The position numbers and the translations under genes are program-made. From Symbiodinium sp. CCMP2592 (lineage: Eukaryota > Sar > Dinophyceae > Suessiales > Symbiodiniaceae), in NCBI GenBank assembly GCA_905221615.1, contig CAJNDT010005423.1, positions 211,001 through 275,000 of the forward strand: a DNA stretch of 64,000 nucleotides, in the 5' to 3' direction. Positions 1 through 64,000 of this stretch are shown here, piece after piece. The notes beneath the pieces are model-generated. The model was not told the DNA's origin and did not search any database. It worked only from the letters and a program-made list of their open reading frames with translations. Numbering within the stretch: the first letter of the stretch is position 1; each line of letters begins with the position of its first letter.

Positions 1-387
1 TGGAACCGCTGGTCCACATACATCCTGCAGCAAATCTGGTCCCTGTGGGGACACATGGCTAGAGGGGGAGCCGAGGTTAACGCCATGGTCCAGTGGAAAA
101 ATCTGGCCTTCTGGCGCAAAGAACAACGCAAACCGCGCAGCAGTAGAGTCAACCATGCAGCCCGATTCAATCCGGAAGCAGACGTCGAGAGAGCCTTGGA
201 GAGCATGGGGGGAACGCGCTGGGGGGAAGCAGCCCAGGACCGGGCACACTGGCAATCCTTGTCTACGACCTTTGTTGAGCGCTACGACGTGCCGTGGGCG
301 ACAGGGAAGCAAACAAGCATACAAGACAACCTCACACCAAACAGCCACAGAGGGGGGAGGGCAAGCAGACCAGCACTTCGGCAATAA
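1..387 (+). CDS. C-terminal end of LINE reverse transcriptase ORF (copy A, 5' cut by window edge)
   Basis: The frame is open from base 1 to the stop at 385-387, so this is the tail of a larger ORF. Near the start it reads WSTY...W..WGHMAR, and residues 72-100 contain the pattern W-x3-AQDR-x2-WQ-x-L-x4-VE, ending in PWATGKQ. An AQDR-x2-W pattern near the C-terminus is familiar from RTE-like LINE reverse transcriptases. The same block recurs at 55,643-56,125, which supports a real coding region. The catalytic RT and endonuclease domains lie outside the window. It is followed after 250 bases by the ORFx start at 638. Clade assignment is uncertain. Confidence 0.75.
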   Translation, partial: WNRWSTYILQQIWSLWGHMARGGAEVNAMVQWKNLAFWRKEQRKPRSSRVNHAARFNPEADVERALESMGGTRWGEAAQDRAHWQSLSTTFVERYDVPWATGKQTSIQDNLTPNSHRGGRASRPALRQ

Positions 388-637
388 AAGCAAACCTTTA
401 CCAAGCAGTTCAGTGGAGGGGTAGCGTGTGAAGGGACGGCCTGAGAGACTACACCTACCACTCGCATACAGCAGAGGGGAGAGAGCAGTTACATGTCGTT
501 GTGCCTGCCTGCTTGCCCACTTGTCATGTCACTTGCAGTGCAGCCTTCAGTCAGCGACCATGCCAGCGGCACGGATCTCAGAGCGCCTGCAGCAGCGACA
601 GCTCAGATTCCCAAAGGCCCCACTCCTAGACCTCACC

Positions 638-1197
638 ATGGTCTCCAAAGGGACTACGCTGCTCTGCTTTGCAGCGGGGAGCCTGCTCTTCCTGAACCCG
701 CCGACGGGATCGGCAAGCTACTACGGCCCAGACGACTGGTCTGGGGGAACACACGGCGAGGCACCCGCATGGGGGAACCAGGCGGTACGAGGCAAACGAG
801 GGGAGCCGGACCGCTCCCACCACGAGCCCCTGAGCAGACTGCCACGGCAGGAGGGACACTTCCCACGACCGTCACCAGTGAGCACCGCGCGGGGGGAGCA
901 GCAGGCCATCTCCTGCCGGGACATGCCCAACCACAAAGCCTACCAAGCACGGCGGGCTACATGCCCATGCAGCACACACCTGCAGCCAACCACGGTGCCG
1001 ACTACCAAAGAGGGGCAAACACGTGGGCCCATCACACACCTGCAGCTACGCAAGGCGCACAACATCAGCCAACAGCAAGCACGCTCCCGCAACAAGCCGC
1101 AGCCCCCAGCGGAGGAGCACACCAGCCCGCAGCCGACACCGCTCACACCACCTACTACCACCACACCCAAGCTCAAGCCCAGGCCTCAACGTCCACG
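638..1197 (+). pseudogene. LINE copy A ORFx, first segment (split by copia-1)
   Basis: I place the start at the ATG at 638 because the product then begins with a hydrophobic segment (MVSKGTTLLCFAAGSLLFL), matching the hydrophobic start of ORFx in copy B at 56,596. The same frame is open further upstream to 428. The rest is rich in Pro, Gln, Thr and Arg and contains a DDWSGG motif that has a counterpart (DVWSGG) in copy B. The reading frame runs into the copia-1 LTR at 1,198. If copia-1 and one copy of CCACG are removed, the frame continues directly into the segment at 11,448. The function is unknown; a signal anchor plus low-complexity linker is what can be seen. Confidence 0.65.
1193..1197. 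repeat. Target-site duplication CCACG, left of copia-1
   Basis: Five bases directly before the 5' LTR, identical to 11,443-11,447 directly after the 3' LTR. Five bases is the usual length for copia integrases. Confidence 0.95.
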
Positions 1198-1377
1198 TGT
1201 TCGTTTGTAACCTAGTGCACGTAGTCCCAAGTAGAGTGTGTAGAGTAATCACGAGAACACATGAAACATGTGTGTGAACCGCGACACGGAGGCTTAAGGA
1301 AGTCAGCCCGCGAAGTGAGAAAAGTGTGTTTGAAAGTAGAGTGGGAAGGAAGGCTTGAGAAGCCTTTAGTTTCAACA
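1198..1377 (+). repeat. 5' LTR of copia-1
   Basis: 180 bp, starting TGTTCG and ending CAACA. I found no difference from 11,263-11,442 by eye. It should carry the promoter and R region; I see no clear TATA box. Its last base is the A of the polyprotein ATG. Confidence 0.95.
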
Positions 1378-4300
1378 TGGTAGCGGAGCTCCCTGATTCA
1401 GACCTCTTGGGAGCGATGAAGCTATCACAGGAACAACAGGTAGCTGTCGCCATGGTTTCCTTGGCTTTGGCTTTTTCGCTGATGTGTCTGGCGAGAAGCT
1501 TTGTGAAAGAACTTGTGAGAAAGGAGACAGTGGAGCGCGTAGCTCCAGCTGAGGAAGAGTTACCAGAACTCTGGTACTCGCCTTACGGAGAGAAGACCCA
1601 CACCTCAGGAAGATGTCATGGCCTCAGGAACGCAACTAGTGTACACCGAGTACTACCATGCAAGTACTGCTGTCCCGGCGGACTCCGATCCCGGGAGCAA
1701 CGCACCTTCGAGTACAAGAGAACCTTTTTGGAAGCAGCAGGAAAGTACCTTTGGCTAAAAGTCTTCATGGTTGTGGTTCTCATGGGCATGTCATGGTTCA
1801 TGGTGTTTGAAGTGAACGAGACCTACGGCTACCCGTTGGCCACGAACCGCATGCTGAACTACAGGAACAAGGTCCTCAGCCTCGACAACAAGAACCCCAA
1901 GAAGAAGCATGTGATAAAGGAGATTACCCCAGCGGATGTTGTACCTGCCGGGAAGAGCCAAGAAGGTGATCACACAGAACTTTTCACGTTGTGGTCGCAT
2001 CTACATGAGCCCAATACCAAACCGAGAACGAGAACGAGATCAACGTCACGAGCTACCTCAAGAAGACGAACGTGTACTCCGAGTTCTACAAGAACAGAAG
2101 AAAAGGAACAAAGTTGCAACTACAGTTTTCATGAAGGTGATGTCGCGGAGTATAACGAGAACCTAAAGAACGAAGAAGTGCCCCACGTGAACTACTACAA
2201 GAACCTTGTGTTTGAGTTGGTTTTGGAGTTTCAAGAGTACCTTGCGAAAGCAGGAAGAAGCCTTGAGCCCGTCGTGAGCTACGTCGTGCGCACGTGTCAC
2301 CCAGTACTACTTCTACTTGGGACCCCGCTTGGTATGGTCACTTGGATCTACCTCTATTTTTGGGTCAGAGTTAAGCAAACAAAAAGAGAACAGTTGAAGA
2401 AGAAAGTTTCGAGAAGGAAGTTGCACAGGTCAGTTTGCAGCGTTCTTTTCAAGAAGCGAGTCTGGTTGCATGTTGTGTTGCTTTACAGTCACATGCAGAG
2501 TGCAGTTGCGATGGAGGAAGCCTTGCAAAGGCTCACGGACCTCACTGCCCAAAACACACAACAGATACAAGCACTTGCCCAAGCAATGAACAGTCAGCAA
2601 GCGCAGGCAGGTACCGCTTCACAACAACTACAGGAACTCGCGCAGTCAGTTTCACAACAGCAGAGAGCAATTACAGAAGCAACCCAAGCAACCAACACAG
2701 CACTGTCACAACAAGCAGAGCTTACTGCAAACGCGGTTGCAGCAACAGGAAAGCTTACAGCAGACGCAGTTACAGCACTGTCGCAGCACGCAGAGTCAAG
2801 AAGGCCAGGAGAGATCGACCTCCACAAGATGATCAAATCTCCAGAAGTCTTTGGCCCTACTACGTACAAGGAAGAGCGTGATGGTTTTCTAGAGTTTCGG
2901 TTGAAGCTGAGAAGTTGGATAGGCGCTCTCAACAACGACATCCTTGAGAAGATCAACGCAGTCGAGATGGATAGAAGAGAAGCATCATGGGAATGGAGTA
3001 AACTTAACCCAGGTGAACAAGCACTTTCAAGAAAGCTACATTCCATCCTCACCAGCTATACACGTGGCCGTCCTCTACGAACTCTAAAGCAAGTACCCAA
3101 CGAGAACGGTTTCGAAGCATGGAGGTTGTTGGTGGAAGAACATCAGCCTCACAACCGTGCACGTTCTCTACAACTACTTAACGGAGTTCTTCACTACAGG
3201 TTCGACAAGCAAAGGTCAACACAAGAAAATATCCTGAAGTTTGAAGAGTTGATTGAAGAGTACGAGAGAGCGAGTGGAGACCTTGTTGCGGACGACATGA
3301 AGATTTCCATCATACTTGGAGGAACCGAAGGGAACATGAGACAACATCTTCTACTCAACCAGAAGGAGACCACAAAGTATGGAACACTACGACAGTACCT
3401 CCTCTCCTACGAGCAAGCAGCAAGGTGGACTACCACAGACCTCATCAACTCAGGAAAGGACCACCAAGGACAAGCAGACATGGATGTTTCACGAGTTGAA
3501 TGGTGGAAAGGCAAAGGAAAAGATAAGGGAAAAGGAAAGAAAGGAAAAGGATTCGGCAAGTACAAAGGCAAAGGCTTCGGTAAAGGAAAAGGAAAAGGAG
3601 AAAGCCAGTACTACTACAAAGGCCGAGGAAAAGGAAAAGGACGAGGAAAAGGAAAAGGAAAAGGCAGAGGCCGAGGATATGGCAAAGGCGGGGGAAAAGG
3701 CTACAGCAGCAAAGGAAAAGGTAAAGGATACAACAACCCAGGAGTTGCTGTTTGCCACTACTGCCAAAAGCCTGGACACTACGAAGCCAATTGCAGACTC
3801 AAGCAGAGAGACATGCAGCAGAACGTCAGGAACGCACAGGAGGAAGACGAACAAAGCGTCAGGACACAACCTACTACAGTTCCAAGCAGTAGCGCTTCGG
3901 CAGCCACAACAACAAGAACTACAAGCACGAAGTCTACAGCTAAGCCAACAGTTCGGCAGATCGCGATGTACCACATGGACAACGATCCCGTCACGTATCC
4001 TGAAGTTTTTGAACTTGACGAAGACGAAGAAGAGCTCGAGATCGAGTACTTTGGAAGAGTCTTGAGAGTGACGGAAGCTGAAGAGTTTGTTTTGTCAGAA
4101 GGAGAAGAGAGCGAAGAAGAGCAAGAAGATCCTCTACTAAACTGGTACCTTGGACGTGAAGCACTACCACCACAAGAAGTTCTTTCAGTACGCGTTGTAG
4201 AGGAAGAGTTTTTCCAGGAAAGTGATCTTCACCAAAGAATTGAAGTTATCCTGGATTCTGGCGCAGACGTTTCTCTTGTGCCCTCTTGGCTAGGAAAAGA

Positions 4301-7300
4301 AGGAACCCCTTTGAAGGTTCGCCCTTCGTCCATTCAGGACGCACAAGGAAAAGCAATCAAGACGGAAGGCAGAAGGATGCTGAACTTAACGTTCTTTGAT
4401 GACGACGGAAGCTTTTGTCGCATCCAGGAAGCCTTCACCGTTGCCTCGGTGATCAACCCCCTGATGGCCATAGGCAAGCTGTTTCGAGAAGGCTGGGAGT
4501 TGCGAGTGAACGAAGAAGAAGGTATGTGTCTTACAGACGGAAGCTCAAGAATACCAGTGCATCTCCACAAGAACAGCTTGGCAGCCTACGCCTACGTACA
4601 AACTCCTTCAAGAAGCAGAAGTTACAGCAGCAACAACTACAAGATGGTTCGGACAGTTGTTCAGCTCAACAAGCACGTTCAGGAAGCAGTGAACAAAGAA
4701 GAACCTGGTTGGCACAACACAGACAGCATGGTGATCGTCAAGTACGCCACTCAAAGCAGCTACGAGAACCCATCTCTCATGTATAGCCCTACGCACTTTC
4801 CGTACAGAAGCACTTTGGTGAAAGAAGAGAGAGGATGGAGAGCAGTTGAAGTTTCAAAGAAGTACTCCGAGAAGGCAGACCCTTTTGAAGAGTTTGCAGA
4901 AGGAGAAAAGGAAGTGGTTACAGCCATTTCAGCAAAGCCAATTCCACTTTGGATCCTTGGCACCCCTTACGCAGCTGGAGACCGAGCAGAGCAAGAAAGT
5001 CATGGTCGTGACTACTGGAAAATGGACCTCGAGAAAGGAGAAGTTGTTCGTCACCACGTAGTACCGAGAACTGTGCTGTTTGACCCGACAGGAGTTGCCA
5101 ACTGTCCTGTCCTCCTTGGAGATCTTGAGAACAGCAGGTATACCCAAGGAGACTGCATCTACAGTACGGAGATCTACGAACACAGCGACGACTGGAGAGC
5201 AGACCGCCTACCTCTACGTGAACACTTTCGTTTGCCGTGGTTTGGTCAAACAAGGTTCCGTGTGAAGCCAGAAGTTGTTGAAGACCTAAAAGCAGAAGCT
5301 GCAGCAGAGGAGCTAAAGAAGAAGAAGGAAGAACACTACAAAGAGAAGGAAGATTCAGCAGCACCACCAGCAGCAGAAGAGAGCAAAGATGAGGAAATGA
5401 GAGAAGCACAAGCAGACCAAGAAGCACCACAAGAAGTTGTTGAAGTTTTGGAGGAAAGCTTCTACCACGAAGGCGTCGAGTACACAGCGCAGAAAAGCAG
5501 TCTTAAGGAACTACAAGCACTTTGCAGAGAGTACAGAGTGAAGACAACAGGAAGCAAGAAGCAGCTCTTGAAGAGACTCGCCACAGCAGTCAGAGAAGAA
5601 AGGCTCAGCACGCAACACAAGGAACAACGGGAACACCACCAAGCATACCACCTAGCACCACCACAGGAACCAACGGAAGAGGAGAGAGCGTACCACAACT
5701 TGACGCACCTTCCGTATCAGCCTTGGTGTCCCCATTGCGTTGCTATGAAAGCACGAGAAGACAACCACAAGAAAGGATTGAGCAAGCCAAGCAGCTCTAC
5801 GGATTCCGCGAAGCCCGTCATCAGTTTTGACTTTTGCTATACAAGCACCACAGGAAGTGAAGAGCCACCAGCAGTGACTCTTGTCGCTGTGGACAGCTGG
5901 AGCAAGGCAGTCTTGGCGGTGCCCTGCAAGAGGAAAGGAGGAGCAGGAAGCACAACGCATCTCGCGGAAGCACTCGTGCAGTTCACCACTCAGCTCGGGT
6001 ACAACACCCTCGTTCTCAAAGCAGACAATGAGAACGCAGCCAAAGCACTCAAGGACAAAGTACAGAAAGTACGCAGCAGCCTTGGACTTTCTACAACACT
6101 ACAGGAAAGCATTCCTTACGACCACGAAAGCAATGGAGCCGCAGAAAGAGCAATACAAACAGTACGGAGGCAAGCGAACACCATTCTCGATGAACTCAGA
6201 GAAAGAACACAGCTGGCGATACCACACGAGCACGCAGTAGTAAGCTGGGCGTTTAGACACGCCTGCTGGCTACTCAACAGGTTCGCAGTGAGCAGCTCCA
6301 CAGGAAGAACGCCACAGGAAGTTATCCACGGATACCCCTACTCAGGGAAACTTGTACCCTTTGGTACTGTTGTGATGGCGAAGAGGTTGAAGATCAAGAA
6401 GAAAGGTGACAGGATATGGAATGCAGGAATATTTTTAGGCAAGACAGAGCAAGACACATGGATCGTTGCACAGCCTGATGGCATACATATCACACGCAGC
6501 GTGAGACCACTACCAGAACAGTACGACTCCAAAAGAACAAGCAACATAGAGGTCCATACCTGGAACCTCAACACGCCACTCCTTGGAGCAAGAGTACTTC
6601 CAGAGAAGAAGCAAAGACAACGACCACAGCTAAGCATCCTGCCCCCTGTTGCCGAGGAAGAACGCGAACAGCTCGAGAACGTCGAGGCCGCTAGCGACCC
6701 TCCGAGTTCGGAGGACAGCAGTGAAGAGCAGCAACAAGCACTTGAAGACAGAGAGGAACAAAGTGAAGCCAGCAGCATGAGTGTGACGAGAGACAGGAAA
6801 AGAAGAGCTGAAGTTGATGACGAGACCCTTTTGGAGGAACTCAGAGCAGTCGAGCCACTTACAGCCTCAGCAGAAGCACTTTCAGCACCAGCTGAACCAA
6901 GAGCAGAAGCAAGCAAGCACAGTCTTGAGCTTGAGGAACCAAGCTCACCCAGCAAGCTACGAAAGCAAGTTAACAGAGCAGAGGAAACAGACGGTTACCT
7001 CAACATGCCTCATGATGATGAAGTCTACGAAGCAGATGATGAGTTTGTGTACGAGTCGGAAGAAGAAGAAGAGGAGACAGAGAGTGAACCAACGGAAGTT
7101 TCTACCAAGGTCCCTGTCGAGTTCTTCGACGAGGAGAAAGGACCACCGAACGTGGATCCGGCTTTTCTTCAGAAGTTGGACGATGAAGCTACAGTCAAAG
7201 AAATCAAAAGGTTAACAAAGATGGGAGTTATTTCGTTGGTTTCTACAGACCCTCAGGAAGCAACTGAGAACGTACCTCTGGTAGATTCAGAGCAAGAACT

Positions 7301-10300
7301 TCACAAGTGGTTGACAACGAAGTTGGTGAAAGATTGGAGGTTCAGAGAAGCTACAGGTTTTGAAGCTGAAGAAGCCAAAGAAGGAACAACAAAGCCCAAG
7401 CAGATTCAAAGATGCTGGCAACGACGTGCCAGACTAGTAGCCAGAGAATACAAGACAGAAGGAAAAAGGGAAGATATATTTTCTCCTGCGACAAGCCCAG
7501 GAATCACAAAACTGGTGCCCATGTTGGCTCTCGCCAACCATTGGGCGATCTACAGTGTCGACGTGAAGGACGCGTTTCTACAAGTCCCTCAAAGAACACC
7601 TTGTTTGTGTCGAGTACCTGAAGAAGCAGCTCACGTTGTACAAGCAATGCAGGAACAACAAGAACGCAACCCTAGAACTTGGTGTTGGAAGTTAGGAAGA
7701 GTTTTGCCAGGTCAACGCGACGCATCCAGTCTTTGGTCAGACTTTTGTGATGGTCTTTTGGTGGAAGAGAAGTTTGAGCGTTGTACTGCAGTTCCAGCAC
7801 TTTACCGTCTTCTACGGCAAGGAAAAGTGGTTGCAGTTTGCATTGTGCACGTAGATGACTTGCAGTTTGCAGGAAAGAAGGAAGTCATCGAACCAATCCT
7901 CAGGAACCTCAAGAAGAAAGTGAACCTACAAGTTGAAGGACCTCTTCTGAATGAGGAAGACTACGAGAAAGGATTTTCTGAGGAGACCGTGAAGTTTCTC
8001 AAAAGGAAGTACACGTACGAACAACATGAACTACGAGTACATAGCGATAGCAAGTACGTGAAGAAACTCGTGGAGATCCTCAAGCTGGAGAAGAAGAAGG
8101 CCAAGAACTCACCCTGCACACCGGCTAGTCAGGAACCTGACGTATCCCAAGAACTGGACGAGGAACACTCGAGAACGTACAGAAGTTGTGTCGGCATTTT
8201 GCTGTACGTAGCGCACGACCGTCCGGACATTCAGTTCGCAGTACGTAGCCTCAGTACTGCCATGACGAAGCCAACGGAACGTAAAAGAAAGGAGTTGGAG
8301 CACTTGGCGCTCTACCTCAAAGGAACGTCAGACTACGCCGTTACGTACCACAGGAACAGCCCAGGAACGTCAGCTCTACGTCATCGCGCCGAAGAACCAC
8401 AAGAACTACGAGAACCTCGAGAACAACCACGCGAACGTTTGCTGGAAGTTTTTAGCGACTCCGACTGGGCCGGAGACAAGCAGACTAGGAAGTCAGTGAG
8501 TTGCGCCATGTTCTACCTGGACGGTGCATACTTCTACAGCTACAGCAGGACACAGAAGTCGATAGCATTATCTTCAGCAGAAGCAGAATACATGGCACTT
8601 ACTGGAGCAGCAAGCGAAGGAATAGGTTTACACGCAGCAGTTCGTTTCCTTACAGGAGAACGAGTACTACTCAAAGCATACACAGACAGTTCCGCATGCC
8701 GCGGAATCACAAACCGCCAAGGAACAGGAAGAGTCAAGCACCTACAGATTCGGTTACTTTGGCTACAAGCAGCAATACGTGAAGGCAAGCTTACTGTACA
8801 CGCAGTTGGTACAAAGGAGAACACAGCAGACCTAGGAACAAAGCCTCTCAGCACGAAAAGAGTGAAGTTTCTCCTGAACATGATCGGCATGTGCAACAGC
8901 GAAGGAAGAGTTGGAGAGCAAGAGCGAGAGGAAGAAGAAAAGGCACAAGTGGTAAGAAGACTCGAGAAGATCATGAAGAACAAAAGCAGCATGTTGTTTG
9001 CACTTTCAAGTTTGTTTGGAAAGACTGAGGCAGTCTACGTACCTTTCGCCGCAGCTCAAGAAGTAGCAAGCCCACAAGAAGTCCCAAGCAGTCCTGGAAG
9101 CATGTCGCTTCTGGAAGTCCTGGTGACGCTCGCCATGGTGTGCATGGCGGCATGGTTTGTCGTGAACGAGATGAGAAAGCCACAGCAGCACAAGAAGCCG
9201 AAGAGAGAAGAGAGGAGCAGCGGTGAAGAAGAGGAAAGCAGCTCAGGAAGCAGAAGTGGAGAGAAGGAAAAGAAGAAGAAGAACCGAAGGAAGAAAAGAG
9301 ACGAAGCTCCTGCCGCTCAGGTGAACTACGACGTGGACTCCTTCGACGAGGCAAAGAAAGAAGTGACAGAGAGAGCAGAGAAGTTGAAGAAGGAGGAAGA
9401 AAACCTGGAGAAGGAGAAGGAGCAGTTTGGAAACCAGAAGACAGAGTTTGAGGAGACAGTGAAAAGGTTTTTGAAGAAGCAGAAGGAGGTGAAGGAAAAG
9501 GAAGACAAAGTTACAGAAAGAGAAGAGAAGTTAGAGAAAGACCAAGAGACCCTCCAAGGACAAGCCAAGTTCTTAAGCGAGAAGGAGACAGCCCTTGAAG
9601 AAGCTGAGGAGAACGTCAAAGCAAAGGAAGCAGAGGTTGAAAAGAAGAAGAAAGAGGCAGAGAAGAGAGAGAGAAAAGCCCAGGAAAGAACCGCCGGCTA
9701 CGACCAGGAGAGAGAAGAGTACGCCAAGAAGTACGTTGACGATGCAAAGAAGGACTTGGAGAGAGAGCTTAAAGTGCTAAAGCAAGAAGAGAAAGTAAGG
9801 AACCAAAAGCTCGACGACCTCCAGTACGACTACAAGAGCCTCAAGGACGACTACCAGTACTTCAAAGGTTACTCACAGGAAGTGGACGCACTTCTACTTG
9901 CAGCTAAGGACAAGATCGTGAAGTACAAGAAGAAGGTCAAAAGCCTCAAGGAAACCTTAGGTGCAACCTTGTCTGGAAGCGAAGGTGAAGAAGAGACAGA
10001 AGAAGCGTACAAGAGCAAAGCAGAAGAAGAGAAAGAGAAGAAAGAAGCGCAGGCAAAAGAGGAAGAGAAGAAGAAAGGAAAAAGGCCAAAGCAGGTAGAG
10101 ACAGAAGACCAAGAAGAGAAGCCGTCAAGCAACCAAGGAGACGAAACTACCGTCGACCCGAACGACATCGCCGAGTTCACGCAGCTTGGCTACGTGTGGG
10201 AGTTCAACAAGAAAACGCAAGAGTACCGCGCGAAGTGTGAAGACAAGAAAGGTGCAGCGAGAATCAAGAATGCGCCTGTCAAGGGACGCATGCTCTGGAA

Positions 10301-10694
10301 CAAGGTGACAGAGTGTTACAGGAAGCACAACGTTTGGTTTACAGACGGAAAGGAATTGGATAAATTCCTCGAGACCAAGGAGAACGAGAAGATCGAGGAA
10401 GAGGTGCAGCGACGCATCCACGCGAAAGGCAAGCAAGACAACCAAGGAACGAAGGGAAAAGGCCCTTCCTGGGACGACGGACAGAACGACGGTTGGTACT
10501 ACAACGAGCAGTGGAACAACGAGAACTGGAGCACCACCGACGACGGCAGCAACTGGTACGAGAACGCGAACCCGCACAACAAAGGCTACTGGCAGACGCC
10601 AGAAGAGTGGGCGCAGCAGAACCAGTGGGACCAGTGGACACCCAAAGGAAAGGGTAAAGGCAAGAAGTCCAAGAACTGGGCACAGACCCAGTGA
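1377..10694 (+). CDS. copia-1 Gag-Pol polyprotein with membrane, SAP-like and coiled-coil additions
   Basis: One 3,105-residue ORF. Residues 1 to about 375 hold three or four hydrophobic segments (about 22-42, 125-146, 304-333, then one near 365), unusual ahead of a copia Gag. A Gag-like region follows, then a long KG-repeat stretch and a CCHC zinc knuckle at 793-806. Protease has DSG at D960. About 1374-1402 looks like a SAP DNA-binding motif. Integrase shows H1440, H1444, C1451, C1454 and the acidic triad D1485, D1550, E1590. RT has VDVKDAF (D2062) and HVDD at 2158-2161 where YVDD is usual. RNase H covers about 2357-2505. The last 600 residues add a membrane segment (about 2579-2597), a long Glu/Lys coiled coil (about 2655-2860) and a Trp/Asn-rich tail. 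All key motifs are present, so it may be functional. The next in-frame Met is residue 14. Confidence 0.95.
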   Translation: MVAELPDSDLLGAMKLSQEQQVAVAMVSLALAFSLMCLARSFVKELVRKETVERVAPAEEELPELWYSPYGEKTHTSGRCHGLRNATSVHRVLPCKYCCPGGLRSREQRTFEYKRTFLEAAGKYLWLKVFMVVVLMGMSWFMVFEVNETYGYPLATNRMLNYRNKVLSLDNKNPKKKHVIKEITPADVVPAGKSQEGDHTELFTLWSHLHEPNTKPRTRTRSTSRATSRRRTCTPSSTRTEEKEQSCNYSFHEGDVAEYNENLKNEEVPHVNYYKNLVFELVLEFQEYLAKAGRSLEPVVSYVVRTCHPVLLLLGTPLGMVTWIYLYFWVRVKQTKREQLKKKVSRRKLHRSVCSVLFKKRVWLHVVLLYSHMQSAVAMEEALQRLTDLTAQNTQQIQALAQAMNSQQAQAGTASQQLQELAQSVSQQQRAITEATQATNTALSQQAELTANAVAATGKLTADAVTALSQHAESRRPGEIDLHKMIKSPEVFGPTTYKEERDGFLEFRLKLRSWIGALNNDILEKINAVEMDRREASWEWSKLNPGEQALSRKLHSILTSYTRGRPLRTLKQVPNENGFEAWRLLVEEHQPHNRARSLQLLNGVLHYRFDKQRSTQENILKFEELIEEYERASGDLVADDMKISIILGGTEGNMRQHLLLNQKETTKYGTLRQYLLSYEQAARWTTTDLINSGKDHQGQADMDVSRVEWWKGKGKDKGKGKKGKGFGKYKGKGFGKGKGKGESQYYYKGRGKGKGRGKGKGKGRGRGYGKGGGKGYSSKGKGKGYNNPGVAVCHYCQKPGHYEANCRLKQRDMQQNVRNAQEEDEQSVRTQPTTVPSSSASAATTTRTTSTKSTAKPTVRQIAMYHMDNDPVTYPEVFELDEDEEELEIEYFGRVLRVTEAEEFVLSEGEESEEEQEDPLLNWYLGREALPPQEVLSVRVVEEEFFQESDLHQRIEVILDSGADVSLVPSWLGKEGTPLKVRPSSIQDAQGKAIKTEGRRMLNLTFFDDDGSFCRIQEAFTVASVINPLMAIGKLFREGWELRVNEEEGMCLTDGSSRIPVHLHKNSLAAYAYVQTPSRSRSYSSNNYKMVRTVVQLNKHVQEAVNKEEPGWHNTDSMVIVKYATQSSYENPSLMYSPTHFPYRSTLVKEERGWRAVEVSKKYSEKADPFEEFAEGEKEVVTAISAKPIPLWILGTPYAAGDRAEQESHGRDYWKMDLEKGEVVRHHVVPRTVLFDPTGVANCPVLLGDLENSRYTQGDCIYSTEIYEHSDDWRADRLPLREHFRLPWFGQTRFRVKPEVVEDLKAEAAAEELKKKKEEHYKEKEDSAAPPAAEESKDEEMREAQADQEAPQEVVEVLEESFYHEGVEYTAQKSSLKELQALCREYRVKTTGSKKQLLKRLATAVREERLSTQHKEQREHHQAYHLAPPQEPTEEERAYHNLTHLPYQPWCPHCVAMKAREDNHKKGLSKPSSSTDSAKPVISFDFCYTSTTGSEEPPAVTLVAVDSWSKAVLAVPCKRKGGAGSTTHLAEALVQFTTQLGYNTLVLKADNENAAKALKDKVQKVRSSLGLSTTLQESIPYDHESNGAAERAIQTVRRQANTILDELRERTQLAIPHEHAVVSWAFRHACWLLNRFAVSSSTGRTPQEVIHGYPYSGKLVPFGTVVMAKRLKIKKKGDRIWNAGIFLGKTEQDTWIVAQPDGIHITRSVRPLPEQYDSKRTSNIEVHTWNLNTPLLGARVLPEKKQRQRPQLSILPPVAEEEREQLENVEAASDPPSSEDSSEEQQQALEDREEQSEASSMSVTRDRKRRAEVDDETLLEELRAVEPLTASAEALSAPAEPRAEASKHSLELEEPSSPSKLRKQVNRAEETDGYLNMPHDDEVYEADDEFVYESEEEEEETESEPTEVSTKVPVEFFDEEKGPPNVDPAFLQKLDDEATVKEIKRLTKMGVISLVSTDPQEATENVPLVDSEQELHKWLTTKLVKDWRFREATGFEAEEAKEGTTKPKQIQRCWQRRARLVAREYKTEGKREDIFSPATSPGITKLVPMLALANHWAIYSVDVKDAFLQVPQRTPCLCRVPEEAAHVVQAMQEQQERNPRTWCWKLGRVLPGQRDASSLWSDFCDGLLVEEKFERCTAVPALYRLLRQGKVVAVCIVHVDDLQFAGKKEVIEPILRNLKKKVNLQVEGPLLNEEDYEKGFSEETVKFLKRKYTYEQHELRVHSDSKYVKKLVEILKLEKKKAKNSPCTPASQEPDVSQELDEEHSRTYRSCVGILLYVAHDRPDIQFAVRSLSTAMTKPTERKRKELEHLALYLKGTSDYAVTYHRNSPGTSALRHRAEEPQELREPREQPRERLLEVFSDSDWAGDKQTRKSVSCAMFYLDGAYFYSYSRTQKSIALSSAEAEYMALTGAASEGIGLHAAVRFLTGERVLLKAYTDSSACRGITNRQGTGRVKHLQIRLLWLQAAIREGKLTVHAVGTKENTADLGTKPLSTKRVKFLLNMIGMCNSEGRVGEQEREEEEKAQVVRRLEKIMKNKSSMLFALSSLFGKTEAVYVPFAAAQEVASPQEVPSSPGSMSLLEVLVTLAMVCMAAWFVVNEMRKPQQHKKPKREERSSGEEEESSSGSRSGEKEKKKKNRRKKRDEAPAAQVNYDVDSFDEAKKEVTERAEKLKKEEENLEKEKEQFGNQKTEFEETVKRFLKKQKEVKEKEDKVTEREEKLEKDQETLQGQAKFLSEKETALEEAEENVKAKEAEVEKKKKEAEKRERKAQERTAGYDQEREEYAKKYVDDAKKDLERELKVLKQEEKVRNQKLDDLQYDYKSLKDDYQYFKGYSQEVDALLLAAKDKIVKYKKKVKSLKETLGATLSGSEGEEETEEAYKSKAEEEKEKKEAQAKEEEKKKGKRPKQVETEDQEEKPSSNQGDETTVDPNDIAEFTQLGYVWEFNKKTQEYRAKCEDKKGAARIKNAPVKGRMLWNKVTECYRKHNVWFTDGKELDKFLETKENEKIEEEVQRRIHAKGKQDNQGTKGKGPSWDDGQNDGWYYNEQWNNENWSTTDDGSNWYENANPHNKGYWQTPEEWAQQNQWDQWTPKGKGKGKKSKNWAQTQ
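1378..1390 (+). other. Primer-binding site of copia-1 (initiator tRNA-Met type)
   Basis: TGGTAGCGGAGCT begins at the first base after the LTR. It would pair with a tRNA ending AGCTCCGCTACCA, close to the CTCTGCTACCA end of many eukaryotic initiator tRNA-Met. The same 13 bases form the primer site of copia-2. Confidence 0.85.
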
Positions 10695-11262
10695 AAGGAT
10701 CCCGAGAAGGGATGATCGAGCAGGTCAAGCAGTGAACGCTTGTACATATGTACATAGCTAAGCAACGTAAGACTTGATGTATATTAGCACAAGAATTCAT
10801 GTACAAAGTGTGAGCAAATGTATAGACGTAGCAAACTGAGGCAGTAAGCCTAGGTAAGCTACAACCTTCCAAAGTCTCACAAGAAGTTTCACAAAAGGCA
10901 GGCTAGGAAGGTACAAGGGCCAGAAGAGGCAAGAAGCCGGAGAAGCCAAGAACAAAGAAAAGAAGCCCGAAAGAAGAAAAGCCCGTAGGCTAAGTAAGGG
11001 TAGAAGGAAACCGGGGTACGGGCCTCCCCGCAAAGAGTCCATAGGCTGGACCTAACTAGAATGTAGCTGTACATACAGAGTAGGTTTTTCAAGAAGGCCA
11101 ATGTACAGACATAGAAGGCCTAAGTAGCAACAGGGCAGGAGTGCAGCTAGGTAAAAGACCAAGAACAACGGAGACGAAAGTCCCTAGCAAAAGCACTGTA
11201 CAGAAAGCCCTAGCAGTTTCCAAGAACACCCTAGGAACCCGCAAGAACTTTCTGAGGCGGGG
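10695..11262 (+). other. copia-1 3' untranslated region with short polypurine tract
   Basis: 568 bases between the Gag-Pol stop and the 3' LTR, without a convincing ORF and rich in AAG/GAAG on the sense strand. The bases just before the LTR (GAGGCGGGG) are the best candidate for the plus-strand primer tract. Confidence 0.7.
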
Positions 11263-11442
11263 TGTTCGTTTGTAACCTAGTGCACGTAGTCCCAAGTAGA
11301 GTGTGTAGAGTAATCACGAGAACACATGAAACATGTGTGTGAACCGCGACACGGAGGCTTAAGGAAGTCAGCCCGCGAAGTGAGAAAAGTGTGTTTGAAA
11401 GTAGAGTGGGAAGGAAGGCTTGAGAAGCCTTTAGTTTCAACA
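11263..11442 (+). repeat. 3' LTR of copia-1
   Basis: 180 bp, identical by eye to the 5' LTR, followed at once by the CCACG duplication. Confidence 0.95.
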
Positions 11443-11447
11443 CCACG
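11443..11447. repeat. Target-site duplication CCACG, right of copia-1
   Basis: Matches 1,193-1,197. Confidence 0.95.
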
Positions 11448-13558
11448 GCAGCTCAACCACCACAGCAACAGCAGTACCACTGGCAACAGCAACAACCACA
11501 ACCACAACCATATGATGTGGCCACAGCCGTACCAGAGCCCACCTGTCACCGGGGGAACACCCCCACTACAACACATGCAGTCGCAGCCGACAGATGGGAC
11601 TCAGTGGCAACTGCCACAGCAGGCAACCACAGGTGGGACAGCCACCCAACAACCACAACCACAACCACAGCTGAGCCAGCGGTCCGGAGTCCTTCTCCTC
11701 ACGAGTCAGCCGCCGGACAACCCGGCAAGGACGGTGGCCCGAGGGCTGGCCCAAATGTTCCAGCAACAACAACAACAACAACAACAGCAACAGGCGAGCC
11801 AGCAACCCTACACGGCAGCGCAGCTAGCGGCAGACCACGGTTTCGCATACTACGATACACAGAAGAACCTGCGAGATCTCATTGACCCACCAGCCGACAC
11901 CGATTCACCACAACAAGCACCACAAGCCACAGGAGCCCCCGTCCGGCCGCACGGCCCCCATGGCGTGGCCTACGCAAGCACATACAACCCCGACACTGAC
12001 CCCTGGGCAGCTTACCAGCCTACCACGCCGGCGATGCCACAGCAGACACAGACCACGCAAGACCCCGGCAGCGCCCACCTCCCACAAGCCGCACCACAAC
12101 CTGAGCCAGCCGCTACAGCACAACAAGCCGACGTCCAGCACGCACCACCAGCAACAGGAGCGGCCGGGAAACAGGGCACGCAACAAGGCCCACCCAGCGG
12201 GGGAGAACAGCAACCGCAGACCGCACCCACAGCTGTGGGAGACACGCAGCCGCGCCTCAACGTCAAAGCTCCCTTCGAAGCGGTGACGGGCACACGCTTG
12301 CCGCCTGGTGGCACGCGTGCTATTCCAGGAATGACCATGCGTGAACACTACGTATGGATAACCACGGGGGAAATCCCCGCAAGTTATATCGAGCGAGAGC
12401 TCTTGCCTCACTTCCCCGAGACGCCAGCAACAGCAGCACATCAAGGGGGTGACATCCACACACCACGCAGGCGCAGCTCGCAACGCAGAGCCCCACAGAA
12501 GCCCATCAGAGTACAGCACCGGCAGCATGAGGGGGGAGGCCCTGACCGCACGAGAAACAAAGCAGAGAAGTATCGCATCAAGCGATGGCTAAAGGCCAAC
12601 AACCTCCACCACACACGGTGGGGGCAACACCTCCTAGGCCAAGGCCCGTCTCCACCACAGCAGCCTACCCACCACCAGCCTGCAAACACACCTCCTGACG
12701 ACGAGGCCCCGGCCCAACGCGCATGGCAGCCCCCACAGCTAAGCTTAGCCGAAAGGGCAGCCTACTACCGGATGCTCAACCCGGGTCAGCCACTACCACC
12801 TCACCTTCAACCACAACAGGAGGAACCCAGAGCAGACGCCGGCGATCACGCGACCACCCACCAACAGGAACCCACTAAGGCAGACACACACACACACACA
12901 CACCACACTGGCACCCAGACGACAGCGACGTTGGGACAGCACCCACACCAGCCACCAGCTACTACCCAGCAAGACGTCAGACACCACCACAGGGCGAACA
13001 GTCACAACCACCCCGCCCTCCTTCACTAGGAGGGGAACATTCGGCACCACCACCTCTACCTCACTCAAGCATCACCACTGTCACCCACACGGTCCTGCGA
13101 GCCGGAAAGTGGCTCAGCCGGATAGAGTACCAACAAGACGTCCTTACCAGCAGCGGGGGAACCACACCACCACCACAAACAAGCATGCCCGTCGTTGTCT
13201 ACCCGCCCATCAGCGGTGAAACCTGGCTGTTGCTTGAGCCGGTGTCGGAACGCCGCTGGCTCGCCACCGTCACTCAAGTGCCGCCAGTCCACCATCACGA
13301 AGACCAGAGCCTGGCACTGCAGGTGGGGGACCAGTTCCTCCTGCTCCGCACGTCTACGCACTGGAGCATCCAATTCACCACAACCACACCAACCCACTTC
13401 TACACTCCAGAGGCCACACCACAACCACCCCACGACGACCACAGCCACCATGAAGCACCAGCAGAGGGGGGGCAGCCACCACCAACACAGGCAGACGAGC
13501 ACGCAGGGCCAGCAGAACCGGAACCGGAACAACCACAGCCACCACAACAACAACAAAC
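11448..13558 (+). pseudogene. LINE copy A ORFx, middle segment (between copia-1 and the 40-kb insert)
   Basis: It continues the frame of 638-1,197 once copia-1 is removed. It is mostly Gln/Pro/Thr-rich, including a poly-Gln run near 11,760-11,790. A conserved block around 12,340-12,420 reads Y-x-W-x-TxGE(I/L)P followed by YIERELLP; copy B has the same block at about 57,005-57,085. The frame open at 11,448 stops at 13,029. A second frame, open from about 12,990 to 13,571, carries LRAGKWLSRIEY and a GDQFLLL block comparable to GDILIFM in copy B, so one frame change lies between about 12,450 and 12,990. This second frame is the one that rejoins 53,570 across the 40-kb insert. Confidence 0.7.
13555..13558. 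repeat. Candidate 4-bp target duplication AAAC, left of the 40-kb element
   Basis: AAAC directly before the terminal inverted repeat, repeated at 53,566-53,569. A 4-bp match alone is weak. It is supported by the ORFx frame being restored exactly when one copy and the insert are removed. Confidence 0.75.
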
Positions 13559-13884
13559 AACCTCTGTTGCTTGATTCCTGTAGCCTGGTGTTTGTTTCCT
13601 GTAGCCTGGATTTGGGTTGTTGTTTTGACATGGAAGGTGCTTGGGGGGGCCGTTTGGGATGTTAGGGCTTTGTTGTGTCATGCTTTATGCGACCCCTGGG
13701 GACAGAGGGGGGGGGGGCAGGACGGCCGAAAAAAGGTGATCAGACTTTGAAAGCATCAAGGAATATTTGCATCCCAGATTTTTACAACTGCTTTTAGAAG
13801 ATCATGCGACAATTTCATACATCCCTAGGGCTTCAGCGGTATTTTGTGTCCATTTCTCAGTGGCAGTAACATTTTGGACCTAGC

Positions 13885-13966
13885 AAAAAAATGCACTCCA
13901 CTTCCATATGTGATGACATCATTAGTAGAGTAACTACATCACATGTGGCAGGGTGTGCATTTTTTG
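13885..13966. repeat. Palindrome in left TIR with CACATGTGATG-type core
   Basis: Inverted arms AAATGCAC...CATATGTGATG and CATCACATGTGG...GTGCATTTTT around a short centre. The counterpart in the right TIR is at 53,132-53,208, and related palindromes occur inside the element. Confidence 0.8.
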
Positions 13967-14455
13967 ATAACAAGCATAATTAACATTCTTACACCCTAAG
14001 CCTTTAAACATACTTTACTTTACTGTAATAAGACTACCGAAACCCTGTTTTGGAAAGCTCACATCTGAAGCAACTCCCGAAACCTTACTGTGAACCCTAA
14101 ACCCCTTCAACCTAAACCTCTTACCTCTATAGGAACTCCCTGAAATGAAACCTTCTTACCCTTTAAACCCTAGTGATACCCCTTCAACTTGAACCTCTGA
14201 CCTCTATAGGAACTCCCTGAAACCTTACCCTTTAAACCCTAAACCTCTTAATCCTAAACTTCTTACCTCTAAAGAAACTCGCTGAACCTTGGCCTTATAA
14301 GCCCTAAACCCCTTAACCCTTAATCTCTTTCACGAGCCTTACAGAACACGTAAATTCTTTGTCCCCCCTGTCAGATCATTCAGCAACGGGGGAGCTTTGT
14401 CATCCAGGCCTCAGGAGTCGTCATGCATGCATTTCAGTGTTGGTTTCATGTCATG

Positions 14456-14580
14456 CATGGCCGCTGCTCAAGTGGCACACATCATGGCCGCTGCTCAAGT
14501 GGCGCACGGCATATCACGACACAGCCACTGATCAAGTGGTGCACACATGGCCGCTGTTCAAGTGGCACATGACATGACAT
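14456..14580. repeat. Four subterminal repeats in left TIR
   Basis: Units of 27-36 bases starting near 14,456, 14,483, 14,519 and 14,546, built on GGCCGCTGCTCAAGTGGC; the third is a variant (CCACTGATCAAGTGG). The right TIR has the same set inverted at 52,655-52,770. Subterminal arrays like this are often transposase-binding sites; that role is inferred. Confidence 0.75.
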
Positions 14581-14595
14581 GCATGCCTGCCTCTG

Positions 14596-15203
14596 GCTGT
14601 CTATTATTTTGATATTGTTATTGTTATTGCTGCGCTGGTCTTCCATATCAATCTAACTGCCATGGCTCGTCTGGCTATCATTATGGTCGCCCTCGTTGCA
14701 TTAGCGCTAGTCTTAGTCTGGCTGTCGTTATTTCTATATTTATGTTGTGCTAGTCTTAATGCTGCTGCTATTTTGACCCCTTGTTGTTGATGGCACTGCT
14801 GGTGTTGCTGCTGTTGCCATTGCTGTTGGTGTTCCTATGACAGCAACAGCACAACAGAAACGACGATACTACAAAGAAGTAAACAACACCGACAACAACA
14901 TTAGCACTGCAGCCTCCACCTGTAACGAAACCATCAACAAGCGGCTGTAACAACAATCACCCGACCTTTGTACTCAACATCCTGCAACTCTGCAACCAAA
15001 AGTTTCCAATAGCTAGCTACACCGTGCCATGCCACCAACAACACCCAGCAGCAGCAACAACAACAACAGCAACAACAACAACAACAACAACAACAACAGC
15101 GACAACAGCAACAACAGCAAGAGCAGCACTAACAATAACAATAACAATAACACTGACAATAAAACCAACAATGACAATAACAATGACAACGGCAATAACA
15201 ATG

Positions 15204-15234
<31 letters not shown>

Positions 15235-15269
15235 ACAACAACGACAACAACAACAACAACAACAACACC
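14596..15269. repeat. Triplet-rich low-complexity tract, left part
   Basis: 14,600-14,830 is TTG/TTA-rich. From about 14,840 it becomes CAA/AAC-rich, almost pure between 15,040 and 15,269. Long frames here (poly-Asn, poly-Thr, poly-Leu) are by-products of the repeat. Copia-2 is inserted into the tract, which resumes at 23,282. Confidence 0.85.
15265..15269. repeat. Target-site duplication ACACC, left of copia-2
   Basis: Identical to 23,282-23,286. Confidence 0.9.
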
Positions 15270-15447
15270 TGAAAAAGTACAAAGCGTCTGAAGTATGCAC
15301 AAACAGAGCTCAACCCTGAAGTCAGCACAGCACTCTGAAGTCCTCTTTGTCACAGCCAGCCTTGAGCCACACGAAGTGTGGTGGTCGAAGTAAGCTGGAA
15401 GGAAGTTACTGTACCGGGGAGGTGCACAGAAGTCTTATATCTTAACA
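15270..15447 (-). repeat. 3' LTR of copia-2 (left on + strand)
   Basis: 178 bp, TG...CA on the + strand, identical by eye to 23,104-23,281. In sense orientation it starts TGTTAAGATATAAGACTTC, with a TATA-like ATATAAG close to the start. Confidence 0.95.
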
Positions 15448-15619
15448 CGCTCCCTTGAAACAAAGAAGTTCACGAAGTTGTTTCAACCAAAAGAAGCTGC
15501 TGCACGAAGTGCTAGGATCGAGCGAAGTTGGAAGTCCTCCAAACATCGCAGAAGTGGCGCTTGCACAACAGCGCGAAGTGACTCCTTCGAAGTCACCAAA
15601 AGAAGTTAGGACCGAAGTC

Positions 15620-16009
15620 TCAGTAGCGTGCCCTCAGAAGTTGCACGGCAAGCTCACGACTCACCCACGAATCCGCCTCAGAAGTGTTCTCGAACCGGGC
15701 GAAGTCCGAAGTCCTCATCGGGATGTGCATGTAGCGGTTGAAGCCATGCGAAGTCTTCGACCAGGCGAGGTCAAAGAACTGTTGGAAGTTGCCCGGAAGA
15801 CGAATCACCGCCAAGGAAGTGCGGAGGTGAGGTCGCAGCACGAAGTGCTCGCCGGGCACGTTGATGAAGTAGTCGATGTACCGCCGATTCCAGAAGCGGA
15901 AGCGGTTACCTTCCACGAAGTTCAATATCTCGCTCGAGGTCATCCTGAAGGACAGAAGTCCGATGCCTCCTTGAAGCACTCGGTTGGCTTCGGTTGGGGA
16001 AGTCTCCAA
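15620..16009 (-). CDS. copia-2 small 3' ORF, possible continuation of the extra ORF
   Basis: A 129-codon frame overlapping the end of the 15,906-17,132 ORF in another frame. Its composition looks protein-like (RFRFWNRRYIDYFINVPGEHF and similar aromatic-rich stretches), so it may be the true C-terminus after one frame change near 16,010-16,040. No family recognised. The nucleotide word ACTTC falls in different codon frames here (TS, NF, DF), so it is not a protein repeat. Confidence 0.45.
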   Translation of the reverse strand: METSPTEANRVLQGGIGLLSFRMTSSEILNFVEGNRFRFWNRRYIDYFINVPGEHFVLRPHLRTSLAVIRLPGNFQQFFDLAWSKTSHGFNRYMHIPMRTSDFARFENTSEADSWVSRELAVQLLRARY

Positions 16010-17132
16010 CAGAAGCTGAAGTCCGAAGCACGCAAGCTACTTCGCTGACCTCGGAGAAAATGCGAAGTTCAACATATCCGGGGAGAATGGCTGCATATCC
16101 GAAGTCAGGTGAAGTTCGCCATCTCCATCTCGTGACATGCGCGTGAGGATGGAAGTTCAAGGAAGTGCAAAACCACAACCGGATCGAAGGCTCGGGAAGT
16201 ACATCAACGAAGTTCGGGCCGATATAGCTTGCCTTGAAGTTGATGCAGAAGTCCGTCTCGTTGGCCACATAAGAAGTGCTCCGGGCGAAGAGCTCCGGAA
16301 ACAGCGCCGCGGACTGAAGTGCCGTCACCACCGGGTTGTCCACGCCAGGTTGAAGTCGAAGTAGCGCGTAGACCAGCCTGAAGTCTGAAGTCCCAGGCAG
16401 CAGAAGTTTGCTGATCTGGCGGCCCTGGCGAAGTGACTCCAAGAAGTCAGGGACATGCTTGAAGTGCGTGAAGCACACATTGTCCACCGCGAAGTAGCTC
16501 ATCCCAGCGAAGTGGCTCCAGCCGAGGTGATCTCGGCCATGCCCGAGAAGTCGAGCCGCTTCCTTGCCATAGAAGTGTACCCGAAGTACATCCACGGCCC
16601 TGTGAAGTTGCTGGAAGTGCGCCGGGTGAAGTCCGCAGACCGTCTCGAAGTTACCCGAGGCGTAGCGCAACTCCAGCCACGTGTTCTGAGGAAGTGCTCG
16701 AGTGGGAAGTCGCGGCGGAAGTTCATCTCTCTCGAAGTTCGGGTCCGGAACGTAGAACTGATGCTCCTCCACGAAGTTGCGGAAGTCCCTCGTCATTTCG
16801 GCCTCTTCCGAAGTCGAGGGTCCTGGCAGTGCTGCCGGAGGAAGTCCAAGAGCCACTGCCTTTGGCACCGGAACCTGAAGTTTGGGGGCCATCTTCTCGA
16901 AGTAGAAGCACACAAACCACTGAAGACGTCGATCGCAAAGAAGTCTGTACCAAAACCACGTCCCAACAGAAGTGGGCACAATCCGGTATGAAGTTCGCAA
17001 ACCATCCATGCAGAAACGAATACCAAAGCGAAGTTGCCAAGAACCCAGCCAGAAGTAAGAAACCCAAGCAGAAGCCATGGCGGCAACGAAGTGAGGCACG
17101 AAGTCGCAGCCCAAAGGAGCGGCGGCGGCCAT
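15906..17132 (-). CDS. copia-2 extra ORF downstream of pol (unknown function)
   Basis: 408 codons starting at an ATG at 17,132 and lying between the RNase H end and the 3' LTR, a place where copia elements normally have no gene. The N-terminal 70 residues hold two aromatic/hydrophobic stretches that could be membrane-associated. The rest is a soluble-looking sequence with FRNFVEEHQFYVPDPN and HFAGMSYFAVDNVCFTHF. Envelope-like ORFs are known at this position in some plant copia lineages (Sireviruses), but I see no furin site or coiled coil that would identify one. It could equally be a captured host gene. It carries the same ACTTC density as the rest of the element. Confidence 0.55.
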   Translation of the reverse strand: MAAAAPLGCDFVPHFVAAMASAWVSYFWLGSWQLRFGIRFCMDGLRTSYRIVPTSVGTWFWYRLLCDRRLQWFVCFYFEKMAPKLQVPVPKAVALGLPPAALPGPSTSEEAEMTRDFRNFVEEHQFYVPDPNFERDELPPRLPTRALPQNTWLELRYASGNFETVCGLHPAHFQQLHRAVDVLRVHFYGKEAARLLGHGRDHLGWSHFAGMSYFAVDNVCFTHFKHVPDFLESLRQGRQISKLLLPGTSDFRLVYALLRLQPGVDNPVVTALQSAALFPELFARSTSYVANETDFCINFKASYIGPNFVDVLPEPSIRLWFCTSLNFHPHAHVTRWRWRTSPDFGYAAILPGYVELRIFSEVSEVACVLRTSASVGDFPNRSQPSASRRHRTSVLQDDLERDIELRGR

Positions 17133-17269
17133 GAAGTCCTTGCAAAGGCGGCTCTGGGGCGAAGATCTGAAACACAGAGGACCTCACTGACCCTGAAGTT
17201 GAAAGGGGAGCTCTGCCTTTAAAGCAAACGAATTGAAGTGAAACATCTTTCTGCACAGCATCCTAGAAG

Positions 17270-20200
17270 TTAGGGCAGCCTACCAAAAGGGTAGCCTACA
17301 CCTAAGGTTCCTAGATGCCTCTGAAGTACCTCACGTGAAACATACTTGGTTAACACATCAGCGGGGTTCGAAGTACCGGCAACTTTCTTCACTTGAAGTA
17401 TGTTTTGTTGAACCAACTCTTGCATGAAAAGATAGCGAAGTTCGACATGTCGAGTTTTCTTCGAAACACCGAAGCGCGTCGACATGCTTTTTCCGGCCGA
17501 AGAATCTGTGAAAACGCGTATGTTCACGCGCGAAGTGATGTTCATTTCGATGAGAAGTGATTTTACGAAAAGGCTCTCCGAAGTGCCCAGGCCAATGCTG
17601 TAAAGCTCGGCCTCTCCAGACGAAGTCGCTATCGTCTGCTATGTGCGGCTTTGCGAAGCAATTAAGCAACCGTTGAAGAACACAGACACACCCGAAGTAC
17701 TCTTCCTCGTAGTGACACAACCTGCCCAATCACTATCTACATACGCTACCACATCAAGAGAAGTCATTTCCCGACGAAGCATGACCCTCGGCCGAAGTGT
17801 CAGGACGCAGGCCTTGCTCCCTGCAAGGTACCGAAGTAGCATCTTGACCTTGGCCTTGTGAGCCTCTGTCGGGGAAGTTGATCCTCGAGACAGTTCCTTG
17901 ACAGCGTACTGAATGTCAGGGCGAATGCTGCTAAGCCAGAGAAGTTGGCCTACCACTCGTCTGTACTTACGGTGCTCGACTGTATCCAAAGGCTCTTCGG
18001 ATTCGATTTTCTTACGAAGTGAGTCGTTGCCGGGAGGGCTATGCCTACACTCCAAAAGAGCATATTCTTCTAGAATCTTGTCAACATACGAAGTAGGCAT
18101 GGAAATCTCGATCGCATCTTCGCGTCGTGTGATGCATCTACCTAAGAAGTTGATACTCTCCCCCGGCTGAAGCGTCCCTTCCCGTCTCAAAAGAAGACGT
18201 TCCTGAAGTTTGGCAAACAGGTGCTCACACGGCTCCTTTGCACCGAAGAGAAGTACATCATCTACGTAGCAAAGAAGGTACACCTTGTACTCAGGATGGA
18301 AGTAGAGATTAGGATCGCTTTTAAGACGCTTGAAGCCGAGATCGGCCATCACGCTCGCGAAGTGGGTCTGCCATGCCTTCGGACTCTGTTTCAGTCCGTA
18401 CATGGCTCTGCGAAGTTTCCATAGCACTCCACCGTTGGGGTAGAATTCACCCGGAGGGATCACAAAGATCTCTTCACTCAGAAGTGCGTGGAGAAACGCT
18501 GTGGACACATCGCCAGCAAGAACGAACCAGTTGAAAGTGCACGCAAGTGTAAGAAGAAGTTTGAGCGTAGCAAGCGAAGGTGTGCTGGCGAAAGTGTCGT
18601 CTGGGTCCTCGACGACTTGGTCGAAGCCTCTGACACACAGCCTGCAACGCACACCATCTCCCTTAGGGCGCTTAACCCATTGCGTGGAGATTGCGTCTCG
18701 AAGTTGCTCCTCGGAACATTCGCTCACAAGCTTTTCTTCGAACACATCGAAGTGCTGAAGAGATTCACGCTCTTTCTGCATGCCTTGAAGTTCTTGCTCC
18801 TTGTCAAACTCCGTGTCGTACCAGACAACAGGCTCACTTGCACGCAAGGCCTGAAGTTCTTCAGCACGGTCAACGTTAACCTCGACAGGAACTTCAAGAC
18901 CGTCACGCGTGGTCACAGAAGCAACGCAAGAAGTGTCAACCAGGCGATCCTCAAGCACCGCAGAGATTCGCCGAAGTTTGGTCGCACTGTCCGGGACCTC
19001 CGTGGAGATCTCGCGCTTCTCTCCCTGCGACTGTTCCAGCCTGGCCCGAAGTTGCGAAGGCGCATCCTCTGGAGGTGCCTCTGCGCTGCGCTTGCTTCCA
19101 GAAGTGCCGTCGGCACTGGAGCCGGCCGCGTCCTGCGCTCCCTGCGGGTCTGAGACTGCAGGCGCTGCGGCAGGCGAAGCTTCAGACTGGGCTGGAAGAA
19201 CGAAGTGAGCACTCTCCTCTTGGCGACCACGCGGGTCCCAAGGAGTCGCTTTCAACGAGTCAAGAAGCTCCTTGCTCACTTGATCCTCCGCAGGAAGTCT
19301 CCTGACGCTTCGTGTCTTGTACACGCCGTTTGCATTGCCGACAACATGCATGTCCGAAGTGGTTTCACGACCAAGCCACAACGCACGCTCCCAAGCAGGC
19401 TCAGCTTTAGGCACACGACCAGGAAGTCGGAACAAGACCACTTCTCCAAAGCGACAGACCGCAGAAGTGTACTTGCGGTCCCAGCGACGTTCGTAGGGCG
19501 TTTGCCCATCAGAACGAACAGAGAAGTTGTTCAACAAGAACTGTGCGTGCTTCACAAGCCACGGGAACACTGGCGAAGTGACAGGGATCTGGCAGTCGTA
19601 CCTCTCTGCCAGGTCGAGTCGAAGTGCTCGTACCTGTGAGTAGAGAAGTGCCTGCGCCTGTCCAACTGCACCTTGAGCCTGCTTCCACTCAGTAGGGCTG
19701 TTTCTCAACGACAAGCCACCTATTTCTGAAGTGACCGTCTCCGCTACAGCCTTGAGAGAAGGCTCTGGGTCGCACTGAAGTATGCCGAATGTCCGGCCAA
19801 CGTCCTGCACGAAGCGACGAAGTTCCGCTTCTGCATAGACGGAGTTACCTTTATTCGGCACAACCACCGAGAGAGACATGCCTGTGATCACATCTCGCAC
19901 GTTGAGAAGTGTAGCTTGGTTCTCTCCCTTGTCCGGCATGAAGGAGTAGTCGCATTGAAGCACGGGTTGCCTCATGCGAAGTTTCTTCGAGTGGTCCTGC
20001 CGGCTTTTGGCTTGAACACAGATCTTGCACCAGCTTCTGAAGGGAAGATGTGTGAGGTTGTGTTCTTCCCTTTCTTGTTCAGTTGGTGCCTTTGGTGCGC
20101 GAAGTGTCTTGGGCACTCTGGCGTCGGTGTCCTCACCAGCAACCGGAACGGGAAGTGGCTCAACGACCTCTTCCTCCGGCTTGGCGAAACACGTAGCTCC

Positions 20201-23056
20201 TGTGAAAGTGAAGCCAACCTCTCTCTTGGAGGCTTCGCTTTCGAAGTCCCAATTATCTTCGCGCCACTGGTCACCTTCCGAAGTGCACAAGCAAGTCATG
20301 CGCTCACGACCAAGCTGGGTGACATCAGGGCCACCTTGAAGTTCCTCCTCGTTGGGAACAAACAACGTGCTACGCGGAACGAAGTGAAAGCGAATCCACA
20401 TCAACGGTGTGTCCAACCAGAAGTCATGTTCATACGGAAGGCCTGTGCTTGGATCTGGCTCTTGAAGTTGAGATGCCACAAAGCGTCTCACACTTGCCTC
20501 ATTTCCATCCGAAGCTTCACGAAGGCTCTTCTGAAGATCAGACCTCTTCGGATACAGCGAAGTTTCTGGTCTGAAAGACTCTGTCGCAACAGGGGCGCGA
20601 GAAGTGCGCGCTTGCTCAGCTGGAGGAGAAGCTTTCGGATCCTCGTGGGCCGGCGGAGTGAGAAGTGACCTCTTCTGAAGAAGTCTCGTCGGCGGGCGTT
20701 GGTTCGGAGGAGTTGTAAGTTTAAACTCCGTTCTTCCTTTCCAGAAGTGATCCAGCGCTCGCGTGGGCTCATCTGAAGTGACCCAGTTGTCCGTGAGCTC
20801 CTTCTCATTTCCTTGAGCATCAACCACGAAGGTTTTCCGCTCTTGAGCAAGCTTGTTCAGCGCCACTGGTCTATCTGAAGTGCCGCTTGGCACAAACAGA
20901 TTTTTGCGAGGGCGCTTGTGATACCGCACAAGAACGTTTCTTGCGGGATCGAAGTGCCAACGATCAGCGTGGTAGTACACAGGCTTAAACGCTGACACCG
21001 TGCTCTCAGCCTCCGTTGCGAAGTTTTCGTGGAACGCAACACACACCAACTCGAAGTCGTGTTTGACAAAAGGAAGTATTTCCGGCTTCAAGAAAAGAAG
21101 TGAACCCTCACGCTCAACAGGAAGGTGCTTGCCATCTGGAGCGTGAAGTGTCAGCTCATCCTTTCCTAAAGTTGCGGTGTAGTTCTGGGCTAGAAGTCTT
21201 CCTACCGAAACGATAGGATAGCCAATGTCTGTGACATAGAAGTGCATGTGAAACTCAACATCACCTATCTTCATTCCTACAAGTCGTCTACCGTAGATGT
21301 TGAGGAGCTGCCCTGTTACACTGCGAAGTGGAGGCGCTCTGTCTTGGAGTGGAAGCAACGGCCACTCTCGGGCGAAGTTCTTGGGGCAGCAATGAGCTGC
21401 TGCACCGCTGTCAAACAAAATCCACTGCGGGCTCAAAGAAGTTACAGAAGCGACATGTTCCTCAAAGAACACATCCTTGAAAGAGGTGTTGAGGTGACTC
21501 AAACCCGAAGTGAAAAGCGTACTGAGAAGTGTGGACTCCTGACCGGGTCCTTCGTCTTCGAAGTTCGGCATTGGCATCGTCGGGGCGATGCTGAACGAAG
21601 ACCCTGAAGTTACACTACCTAGCGTAACCGCAGCAAGCAGAAGTCCTGAGGCTGTTGAGGCTTTCGGCTTGGGTGAGGCTTTGGCTTTCGAAGTTTTGTC
21701 GGGAAGTGAAAGGCCTGGAGGCTCACCGAAGGTAACAGCCGAAACCTTGTCAGCCGAAGTTGCTGAAGTCTGCGTAGCTGCTGGTGGTACCGGCGCTTGG
21801 TTTGAAGTTTCGCTTGAGGTGGCTGGTTGGGAGGCTTGAGAGAAGGGAGTCGGGTCGTAAGCCCAAGGATCCTCATTCCAAGCAGAAGTCCACCACGATC
21901 CATCATCCCATGCATCAACCTGCCATGTGAAGTCATCAATTGCACCGATCCACGAAGCATCATCCCATGAGGCATCCCAGGCATCACCGAAGTCATGCCC
22001 TGCGTCATACTCTCCTGTCCAATCTGCATTCCAATCACCTGAAGTCTCATCTACCGCGGAAACACGATACTGATGCGGACACTCTCTCGAAGTGTGGCCA
22101 ATTTGGCCGCACGTCCAACATGTGATTGCTCCCGTCTTTCCTGAACCCGAAGTTCCTTTCTTTCCATTTCCTTCCTTTCCTCCTTTTCCTTTTCCTGATC
22201 CTTTGAAGTTTCCTTTCATTCCTTTTCCTGATTTCCCTTTTCCTTTCATGAAGTTCCAGTGGCCGAAACCACTCTTTCCTCCTTTCACTCCTTTGGGGCC
22301 GAAGCCCTTTCCTTTTCCTTTCTTTCCTTTGAAGTTTCCTTTGCCCCAACCTTTCAGGGCTCCTACATCCATCGGGGCTGGACCTTGAGAACTTGAAGCT
22401 GTGCCCTGAAGCATAAGCCTTGATCTGAAGTACGATACAATCACTTCTCTCATCTGCGCGTAGGTCCTGATCGAAGTCGAGTTCAACCTCAGGTGCTGCT
22501 GAAGTTGTCCTGAAGTCTTATTCAACAACGTAGCTATGAGAACTCCGTCGGGCAGCGAAGTGCCTGTGAGCGTCTCATATCTGACCTTGACCGTCTCCCA
22601 TGAAGTGAAATCTTGCTCGAACGTATGCGTGTTGAATTTCCAATCAAGAACTTGTGCGAGAAGTGCGTGCTCGCGCTGCGCGTTGGGCATGCTGAATTTC
22701 TGTTGAAGTCTTCTCCAAGTTTCGAAGCCGTTTCCACCGACGTTCTGACGAACTACAAGTTTCGCGGCACCCGAAGTGAGATTTGCGAGGAGAACATGAA
22801 GTTTTCGACTGAAGCGAATGAGCTCGGCTGATCTGGCTTCCGGGAACCTGTCACCTCTGAAGTGTTCATCTATTACCTCTACGTTCGCATTTCCTGATCT
22901 CTCAAGAAGTTCAGCAATTGCAGGATCAAACAATGAAGCATAGATTGTGAAGTTCCACTGCCATTCTTCCCAGTCCTCAGGATTTCCACTAAAGACCGGC
23001 GGAAGTGGCAACCGAAGTTTGCCTGCGAACTCTCCTTCTAGCTCAGCTGCTGACAT
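17270..23056 (-). pseudogene. copia-2 Gag-Pol polyprotein, interrupted by one in-frame TAG
   Basis: From the ATG at 23,056 the frame runs 1,805 codons to TAG at 17,639-17,641, then continues in the same frame for 122 codons to 17,270. Gag is followed by a KG-rich basic region and a CCHC knuckle (C313, C316, H321, C326). Protease shows DSG at D549. Integrase has the zinc motif H999, H1003, C1010, C1013, then D1036 and D1096; exactly 35 residues on, position 1132 is Gly instead of the expected Glu. RT has YVDD at 1597-1600. RNase H has YVDSDWAG, then the stop directly before QTIATSSGEAELY, where related elements have Gln, so CAG to TAG is the simplest explanation. The element looks unable to make active integrase or full RNase H by itself, although readthrough cannot be excluded. 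Confidence 0.9.
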
Positions 23057-23090
23057 CTACGAAGTTTCCTACAAAGGCCTAGGAGCACGA

Positions 23091-23103
23091 AGCTCCGCTA
23101 CCA
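23091..23103 (-). other. Primer-binding site of copia-2
   Basis: On the - strand TGGTAGCGGAGCT starts at the base next to the 5' LTR. It is identical to the copia-1 site, implying the same initiator tRNA-Met. Confidence 0.85.
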
Positions 23104-23281
23104 TGAAAAAGTACAAAGCGTCTGAAGTATGCACAAACAGAGCTCAACCCTGAAGTCAGCACAGCACTCTGAAGTCCTCTTTGTCACAGCCAGCCTTGAG
23201 CCACACGAAGTGTGGTGGTCGAAGTAAGCTGGAAGGAAGTTACTGTACCGGGGAGGTGCACAGAAGTCTTATATCTTAACA
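23104..23281 (-). repeat. 5' LTR of copia-2 (right on + strand)
   Basis: 178 bp, identical by eye to 15,270-15,447. It contains seven GAAGT words on the + strand. Confidence 0.95.
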
Positions 23282-23770
23282 ACACCAACAACGACAACAA
23301 CAACACCAACAACAACAACAACAACAACAACAGCAGCAGCAGCAACAACAACAACAACAACCACAGTAACACCATTAACGACAGCAGTAGCATTAGCAGC
23401 AGCAACAACACCAAACACATTAACACTAGCAACAACAATAACAACAAAACCCACAACAACAACAACCACAACCACAACCACAACCACAACCACAACCACA
23501 ACCACAACCACAACAACAAGAACAACAACAACAACCACAACAACAACCACAACAACAACAACAACCATCAACAGCAGCAGCAACAACACAACACCAACGA
23601 CACCGACAACGACGAGAACAGCAGCAACAACAACCACAGCAGCAAAACCGCAGCTAACAGCAACAACCACAAGACCACAGCAACAAACAACATCAGTAAC
23701 AGTGACGACGACAGCATCAACAACAACAATAACGACCACGACAACAACAGCGACAACACTAAACTCAAGG
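23282..23770. repeat. Triplet-rich tract, right part (after copia-2)
   Basis: Begins with the ACACC duplication and continues CAA/AAC-rich. 23,461-23,515 is a near-perfect run of CCACAA hexamers. Long Asn- and Val-rich frames here are artefacts. 23,771-24,039 is unremarkable non-coding sequence. Confidence 0.85.
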
Positions 23771-24039
23771 CAGCAACACTGAACAATATCACAAGCCCAC
23801 ACAGCCACGGAGCAACCCCAATCGAACCGGCCCCACCTGAAGTCTCAACCCCCCCCCCTCCAAACGTGCCGGCGCCCTTCCAGTGCAGATGGTGCCGGCC
23901 TCAGTGCATTGGCGATTCAGGATTTGGTTTAAAGTCAGTTCGCATGGAGTGCAGGCAGAGTGCATGCTGGCAATTTCAAGATCAGTTTTCCCTGTCGAGT
24001 GAACTGGCATCTCAAAAACGTGAAACTCTTCACTAAAAT

Positions 24040-24079
24040 CCTGAGATTCAGGGAATCTGAGACTCAGGGAATCTGAGAC
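24040..24079 (-). repeat. GAGTC octamer array directly after the stop of gene 1
   Basis: On the - strand the sequence after the gene-1 stop reads GTCTCAGATTCCCTGAGTC and repeats. One of the arrays of unit GAGTCNCN that border the genes of the 40-kb element. Confidence 0.7.
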
Positions 24080-25141
24080 TCAGCCCTTTTTCTTTTTCTT
24101 TGGCGCAGCAGATTCCTGTTCAGGCCCCATCATCCACATCATCCAAGACAGCAGTTGACGACCCCGAGAAGCCCTGGCCTCGGACGGCGGGTTGAGTTGC
24201 GCAGCTCGCTTCTGCAGAAGTACCTGGCATGTGCACACTCGAGAGGTGAAGGGAGACTAGAGGGCAAGCCACTGAAAGACTTCTTTCAGGGGCTCGCCCT
24301 CTAGTCTGCCTGCACCTTTCAGTGTCAGGTATAATTCCCGGTGACAGTCGGCCTCCAATGCATCGTGTTGTGTCTTCAGCTCCTGGTACTTCTTTTGTTC
24401 AGCCTGCCATCCATTATGAGACAATCAGCGGAATATGCTTAATGGGCTTCTAGATAGAGTGTTTATCACTTGCAGCGCCTCCAGTTGCTTTTTGGCCACA
24501 GTCGCCTGGCGTTTGGCTTCCTTTTCTCCAGCTTCTGCATTTTGACCACGCTGGATCCAGTTCTGGTGCTCCGTTGCGAACTTTCCGTTTGCATCCACAT
24601 ACCTCTTGTTGCAGGCCTCGAGGTCCGCACATTTCTTCTGCTCCGTCTCCTTTGCTTTCTTCTCCACACTGATCTGCTCTCTCAAGTTACTGACTGCGGT
24701 TGCCAGCCTTTGGTCATAGCGTTTCTCCGCTTCAGATGCATCCACTTTTGCCTGAAGCTGCAGGTTCTTCACCGCCAGATCGTATTGTTTCTTGGCTTCG
24801 TCCAACTTCTCCTCATAATGCTCCTTTGTTTCCTGCAGTCTCTGCTCGTGCAGCTTCTTTTCGGTTGCAAGCTCTTCCGCGAGCTGCTCCTCTCTTCTGA
24901 ATTTTTCTTGCCGCCGAAGATAGGATCCATCTCTTGGTGTAGATGACACCTTCACCTTGGCTGCCGGTGGCGGTGGCGTCGGCATCCACTTGGGTGTTGC
25001 TTCAGCAGGACCCAGTGAGGTCTTTGGTGGGGGATCCGGTGGGGGACCCGGTGGGGGGCCCGGTGGGGGGCCCAGTGGGGGCCCCGGCTTGGGATCTGGA
25101 GGAGTAGTAGCCGGAGGCGGAGGTGGTGGAGGCGTGAACAT
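24080..25141 (-). CDS. Gene 1: proline-rich, coiled-coil protein (three inferred exons)
   Basis: Exon 1 (25,141-24,470, 224 codons) starts with an ATG preceded by an octamer array. It encodes a Pro-rich head (runs of P and PPPG-like repeats over residues 1-60), then a Glu/Lys/Gln-rich coiled coil to the end. A GTGATA donor follows at a codon boundary. Exon 2 (about 24,403-24,316) continues the coiled coil (EQKKYQELKTQHDALEADC). Exon 3 (about 24,211-24,080) ends either SAAPKKKKKG or, in another phase, LDDVDDGA; I cannot decide the phase from sequence. Intron 2 (about 24,315-24,212) contains a strong hairpin. A structural or scaffold role is possible; no enzyme motif is present. Confidence 0.65.
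24255..24306. repeat. Hairpin inside intron 2 of gene 1
   Basis: Arms GACTAGAGGGC...CTGAAAG and CTTTCAG...GCCCTCTAGTC pair over about 24 bases with two mismatched positions and a four-base loop. It lies wholly within the predicted 104-base intron. Confidence 0.8.
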
Positions 25142-25142
25142 C

Positions 25143-25205
25143 TGTGACTCTGAGAGTCTGGGACTCTGAGAATCTGTGACTCTGCGACTCTGAGAGTCTC
25201 ACAGA
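25143..25205 (-). promoter_or_regulatory. GAGTC octamer array upstream of gene 1 start
   Basis: Read on the - strand, about seven GAGTC/GATTC-type units end within a few bases of the gene-1 ATG. Whether it acts in DNA (promoter) or RNA (5' UTR) is unknown. Confidence 0.6.
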
Positions 25206-25652
25206 CTGGCCATGTGTGAATCAGAGAGCTAGAAGAAAAGTCTAGAAATGTTGGAATTCTGAGTGTCACAAACATGCGAATGGTTGTGCATGCTTGTCGT
25301 GTGACTGACGATCATGACTTTGCTGTTGTCAATTAGTTGTGTCGTGCTGGATAAGATCTTCGTCAGTTGTAAGCGCCTTCAGAGCCAGCTGATGATCATG
25401 TCTCAAACACATGTCTTGAGAGCAATGTGCAGCATGATTGCATGTGGCCACTCAGGTCTGGGCCCACACCAGGCAGGCCAGGCAGGACACCTGCCACATA
25501 AAGGGTTCGGGAGGATTAAGGAGGGAGTTCTTCGGGTTGGGTTGTTTAGGGTGTGGGGTCTTGGGTAGTCAGGCTTTGAGAACAATATCAACAAGCAAAT
25601 TAAATATGAACTGGGTAGACAACACACAATGACAAGCCTGACTACCTCGAGA
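25206..25652. other. Non-coding, no gene seen
   Basis: Contains unique sequence and a short GGCAGGCCAGGCAGGACACC stretch. The frames here show no protein-like composition. Confidence 0.5.
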
Positions 25653-25918
25653 ATAGATAGTTTATATCAGTTTCGAAGATGCACACCGACCACATGTGAT
25701 GCCATCCGTGTCCTGCTAAGATTAGCATAACAATAGACTGGACATGGATAGCATCACATGTGGTCGGTGTGAATCTTTGAAAAGGGTCACTTTAAAACTA
25801 AACCCTACACCCTAAACCCCTAAACCCCTAGGGTTTAGCGTGTAAGGTTTAGCCCTAGAGCCCTATGCCCTAAACCCTAAACCCCAATAAGAAATGCCAG
25901 GTCAGTGGAACCCCAGGC
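25653..25918. repeat. 260-bp repeat, copy 1: palindrome plus CCCTAAA block
   Basis: Contains a palindrome (25,671-25,782; arms GATGCACACCGACCACATGT and its complement) followed by CCCTAAA/TTTAGGG repeats. Copy 2 at 26,317-26,575 differs at only a few positions. Confidence 0.85.
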
Positions 25919-26135
25919 TCTGTTTCATAATCCTTACCACCAATCAATGATGCAGCTTAGAAACTAATCCCATCTTTGTGAAACCTATCAGCATTTTGGG
26001 TTTGCGCTTCAGGTAATACCAAACCCTAAGCCAGTCTTTTGTGTGTTTAGGGCTTTTTGGGGTTGTGGTTTAGGCTTGGGCTTTTCTTAACAGCTATTAT
26101 TACTATGGTACTATATATTCTAATAGTTTGTATCA

Positions 26136-26252
26136 GTTTCAAAGATGCACAACTGTTGCCACATGTGATGCCATCCATGTCCTGCTAAGACTAGCATTAC
26201 TGTAGACTAGACATGGATAGCATCACATGTGGGCGGTGTGAATCTTTGAAAC
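26136..26252. repeat. Palindrome, diverged member of the CACATGTGATG family
   Basis: Same design as the palindromes at 25,671 and 26,335, with more differences in the arms. It is followed at 26,256-26,290 by TTTAGGG repeats. Confidence 0.8.
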
Positions 26253-26316
26253 GGGTTTTAGGGTTTAGGGTTTAGGGTTTAGAATTAGGGTCGGGTTTTT
26301 AAGAGCTGTGTATGGT

Positions 26317-26575
26317 AATAGATAGTTTATATCAGTTTCGAAGATGCACACCGACCACATGTGATGCCATCCGTGTCCTGCTAAGATTAGCATAACTATA
26401 GACTGGACATGGATAGCATCACATGTGGTCGGTGTGAATCTTTGAAAAGGGTCACTTTAAAACTAAACCCTACACCCTAAACCCCTAAACCTCTAGGGTT
26501 TAGGGTGTAAGGTTTAGCCCTAGAGCCCTATGCCCTAAACCCTAAACCCTAATAAGAAATGCCAGGTCAGTCTAT
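26317..26575. repeat. 260-bp repeat, copy 2
   Basis: Near-identical direct copy of 25,653-25,918, including palindrome (26,335-26,449) and telomere-like block. Confidence 0.85.
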
Positions 26576-26639
26576 GCTTCGCGAAGTCCTTCTCGAACGT
26601 CAGGGCCTAAGTCCGTGCAAGGTTTCGGTTTTTGGTCTT

Positions 26640-26745
26640 GGGGTTTGGGCTTTAGGGTTTTTTGGGGTTTAGGGGTTTAGGGTTAGGGTTTAGGGTCTAG
26701 GGGTTTAGGGGTTTAGGGTTTAGGTTTGGGCTTTAGGGTTTTTTT
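26640..26745. repeat. Interstitial telomere-like repeats (TTTAGGG)
   Basis: Degenerate TTTAGGG/TTTAGGGG units. TTTAGGG is the telomere repeat reported for dinoflagellates and plants. Here it is internal, not a chromosome end. Confidence 0.8.
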
Positions 26746-26847
26746 TTGCGACAGTCATGCAGAGCAACTGTTAGAGAGTGAGTTTGAGACACAAGCATCA
26801 TGAGCACAAGACACAATCACACGCCGAATGCAGCTTTGGGCTTGGAA

Positions 26848-26930
26848 CTGAGTCCCCGAGTCTGAGTCCCGGAGTCCCAGACTCCTGGCTCTTTGTCCGC
26901 GCCGAGTCCCGGAGTCCCAGACTCCTGACT
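26848..26930 (+). promoter_or_regulatory. GAGTC octamer array upstream of gene 2 start
   Basis: Two clusters of GAGTCCCGGAGTCCCAGACTCCTG-like sequence, the second ending about 10 bases before the ATG at 26,937. Confidence 0.6.
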
Positions 26931-26936
26931 TCCGCG

Positions 26937-29403
26937 ATGGGGGCAGTGAACTCGCAATTCTTCATGCAGGTGACCAGCGGAGGGACCGTCGCATGCTTCC
27001 AGCGTGCCGAGGTCGTGCTGGCAGCGCAGCTGAACGGCGATTGGATCGCGATGTCTGTCCTGAAGGATAAGTCTTGCGAGCCTAGCTCAGTACAGCTGCC
27101 GGTGGATGTCGCAGGCAGGACTGGGATCAAAGTGTACGAGTGTCTACTACAGTTTTGGGTTGAGGGTTTTAATTCATGATGTTTCCCTTGAGTCAGTGTC
27201 ATGTGCCCTCAGGTGGGGATGTCAAGTTTGCCGTGGTCACCACCGAGAACAACGAACTGATTTCACTCACCGAGGCAACGATGATGCCCGATCAGCCGTT
27301 CCCTGTCGTCAAGTTCACGACACAGACTGGCACTTTCGCCATCTCCATCCTGACCGTCCTGAATTTGCGCAGTGGCCCGAGTACACAGACACCGACCCCG
27401 AAGACAGACACCGGAGTCCCAGAGACAATCATTGTTTCGGACCCACCGGTGGGGCCGGCGACGAGCAGCGCAGACTCGCCAGTGACAAAGCCTGGGCCAG
27501 ACTCGCCAGTGGCAGAGCCGGGGGCGACGAAAGCCAAAGTGGAGGACGATGCGCCGATCGTGGAGGAAGGTTCCGAGGTAGACTCTGAGTTTGTGCGGGT
27601 GTCCGAAGTCCCACCCTCTGAGCCCAGAGTCCCCGACTCCAGAGTCCCCGACGACTTCGGAGTCCCAGACTCAGAGCCTGCGAACCTCGAGAGTCTACGG
27701 CCCTATGAGGGCTTGCTGCAGATACAGTCGAGAAGGGCTTCTGCAATGTCGGCGACACGATCTGCTACACCAACAGTGGCAGCCCAGCCACGGCTCGACC
27801 AGGTTGGTGAGTCGGAGCAGGACATCACATCCATGCCGACAAGCCAAGTGGAGCACATCCTGCAGAGCGGCGGCACCCTTCCTGGCTGGGACCCGCACGG
27901 CGACCCCGTGAAGGACCTCGGCTATGTGAAGATCTTTTACTCTGCAGCCATCAGCAACTACGACCCAGCGACACTGTGGCCGACTTGTACACTGGAGAGT
28001 GGTTTGAAGACCAAGCTGATCGACCTTCGGGACCAGTATGTGGCGATGCACAACGATGGGTCGATGCTGAGTCTGAGTGCCGAGTCCCAGTACGATCTCT
28101 CGGTGCTCGAGGTGTGGTGCCGCCAGCTGTACAAAGGTGTCGTTCCCCATGGGCCGCTGCTCGGCTGGGCCAGGATGAACGGGCACGAGCTGTACTACCA
28201 CATCTACGGCGAGAACAACCCGCCGTTCCTGATGGCCAGGATTCCGGGCGGCTCGTACAACACGCAACATGCCTGAGATATCAAGCTGATGAAAGCAAAC
28301 CTGTAAGTTCTAGGCGGTTGTTGTTGCACATGTCCTGTTCTGACCCAGGTACCCGTTCTTCCGGCACGCCTTCGACATCATGGAGGGAGTCAAAGGCATG
28401 TTCATGCAGGCTGGCCTCTGGAAAGTGCGAGGATTGGTCCTCCCTTCACAGATGAGGATCCCGGATCGCAGCCCCGCGGCCCTGAACAAGTCACTGCTGG
28501 CCCAGCATTTCCCCGATGAAGGCCGTATCATGGAGGATGTGCTTCCGACGTACTGCTCGCTCAAGATTGACCACTCGGATTACATGGCACGTGGGCCCTA
28601 CGAGCATCTTGTCGGCGCCCCCCCGAACTCCGAAGAGTCCTTCTTCTTTGACTGCTCGCCCACCACGACTTTCTACATGCAAGCCAAGGGTCAGTTCATC
28701 TATGCCATGAACCTTGGCTTCGAAAAGTGGGAAAAATTTCTATAAAAATTTAAAATCGGTCTGGTTGTATGCAAAATGACTCAGGACCAAGAGGCCCCGC
28801 AGCGAGATGACCGTCGATTGGATCCGCAAGGCCGATGTCCCTGGAATGCAGGAGTTCCAGGTACTGGGTGTGTTTCCAATGGAGGCGCCGAGCCTGCAGG
28901 GCATTGCGAAGTTCAAGTACCACTCCGGCATCTACTGCGAGGAGGCCGGTGTCAAGAAGGCCTTGTTCCTGGAGCTGCGCGACTACCCGGACAACATGTA
29001 CTGCCGGGGAGGGCGGCGACCGCCGAACGTGCTGCAGCTCTTCGCGATGGACCTGGTGCCCGCCGAGATCAAGAAGTCACTGGTGACGAAGGCACCGGCA
29101 GGGCAGAATTTCGAGCCTCGTCGCAGCAGGCCTGGATTTGTTGTCCAGGGCGACAGGCCTTTCAAAACCTGTCCGCACGGATGGGTCTGGCAGGAAGCCT
29201 ACAACGGCAAGATCACGTTCTACTACGTGGACGATGGCCAAACGTACGAGTTCCACCAGCACAGCCCGGACTCGAATGTGCAGTTCTTTGACCACGAAAA
29301 AGGGGAGTACGTGGTGGCAAACAGCTGCACAGGCTTCTGGCAGCATGACACGGTGTCGAGTTTCATCGGCGACTTCATCCGTGAGTACTACTACGACGAC
29401 TGA
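26937..29403 (+). CDS. Gene 2: multi-exon protein of unknown function
   Basis: The ATG at 26,937 opens a 65-codon exon (MGAVNSQFFMQVTSGG...). Next is an exon from about 27,212 to 28,270 (GGDVKFAVVTTENN through FLMARIPGGSYNTQH), then one from about 28,350 to 28,700 (YPFFRHAFDIMEGVKGMFM...), and a last one from about 28,800 to the stop at 29,403. Acceptor sites CTCAG, CCCAG and CGCAG are visible; exact donors are uncertain and one may be non-GT. Exon 2 has an acidic Pro/Ser linker in which octamer-like DNA is translated (RVPDSRVPDDFGVPDSE). Roughly 740-780 residues in all. No recognised domain. Confidence 0.6.
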
Positions 29404-29437
29404 GAAGTAGCTCACGGCGCCTTCCGGCCCAGACAGA

Positions 29438-29627
29438 GACAGAGTCCCAGAGTCCCTGAGTCTCTGAGTCTCTGAATCTCTGAGCCCTTTTCATTTCAGC
29501 CCAATGGACCAGAGCCCCAAAGCCCCAGGAGTCTCTGCCAGGACTTTCTGGAGAAGCACAGGACCAGAGTCCCAGAGTACCAGAGTCCCCGAGTTTCTGA
29601 GTCTCTGAGTCTCTGAGTCCTGATCAT
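29438..29627 (+). repeat. GAGTC octamer arrays downstream of gene 2
   Basis: Two arrays (29,438-29,490 and 29,563-29,627) of GAGTCCCA, GAGTCCCT and GAGTCTCT units. The spacing of eight bases is clear. Confidence 0.75.
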
Positions 29628-30002
29628 TTCAGTCTCAACTAACCTACCATAAAGCCGAAAGCTTCGGGATTCGATGATTCGCTTCGTGAGGGCTCTGGTC
29701 CTGGTGCTGTCGGATAATTGCAACCTGAACCTTGCCATTTCCTTGCACCTCGCTTGGGATTGTGTTTGAAGCTTTATGGCGAACTAATCACGACAATCCG
29801 AGGTGCACGTTGGCATGCACAGTGGTTACGGCCATCTTTTACACAGGACGTGCACGTACAACGTGCCATTGAAAAAAGCCGACTGAAATTCTGCTCCGCC
29901 CATTTCGCATTGAATTGAAGCTTGCATCACTCCTCCCCACGAATCCACTGCCAAGGTCAGTTTCGCATCTTGTCCACCGGCAAGGTGCTGCTCGGTGGAT
30001 TG
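29628..30002. other. Non-coding, no gene seen
   Basis: Unique sequence without protein-like frames or obvious repeats. Confidence 0.5.
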
Positions 30003-30215
30003 GGTTTTAAGGGTTTAGGGTTTGTCTTGGGCCCTAAACCCGAAAACCTGAAATCCTATATGGATGTGGTAAGCTTGATCATAGGGCTCAGGGTTTAGGG
30101 TTTAGGGTCGTTTAGGGTTGTTTTGGGCCCTAAACCCGAAAACCTGAAATCCTATATGGATGTGGTAAGCTTTGATCATAGGGCTCAGAGTTTAGGGTTT
30201 AGGGTCGTTTAGGGT
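30003..30215. repeat. Telomere-like repeats within a tandem duplication
   Basis: A roughly 97-bp unit (GGGCCCTAAACCCGAAAACC ... TTTAGGGTCGTTTAGGGT) is present twice in tandem with few differences. Confidence 0.8.
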
Positions 30216-31423
30216 CGAATAGTAAGATCTTTGGGATAGAGGGTGTTTGCAGTGGGCCTTAATTATGCTCAGAACCTTGAATGGAAACATGTGCTGACTT
30301 ACGTAAAAGCGCGAAACCCATAGACTCTAAACCCCAAAGCAAAACTCTAGCAAGCTAGGCTTTCATAGTTAAGTTCCATATGTTTTCCAAGATCCACGGT
30401 GACCTGAGTGTGATAGATTTGCTTAGTAAAAGACTTAGGTGGGCTTCGCACTCAGGACAGCCGGGATCTTGGAAACAAAACTAGGTCGTCAAGCCTAATG
30501 GAACAGAAGACCTGTTTTAAGTAAATACAGCGAAAATAGACCAATTAACTTCACCGGAATTAGACCCACATCGCCCCAACACTCTTAAACGGGGCCAGGT
30601 GACTGGACCTGAAACACAAAACCCCTCAATCGTTGAAGTGCTTGCCAGGAGCAGCCAAGAGCAGCAGATGCATCCGAAGAGGCCTCGGCGGGTTTAGTGG
30701 TGTTTCCGTTTAGCATAAATAAATGGCCATGGTCGTACACATTGAAGTGTTCCTCGGGGTTGCAGGTTTAAAGATTGTCATTGTTTATTTGGAAAGTACT
30801 GATGTGTTGAACAGAATAGTAGTTGCTTTTGGGTTAGGGGAAGGCGGATGCTATTTGCACAGCTCTGGCATTTTTCTGCTCATCTGCGACTCTTGATACT
30901 CTGGGACTCTGCGACTCAGCCGGCATTTGCCAGCCTTACCAACGGGGAACCGGTGCTTCCGTAGGGTTCCCTGCACACCATTGGCCGGGTGTGAGGCTTT
31001 GTTGGCATTGTGGTCAAGCAAGTCGCTGCTTTGAGGCCAACGCACCAGCACCAGGTGTATGACAGCTGAGCGATACGCTAAAGCATCAGCTGGGGCAGCG
31101 ACTGCTTGAACCCCCCTCCGGGAAGCTGGGGGGTGACGCGGGATGCGTGCAATCTCAACTTGGATGGGAGGCCGACTGTGTCTGGTAAGCTGTTGTGTGC
31201 CAATCGCCCATGTCATTGCAACCTCTTCGACACAATCTCCCCGGTACAGAAGGAGCTCCAACAGAGTCCGTAGCAGCCAGCTTGAAGCACCAACAAGCCC
31301 ATGACCAGGTAATATCCCTTTGACAGACAATAGAGTTAACCGCAATGGTCAAGGCAGCTACGAACGTCGTAACCCTTGAACATTGCGGTTATACTATCCG
31401 CTCAGCTTCGGGATTAGGGTTTA
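30216..31423. other. Non-coding stretch with one imperfect hairpin and one octamer array
   Basis: 30,372-30,487 is an inverted repeat with arms GTTTTCCAAGATCC and GGATCTTGGAAAC plus inner pairing around CCTGAGTG/CACTCAGG. 30,886-30,918 has a GACTC-type array. A - strand frame at 30,851-31,345 is open for 164 codons but has no recognisable features. Confidence 0.55.
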
Positions 31424-31481
31424 GGGGAGCGACGGCGTGGTGATCTTTCGGCGGCGAAAGATCACCACTCTGTCGCTCCCC
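31424..31481. repeat. Hairpin 1 of a five-hairpin cluster
   Basis: Stem of 27 pairs with two mismatches: GGGGAGCGACGGCGTGGTGA opposite TCACCACTCTGTCGCTCCCC, extending into ATCTTTCG/CGAAAGAT around a GCGG loop. Confidence 0.85.
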
Positions 31482-31546
31482 GCTCCCCAAACTCCAACAC
31501 AGAATGGTCGCCTTTTGGGCTGGGGCTCTAAAGCTCCAAACCTCCA

Positions 31547-31747
31547 CTCCCGAAAACTCCAACCACAATTGTCACCCTTGCAATTACCGCTCAGCAGCAG
31601 ACAGAGACCACAACACAGAGCTCGTCACGCTTCTTGCTCTTCTTGAGATGTTGTGTAAGGGGAGTGCAGGCCTGCGCTCCCAAAACTCCAACCACAATTG
31701 TCGCCCTTGCAATTACTGCTCAGCAGCAGACAGAGACCGCAACACGG
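31547..31747. repeat. Direct repeat of about 70 bp, two copies
   Basis: 31,547-31,617 and 31,677-31,747 share AACTCCAACCACAATTGTC, GCAATTAC and GCTCAGCAGCAGACAGAGAC. Confidence 0.8.
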
Positions 31748-31818
31748 AGCAGACAGAAACAAACTCTGCATTCCAGTCTTCCCCAATCCTATAAACCCTA
31801 AACCCCAAAGTCAGCTCC

Positions 31819-31882
31819 ATGCGATCGCCAACCGAGGCCTACCCTATGACACATACAGCAGGCCTCGATTGGCGATCGCACA
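31819..31882. repeat. Hairpin 2 of the cluster
   Basis: Arms ATGCGATCGCCAACCGAGGC and the complementary GCCTCGATTGGCGATCGCA, loop about 20 bases. The stem sequence is unrelated to hairpin 1. Confidence 0.85.
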
Positions 31883-31967
31883 TGACATGCCTGACACAGG
31901 TCGCCCTCGCTGTGACGTGCTGCAGCGCCACCTTGCCAGCTGCAGCTGAGGCCGGGTGATAGCTACT

Positions 31968-32023
31968 GCAAATCAAGAGCGACAGCGAGGCAAGGCTAGA
32001 CCTGGCTGTCGCTCTTGATTCGC
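31968..32023. repeat. Hairpin 3 of the cluster
   Basis: Arms GCAAATCAAGAGCGACAGC and GCTGTCGCTCTTGATTCGC, one mismatch. Confidence 0.85.
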
Positions 32024-32047
32024 ACTAGGATCAGTGCTCCATTGGGC

Positions 32048-32098
32048 GAACGAGAGGATTTGAGACATGGTAATACCATGTCTCAGATGCTCTCGTTC
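32048..32098. repeat. Hairpin 4 of the cluster
   Basis: Arms GAACGAGAG...TGAGACATGGTA and TACCATGTCTCA...CTCTCGTTC with an almost absent loop. Confidence 0.85.
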
Positions 32099-32270
32099 TT
32101 CACCAGAGCAGGTGTACTTGTCCTCTTAATCCTAGAGCAGCTCAAAGGGGAAATTCCATGCAGTCAGGGCTCTAGGCCTCTGGGATTCAGGGACTCGGTC
32201 ATTCAGGTACTCGGATTCGTTTCTGAGCTGCAGCACAGCGGGTAGTCCAGTTCTCGTAATCCTAATGTAA

Positions 32271-32327
32271 TGCAACTCAAGAGCAGCAGCGAGACCTCGC
32301 AGGCATCACTGCTGTTCTTGAGTTGCA
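32271..32327. repeat. Hairpin 5 of the cluster
   Basis: Arms TGCAACTCAAGAGCAGCAG and CTGCTGTTCTTGAGTTGCA, one mismatch. Confidence 0.85.
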
Positions 32328-32464
32328 CCACATCAGCTGCAGTTGTTTTCTCGGCCATGGTTCTGCAGTCTGCGACTCTGTGTAACTGTAGTCTTGAGCC
32401 AGTCGTGAGAGCACACATGCAGACATGTTTGAGACTTTGGGATCAATGCGAATGGCTGCCTCAC

Positions 32465-32503
32465 ACTCAGATTCCCTGAGTCCCTGAGTCTCCGAGTCCA
32501 GCC
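32465..32503 (+). promoter_or_regulatory. GAGTC octamer array upstream of gene 3 start
   Basis: GATTCCCTGAGTCCCTGAGT and following units end 11 bases before the ATG at 32,515. Confidence 0.6.
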
Positions 32504-32514
32504 TTTAGATTCCA

Positions 32515-35500
32515 ATGGCACTACCTGTGGGCAGCTTCCGAGCAGCGGACAGGGAGGCAATGGAGAAGGCTGCCGAAGGCCACCCAAAGCCGCCAGGAGC
32601 AATTGGACCTCCACCTGGCAAGGCTGCACTGGCACAGGCAACGCCAAAGCTAAAGCCTCCTCCGAAACAAAGGCCGGCAGCATCTCGGCTAGACTCTGTA
32701 AACGCCACCTATAGAAGCTAGGTGACTGTGAACCTTAAATCCTAAACCCCTTTAAACCCCTAAATCTTTTCTTCTTCTATGTATCATATAAGGTTTTCGA
32801 ATGATTTATAAATCACAAGATTGAGGTAGTTCCGGCCAGAATCATCCCGAAGACAGAGCCGGAGACTCCAGAGGCCCCGGCACCGGAAGATGTACTTCAA
32901 CTGCACATGACTTTTTTTTGCTATCGTTTTTCTCTGTCTCTGGACCCTAATAATTTAGACCCTGCCTCCAACAGCAATTCGACCCCTCTCTTTAGAAGGG
33001 TTGTGCTGGCTCATGTCGGCTATGATTGGGTATGGTTTTGAACACTTATTTCTGGGTTTTAGAACACTTACTTCTGGGGTTTAGAACACTTATTCCTGGG
33101 GTTTAGAACACTTATTTCTGGGGTTTAGAACACTTATTTCTGGGGTTTAGAACACTTATTTCTGGGTGTTTAGAACACTTATTTCTGGGGTTTAGAACAC
33201 TTATTTCTGGGGTTTAGAACACTTGTTTCTGGGGTTTAGAACACTTATTTCTGGGGTTTAGAACACTTATTTCTGGGTGTTTAGAACACTTATTTCTGGG
33301 GTTTAGAACACTTATTTCTGGGGTTTAGAACACTTGTTTCTGGGGTTTAGAACACTTATTTCTGGGGTTTAGAACACTTATTTCTGGGTGTTTAGAACAC
33401 TTATTTCTGGGGATTAGAACACTTATTTCTGGGGGTTTAGAACACATATTTCTGGGGTTTAGACCACTTATTTCTGGGGTTTTGAGCACTCATTTCTGGG
33501 GTTTTGAATACTGATTTTTGCTAAGAAAGTGAACACTTATCCTGGCCCGGTGAACACTTATTTTGGTGAAATTGAACACTTATCCTGGCCCCGTGAACAT
33601 TTATTTTGGTGGGAAAGTGAACACTTATCCTGGCCCGGTGAACACTTATTTTGGTGGGAAATTGAACACTTATCCTGGCCCGGTGAACACTTACCTTGGT
33701 GGGAAATTGAACACTTATCCTGGCCCGGTGAACACTTATTTTGGGGGGAAATTGAACACTTATCCTGGCCCGGTGAAAACTTATTTTAGTGAGAAATTGA
33801 CCACTTATCCTGGCCCGGTGAACACTTATTTTGGTGGGAGATTGAACACTTATCCTGGCCCGGTGAACACTTATTTTGGTGATAAAGTGAACACTTATCC
33901 TGGCCCGGTGAACACTTATTTTGGTGGGAAAGTGAACACTTATCCTGGCCGGTGAACACTTATTTGGGTGGAAAATTGATCACTTATCCTGGCCCGGAGA
34001 ACACTTATTTTGGTGGGAAATTGAACACTTATCCTGGCCCGGTGAACCCTCCTGGCCCGGTGAACACTTATTTTGGTGGGAAAGTGAACACTTATCCTGG
34101 CTCGGGGAACACTTATTTTGGTGGGAAATTGAACACTTATCCTGGCCCGGTGAACACTTATTTGGGTGGGAAATGGAACACTTATCCTGGCCCGGTGAAC
34201 ACTTATTTTGGTGGGAAAGTGAACACTTATCCTAGCCCGGTGAACACTTATTTTGGTGGGAGATTGAACACTTATCCTGGCCCGGTGAACACTTATTTTG
34301 GTGGGAAATTGACCAATTATCCTGGCCCGGTGAACACCTATTTTGGTGGGAAATAGACCACTTATCCTGGCCCGGTGAACACTTATTTTGGTCGGAAATT
34401 GAACACTTATCCTGGCCGGTGAACACTTATTTTGGTGGGAAATTGATCACTTATCCTGCCCCGGTGAACACATATTTAGGTGGGAAATTGAACACTTATC
34501 CTGGCCCGGTGAACACTTATTTTGGTCGGAAATTGGCCACTTATCCTGGCCCGGTGAACACTTATTTTGATCGGAAATTGAACACTTATCCTGGCCGGTA
34601 AACACTTTTTGGTGGGAAATTGACCACTTATCCTGGCCCGGTGAACACTTATTTTGGTGGGAAATTGAACACTTATCCTGGCCCGGTGAACATTTACTTT
34701 GGTGGGAAAGTTTATCCTGGCCCGGTGAACACTTATTTTGGTGGGAAATTCACCAGTTATCTTGGCCGGTGAACACTTATTTTGGTGGGAAATTGACCAC
34801 TTATCCTGGCGCGGTGAACGCTTATTTAGGTGGGAAATTGAACACTTATCCTGGCCCGGTGAACACTTATCCTGGCCCGGTGAACACTTATTTTGGCGGG
34901 CAACTGAGCACTTATCCTGGTTAGTTTCGTACAGATTTATATTGTTTCAGTGTTCAGTTTGTTCGGATTTAAGTGCTCATTTGTCCAGATTTAAGTGTTC
35001 ACTTTGTCCAGATTTAAGTGTTCAAGTGTCCAGATTTAAGTGTTCAAGTGTCCAGATTTAAGTGTTCTTTTTGTCCAGATTTAAGTGTTCATTTGTCCAG
35101 ATGTAAGTGTTCAGTTTGTCCAGGTTTAAGTGTTCAATTGTCCAGATTTAAGTGTTCTTTTTGTCCAGATTTAAGTGTTCATTTTGTCCAGATTTAAGTG
35201 TTCATTTTGTCCAGATTTAAGTGTTCATTTGTCCAGACTTAAGTGTTCATTTTGCTACCCAGAACCCCATAAAGAGTTACTGTTAGAGGAAGGGCCTAAC
35301 TAATAATGGTTCTGTTCTTCTGTTTTCGCATTTCAGGTACCAAATCCTTTTTATCTCTATCCAACTTCGCCCCCTTCACTACAGCAGGAAGTAAAACAAG
35401 AAGATGCTCAACATGGCAATGCTCCGGAGCAGTCGCAGCACTTGGCAAAACCAGTGCCAACAGGTCCTGAAAAAGGTGGGGCCACAAATGACGACGGTTC

Positions 35501-36420
35501 CATCAACCTCATCAGTCCAGCGGACAACCCGGAGTCCTGTGAGTCCCGTGAGTCCCCTGATTACCGCGAGTCCGAGACCTTGAGGGAGAAGGAAGGGGAG
35601 AAAGTAGCACCAGGACCAGCAGATTCACATGGAGCAGCTCCGGATGGCACAACCATGGGCCCACCGGGCGAACTGGAAGAAACCAAGAAAGACACTGCTG
35701 CGGAAGCAGTGGCAGAGAAACCAGAACTGCGGAGGCCCGTCGTTCTCAATTCCACCCTGAACTCCCCCCCCGCCCAATATAAACTGATTCGGCAGGTCTG
35801 GTGCATCCGAGAAGCTCCAAAGCACACCGGACAAGAAGAATGCCGTCCAAGATGCCCGGCCAGATTGGGCACAGCGAAGTTTCAATTCTCCAGATTGGTC
35901 ACAGCCGATTTTCAGGTCAATTTCAATTTATTCTGAGGACGATGAGCCTGGGCCGCTGGGCAGTGCTGCCGAGGATGCCAAGGAACCACCACCAGCACAG
36001 GCAACGGAAGAAGGGCGACAAAGTGTCGGCAGAAGTGACAGTGATGACAAGACCAGGAGCGCGTCCATTCGAAGAAGCAGTGGCAGGAGGAGCAGGAGGA
36101 GCAGGAGGAGCAGGAGGAGCAGGAGCCGGCGGAGGATTTTCAGGAGCCAGACCAGGAGCAGGAGCAGGAGGATCAGAGCTGCAAATGACAGATTGAACAG
36201 TGCCTTGCGATCAGTTGTTCAGATGCAGAAAGTAGGCGAAGAAGCCAAGAAAACAGCAGCCAAGCTGGAGCTTGCCGCAGGCAGGGTGACCAAGTACTCC
36301 AAAAGATTGGTGGAGAAGCAGGGGGAAATGTTGACACTTGCAGACAAGCTGCGGCTTGCTTTGGGTATAGATCCAGAACATAAACCAACAACAAGCAGTG
36401 AAAAGTCTGGTGATAGCTGA
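32515..36420 (+). CDS. Gene 3: RS-rich protein with C-terminal helix, three inferred exons
   Basis: Exon 1 (32,515-32,697, 61 codons) encodes a Lys/Pro-rich start and ends at a GTAAAC donor at a codon boundary. Exon 2 starts in phase after TTTCAG at 35,337 (VPNPFYLYPTSPPS) and ends near 35,800. Exon 3, after CGATTTTCAG (35,915), gives SEDDEPGPLGS, then an Arg/Ser-repeat region (RRSRRSRRSRRSRS) and a helical C-terminus (KVGEEAKKTAAKLELAAGR) to TGA at 36,418-36,420. Exon 2 contains translated octamers (PESCESRESPDYRESE). Arg/Ser repeats are typical of splicing-related proteins, but no RNA-recognition domain is seen. Intron 1 (2.6 kb) is almost entirely satellite DNA. Confidence 0.65.
33035..33520. 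repeat. Satellite array 1, unit about 23 bp
   Basis: About 21 units of TTTAGAACACTTATTTCTGG followed by a few G/T bases. Lies in intron 1 of gene 3. Confidence 0.9.
33527..34920. repeat. Satellite array 2, unit about 45 bp
   Basis: About 31 units alternating GTGAACACTTATTTTGGTGG and ATTGAACACTTATCCTGGCC. Because 45 is a multiple of three, repetitive frames (NTYPGPVNTYFGGK) stay open; they are not genes. Confidence 0.9.
34955..35250. repeat. Satellite array 3, unit about 23 bp, core inverted relative to arrays 1 and 2
   Basis: About 13 units of GATTTAAGTGTTCATTTTGT. Its TAAGTGTTC is the reverse complement of the GAACACTTA core of arrays 1 and 2. Confidence 0.9.
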
Positions 36421-36433
36421 TTCACAGATTTTC

Positions 36434-36525
36434 AGCCTCAGAGTCTCAGAGTCTCCAAGAGACACTGAGATTCTTCGAGTCCCAGAATTTCCGAGTCCCA
36501 GAGTCCTGAGTCCCTGAGATTGAAT
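36434..36525 (+). repeat. GAGTC octamer array downstream of gene 3
   Basis: Begins 14 bases after the stop with CAGAGTCTCAGAGTCTCC and continues in degenerate form. Confidence 0.7.
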
Positions 36526-37673
36526 CCGAACATTGCATAAACCGGAGAGGTTTCTGTGCTCAGGGCTGTTTGCTTGGATGTTCTGTGTTGACACCGACCG
36601 AGTGCAGTGACAGATCGCTTGTTGCGCAAGAAACAAGAGATGCTGCCTTTGCATTGCCTTCACACTCCCACCCCCATTGAACGTTGAACCTTATGTAATT
36701 CCATCACTTAGCCAGGCGCTGCCCCTTTCAGTCTGCAGCTCCTACGACAAGTTGGCGGAGGCATGACGATTGCTGCTGGGAGTTGGCAAATATATTTCAG
36801 TCAATGCGAGCTTCTTCAGCATATGATGCTTCAGCTTTGGGAAATCGTAGGCTGCAATAAAGTTTGACAGGCCTCAGCAAATTCACCAGCCACCCAGAGC
36901 CTGAAACCCTGAGAAACCCAATCCTGAAGCTAGGTTCGCACTAGCCAATTCTCGTATTCTTTGGTCTCAGTATCTTTGTGGTTTTCTTTCTCTTTCGCTC
37001 ACATACATAAAGACCCAATTGTTCCCATATGGATAGCTACTTATCGAATTGTCCGGTAATCAAAACAGGGATGCTATCAGAAATCCAGCCATATTTGCAT
37101 TGACTATGGGACAGTAGTACAAGATCTGGATGTATGTATCTATGTATGTGTATTCATGTGTATGCATGTGTAGGCATGTGTATGCATGTGTATGCATGTG
37201 TATACATGTAAGCAGGTATGTATATGTACTTCGTAAATCGAGCTGACTTCTAGTATCAGAGCTACACACACTGATGGCCACATGTGTCTTCTTCTTGGGT
37301 CTCAGGCTTGGTTGGGTTTTCAAGCTTTAGACTTGAAGCTGCTGCTGTAGCTGTCGGGTTTCAAAGTTTAGATAGAATTTCAGTGGTTCAGAATCCTAAA
37401 CTTTCGAACTGGTTTTTCAAGCTTCAAACTTTAGGGCTTCAGGCGTTTGCTGCCAAAGGAAGGAATTTTTAAAGGTTAGGGTTTCAGGGCTTCGGGTTTC
37501 AAGGTTAATTATTGAATTGATGCACGACTAGCCATGGCGGCTACTACGCTACGCCACAGCCACAAGTGCTGGCCGCAGCAGAAGGCCTCCGCCTTGACAC
37601 ATGCATGGTTGCCTGATCCTGAACTGAATGAACAATGTCCGAAGTCATGTGTGGCTTGACGGCATGGTAATTG

Positions 37674-37704
<31 letters not shown>

Positions 37705-37862
37705 ATGTGTGCAGTCATTCATGTCATATTGTATATATATATATATATATATATAGACATGCGATGTACCCATGCTATTGAAATCAACCGTGTGGGCTAG
37801 GAAGCTATATGAGTTTAATTCTCTGAATCATAAAGAATGGACCTGGAAGCATGTATGCTAAA
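36526..37862. other. Non-coding stretch with microsatellites
   Basis: No gene-like frame. It holds a TGTATGCATG-type microsatellite (37,128-37,215), two (TA)n runs (about 37,684-37,705 and 37,730-37,755), and a half-copy of the CACATGTG palindrome near 37,265-37,290. Confidence 0.6.
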
Positions 37863-37963
37863 GTAAAGATACACACTGGTGGCCGCATGTGATGTTGTTC
37901 GGTCTATCTATTTAGTATACTTAGTTAGCAAACCATCACGTGCGGCACAGTGTGAATCTTTCA
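37863..37963. repeat. Palindrome of the CACATGTGATG family (diverged)
   Basis: Arms AAAGATACACACTGGTGGCC and the complementary GCGGCACAGTGTGAATCTTT around an AT-rich centre. Confidence 0.7.
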
Positions 37964-38559
37964 AGCAATAGGAAGAGCTACTAAACGGCTAATAAACTAC
38001 TTTGCGCTCTTTGTTCTGCGCAGGCAACCCAGCAACTTGATTAAAAAAACTCAGCAGCAACATAGACAAGCTTCAGACAAAGAAAAACTAGACAAAAGGA
38101 GCCAGAAGTTACTGTGTAGTAAGTGGTGGACAGCTATATAAGTGCCCATAATTAGAGACTGCTAAGATTCACCCTGGCTACTTGACTTGGCCGCGAGAAT
38201 ACGCAGAAGCACATGAACAAGGCTACTACTTTATTCGAGTCACGTAGGGTTTTTGTTTTTGAAGTAGGTAAGCCGCATCGCAGAACTATCCAGTTAGGTG
38301 TTTTCGACGGTTGGCTGTGCTTGGACTTTGGACTAAGAAGCTTCAGGGCTTATAGCGCTAGCTTTCGGAACAATTAGGTTAGTGGTAGTGTAAGATTGCT
38401 TGCTGTGTGCCTGCTACTACTAGTAGCCAGCTCCGGCAGGAATCGCTACTAACGAATAGTAGGCCCCCCAGTTCGAAGGCTGACCAGTCTTGAAAGCCTA
38501 CTAATTACTGAATAGTACAAGGATTAATTATTATGAATAATAGGCATAGTAGTAATAGA

Positions 38560-38893
38560 AAGCCTCTAAAGCTGCTAATTCAAATCCATTCAAATTAAGC
38601 ACGCCCCCAAAACCCCAAAGCTCATAGTGCAGTCCTAAGACCTGGCAGCCTCTAAAAGCTGTGAGCTAGCCAGCCTGACTGTTTGTCTGCTAGACAGTAC
38701 ACAGTAAATGGCAGCCTGCTAATAGTCTTTTAGTGATTAGTAAGGGACCGGCAGCCTCTAAAAGCTGCTAATTCAAATCCATTGAAATTAAGCAGGCCAT
38801 TAGCAGGCTGCCATTTACTGTGTACTGTCTAGCAGACAAACAGGCCAGTCAGGCTGGCTAGCTCACAGCTTTTAGAGGCTGCCAGGTCTTACT
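38560..38893. repeat. Long imperfect palindrome, arms about 87 bp
   Basis: 38,637-38,723 and 38,803-38,893 are inverted copies (AGACCTGGCAGCCTCTAAAA opposite TTTTAGAGGCTGCCAGGTCT). The centre includes CTAATTCAAATCCATT, also present at 38,573. A MITE-like foldback is likely. 37,964-38,559 and 38,894-39,387 show no gene. Confidence 0.8.
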
Positions 38894-39387
38894 ACTAATA
38901 ATTAATTCGTATAATAGACTATATATAGTTCCTAGGCTGCTGCATACTGTAGACTATCTAACCAGACAGACAGCCGCCGTGACTATACTATTTCGTGAGT
39001 CCCGGAAAATGTGTAACTTTACTAGTAGTCCGAGCAAACAATGGTGTCTGTCCATCGACTAGAGTTTGGGGTTTCACTCCTGCTTTAGTGGCTTCGAATC
39101 CCGAATCCGGAGTGATAGCAGTAGTTGTCGTTTTCTCTTAAGCTTGGTGCTAAGCACGAGTTTCGTAGAAACTGCAAACTGGTAGACCAGCAGGTGTGGA
39201 CGCACAGCTGCAGCTCTTCAGTCAGGATCTCAGACTCAGTCAGCTGACAGAGTGCGTGAAGCAGGATGATTCATCTGCACCGAAGCGAAGCCTCCACTTG
39301 TTAGAGCAAGTCTCGTGAAGCTTTGAAATTTAGATTGATGTGACTGCACAACTCCTCGCATCATTTCGGATCGGGGTCGCCATCAGA

Positions 39388-39425
39388 GACTGAGTCCCGG
39401 AGTCCCTGAGTCCCTGACTCTGATT
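39388..39425 (+). promoter_or_regulatory. GAGTC octamer array upstream of gene 4 start
   Basis: GAGTCCCGGAGTCCCTGAGT and one more unit, ending about 13 bases before the ATG at 39,438. Confidence 0.6.
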
Positions 39426-39437
39426 CTCAGCGTCAGC

Positions 39438-42400
39438 ATGCTGTCGAAGGAACAGCAGATGGTCATTGGCAAGGTCATCCCTTGGCTGAACGATTTTTTC
39501 GGAGGCTCCGGCGATCCTGAACAAGCTGATGCAGTGGAGATCTGCACTGGGCTCAGTAACTTTCATGCGGTCACTTCACTTGGTTGATAAACGATAACAC
39601 AGCAAACACTTTGAATTTGTTTTGAGGTGATTTCCTGATCGCAAACTTCGGCACAGACACACAAAGCTTGAAGAACATGTTCCTGGCTGTGCAGAAAAGG
39701 CTGCATGGCATGGATGTCGGGTGGGTCTTCAGAGTGACAGGCGCCGATGATCGAGTACCACTGGTCGAACAGGATGTGACGCAGCAGCTCGTGCTCATGC
39801 CATGGCATTTAAGTTTTCGGCCAGAACATTCTCAGAAGGGCAAGAGCAAAATGCTCAACATCATCCGGTGCGCTGCTGACTTTCTAGAAAAACCCTATGA
39901 TAGCTTGACAAATCCGATTCAACTCTGGCTTCCTCCAGGGCTGCCTGCTGCCGGAGAACCTCTGCCGGACTTCGCCCTCGGCCATTCGATCGGCTTCACA
40001 AAGAGCTTAGCGATCAAGGCGATCCTCTTTGCAGTCCACAAGATGAAGGACCTATCAGACGAGGATGTGAAGCACATTCTGCCACAGCTGCAGGCCTTGT
40101 ACAACTTTCGCTGCACATGCCACACGACAGGCAGCAGCAAGTTTGACAGGTTCCGGTCCCTGCAGGACAAGTTCGCAGAAGCAGCTCGACCAAGGCCAGA
40201 TCCCATTCAGGTTTCGACATTGCTCATGGCACAAGCGAAAGAGGAAGGTCTTGCATGGACTGAATGTGCAAGTTTCATGATCGACGAGTTCAATGGTGGC
40301 TCGACCAACGACGCCAAGAAGCTTTCAGAGCTGGAGACCAGCATAGTCGTCATCTATCCCAGCCTCGACTTGGACACCCAGCAGCTCATCGACTACCACT
40401 GGCAGCTGTATGCACCCAAACAGTCAGCCATTCCCTACAAGGCCTTGGCGACCACTGCGTTTTTCCAAGGCAGGTTGTGCTGTCGTTTCAGAAATCGATC
40501 ATCAATCATGTGAACCACTGCCGGCTGTGCTGTTTGTTTTGCTTCTTGGCTCCGAAGAGCAGCATGAAGTCTGACCTTTGGGTGCAAATCCTCAAGGCAG
40601 ACAATCGCAAGAGGTACTGGTTCGTGAGGCGGAAGGTGCAGTACTTTCTCTTCAAGCTGCAAGATGCCAAGCGGTTGAAGAAGAAGATCAACTTGGCCAC
40701 AGGAGCAGCAAATTATCGAGACCCAAAAGAAGCAGACGCGGCTTGGGGTATGTCGGCTCTCTTCGCACACTTCCACTCAGAGTTTCAGAGGGTGCTGACC
40801 TCTATGCAGCTGCAGCAGCTCGAAACCAAGTTTGCACGAGGCTACCTGGACGTCGAGCTCTTCGAAAAGTTCCGTGTCATGAACCCACAGCTGAAGGTGG
40901 AGAACTTCAGATTTCTGGCAGATGTCGGTGCGAAGGCAAGGAATTTGCAGGAAAACACAACAGTCTTTTCCAGTGACCTCTGCACCCACTCATCCCATGC
41001 CCTAAAACGCCAGCTCCCGTGCTTGCACGATTCCTCTCAGGTCGCTTCCGGAGTCCCCGATTCCCAGATCTCAGAGTCCGACGCTGACCTCGATGTGCAG
41101 AAGGCAGAGCTTGCAAAAGCGATGGCCAAAGTCGCCAAGGAGGTGGCCGGGTGGTCCAGCTACCAGGAGAAGAAATCCGACTTCGCTCGGAGTGCGAAAG
41201 GTCTCGCAGCAGAAGCCCAGGACGAGCAAAAGGCTCTCCAGAAGCAGGCCGTGGAGAAGTGGCAGGAAAACCGGTATCCGGTTCGGGACTTGCAGGAGGC
41301 CTCCCACGCAATCACATTTGCTGAAACCTGTGTTCGCAAGTTCCAGGATGAGCAGAGCATTCCTGATTGCAACATGTTCAAGGTCTTTTGGATGAACCCA
41401 AGTGTGCTTGGCTACGACTCCTACAGCGGTATGCAAGCTGCTGTCGCAACCTACGCTCCGCTGGTCGCGGAAGATCCGGCCAAGACTGTGATGATCATCG
41501 CGGCGCCGACTTGTGGTAACTGGGGTAACGACCTTCAACTGCATGGTAGCTTGCTGACATGATCTCTCCACACTTGTTGTCTTACTAACCTGCTCTCCCT
41601 GCAAACAAGGAATATGTCGAGGCCAATGTCGGGGGGGCCACACAGAAGATCTCCGAGTGTGTGTCCCAGCCGGAGAACCGACTTCTCGTTCGCGAGGTCC
41701 TGATGTGCTTCGACCAGAACAGCATCCCGGCGCAATCCAAAAGGCCGGGCTTCCACAAGTTCTTTATTGCCCTCTCTGACCAGTGCGACAAGGAGGGCCG
41801 CTTGATCTCGGAGTTTTCAAAGTCGGCGCTTTGGAAACGGCAGATGCTTCCGGTGACTGTGAAGAACTCCGTGACACCGATTCCCATGTTGGCCCAGAAA
41901 GACATGGTTGACCCACGCCGAGGTTTCAGCCAAGCTGGTGTTGTTGCAGACCTTGCCAGCAAGCCGTCTCGACGCAAGCAGTGGATTGCAGGATTCAACA
42001 TTCCGGGAGCGTTCCACGATGCTCTGTGGCAGGGTCTCACACTTCAACAGCCATCAGGTGTTTCTTGGGTGGATGTGTTCGCCTACGACCACTCTGTGGC
42101 CGAAGCATTGATGAGACGTGCTGCAAGTCCAGCTGTTCCCGCCCCACAAGGAATCTATGTTGGTGTCGTGTGGGCTGACACGAACAGTCGAGACGACAAA
42201 CACACAGAGAAGGGGGCTGCGATTGATTCGAGAAAAGAGAACGCAAAGATCTCACGCTGGCTACAGTCGTCCATCCGCCGAAAGTTGCAGTACCTCGCAC
42301 AGGAGAAGGTCATCTCAATTCCGGACTGGAAGCCACTCGTGTCTTTCAAGGACATGCGGGAAGTACCCGCCGTTCAGGAGAAGGATTTCGTGGCCACCTT

Positions 42401-43535
42401 CCCGGGAGCAGCGGACACCATCCCTTTCAAGGCCACCTACCTGGAGGAGATGGACAAGAAGCTTAACAACCCTGATCTCCGAGACCAGTGGGACCGCTTC
42501 GTCAAGGATCACAACGAATGCTACAACAAGAGCGGAAAGCCGCACCAGGGTGAGAAGCGTTCCGCTGACGAGGCGGCCGGCGGGCCACCGCAAAAGAAGG
42601 CGAGACTCCTGAGTTCAGAGTCCCTGAACCCAGAGTCCCTGACCGTGGAGCAAGTGAAGGAGAAGGAAGGGCCGGTGGTGGAGATTGACCAGAAGACCTA
42701 CAAGATTTTCTTCACATCCAAGGGTTCCATTTGGATCCAGACCACGTCGTGCGAGGTGGAGCTGGACGACACCAGTCCTCTGGCCCTGACTTTTGGCAAG
42801 TTCAAGATCAATGAGGCACACACCATTTGCAGTGTCTGATGCGCACATCATGCCTGCAGTTTTGTGCTTTGCACACACATGTCTAGACAAGCCCCCTGAT
42901 GCAACAGGAAGCGGAGGCGGCTCTCAAGGACGACAAGGTGGAGATGATGGACGTTGGTTTCGGCAGCGACGTGGACATGTGTGGAGCTCGCAAGCTTTCA
43001 GACAACAAGCCGGAAATCTCGCCGTTGAAGACACTTCGCGCACACTTGCAGTTGATGGAAGAGAAGAAAATGGATGTCACCAGCATCGAGTTTGCCTGTC
43101 ACAAATTGAAGCCCAGGGTTGAGAAGGACTGTGCATAGTTCCTTCTCTATTCTTTTTTCCCTCAACTTTGCTCGACCCAAACAAACACCGTGAAAAGCAG
43201 CACAGGACTCAGCTGGCGATGCTCAGGATCGTGTTTTCGATGTGAAGAAGTGCGATCCTTGTGTTTTCATCCCTCAGCCGACCCCGCGCAAGATCACGAA
43301 CAAGAAAGCCCAGCCTGATTGGGACGACGTGGGCAGCATTGCCCTCACCTCACCCGACACCAAGGCAGGCTGGAACCTGAAGGATGGCAGCCATGTCGAA
43401 GGCTTGGTTTCTTTGAAGCAGCGCTGGGTTTTGATGGACAACGACCAAGGCCTCACTTTCAACCCAGAGAAACCTGGGATTTATTTGACAGGGCCTATCA
43501 AGATTGAGGCCAAGAAGCTGGTCCGTGTAGCCTGA
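39438..43535 (+). CDS. Gene 4: large multi-exon protein, unknown function
   Basis: Exon 1 is 39,438-39,555 (MLSKEQQMVIGKVIPWL...). Exon 2 is 39,627-40,473 (SDFLIANFGTDTQ... to FFQG), and exon 3 runs 40,560 to about 41,545. Exon 4 is about 41,610-42,831 (EYVEANVGGATQKISE... to INEAHTIC) with a basic, nuclear-signal-like KRSADEAAGGPPQKKAR. Introns 1 and 2 keep phase with GT donors and AG acceptors; the intron-3 phase does not resolve cleanly. Further coding blocks at 42,899-43,138 and about 43,217-43,535 are probably later exons but could be separate. Octamer-derived peptides appear in exon 3 (GVPDSQISESD) and exon 4 (SSESLNPESL). More than 1,000 residues; no family recognised. Confidence 0.6.
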
Positions 43536-43642
43536 TTTGCAGGCATCAAGGGCTTGTTTCTAGTGCATCTAGTGCATCAGGCCTGAACCAGAGTCTCTGG
43601 GTCCCTTGTTGTGAGACAATCATGCTGAGCACCATGCCGAAC

Positions 43643-43695
43643 TGATCCCTGAGTCCCAGAGGTCTGAGTTCTTGAGTCCCTGAGTCTCCGAAAGG
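43643..43695 (+). repeat. GAGTC octamer array downstream of gene 4
   Basis: GATCCCTGAGTCCCAGAGGT and further units about 110 bases after the last stop. Confidence 0.65.
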
Positions 43696-43895
43696 GAGCA
43701 AGCACGTTTTGAGATGATGCGAGCTTGTTTGTGCTCTGGTGTGAACAAAATGTACTTCAGCTGTGCAAGTGCCTGTCATTTGCTCCAGTACATGCATGCA
43801 TGTTGCTGGCATCTTGATCATTCCTGATGTCTTTTCTGGCACCTGCCTGCCTTCTGACACTATCTCTTAGAATCGCGGCCAAGGGTTCACGACCC

Positions 43896-43943
43896 CGGAC
43901 TCAGAGTCACAGAGTCACACAGTCACAGACTCAGAGTCACCGA
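43896..43943 (+). promoter_or_regulatory. GAGTC octamer array upstream of gene 5 start
   Basis: Variant units with CAC instead of CCC (GAGTCACAGAGTCACACAGT...) end three bases before the ATG at 43,946. Confidence 0.6.
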
Positions 43944-43945
43944 TC

Positions 43946-44920
43946 ATGGCCCCTCGTGCGTTGACGCAGAACGACTCGGTCGGCTCTGATGACTGGTATG
44001 ATGCTTGCCAGCAGAAGCAGCAGCCCGCTGTTCTTGACGAGAAGCCCTCACTGCCGGTGTGGTCAAGATCTCCGAAGAGAGGACTTCAGACCCAGGAGAG
44101 CATAGCTGAAAAGAAGCAGAGAGTCGCTGCGAGCGCGTGGAAAGACTGGACGCAGCCAACCCCTGGGCGTGAGGAGTTGAAGGCAGACAAGACAACACCC
44201 AAGAAGCCGACGGAGAAGAATTTTCAGCAGCAGCAGCAGATGTTGCTCAACAGGCAAGCCATCGCAGCCTCAGTAGCTGCCCAAAAAGCCGCCCAAGCTG
44301 CCGAAGCCTCCATAAAGCTGGCTTCGTTTGCCACCCACCAAGTGGACAAAGCTAAGACTGCTGCCGGGCAAAGCCAGGCTGCTCTCAAGATGCAGCCTCC
44401 TACGACACCTCCGAAGCCTCAGCAGCCCAGTTCCACTGCAGCATCCAATGGAAATGATGGCGAGGACAACCCTGTCGCCGAGGACGAGAAGCAGGCTGCT
44501 ACTGATGAGAATACCAGCGATGCTAAGAAGGGCAACCTCGGCAAAGGTCAGAAGTCGGCTGGCAATAAGCCGGCTAAGCTGACGCCGGACGAGTCGACGT
44601 CGGAACCCCTCACCTTTGGAGGGCGCAAAGTTCCTAACGGCAACGATGCTGCGGAGGTGTTCAATCTCAAGAAGAAGCTCTTCTACTTCTACGAGACACG
44701 TGAAGAGCTGCAGAAGAAGTTCCCGGGCAAGTCGATCCACAGCGGTGCCACAGGGAGCCAGGATAGCTACTGCAAGCACGTCAAGGACCACATGGACAAG
44801 GTGAAGAAGCAGAAGCAGGGCAAGAAGATGACACAGGACGAGGTGAGAGAGCAGATCAAAGAGGCAGCACGGCTTTGGAAGGAGAAGCTCAGCAAGAACA
44901 TTGACAAGAGCAAAGCCTGA
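43946..44920 (+). CDS. Gene 5: single-exon, charged protein of 324 residues
   Basis: One uninterrupted ORF from an ATG placed directly after an octamer array. The N-terminal half is low-complexity (QQQQ, Ala-rich helix AAQKAAQAAEASIKLASFA, acidic/Ser linker). The last 110 residues look folded and basic-helical (NLKKKLFYFYETREELQKKF, then VREQIKEAARLWKEKLSKN), slightly reminiscent of an HMG-box-like or other DNA-bending helix set, but I cannot assign it. The stop at 44,918-44,920 is followed within 20 bases by another octamer array. Confidence 0.75.
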   Translation: MAPRALTQNDSVGSDDWYDACQQKQQPAVLDEKPSLPVWSRSPKRGLQTQESIAEKKQRVAASAWKDWTQPTPGREELKADKTTPKKPTEKNFQQQQQMLLNRQAIAASVAAQKAAQAAEASIKLASFATHQVDKAKTAAGQSQAALKMQPPTTPPKPQQPSSTAASNGNDGEDNPVAEDEKQAATDENTSDAKKGNLGKGQKSAGNKPAKLTPDESTSEPLTFGGRKVPNGNDAAEVFNLKKKLFYFYETREELQKKFPGKSIHSGATGSQDSYCKHVKDHMDKVKKQKQGKKMTQDEVREQIKEAARLWKEKLSKNIDKSKA

Positions 44921-44940
44921 GATGTGTGGGTCTTGCAGGG

Positions 44941-44992
44941 CCGAGTCACCGAGTCCCTAAGTCACAGAGTCCTCGACTCTGAGTCTCTGAGA
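44941..44992 (+). repeat. GAGTC octamer array downstream of gene 5
   Basis: GAGTCACCGAGTCCCTAAGT and following units. 44,993-45,334 holds no evident gene. Confidence 0.7.
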
Positions 44993-45334
44993 TTTGTCCG
45001 TGGGTTTCAAAGAAGAAGCCAGTTCTTCACAGGTTTTCAGTGTCAGCAACCCATGAGGCGACACTGAGGTCGAATTCTGAGGAATGCGGCCGCTTTTGCT
45101 TTGCCAAGGCACGGAGCAGAGTCCAGTTAGCCCTTTCAAAGTCTCTGGTGCCGAGTTCCGATAGTCCTTGAGTCGCACATTGTCTGGGGGTGTTGACAAA
45201 GAGAATGACGTCTTCTTAGCTCACTGCACATATAACATACATGATATGCTTCGGAGACTATTTGTTGCTGTGATCATGTGATCATGTGTTGAATCCTATT
45301 CCACAACCTTTGTGGCTCCAGCAGGGCAGCAGTC

Positions 45335-47871
45335 ATGAGGCCCAGCTGGCTTGAACCAGCGCCTGGGGGCTCTGAAAGTCGGCGGGCAAGTAGGGACTAC
45401 TCATGGCTGAACATGTCTCCTGCGGGATCGGGCGCTGAGGGATCTGTGCACCGACCAAGTTGGCTGACACCCTCTCACACTGGCTCTGGGTCGTCTTCGC
45501 CCCCCAGGAAGAGGGTCGCGTTACAGAGTCGCAGAGCGCAAAGTCACAAAGCACAGACTCCCAGAGAGCAGATGAACCCCTGGACATCTGCATCCCAGAG
45601 TTCTCAGCTTCGGACAGAACGGCCTGACAGACCAAACTGGACCACACCGTGCCCGGATCGCAGCTTTACTCCAGCCAACTGCAAGGCAACAGAAGATAAC
45701 GCAGCCATGCCGGAGGTTCATCTCACCATTGCTTCAGCACTTTTGGCTGCTGGTGATCAAGACCTCTCAGCCTCCGACAGAACAGACTGCAACAAATCCC
45801 GTCTCAAAGAGCTTCTTGATAGCCCATGCTCCTTTGGTCGGTGCCGATCGGGTCACTGCAGTGTGTGTGAGCCTGGCTTGAAGCTCGAGGATGTTTTGGC
45901 TTTCCGTCGAGTTTTTGATGGCATGGGCTCAGCAAGGCGGGCTGCATTCCTGAACAGGTCTTATGGAGATGCCAAAGCTGGCAACACTCGCTGCAAGTGG
46001 ATCTTCCTTGAAAAAAGGTGTTGTGAGAGACAGCTGTTTGCTTTACTCGAGATATCGGCCAGCACACTTGGCAAGCTTTGCAAGGGCCATTGCTTCGATG
46101 GCCGTGTCACTAACGGACGGATGGTGACTGAAGCTGGTATGTCGGTGGATCAGTTCTTCTTGGAGATGTACCATTCTGCAGCAGAGTTTCTCCCAGAGGA
46201 TGACACATGCCATATGGAGAATGTTGATTGGACTGTGCAGCAGGAAGAGTTGCAAGAATCCCAAGCACCGGATCTGGGCCGGGATGATGAAGATCTGGCA
46301 CCAATGTTGGGATGGGACCCTGAGAAGTCTTGGCTACACACAGCCATTGCATCAGCCGCTGATGCACACTTGCCCAAGCGGTATGTGCAGCACAAAAAGC
46401 CAATCGATATTTGGTGGCTTTACTTGGCATGGCGCCTAGTCAGAGTCCCAGAGTCCCAGAGTGCAGACTCAGAGTCCAGAGCGGCCTGTTGGAGCACATT
46501 CTGGCAGCGGTGGAGCAAGAGTGCCTTGGTTAAGAAGGTTATTGTCATTTGCAGAGGGACTATGTTTCGTGTCGCTCAGGATGGTGCCACTGCATTGGCT
46601 TGCGCAAGCCGACACAACATGCTCAGTGCAACGATTGCAGCAAGTTTTCCAACCTACTTCACTTCGGCGATGCTTCTGTTGCAGAAAAGAAAGCGGCGGC
46701 GAAGGCTTGGCAGGATCACCTCAAAGCACAATATGTCGACCGTGTCATATACTGGCACTTGAGGTGGTACAGCAAGGTGCCTGGATCAAACATCCTCTGC
46801 ATAATCCTGGATGGCATGGACAAGAGTAAGGGTAGCTGGCCACAACTTCCGTTCCGGAAGCCGAAGAACCTGGAGAAGTTCCACAGACCCCGTTTGACCA
46901 TTCACCTGGCATTGGCCCATGGATTTTGTGCTGATTTCTATCTCGCTGATGACGAGAACTTCTTTCACGGTGCCTCTTTCTTTTGCGAGATTCTCACGAG
47001 GACTTTGGCCCGTGTACAGGAAGCTTGCAGGCAGCAAGGAAGATCCATGCCTGATCATCTCGTTATCCAAAGTGATAACACTACAGCACAGGCCAAGAAT
47101 GCAGAGGTCGCGAACTTCCTCGGGGTGCTTGTGCGGAAGTTCAAGTTTCAGTCCTGTGTCCTGAACTTTGTGCGTGTAGGCCACACGCACGAAGACGTGG
47201 ATTTTGTCTTCAGCATCCTTTTGGCCAAGGTTCTGAGACGATGCAAGGTCATGGTGCCAGAAGACCTCAGGACGGGCATCCTCACAGGCATGACACCCGT
47301 CCTGGCACCCAAGGGCTATGATGTGAATGTGGAGATCCTCACACATGTCAGGAATTTCCAGTCATGGCTCGGGGCTATGTGTGTCCATCCTCACAACTGC
47401 TATAAACGACGTGAAGGCATCCTGGCACCCCATTCCTTCACCTTCAAGCTCCGCATGGATTTGGCACCCCGTGAGCAGCAGCTATTGCTGCAGCATCCCA
47501 CTGACAGAGGTTGGCCTTCTAATCCTCTCGATGTCTTTTGTGTTGTGAAGACTTGGATGCAAAGCCACGGTCCAAACGGGCCTCCTACCTTGCTTATCCC
47601 GGACGCACGCTTCGACAGAATCAGCACCGCAGCCCCAACAGAAGCTTGTCGGGCCAGCCACCCAATGAGACAGCAGAGGACAAAGGAACTGCGGCAGCTG
47701 GCAGACGCACTGGAGGAACTCACAGGCACATGGAAAGCTGAACACTCCATGTTCCGGTCGGCCCAAGAACTCCGAGATCTCGCTGACGGAAGGAACCGAG
47801 AACCATCACAGGACGGGTACTTGGAGGCGTTGGAGGCTCCACGGGAAGACCCAATCGTTGAAGCAGCCTGA
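45335..47871 (+). CDS. Gene 6: DUF7869-like, DDE-transposase-like protein
   Basis: The first part (from the ATG at 45,335) has three SWL-type motifs (PSWLEP, YSWLNMSP, PSWLTP), a Cys/His cluster (CSFGRCRSGHCSVC) and a helical region ending near LAWRL. A frame change to the second part is best explained by an intron beginning GTCAGAGTCCC at 46,439 and ending TTTGCAG at 46,554 (116 bases, in phase), although the in-frame stretch TFWQRWSK would then be lost. The second part has HAQCNDC, ILDGMD, QSDNT and GHTHEDVD, the order and spacing I associate with DUF7869 proteins, whose acidic residues suggest an RNase-H-like fold. This would make it the leading candidate for mobilising the 40-kb element. 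Catalytic activity is inferred, not shown. Confidence 0.65.
46441..46480 (+). repeat. GAGTC octamer array inside gene 6, probably intronic
   Basis: CAGAGTCCCAGAGTCCCAGA and degenerate units directly after the predicted donor site. Confidence 0.65.
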
Positions 47872-48083
47872 GCCTGAGTTGCCACAGTTGACAGGTGTTC
47901 GTTCTTTCACATCAGGACTTTTGTTGAGTGGTCCTTAGGACAACCCGTACTATTCAACATTGCCCGATATCTCCTGGCGAATGATGGTCCGCTTCGGCAG
48001 ATGACGGTGAGTGTTCGAAGTGACTTTGTGATTTGGAAGTCCGGACTTCTATCTAGTTTCTGTCTCACTGTTTCTGAGTTCGG

Positions 48084-48125
48084 AAGTCTCAGAGTCACAG
48101 AGTCACCGATTCTGAGTTCCTGATT
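48084..48125 (+). repeat. GAGTC octamer array between genes 6 and 7
   Basis: CTCAGAGTCACAGAGTCACC and following units, about 210 bases after the gene 6 stop. Confidence 0.65.
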
Positions 48126-48245
48126 CGAGCGTGTCTCGCTTGGGACTAAAAGCAAGTGTTGCCTTGTGCTTGCAAGCGCTTGGTGAAAGCCCGGCACTGC
48201 TTCCATCGGTTGCTATTCACCGATAAACAGCCTTTCGGCTTGTTC

Positions 48246-48280
48246 AGACTCAGAGTCCCTGATTCTGAGTCCCAGATTCT
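48246..48280 (+). promoter_or_regulatory. GAGTC octamer array upstream of gene 7 start
   Basis: CAGACTCAGAGTCCCTGATT and one more unit end a few bases before the ATG at 48,286. Confidence 0.6.
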
Positions 48281-48285
48281 GTGCC

Positions 48286-49443
48286 ATGGAGCCAGAGGTT
48301 TTTGGAATGACCGCTATGTCTATCCTGGAAGATGAGTCTTTGGCAGATTTGCCACGTGACATCGATGTTGCGGAAATCTTTGCAGGTGTAGGCAGCATCG
48401 CAAAGGCAGCCAAGCAGGCGGGTCTCGCAAGTGTGGCCTTTGACAAATTTCGTCAACGTGGGAAAACTGACACATCTTCGTGGGAAAAATCAGAAGACAT
48501 CGTCGTTCCGGCAGGCTTCCACAATGCGGTAAAAACTATTATGCGGGTTCGCAAGGGAGGCTTGGCAGTCTTCGCACCCGTGTGTTCTTCTTGGAACTTC
48601 CTTTGTGCGTCAACAACGAAGCGTCGTGCAGACAATTCTTATGTGGGGAACACATCGGCCCCCAGTGTTGCTGAGGGAAATCTCATGGTCGATGCAACGC
48701 TGGTTCTCATGGAATTGGCTCTTCTTCGCGGGGTACATGTGGTCATGGAGAACCCTGTGGGCAGTTATATGTTCAACTACCCCCCTGTGGAGTCTTTCAT
48801 GCAGAAGCACAGCATGTATTCTGTCATCGTGAATCGATGTGGTTATGAAACAGACACAAAAGTGGGGAAGAGAATTAAGAAGCAGTTCAAGCTGGTTTGC
48901 AGCCATTCCTGGATTGCAAAGGTGGCCAAGTCTTGCCCATGTGGCGCAGCTGGACATGTGAAGACTTACATTCGATGGGTGGACACGAACGGCAAGACGA
49001 AAGTCACGGGTCGCCCTGCTCTTCTGAAAAAGTCTGGATCCTACCCTGCAGCCATGGCCAAATGCATTGTGAACTCTTGGCGAGCCCACAGCAGCAGCCC
49101 GAGGCCAGCTTCAGGGGCTGGGCAGCCATCATTGCCATCAAGATCACAAGCCTCGACGAGTTGGTTGACTCCCACAGTTGCGCGATCGCCGGTGGCCGCT
49201 CAGAGTCACCGACACAGAGTCTCAGACCCCGACTCCGGTGGAAAGAGAACCAGGACTCAGAGTCACAGAGTCTCAGACCCAGACTCCGGTGGAAAGAGAA
49301 CCAGGACTCAGAGTCACAGAGTCTCAGCTCCACAGTCCTGGTTGAACCCGACGTGCAGCAGGCAGAATTCTGTGAAGACAGGCAGACCAGCCAGGACAAA
49401 AGCTCCAAGCTGGATGAACCCAGAACCTTTCCGGTCGCTGTAA
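48286..49443 (+). CDS. Gene 7: SAM-methyltransferase-like protein
   Basis: 385 codons. VAEIFAGVGSIAKAAKQAG near residues 28-46 matches the SAM-binding motif I of C5-cytosine methyltransferases, and APVCSSWNF near residue 100 sits where their Pro-Cys loop (PCQ) lies, although the Cys context differs. ENPVGSYMF follows, comparable to the ENV motif. A Cys/His group (CSHSW...CPCGAAGH) may bind zinc. The C-terminal 110 residues are low-complexity, with two 17-residue repeats and three SWL/SWM motifs (TSWLTP, QSWLNP, PSWMNP) like those of gene 6. Whether it methylates DNA is unknown; dinoflagellates have families of such divergent proteins. The start follows an octamer array. Confidence 0.65.
   Translation: MEPEVFGMTAMSILEDESLADLPRDIDVAEIFAGVGSIAKAAKQAGLASVAFDKFRQRGKTDTSSWEKSEDIVVPAGFHNAVKTIMRVRKGGLAVFAPVCSSWNFLCASTTKRRADNSYVGNTSAPSVAEGNLMVDATLVLMELALLRGVHVVMENPVGSYMFNYPPVESFMQKHSMYSVIVNRCGYETDTKVGKRIKKQFKLVCSHSWIAKVAKSCPCGAAGHVKTYIRWVDTNGKTKVTGRPALLKKSGSYPAAMAKCIVNSWRAHSSSPRPASGAGQPSLPSRSQASTSWLTPTVARSPVAAQSHRHRVSDPDSGGKRTRTQSHRVSDPDSGGKRTRTQSHRVSAPQSWLNPTCSRQNSVKTGRPARTKAPSWMNPEPFRSL
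49200..49325 (+). repeat. 51-bp tandem repeat with octamers inside gene 7 coding sequence
   Basis: Slightly more than two units of CAGAGTCTCAGACCC(C/A)GACTCCGG followed by TGGAAAGAGAACCAGGACT. Translated as HRVSDPDSGGKRTRTQS repeats. Confidence 0.8.
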
Positions 49444-49489
49444 AACACAATTTGTTGTTCGTGTTGCAGCGCCTGCCTGTCTGAGCCAC

Positions 49490-50262
49490 AATTTAAGCAA
49501 CCACTCCTCATCGCTCCTAGGCCTTTGCGGATCGTTGTCATCGAGAGTCCACATCATCGAAGTTGACAGTTTAGAAGACTCTTAAAAGTTCAAGCTCGGG
49601 GATGTCAGAGCCGAAGTTAAACATTGACGGTTGAAAGGTGTCATGTCTTTCTTTCAGGCCTGAGAAGCAGTTGTTCCACAGATTAACTTCAGTGGTAAAT
49701 ATAATGCTTTTGTTTGAAGGTGCCTCAAACAGGGCTGGACCTCTGTTGATTTTAGAGATCAGGCTGCCAAGTAGTACTAAGTAGTCAGGCTTCTGTAATT
49801 ATCTAGTTTCAGTTTAGCAAAGTTGTGGGTGTAAAGACGTAAGAAAGTAACTTCAAAGATGTGACCACCACACTGTCTGTGATGTCATCTAGCAATTATA
49901 AAAAGCATGATCACGTCTAGCCAAATAGTAAGTTACACATCACATACAGGAGTGGTGCACATCTTTGACCAAGGCCTCGAAATAAAAGCCTGACTGCTTG
50001 ACAGCCTAACCCCAAATCTCCTCATAACAAGCCCAAGTTTGAGATCCTGTCCGACACAGCTAAGGCGGGTGTGTGGGCATCACTGGGCCTTCGGTGGCCC
50101 AGACCTCAGTCCAAGTCCTAATTTACTAATTAAAGCTTCCAGGCTATTTGAATGCATGTGTGCAGCATGGTGTGTGCCGGCATGGCCGGTGACTTTGCGG
50201 CACTGCCATAACACAGGATGAGTTCTCTGGCAGCATCTGGGCTTACTTGCCACTTTATTGTG
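49490..50262. other. Non-coding stretch with one palindrome
   Basis: No gene-like frame. 49,852-49,969 is a diverged palindrome of the CAAAGATG...CACATCTTTG type. Confidence 0.6.
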
Positions 50263-50303
50263 CCGAGTCCCAGAGTCTCAGATTCCCAGAGTCTCTGAGT
50301 CCG
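50263..50303 (+). promoter_or_regulatory. GAGTC octamer array upstream of gene 8 start
   Basis: GAGTCCCAGAGTCTCAGATT and two further units end about 10 bases before the ATG at 50,313. Confidence 0.6.
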
Positions 50304-50312
50304 GTTCCTGTG

Positions 50313-51106
50313 ATGGGGAAGAAGGCTCCGGCATCACAGAGGATGATGGGGAAGAAGGCTCCGGCATCACCGAGGATGAAGGCGAAAGCCAAAGAGCCAG
50401 GGAAACCAAGAAAGCGGAATCCCAAGACAGCAGGAGCAGAACAAGGAGGAGCCAGTCGCAGTGGGCCGAGTGGGAAAAGTGGCACGAGCGGCCGGAGTGG
50501 TTGGGAGCCCCGGGATCGGAATTCCAAGGCCGATGTTAAGGACGACGATCACAGCAGTCAGGCTGATTCCGAAGAAAGCAAAGGCAGCAGCATCAGCAGC
50601 ACCTGGCCCAGCAGCATTGAAAGCGAGCCCAAGGAGAACGAGAAGACCACACAGACCCCGCCTTGGATCAGGCGGTTGCGGCGTGCGCGGGACCTTGAGG
50701 ACAGAGTTACAGAAGAGAGACAGACATGATGAGGTTGAAGTTTGCCAAAGGCACATGATTTCCCTAAACAATTGAGGATTTAGAGCAGCGTGGCTACGAC
50801 ACTTTGCTCCGGGACAGTGCCGAGGCTGAATCGAGAAGGCTTTGTTTTGCTAAGCGAAGTTTCCACAGTTTGCTATCAGCACCTTTGAGATTCATGGTCT
50901 TCCCAGGCCGACAGGTAATGGATTTCGGTACGAACGAAGTATTGGACTTGGGCGCTCGAGTCATTTACAGACCTATGACAACTGGCATTGCGGGTGCCAG
51001 GTGATTCTACTCCGGGAAAGGCTAAGCCCCTGGACTTTTTTTACATCAGAGTACGGACACACCTGTGACACCCGGCATCGCTGCCGCTGCTGCTGTGATG
51101 TTTTGA
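50313..51106 (+). CDS. Gene 8: small basic/acidic disordered protein, three inferred exons
   Basis: Exon 1 (50,313-50,705) starts with two repeats of MGKKAPAS and continues Lys/Arg/Ser-rich, then acidic. The donor GTTACAG follows a codon end (...RARDLEDR). Exon 2 (50,777 to about 51,000) reads DLEQRGYDTLLRDSAEAESR and ends GIAGA. Exon 3 (about 51,052-51,106) would give STDTPVTPGIAAAAAVMF before a stop that runs straight into an octamer array, the arrangement seen at other gene ends. Introns are about 71 and 50 bases. The second acceptor would be CAGAG, as also proposed in gene 4. Function unknown. Confidence 0.55.
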
Positions 51107-51170
51107 CTCCTGACTCTCTGAGTCTCAGAGTCCCGGAGTACCGGCGGATGTCTGAGTCCTCTGACTGAGT
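51107..51170 (+). repeat. GAGTC octamer array downstream of gene 8
   Basis: Starts at the stop codon of gene 8: GACTCTCTGAGTCTCAGAGT and on. Confidence 0.7.
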
Positions 51171-51232
51171 GATTGATTGAATCGCCGAGCATTGATGATG
51201 TGGCAAAGAGGTTCCTGTGGCACAGACAGAAT

Positions 51233-51800
51233 GCACACGTAACGATGTGTGTGCGCGCTGTTTCTTTGCTTAGTATTGTGTGTAGCAAACCACATAAAGT
51301 CACACATGCGCGCGCGCGCGCTCCTTTCATGCGCGCGCGCGCGTGTGCGCATCCTTGTGTTTTGCTATATACAATTACTAAGCAAACAAACACACACGCG
51401 CGCGCGCGCGCTTACTGTGCGCGCGCGCGCTTACTGTTCGCTCGCGCGCGCGCGCTTACTGTGCGCGCGCGCGTGTCAGGTGTGTGCGCGCGCGCGTGTG
51501 TTTGTTTGCTTATTAATTGTATATAGCAAAACACAAGATGCGCGCGCGCGCGCGCGCGTGAAAGGCGCGCGCGCGCGTGAAAGGAGCGCGCGCGCGTGTT
51601 TGTTTGCTTTTAGTAATTGTATATAGCAAAACACAAAGATGCATGCGCGCGCGCGCACGGTAAAGCGCGCGCGCGCGCGTGAAAGGCGCGCGCGCGCGTG
51701 AAGCGCGCGCGACCACATGTGTGACTTTGTGGTTTGCTACACTCAATATATTAAGCAAAGAAACAGCGTGCACGCACATGTTTACGTGTGTGTGCAGAGT
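51233..51800. repeat. (CG)n-rich island inside a large imperfect palindrome
   Basis: The outer arms (about 51,245-51,310 and 51,712-51,790) are inverted copies: GTGTGTAGCAAACCACATAA pairs with TTGTGGTTTGCTACACTC-like sequence. Between them are about ten (CG)5-10 runs separated by short linkers. Inner inverted copies of TTTGCTATATACAATTACTA also occur. No gene. Confidence 0.85.
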
Positions 51801-51944
51801 GCTTCTGGCTTTAAATTATTCATTTCATGTAGCAAACACAAAGGAACGCTTTTCCTCGGGCAATACTGCCTGCTCTGAGGCTGTGATCACCATCGGCGGC
51901 CGGCGATGCTGGCCCCTTCTGCTGTGCCGAGCCCTGACACGCCA

Positions 51945-52440
51945 AGCAAACCACCACAACAATAACAAGACCGGCCACACAACATCATCAAACAACAACC
52001 ACAATAACAACACCAACACCACCAACAACAGCACCAACATCAACAGCAACCATAACCACATTGACAACACAACCAGCAACAACTGCAGTAGCAACATCAA
52101 TAACAACAGCACCGATACCCTAACGATAAGAACCACTACAACATTAAGAACACGAATATCAACCACCATAAACAAATATTACTGACAATAGCGCAACGAC
52201 AGTTACAATAACAACAAGATTAACAGTAGCAACTGCAGTAACAATGGCAATCACAAGAACAACAGCAATAACAGTAACAGTCACAATGGCAGCAGCAACA
52301 GCAACAGCAGCAACATCAACAGCATTCACAAGATTGACAACCAACCGTAGCAGTGTGGAAAGAGGATTAACATTACGAACAACAATAATAACAGCAGGTG
52401 TCACAACAAGAGCATCAACATCATCATGAACAACAGGGAG
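51945..52440. repeat. Triplet-rich (AAC/CAA) tract near right TIR
   Basis: Similar in composition to the tract beside the left TIR, but less pure. 52,441-52,620 is T-rich and non-coding. Confidence 0.8.
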
Positions 52441-52620
52441 TTGCTGGTTGCCTGATTGTTTCTGTTTCTTTGCACTGTCACTATGATGTTGTTGTTTTCC
52501 TTAGGTGTGTCTCTCTGTTCTTGTTGTGCTGCTTATATCTACTGCCACTGTCGTGCTTGTGTTACTATCCATTGTGGCGCCTATTTTATGCTTGCTGTCC
52601 TTATTCCTATAATTGTTCAT

Positions 52621-53565
52621 GAGGCAGGCATGCATGTCATGTCATGTGCCACTTGAGCAGCGGCCATGTGTGCACCACTTGATCAGTGGCTGTGTCGTGA
52701 CATGCCGTGCGCCACTTGAGCAGCGGCCATGACGTGTGCCACTTGAGCAGCGGCCATGATGAATGACATGTTAAACTTAAAACCCTCACATGCATGCATG
52801 ACGAGTCCTGCCTGGATGACAAAGCTCCCCCGTTGCTCAATGGTCTGACAGGGGGTGCACAGGTGGTATTTAAGGCTAGGTAAAGTTCGTGAAAGAGGTT
52901 GAGGCTAGCTTAGGGCGCAGGGCCAGGTTTCAGGGAGTTGCTGTAGATGTCAAAAGTTTAGGTTTAGTAAAGGGCTTGTTTAAGGTTAAACTAAGGGTTA
53001 GAGGTGAAAGGTTTAAGGGGTTTAGGGTTCAAAGCAAAGTTTCAGGGAATTGCTTCAGAGGTGAAGTTTCAAAAACTTGGTTGAGTCTGAAAGTTTGTTA
53101 AGGAAAGTTTGTTAAGGGGTTCAGGGCGTAAGGAAAAATGCACACCCCGCCACATGTGATGTAGTTAATAATATCATCATCACATATGGAAGCGGAGTGC
53201 ATTTTTGGTCATGTCTATGCCCTAATGCTTTCCATTCTTAAATGAAACTTTAAATACACCTCAAAATCTTACTGCCACTGAGAAATGGACATAAATACCA
53301 CTGAAGCCCTATAGAAGTAGGAAATTTTCGCATGATTCTTTCAAAACCAAATGTAAAAATCTGGGATGCATATACCTTGATGCTTTCAAAGTCTGGTCAG
53401 CTTTTTTTGGAGGGCCCTGCCGCCGCCCCCCATACGAGGGACCCAAGGTCACACAAAAAAAATCTAACATCCCAAACCCCCAAGCACCTTCCATATCAAA
53501 ACAACAACCCAAATCCAGGCTACAGGAAACAAACACCAGGCTACAGGAATCAACCAACAGAGGTT
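52621..53565 (-). repeat. Right terminal inverted repeat of the 40-kb element
   Basis: Reverse-complement match to 13,559-14,593, ending CAACAGAGGTT at the outer border. It includes the inverted subterminal repeats (52,655-52,770) and a telomere-like degenerate stretch (about 52,870-53,120). Confidence 0.85.
53132..53208. repeat. Palindrome in right TIR
   Basis: AAAAATGCACACCCCGCCAC ... CGGAGTGCATTTTT; counterpart of 13,885-13,966. Confidence 0.8.
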
Positions 53566-53569
53566 AAAC
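53566..53569. repeat. Candidate 4-bp target duplication AAAC, right of the 40-kb element
   Basis: Matches 13,555-13,558. Confidence 0.75.
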
Positions 53570-54902
53570 CCGGCCGAGACACCCGCTTTCGGACTGCCGC
53601 ACACTCAGAAGATCCAGTCAGAGACGCACCCCGCTTCGGGACCAACTGCGAGAGGGGCGCCGCAGGACTGCTCGGGGGGCACCACCTGAAAGCCCTCCAC
53701 GTGACGAGGGGGCGAGGAGCTCCACGGACCATCCTGACGCAGAGATACAGATGATACACGAGATAGCCGACGGCCTCGCAAACCATGACGGGGAGATCAT
53801 CTCGAACATCTGCGCCATAGCACTACGCATGCTCAGTCACGCGGAGAACTTCCCCCACACCCAACCGCGAAAGACAGGTGCCGCCTTTGCTGGACCCTCG
53901 GGAGTCAGTGAGGCATACAGGTTCGTTGCATCCATGCGAGTGCGCCGGGGGGAGGGATTTACCCCGGAAGAGTATGCTACGGACCTTAGCCAGCTTCGTG
54001 TTATGATCGAAGCAGGCTTGGGAGAACTGAGTGAACCTATGCCGGGTGACGTTCCGCAGAGTTCTCTGAGCAAAGCAGCCAACCACCTACGAGAAGCCTA
54101 CAACCGCGTGGACAAAGTGATTCTCCCCGCCATGGGGGGAGATCGTACCTGGAACACGCTGGCATGGTGGAACACCCTGCATGACCTCCTCGCTCCAGCC
54201 GCACTTCTCGCTACCAAGAGGGGAGAGGCAGTGACCATGGAGCCTGACGCCACACAAGCCCACCCAGCTGATGTTATCAGCCTGGCTGGGGAGGCACATG
54301 GCGAGTGGACAGCTCGCTCGAGCCAGACCGGGTCGGCAACTACACAGCTGCTCAGGGCAGCCACCCGACTGCGCAACGTAGTCCCACACGTGGGGGATCA
54401 CGTCTTGCTGCCCATCGTGGAAATGCTGCACGCGCTAGAAGCTTGGCGACAATCAATATTCGGGGGAGTGCATGCCGTCACTGAGAGCACTCAAACGGGG
54501 GAAACCCCGCAGCTGGCGCCAACAGAGCCAGTGGACTACATCCCGGAGAACATGAACCCCGGGGACAGCACGGAGGAGCTACGCGCCGACCCAGCGGAAG
54601 TGCCGATCCAGCCGGAGCACGCCGAACAAGGGGGAGCACTCACTGCTCCTCAAATGGCGGCTTTGATGACGCCGAGCTTACAAGCTGCGGTCAATGCGGT
54701 GGGGGAACTCTCTACCTTCCCAACGCAGTCGGAGAGTGACATGACTACAGTCCCATGGCATGGCCACCATGACGGGGGACACTCGAGAGGGGCGAGTACT
54801 GAGAGGGAGCGCTCCAGAAGTCGTCAAGACGATGACGATGGCGGTAGCCACAGACGGCGTAGACTTCAAGCCGCCTTTTACGGAAAGCATGGCCCTTACT
54901 GA
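53570..54902 (+). pseudogene. LINE copy A ORFx, last segment with helical domain
   Basis: In the frame that rejoins 13,558, it reads RPRHPLSDCRTLRRSSQRR and runs to TGA at 54,900-54,902 without a stop; the first in-frame ATG of the segment is 53,751. The core (about 53,745-54,460) is a helix-rich domain containing AHPADVISLAGEAHGEW and VVPHVGDHVLLPIVEML. Copies B (THPSDSIALAGNALEM) and D (GHPADVIAASRGIL) carry the same domain. A Ser/Arg/Asp-rich tail follows (STERERSRSRQDDDDGG). Function unknown; the position after the RT ORF would make this a second, downstream LINE protein. Confidence 0.75.
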
Positions 54903-55382
54903 GGACCGATGGGGGATACTACAATCTACCCTACTGTCTCTTCACCCTCACATCGGAACTCGGAGGGGACATGCCCTCCAGGTAGCATAGTTGAGCCAAC
55001 CACAACTAGCCGGGGAGTCCGACTTAACACACCGTTGTTGCTGTTGCTTTGCTTTGTTTCAGACCCACAGCTAGCAAGGTTGGCCCGGGCCTCAGTTTTC
55101 CGCAGTTCGACCAGGTTTGCACTCGTGTAGCGGGGGGTATGTGAGGTAACTGTAGCTTCAAAACGAACTGCGGCACAAGTCGGGGGAAACCTCCCAAATC
55201 CTGTGATACTTACAGCTGTTTAGCACTGTATTTGGTTTCTGGGGGGGACCCGCGGGCCGTTTTGTAAAGCCGAGCCTTGTGGAGGAATAACCTTCATAAG
55301 GACCCAAGAAATCCCGCGAAACGCGGGTGTGCGAGACCGCACGAAGGCAGAGCCCGGACGCTGCTCTGTCTTCACGCCCGGT

Positions 55383-55410
<28 letters not shown>
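54903..55410 (+). other. LINE copy A 3' UTR
   Basis: Non-coding and rich in GGGGA words. 55,313-55,327 is a small perfect hairpin (CCCGCG-AAA-CGCGGG). The stretch ends in (GA)n just before the conserved stem-loop. Confidence 0.6.
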
Positions 55411-56125
<715 letters not shown>

Positions 56126-56595
56126 AGCCCGCAACCTGCCTGCCTGAGTGACAGCAACCTCGAGCCCTTGCTGCACCTACAACACCCCACAACCTGCAGT
56201 GTCCGTAAACCTGATCCTGACCAAGCTGCACGAGATACCGATTCAGAACTACATGACGAAGCCTACGACTACGAGCTCCAGTTTCAGTTTGACCTCAAGC
56301 CTTACCAGTACTACCTAACCGAGCTGATGTATCACCCTCGAACTCCTGACCAACCTCTACGACTCTACTAGTACTACCTGCTCAAAGCCAGCCCGAACCT
56401 CCAGAAGACGATGCAGAACCCGACGGCCCCCGATACCTACCGCAACCTCCTCCTTAACCAATAACTAACAAGCCACGAGATGCACAGGACCAGGCTGCAG
56501 CAGTGAAGTCGTCTTGCCGGTGAACTCAGTCATGCATATGCATCGCCGTGGCCTGCAGCCTAGACTGAGTAGCTACAACACGACAGTAGTACAAC
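56126..56595 (+). other. LINE copy B spacer between RT and ORFx
   Basis: 470 bases, compared with 250 in copy A. A 67-codon frame at 56,168-56,371 (YDYELQFQFDLKPYQYYL) may be remnant coding sequence; otherwise nothing is visible. Confidence 0.5.
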
Positions 56596-59500
56596 ATGAC
56601 GGGGCGGAAACTCCTCCCTAGCAGCTTGGCCATCCTGGCCTTGCTGGGCCAAGCCTTGTGGTGGGGCGGCACGGCAGGACCCAACCCCGGGACACCCACT
56701 AAGGACGTGGCCACTGACACGGACGACCTGCCCAGCCGCATGGGCACCACCGTGGCCCAGAACGCACAGCAAACGACTCCGAGCACAGTTGAGGAAGCCG
56801 CGCAACACCCGGCAACAGACCTGGCAGACGGACAACCCACAACCAACAGCGAACCGCCACCTACCACACCAACCCTTGGCAAGCCTACTACCCAGCCCCC
56901 TACGTGGCAGACCACGACGTTTGGTCTGGGGGCGGATGGTACCCGGATGAGCCCACCAACCACAACCAACCCCACGACCAGGGGTGCCCCCGCTGCCAAA
57001 CATGCGGCAATCTGAATACCTCCACTGGCTCACGGCAGGAGAACTTCCTGACCATTACATAGAGAGGGAACTGCTGCCTTTTCTCGACCCCCAACCACCA
57101 GCCCAGACGTCAACAGCCACAGAGCCGCAGCCAGCAACCGCAGCCCTCGACGCAACGGAGAGGACGGGGCGGCACGACAGCCCAAACACCGCGGCAACAC
57201 CACAAGACGAAGCACAGCACCAACCCACCATCACCACAGATACAGAAGAGGCGGCGAACCACAGCCCGAAAGCACCCAAGGCAGTAGCCACCGGGTCCAA
57301 CGCCACACCACAAGCCGAAGACAGACCTCCACCCCCACCTGCAGCGATGCAGACAGCCGACACGCAGCCAACCACAGAACCCAACCAAGCCCCAGCAGCA
57401 GAACAACCTCCACCGCAACAACCACAGGCACCGCCCGTGAGCACACCACAGTCGACAGACGCAGACCGCCCACGCCAGACCTTGGCCCCCCCCCTTAGCC
57501 TGACCGCCCACCCAGAACAAGAGAGGGGGCAGGCAAGATCCAACTACAGCTGGCCACGGGGCGGCACCGGCCAAGGAGCCCGATACCAGCCACACCAGGC
57601 ACGCCCCCCACCACGCCCTCGGACAGCTGACCCCAATTGGGCAGACCTGCTCAATAGACCCCTGCAGCCACTCCGACCAACCATGGACGCCGACATGGAC
57701 CCCGCACCCTGGGACCAGCCCGCAGCTAGCTCCACAGACCCGGCGCCACACGAACCAGCGAGCAGCTCTACAGACCCAGCTCCGCACGGGATGACACGCA
57801 ACCCCCCACTCTCCCCTTCAGCCATGGCCGCGGCCCAAGAGCGCCTGCACCACACAGCCACAAGCCGCAGCCCCACCGTGGTGGCTCGTGCAGATAGAAA
57901 GCCACCCGCTGCGAAAGGAGGAACATGAACTGGCAGCACTCCAAGCAGACCCCAACCCCCTTCGCGCCATACCACCAGGCATACGCTCCGAGCTCGCACC
58001 TCCCATCTCCACAGGGACAGTCCTGTCCCTCACAAGACCAAACTTACAAACCTACATAGCAGAGGTGGTGGCAGCACCCCCCCCCAGGCAGCTACGAGTT
58101 CAATGCAGCCATCCTATGTGAAGGAGACATCCTCATCTTCATGTGGCAAGACGGGGAATGGCTCCTGGACGTCCACCTCAACGAGGAAGCGGGGTGCAGC
58201 GACTCCGGGACGGACACCACCCAACCCACCGCAGCATCCGATGAAGCACACTCGGAGCACACTGCAGACCCCCAAGCCTGTCAAACACACGGCGGGGTGA
58301 CAGACCAACCACAGGCTGACGGCGACCCACTCCAAAGCAGCTGCCACACCCAAGGCGGGGCGACAGCCACGCCACTTGACCACCAAAGCCCCGCCAGCGC
58401 CACGAACACAGCCACAGCAGACACTGGACCCTCACCACCGCAAAGCAGCCACAGCCACAGCCAGAACCACCAACCACAACAGGAAACCCCAACAGCCACG
58501 GCAAGCTCCTCGACAGCCAACCACACAGTGAACAGCAGACCCACACAGGGGTCACCACGGACAGACCAACCCCAACACCACCAACCACAGCAGGAAACCT
58601 CAGCCACGGCAAGCTCCTCAGGCGATGCAGCGCCAAATGCCATGCAGAACCACCAACCACAGCAGGAAACCACCTCAGCCACGGCAAGCTCCTCATCACA
58701 CACAGAAACAGTCAGTGCAAGCACACCACATGGACCGCTCTCCGATGGACGTACCCTTAGGCGAAGCCAACAGGCCGGAGACAGACCACCGCCAAGCACA
58801 ACCACACCACCAAGCAGGCCCAGTCTACTACAGCAAATACAGGATGGCCGACCCCTGGGCAACAGACTCCAGCCCCCCCCGCCAGAGCATGACCAATCTG
58901 CACTCATGCAGCGGCCGGGGCGACCCTCCTCATCCAACCAAGCCCCAAACCACTTGGAGGACGCCATCGACAAGCTACGCAGCCTACTCTTCGAAACGGG
59001 CATGCGAGAAATGCATGAGGTCACATACCATGTGGTCATTCTACTCAACCTCATTGTGCCGGAGCGAAACAACCACACACCGAACAACCGCAGCTGTGAG
59101 TCACCGCAGAAGAGAACCCGCAGCACACACTCACTCTTCCGAGAAGCAGCAGTCCACCTGCACAGCCTAGCAGCCACAGGACACAGCCCACAACTTGCAG
59201 CTCCTCCGATACTACAGCAGCTGGCACAAGCCCGACAACTAGTCACCAGGGGGATCGACACCTCACCCGGGGCGACACAGATGGGGGTAAGCAGTGCACA
59301 GCTAGCAGCAGCAAGGGGCGTACACCACCTCATCAATAGAGTGTACGACAGTGTAGAAGCCATGGGCGCCGCCGGGCTACAACAACATCGGGGCGATCTG
59401 TGCACTGCGGCAAGGTTGGCAGCAGTGGCGGGGCGTGACGAGATCCTGCCAAGACCGTTTGCGACGCACCCGTCAGACAGCATTGCCTTGGCGGGGAATG

Positions 59501-60093
59501 CACTGGAAATGGAAAGGCCGTACCTGGGACATGCAGCCTCGCTAGCAGAAGCCGTGGCCAACTTGGGGGCGGCACGTGGCTTTCTCACGGACGCACCCTA
59601 CCTGCTGTGCGGGGAAGCACTCCACTCACTGCACCTGTGGCAGCAAGGTGGTGAAGCAGTGATGGTGGAGAGCCAAGAAGGGGCGAGCACAGAGGCAAGC
59701 GAAGAAGCCGGGGCGCCAACGCTATGGCCCACAATCGGGGCAGCGCAGACTCAACTTGACCCCGGTGACGATGAACCAGCTGCCATGGCCACCCTCGAGG
59801 AGGACGCCGGGGCACAACTCGACCCAGGAGACGAAGAAAGAGCCGCGCTGGCGGACCTCGAGGCACAGCTGGAGTTTGAAAGACAATGTGGAGCCCAAGA
59901 GGCGCAACACAATGCGTCAGAGGAGGAAGTCGGGGCGGAAGTCCCGACAGACGCGGACTATGACGAGGCGCAGAGGGTCGAGGACGAGGGCGAGGCGACA
60001 GAAGACTACATCGACCCCGTGACCAGACGGCGAGTGACCTCGAGCCCTACTGATAGACCAACGCCGTACTCGTCCCCTGACCGCAGTGACTGA
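56596..60093 (+). pseudogene. LINE copy B ORFx, coding sequence in several frames
   Basis: The start MTGRKLLPSSLAILALLGQ resembles the hydrophobic start in copy A. The conserved blocks appear in order but in different frames: DVWSGG near 56,918, Y-x-HWLTAGELPDHYIERELLP near 57,015-57,080, YEFNAAILCEGDILIFM near 58,095, HGPLSDGRTLRRS near 58,730 and the helical domain with THPSDSIALAGNALEM near 59,465. The last 650 codons (58,141-60,093) are one open frame ending in an acidic tail. At least two frame changes are needed; one falls at the C-run at 58,076-58,086. Decay, sequencing slips at homopolymers and short introns are all possible. GGGGCG is abundant on the sense strand. Confidence 0.65.
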
Positions 60094-60933
60094 AGGGGCG
60101 ACCACCCAGGGGCGAATGCCCCTTAGAACTCCGCGTCCTGTGATGTGCATCGCATCGTACTCCCGTACTCTTGTGTGGCCACATACTACAGCGGAGCACC
60201 TAGTAAAGCAGGTTAGGACCGGCCCCACGTCGTGTGATCTGCACCGTACTCTACAAGCTTTGTTTCTCAGTCGGGGCGACACCTAGGCTCGACACACTAG
60301 GTCCCGAGGCAGTACTATAACACCTGAGGGGGTATAGCAAGGGCCAATGAATACCGGAGCGTCGAGACCATAGCCGTGAGCCTAGCCCTTGAAGTACCAT
60401 GCAGCCCCAGTCATGTGATCTGTACCGTACTGCTATCAAGGTGTGTTGCCATAAGGCGGGGCGCAATAGGTACCACGAGAGCCCCCAGGGCCAAAACAGA
60501 GTGGAGCCAAGGTAGCCTGGAAAGGGACATTGTAAACAGCACCTGGGTAAAGTACCTGTAGAGTGTTGATATGTTGTGCAGGCCCACTCGTAGTCAGCCT
60601 CCTCGCACTGCCGACCCAAAAGTGGAATACCCACGGAGCAGTACTGGCAGTGGGCGATACGCGGGTTCAGCATCTTACTTGTCATGGAACTTTCGGGGCG
60701 TAGAGTACAGTATCGCCGAGGAGTGCTTGTTGTTCCCGCATGTAACACACATGCGTACAACCAACAGACGGGCGGCTCCCACAGCGGCTCGCCCTCAAGC
60801 CCGGAGAAAGAAAGAGAGATATTCTAATTACGTTGCTGGTTGGAAAGCGGGAACCCACTCACAACCCTGAAAAACAGGGCAACATCCTGTACCCTTCCAC
60901 TCCAAATAGTGGATGGGGTAGCGCGCTCGCGCG
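60094..60933 (+). other. LINE copy B 3' UTR
   Basis: No gene-like ORF. A short element close to GTGATCTG(C/T)ACCGTACT occurs at about 60,229-60,252 and 60,411-60,432, with a weaker form at 60,138-60,165. Confidence 0.6.
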
Positions 60934-60956
60934 GGGCGGGAGGACTGCTCCTGCCC
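60934..60956 (+). ncRNA. LINE 3' stem-loop, copy B
   Basis: GGGCGGGAG-GACTG-CTCCTGCCC: nine pairs including one G-T, the same GACTG loop, followed by CCCCGAGCAAAGCAAAGAGA. Confidence 0.8.
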
Positions 60957-61864
60957 TAAACCCCGAGCAAAGCAAAGAGATAAAGAAAATGTAAAGATAC
61001 CCGAGGCGATCCCGCAGACTCTCGTCCGGAAGAGGTACCTTCCTGTAGAGATGGGAGACCAGATGGCGACCCTGCAGCACCGTCCCGAAGACACCCACTC
61101 AGAGACGCAGCTCTAGGACAAGTTCTGGGGAACGGACGTGATTGTGGCAGGGACACCGAGAACGATACGTACACCCGATGAGTCGGAGGGCCAGAGACCT
61201 CCACTGAGCCGGCACAAGCCTGCAAGCACGGCGACCAAGAAGAAGGACAGATTCACCACAACACGGTGCACTCGCACGACATGTACTCCGGCTGGCAACT
61301 CAGATGGACCTATCAGGTCGTGAGGGAAAGGGGACCACCAGGACTGCGAGCACAACCGAGCGAAAGCGCCGCGGTAGTTAATGGCTCGCAGAGTTTTGTC
61401 CAAGTGCATACACACTACATAACTGGGGCATCCGCCCTTTCTCCGATACTTCTGCAGTAAACTCTGTACGGCCAAAATCTGCTCTCTTACACCATCCGAG
61501 CACCTTTTCAGTCAAGCAAAAAAAAGAGAGCCCAGCAGCAATTCTGTAATGAGTGCCGAGGGACCCCCAGACTAATTTTGTCCTCGTACAACAAAGTGGT
61601 GTGCCACAGCGGCTAGCACAAGGCTAGCGGGGCCGCAAAATAGGGCATGTTTTTGTTTCCCGAGGCACGAACTTTCGAACCCGACGACTGGCTAAACCTT
61701 GTACAATGAAAGCAACGGGCACAATGTGAGTAGAGCGGGCACCCGATGTTGTTTGCTGTGGGTTGACGGCTTTGTTGTGGAACGCACGAGCACCCGCTCA
61801 ACAACTCTTTGTGTAAAGCCAAGCCCATCCGGACAAAATGTTGGATGGGGTAGTGCAAACGCGC
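60957..61864 (+). other. LINE copy C: 5'-truncated 3' UTR fragment
   Basis: No gene-like ORF. The last 50 bases (GTTGGATGGGGTAGTGCAAA...) align with the bases before the copy B hairpin (GTGGATGGGGTAGCGCGCTC), identifying the tail of another copy; its 5' border cannot be placed. Confidence 0.5.
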
Positions 61865-61889
61865 GGGTCGCAAGGACTGCTTGCGGCCC
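61865..61889 (+). ncRNA. LINE 3' stem-loop, copy C
   Basis: GGGTCGCAAG-GACTG-CTTGCGGCCC: ten pairs including one T-G. The loop is unchanged and most stem pairs differ from copies A and B in a compensating way. Followed by CCCCGGAGCAAAGCAACGCA. Confidence 0.8.
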
Positions 61890-61929
61890 ACACCCCGGAG
61901 CAAAGCAACGCAAAGATATAGAGGGGGTG

Positions 61930-62654
61930 CAGGGTGTTTTTCGCCGAGCCTTGCTCGTACACTAGCCCTTGACAAACCTCTCAACGTCAGGGGACCCATA
62001 AGGGGGAACTAACCCGATGTGCCTCGATGTTTTACTAGCTTTGTTGCTTTGTTTGCTGGAGTAAGTAGTTCTGATGCGCAGCCGGGGGAGTCCTCGTAGT
62101 GCATGTTTTTGGCCAGGCCTGCGGTCAGTTATCATTTCCTCACTTTGCTAGTTTGTATGAGGACCCCCCCGTAATCGTACCTGGGGGGGGGTTGTGGCTC
62201 TGCCTGCTACCATTTCCGGCGCCTATTTTGGGAGAGTCAGAAGACATAGGTACGGGGAGTCCAGTTGGTGCGGTCATGTCGCTTGCGAAGAGAGAGATGC
62301 CTGTGTGGCAGACTCCCCTGACCCCCCCCACAACACAGACGGCCCGGAAATGTACCGGTACCCCTTTCAGACCCCCCTCAACCCCATTCTTTCAGACCCC
62401 CCCTCAACCCCACCCCAACCCCCCCCCCCCCACGAGGGGGTCCTCATTTGTTTGTGCTGTGGTGACTGTCGAGATAACACAAACGGACTGTCACTTGCGG
62501 GGAAACGCCGCTTTGGGCCTTGAGCCAGTGTGTTCTGCAACCCGAGTCCTGCGGGGGAAAATCCTCCAACGGGAAAGGACACCTCGTTAATGAGCCGCGG
62601 TGGTGCGTGCGCGCACGAGGGGGCACCAGGGACGCTGGTGCTTCCTCACGCCCT

Positions 62655-62657
<3 letters not shown>
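61930..62657. other. Non-coding stretch before copy D
   Basis: No gene-like frame; many G and C homopolymer runs, for example 62,416-62,431. Its end (CCTCACGCCCTGTAGAGAG) resembles the end of the copy A 3' UTR (CTTCACGCCCGGTAGAGAG), so part may be LINE tail. Confidence 0.5.

Positions 62658-62723
<66 letters not shown>
62658..62723. repeat. (GA)n microsatellite before LINE copy D
   Basis: About 66 bases of nearly pure GA. Confidence 0.9.
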
Positions 62724-62728
<5 letters not shown>

Positions 62729-64000
62729 CCCTCTTCCACGACATTTCCACGACCCCCACGTCCACCACAACGACACCTCGTGCCACTGCAACCACTACCA
62801 CCACCGAAACACAGCATGAAGACATGGACACAAGCTATCTCATGCAACACAGCCTCCATGACGCATTCCAGCGGGGGAGTGTCCACAATGAGCAACCACC
62901 ACAGCCACCACAACCACTGCAAAACACAGGGGCCGCCGCACCACCCCCTGAGACAATACCAGACAACACACAAGAAGCAGGGACGCTGGTCCTGGGTGCA
63001 CACCTGCACCAAACCGTCCCCGCGGTTGCAGCCACACAACCCCTCCCAACACAGGGGGATACCACAGAGAGGATCGAACACTACCTCACCCGGATACATG
63101 CCCTCTCACAACAGCTGCCAGGGGGATCCATGATAAGCCACCTCGCACAATGTGCATTGGCTGACCTGCTCGTTGACAGCCAGACTGAAGCAGAAGTCCT
63201 GAGGCACCTTGAGCTGGAAACCAGCCCCCCCCCAACACGACCGGGGAACCCTCAACCAAGCGAGCCCGTACACAAAGTGCAGAAACAGCCACAGCTGCAG
63301 CCCTACGACGTATCAAAGCCAAAGCCATGCAGCGACTAGCTTCAGCCGAAAACCATAACTACATCACGTACTATGACATCCAGCACGACGTTGATGTAGT
63401 GATCACATGGTTGAATGGTCACATGCATGCGATGGCAACTGCACTACATGGAGATCCCCAACAGTGGGGAAAGTCGGGGGCATCGACTGACTTCGAGAAG
63501 GGCATCCACAATACGGGGGAGATCCTCGGGCGCATGGGCCAAGCGCTCCAAGGGGTTCAAATGGACCCGCAGAACCGAGAGAACTGGTTGCTGCTCATAG
63601 ACGTCATGAGTTTCCTCTTGGCGGTTGAGAAAGGAGAACCCGTGGGGCATCCAGCAGATGTCATCGCAGCCAGCAGGGGGATCCTCACCAGCCACCTGGC
63701 ACGGGAACGACGACAACGCCGAGCTCATGGGGTGCTCCTAGAATTACGTGGACTCCGAGAACAGCTGCGAGACTGGCCGGGGGAGGAGCTCAACAGCATC
63801 CACGCAGCGCTTTTGGACACACTTGAAGCTGTGGAAGATGCACTACAGCCCCCTCTTCCAGTACTCCCGGGGGACCTCGTACGGCGTGATCCGGAGCAAG
63901 ATCACGTACACGAACCGGGACTACCTGAAGGACACTCCGGGGGAGCTGCGTCAAGTCACCAACTTCCCATGGGGGGGAATTGGTGGGACAATGACCGCCA
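62724..64000 (+). pseudogene. LINE copy D: ORFx fragment, 5' truncated and cut by window end
   Basis: The frame from 62,824 (MDTSYLMQHSLHDAFQRG...) runs to 63,339. The continuing homology (AMQRLASAENHNYITYYDIQ, then GHPADVIAASRGIL and LNSIHAALLDTLEAVEDAL) is in another frame, and a run of nine C at 63,225-63,233 lies upstream of the switch. The helical domain matches those of copies A and B. The region is dense in GGGGGA words. It begins directly after a (GA)n tract, as copy B does. Confidence 0.65.

Follow-up and report, generated by a model that had tools for sequence, protein, structure and literature searches.

Borders and terminal repeats of the insertion

The genome of Symbiodinium sp. 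CCMP2592 contains a segment of about 40 kb lying between long inverted repeats, which raises the question of whether the whole segment entered its site as a single mobile unit and, if so, which of its genes might have moved it. Within the window (the whole stretch of 64,000 nucleotides that was analysed), positions 13559-53565 form a 40,007-bp insert with a terminal inverted repeat (TIR) of about 1 kb at either end. The first-pass annotation had reported such repeats and a matching AAAC on each side, and both observations were borne out. Whole-window BLASTN paired 13559-14125 with 53565-52996 (72% identity when gaps are included, E 5e-93) and 14249-14593 with 52966-52621 (83%, E 7e-98), and AAAC was present as an exact target-site duplication (TSD) at 13555-13558, precisely adjoining the left TIR, and at 53566-53569, directly outside the right TIR. 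End-to-end complementarity ceases at 13559 and 53565, and a 4-mer shared by both flanks is expected by chance in 0.55% of cases (200,000 random draws). TIRs abutted by a short target duplication are characteristic of class II cut-and-paste TIR transposons, and this is the arrangement found here. Seven of the nine inverted pieces lying more than 2 kb apart (BLASTN, E up to 1e-3) belong to these TIRs, the other two being simple-repeat matches of 39 and 45 nt, and no competing inverted pair of TIR class was found in the window. We conclude that 13559-53565, in the one copy examined, is a real giant TIR insertion, and that the stretch most likely entered as one very large gene-carrying transposon. 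The earlier description of one giant mobile element thus holds for a single 40-kb insertion with TIRs and TSD, but its mobile behaviour rests on one copy.

The left TIR (13559-14593, plus strand) is bipartite, with two outer 21-bp direct repeats and inner repeat units from 14457 onward; the right TIR (52621-53565, minus strand) is its inverted partner. Each end has four inner units (three core and one variant), none of which was found elsewhere in the window by the patterns searched. The two arms are nearly identical at their extremities, agreeing at 86 of the outer 88 bp and at 135 of the inner 138, whereas the middle has 552 identical positions among 647 aligned columns and 234 gap columns, a distribution expected if both the outer and the inner parts are recognised. 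The many indels between the middles show that the ends have not been freshly homogenised. In addition, the left TIR contains an imperfect palindrome at 13886-13965 (DNA fold -21.5 kcal/mol, z -5.9), with a counterpart in the right TIR at about 53134-53206. Both arms are CpG-poor.

The interrupted reading frame

The insert breaks an open frame. As had been claimed, removal of 40,011 bp (the 40,007-bp element plus one TSD) restores it, the joined flanks giving 670 open codons; joins shifted by 1 or 2 bases ran into a stop at codons 266-289, and joins shifted by 3 remained open. Since 40,011 is divisible by 3, an open frame would by itself turn up in about one case in three. The right flank scored 32.7 bits against the paralogous copy B, above the 24.6 reached by the best of 100 shuffles, with the match starting 2 residues past the junction, whereas the 167 codons leading up to the junction scored 18.1 bits, below the best of 100 shuffles (21.6). 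The claim that the rejoined peptide aligns with copy B across the junction was therefore too strong, being sustained for the right part but not for the left. The interrupted copy and copy B are nonetheless collinear: on the left ORF1 matches over 35 aa (E 2e-8), and on the right ORF2 matches (E 2e-5), these E-values being computed for a two-protein database. The label LINE, previously given to these copies, found no support, as no reverse transcriptase match was obtained among the 12 flank ORFs, a subset, that were run on Pfam.

Gene content of the insertion

Not all of the 40 kb belongs to the element core. A copia LTR retrotransposon with RVT_2 and zinc knuckle domains and TG..CA ends lies on the minus strand at 15270-23281; its LTRs are identical (178/178), and it is flanked by its own TSD, ACACC, at 15265-15269 and 23282-23286. 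This copia is younger than the 40-kb element, so that 8.0 kb of the 40 kb, which the first-pass annotation had not set apart, is a later insertion. The only reverse transcriptase match inside the insert belongs to it, none being present in the 36 other ORFs scanned.

About eight gene models were recognised inside the insert, in agreement with the previous estimate, and seven are on one strand. Apart from the two genes treated in the next section, the models are as follows, all drawn from codon scores. The sole minus-strand model, at 24428-25198, is an ORF that appears by eye to be coiled-coil and proline-rich, with no Pfam family above cut-off. On the plus strand, two multi-exon models, 26775-29400 (ORFs 26775, 27173, 28344 and 28780) and 39339-43532 (ORFs 39339, 39626, 40264, 41589, 42887 and 43194), had, respectively, no Pfam match and no Pfam family above cut-off; a 349-aa ORF with a charged C-terminus, also covered by the Pfam scan, occupies 43871-44917; and two possible genes, one consisting of two overlapping ORFs (35307-36417) and one a basic low-complexity ORF (50193-50726), were both without a Pfam match. 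The Pfam scan covered 36 ORFs. Of the 65 ORFs that reach 110 aa it took in 32, leaving 33 on both strands outside it, and four shorter ORFs were added. PADLOC gave one match at E 0.019 without description, and neither it nor the NCBIfam, Rfam, tRNA and bacterial promoter scans yielded anything usable. Palindromes and satellites, together with the nested copia, make the interior of the insert a patchwork.

Candidate transposase and its neighbour

The gene at 45335-47868 (plus strand) consists of an N-terminal exon ORF with W-L-x-P motifs, followed by an ORF (46534-47868) matching the Pfam family DUF7869 (PF25273) over residues 121-290 (E 1.3e-24; 87.3 bits, gathering cut-off 26). This ORF has D-D-E-like residues at D93, D181 and E220, the last two separated by 38 residues; D93 is the least secure because it falls outside the matched stretch. 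A DDE-like gene is present, in line with the first-pass annotation, and the DUF7869 protein, with a putative RNase-H DDE fold, is most likely the transposase of the element. The candidate gene requires an exon junction between the two ORFs and may be broken. Searches of solved structures gave nothing significant: two returned no match at E up to 1, and two others a single unrelated match, at E 0.99 in one and 1.6 in the other. AlphaFold models made without an alignment were unusable (mean pLDDT 32.0 and 37.5, the latter for the DUF7869 ORF). A protein scan of viral contigs and genome contigs found no relative of the DUF7869 ORF, and a literature search for "DUF7869" returned no match.

The neighbouring gene (48286-49440, plus strand) may encode a cytosine-methyltransferase-like protein. 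It matched PHROG 757, "DNA methyltransferase", at E 0.012, and contains the motif-like stretches FAGVGS, PVCSSW and ENP, which resemble cytosine-methyltransferase catalytic motifs; it had no Pfam match, including to PF00145, the DNA_methylase domain, and a protein scan with its core found no relative. Its C-terminal tail carries three W-L/M-x-P motifs, and the repeated tail motif [PS]W[LM]xP is common to this protein and the DUF7869 candidate, such repeats arising in 1 and 0 of 20,000 shuffles. Because of this common motif, the methyltransferase-like protein is presumably a gene of the element.

Searches beyond the window gave little. The TIR 18-mer GGCCGCTGCTCAAGTGGC matched one viral stretch and 29 prokaryote-genome stretches, once each, the 29 exceeding the roughly 7 expected in 257 Gb by a flat-base hand estimate; we judged these matches to be due to chance, since none had the repeated TIR arrangement. 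The outer TIR 18-mer was absent from viral contigs, protein scans of two cargo ORFs found no relative, and a tblastn search of phages with two proteins found none either.

Discussion

The TIRs, the TSD, the interrupted frame and the match to DUF7869 are best explained by one DNA transposon spanning 13559-53565, which probably entered by a DDE cut-and-paste reaction with the DUF7869 protein as the most likely transposase. In each TIR that protein would bind both sets of repeats, the outer 21-bp ones and the inner subterminal ones; it would then bring the two ends together and insert them at a target site cut 4 bp apart on the two strands, which would leave AAAC on either side. The methyltransferase-like protein would perhaps mark the element's own DNA. 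Weighing against this reading are the single copy, the insecure D93, the diverged TIR middles, the possibly broken transposase gene, the weak match of the methyltransferase-like protein and the failure of the left-hand peptide to match copy B above shuffles.

Alternatively, the DUF7869 gene, alone or together with the methyltransferase, might belong to a smaller element nested inside, the 40-kb unit having been moved in trans by another transposase with its genes as passive cargo. The patchwork interior would accommodate such an element, and very short TIRs could have escaped detection, but within 44000-50500 no smaller unit is marked by an inverted pair with a spacing above 500 bp (E up to 1, word 7), and in the 36 ORFs scanned no Pfam transposase family besides DUF7869 rose above cut-off; we regard this as unlikely. 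Less probable still is a composite or fold-back structure, in which two inverted 1-kb non-autonomous repeats flank host genes by chance. Arms as long and diverged as these would be compatible with it, but inverted ends are lacking from the 1-kb unit itself (in a minus-strand BLASTN self-search the left arm gave nothing, its palindrome being missed, and the right arm gave its internal palindrome alone), the two copies of AAAC lie at the outer borders, and the frame resumes across all 40 kb; on these grounds it was rejected.

That the insert is a virus that integrated, or a Polinton-like element, with long TIRs is highly improbable, and we rejected this reading. Size and TIR length would fit, but Polintons/Mavericks produce a 6-bp TSD instead of 4 bp, and no polymerase (PolB), capsid, packaging, ATPase or retroviral-type integrase match was found in the 36 ORFs scanned; four element proteins also had no close relative in viral contigs, the scan being one that finds close relatives only. 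The remark that Polinton and KDZ hallmark genes are lacking stands within those ORFs; with E values up to 10 allowed, the DUF7869 ORF did not match the KDZ transposase domain. A piggyBac-type transposase domain likewise did not match this ORF, and piggyBac targets TTAA, not AAAC. Maverick-annotated repeats have been reported in the dinoflagellate Breviolum minutum (PMC11071213), which lends the Polinton reading some plausibility. An assembly artefact, conceivable in that the evidence is assembled sequence, can hardly be reconciled with the exact TSD, the restored frame and arms whose many substitutions and 234 gap columns argue against a fold-back of one sequence, and was rejected.

The single-transposon reading places the insert beside other giant eukaryotic TIR elements, of which PMC6431247 describes Teratorn (piggyBac plus herpesvirus), Polintons/Mavericks and the enlarged EnSpm of Chondrus. 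It resembles these in having TIRs, a DDE enzyme (here a candidate), many genes per unit and a size of tens of kb or more; unlike them, it combines bipartite TIRs of about 1 kb, a 4-bp TSD and a DUF7869 transposase candidate, and the ORFs scanned matched nothing viral and neither piggyBac nor EnSpm. Fungal TET/JBP-bearing transposons (KDZ, Plavaka, hAT7, IS3EU and PHISTA; PMC12730594) also pair a transposase with a DNA-base-modifying enzyme, as our two candidates would, but the enzyme here is methyltransferase-like and not a dioxygenase, the TSD is 4 bp compared with 8 (KDZ/Zisupton), 7, 6 and 2-3 bp, and Pfam gave no other transposase family in the ORFs scanned. SymbioLINE-Dnmt and SymbioDIRS-Dnmt3 (PMC5890265) are retrotransposons with reverse transcriptase that carry cytosine methyltransferases. 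The present insert is similarly a mobile element with a putative cytosine methyltransferase, but it is a TIR DNA element with no reverse transcriptase of its own in the 36 ORFs scanned, and its enzyme lacks a match to PF00145, the domain used for the SymbioLINE/DIRS Dnmts. Literature searches on giant dinoflagellate elements, on Kyakuja and Zisupton elements and on Symbiodini- TIR transposases gave none such among the matches listed (titles and abstract starts), and one on dinoflagellate transposons with cargo genes found no match.

A broader proposal, which we offer tentatively and consider rather unlikely, would place the insert in a new superfamily of giant DNA transposons. Here a DDE transposase of the DUF7869 type would be partnered, via the W-L-x-P tails of both proteins, with a divergent cytosine methyltransferase that marks the TIRs, whose CpG-poverty is what methylation decay would leave, and thereby times transposition or hides the element; several further cargo genes would be lineage-specific. 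The single-transposon reading would in any case offer the uncharacterised DUF7869 family a definite candidate function, together with known ends and a target duplication on which to examine it. It would also extend to a giant TIR element the pairing of a transposase with a DNA-modifying enzyme that fungal TET/JBP transposons and, with reverse transcriptase, DNMT retrotransposons display. Elements this large can take entire genes with them and remodel genomes of very great size.

Borders of the insertion and the interrupted locus

In the 64,000 bp of the window, which contain no N, we found one strong distant inverted-repeat pair, 13559-14593 against 52621-53565. Pairing between the two TIRs stops precisely at 13559 and 53565, and AAAC occupies the four bases directly outside each end (TSD, 13555-13558 and 53566-53569), an agreement reached by two random 4-mers, one per flank, in 0.55% of 200,000 draws. 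We consider it very probable that 13559-53565 is a single 40-kb insertion. The element measures 40,007 bp and is known from one copy in one assembly; the 40,011 bp reported in the first-pass annotation comprise the element plus one TSD.

The insertion interrupts copy A (11443-13558 with 53570-54902) of a diverged, proline- and glutamine-rich two-ORF repeat whose paralogue, copy B, lies at 56951-60093. The open frame to the left of the insert continues into the TIR and another frame starts to its right, and the joined flanks give 670 codons with no internal stop, which by itself is weak support because 40,011 is divisible by three. The right-flank peptide matches the paralogous ORF of copy B (58060-60090) from two residues past the junction, with E = 2e-5 for a database of two proteins and a score of 32.7 bits where the best of 100 shuffles scored 24.6. 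Farther left, ORF1 of copy A shares a 35-residue match with ORF1 of copy B (E = 2e-8), indicating that the two copies are collinear. The left-flank peptide of 167 codons showed no match to copy B above shuffles (18.1 bits; shuffle maximum, 21.6), so that the earlier claim of an alignment across the junction goes too far. The label of LINE, also given to copy A in that annotation, must be regarded as unproven, since no reverse transcriptase match was found among the 12 flank ORFs scanned. Locus A also contains a second copia element besides the one nested in the insert, at 1198-11442, with identical LTRs (180/180), the TSD CCACG and a 3111-aa ORF with RVT_2 and a SAP domain. When its flanks are joined, 257 + 527 codons read through without a stop, again weak support because an alternative frame of 251 + 145 codons is likewise open there.

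Structure of the TIRs

The TIRs are bipartite, with near-identical outer (86 of 88 bp) and inner (135 of 138 bp) parts and a diverged middle, in which 552 of 647 aligned columns agree and 234 columns are gaps; with gaps counted, the BLASTN blocks of the pair reach 72% and 83%. The outer part of each end carries two 21-bp direct repeats, CCTGTAGCCTGG, at 13577 and 13598 on the left and, on the opposite strand, at 53547 and 53526 on the right. The inner part of each end has three units of GGCCGCTG(C/T)TCAAGTGGC and one variant unit, and the patterns searched located no such unit elsewhere in the window. That the two extremes of each TIR are selectively conserved is what transposase recognition sites would be expected to show. 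An imperfect palindrome in the left TIR has a counterpart in the right one. CpG is scarce in both arms (observed/expected, 0.36 and 0.37; TpG, 1.38 and 1.29) compared with the region 23282-53565, right TIR included (CpG, 0.64; TpG, 1.24), and low CpG in both TIRs is what methylation decay would leave. Single telomere-type units are also present, three CCCTAAA in the left arm and one TTTAGGG in the right.

Contents of the element

A copia element on the minus strand (15270-23281), with identical LTRs (178/178), TG..CA ends, the TSD ACACC, RVT_2 (E = 1.9e-29) and a zinc knuckle, is a later arrival within the insert, without which the element would measure about 32 kb. A codon model was trained on nine ORF pieces that we picked ourselves, all of which scored above zero in a leave-one-out test (0.08-0.42 bits per codon). 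The threshold was passed by 27 interior ORFs of at least 70 codons, and from 18 of these we assembled eight gene models, all but one of them on the plus strand (seven plus, one minus); the other nine, overlapping or isolated, were left ungrouped. The earlier figure of about eight genes is matched by the grouping. The model is not specific, as 18 ORFs outside the element and seven starting within the nested copia also pass, and with training pieces chosen by hand the count is a guide, not proof.

A 2.2-kb satellite (33034-35252) consists of 22-, 45- and 23-nt units with a common GAACACTTAT core, whose 58 exact forward copies (33040-34882) are the only ones in the window. In reverse orientation a shorter core, AAGTGTT, is present in 12 copies at 34993-35241 and in four elsewhere in the window. 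Clusters of the telomere-type unit TTTAGGG were seen at 25545-26732 and 30014-30208, and a 255-bp direct repeat (98%) at 25652-25906 and 26317-26571. Long imperfect palindromes at 38636-38891, 51234-51790, 25671-25782 and 26336-26447 are perhaps nested MITE-like insertions. AG microsatellites and one-strand ORF clusters were also observed in the window; together with the TTTAGGG-type repeats and the style of the copia elements they would point to a dinoflagellate, perhaps a member of the Symbiodiniaceae.

Transposase candidate and comparison with known transposons

Residues 121-290 of the product of ORF 46534-47868 match Pfam DUF7869 (E = 1.3e-24; 87.3 bits, cut-off 26), and no other Pfam family was found at E up to 10. 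D93 (DGMDK), which precedes the matched stretch, D181 (SDNTTAQ) and E220 (HTHEDVD), as read from the sequence, are spaced like a DDE triad, suggesting that DUF7869 may be a DDE domain; none of the papers searched carries that name. The protein is probably the transposase of the element. The upstream ORF 45335-46440 is in all likelihood an exon of the same predicted gene, which may be broken.

Polinton hallmark genes were absent from the 36 ORFs scanned (32 of the 65 listed ORFs of at least 110 aa, and four shorter ones), and the 4-bp TSD likewise sets the element apart from Polintons. piggyBac targets TTAA. The DUF7869 ORF lacks the domain matches of KDZ, piggyBac and other transposons and the TSD of the element differs; the TSDs of KDZ and the others compared are distinct from its 4 bp (PMC12730594). 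Elements combining bipartite TIRs of about 1 kb, a 4-bp TSD and DUF7869 are not described in the accessible portion of a review of giant eukaryotic transposons (PMC6431247). DNMT-carrying elements of Symbiodinium are known as retrotransposons (PMC5890265), and Maverick-annotated repeats of Breviolum minutum are 5-hmU-rich and depleted in accessibility (PMC11071213).

A methyltransferase-like neighbour

The sole database support for ORF 48286-49440 is PHROG 757, "DNA methyltransferase" (E = 0.012); Pfam and PADLOC gave no family, NCBIfam and PDB one unrelated match each (E = 0.75 and 0.99), and a separate PDB search nothing at E up to 1. The ORF carries the stretches FAGVGS, PVCSSW and ENP, which resemble C5-methyltransferase motifs I, IV and VI, and the chance that its product would have methyltransferase activity appears about even. 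The transposase candidate has two copies of the motif [PS]W[LM]xP close to its N-terminus, or four if looser forms are included, and the methyltransferase-like protein has three in its C-terminal tail. These counts were matched by 1 and 0, respectively, of 20,000 composition-preserving shuffles, figures that are flattering because the motif was picked post hoc. A wider pattern gave nine matches among all window ORFs of at least 100 aa, six of them in these two ORFs. The shared motif suggests that the two proteins may meet one common partner, in which case the methyltransferase would be a gene of the element rather than chance cargo.
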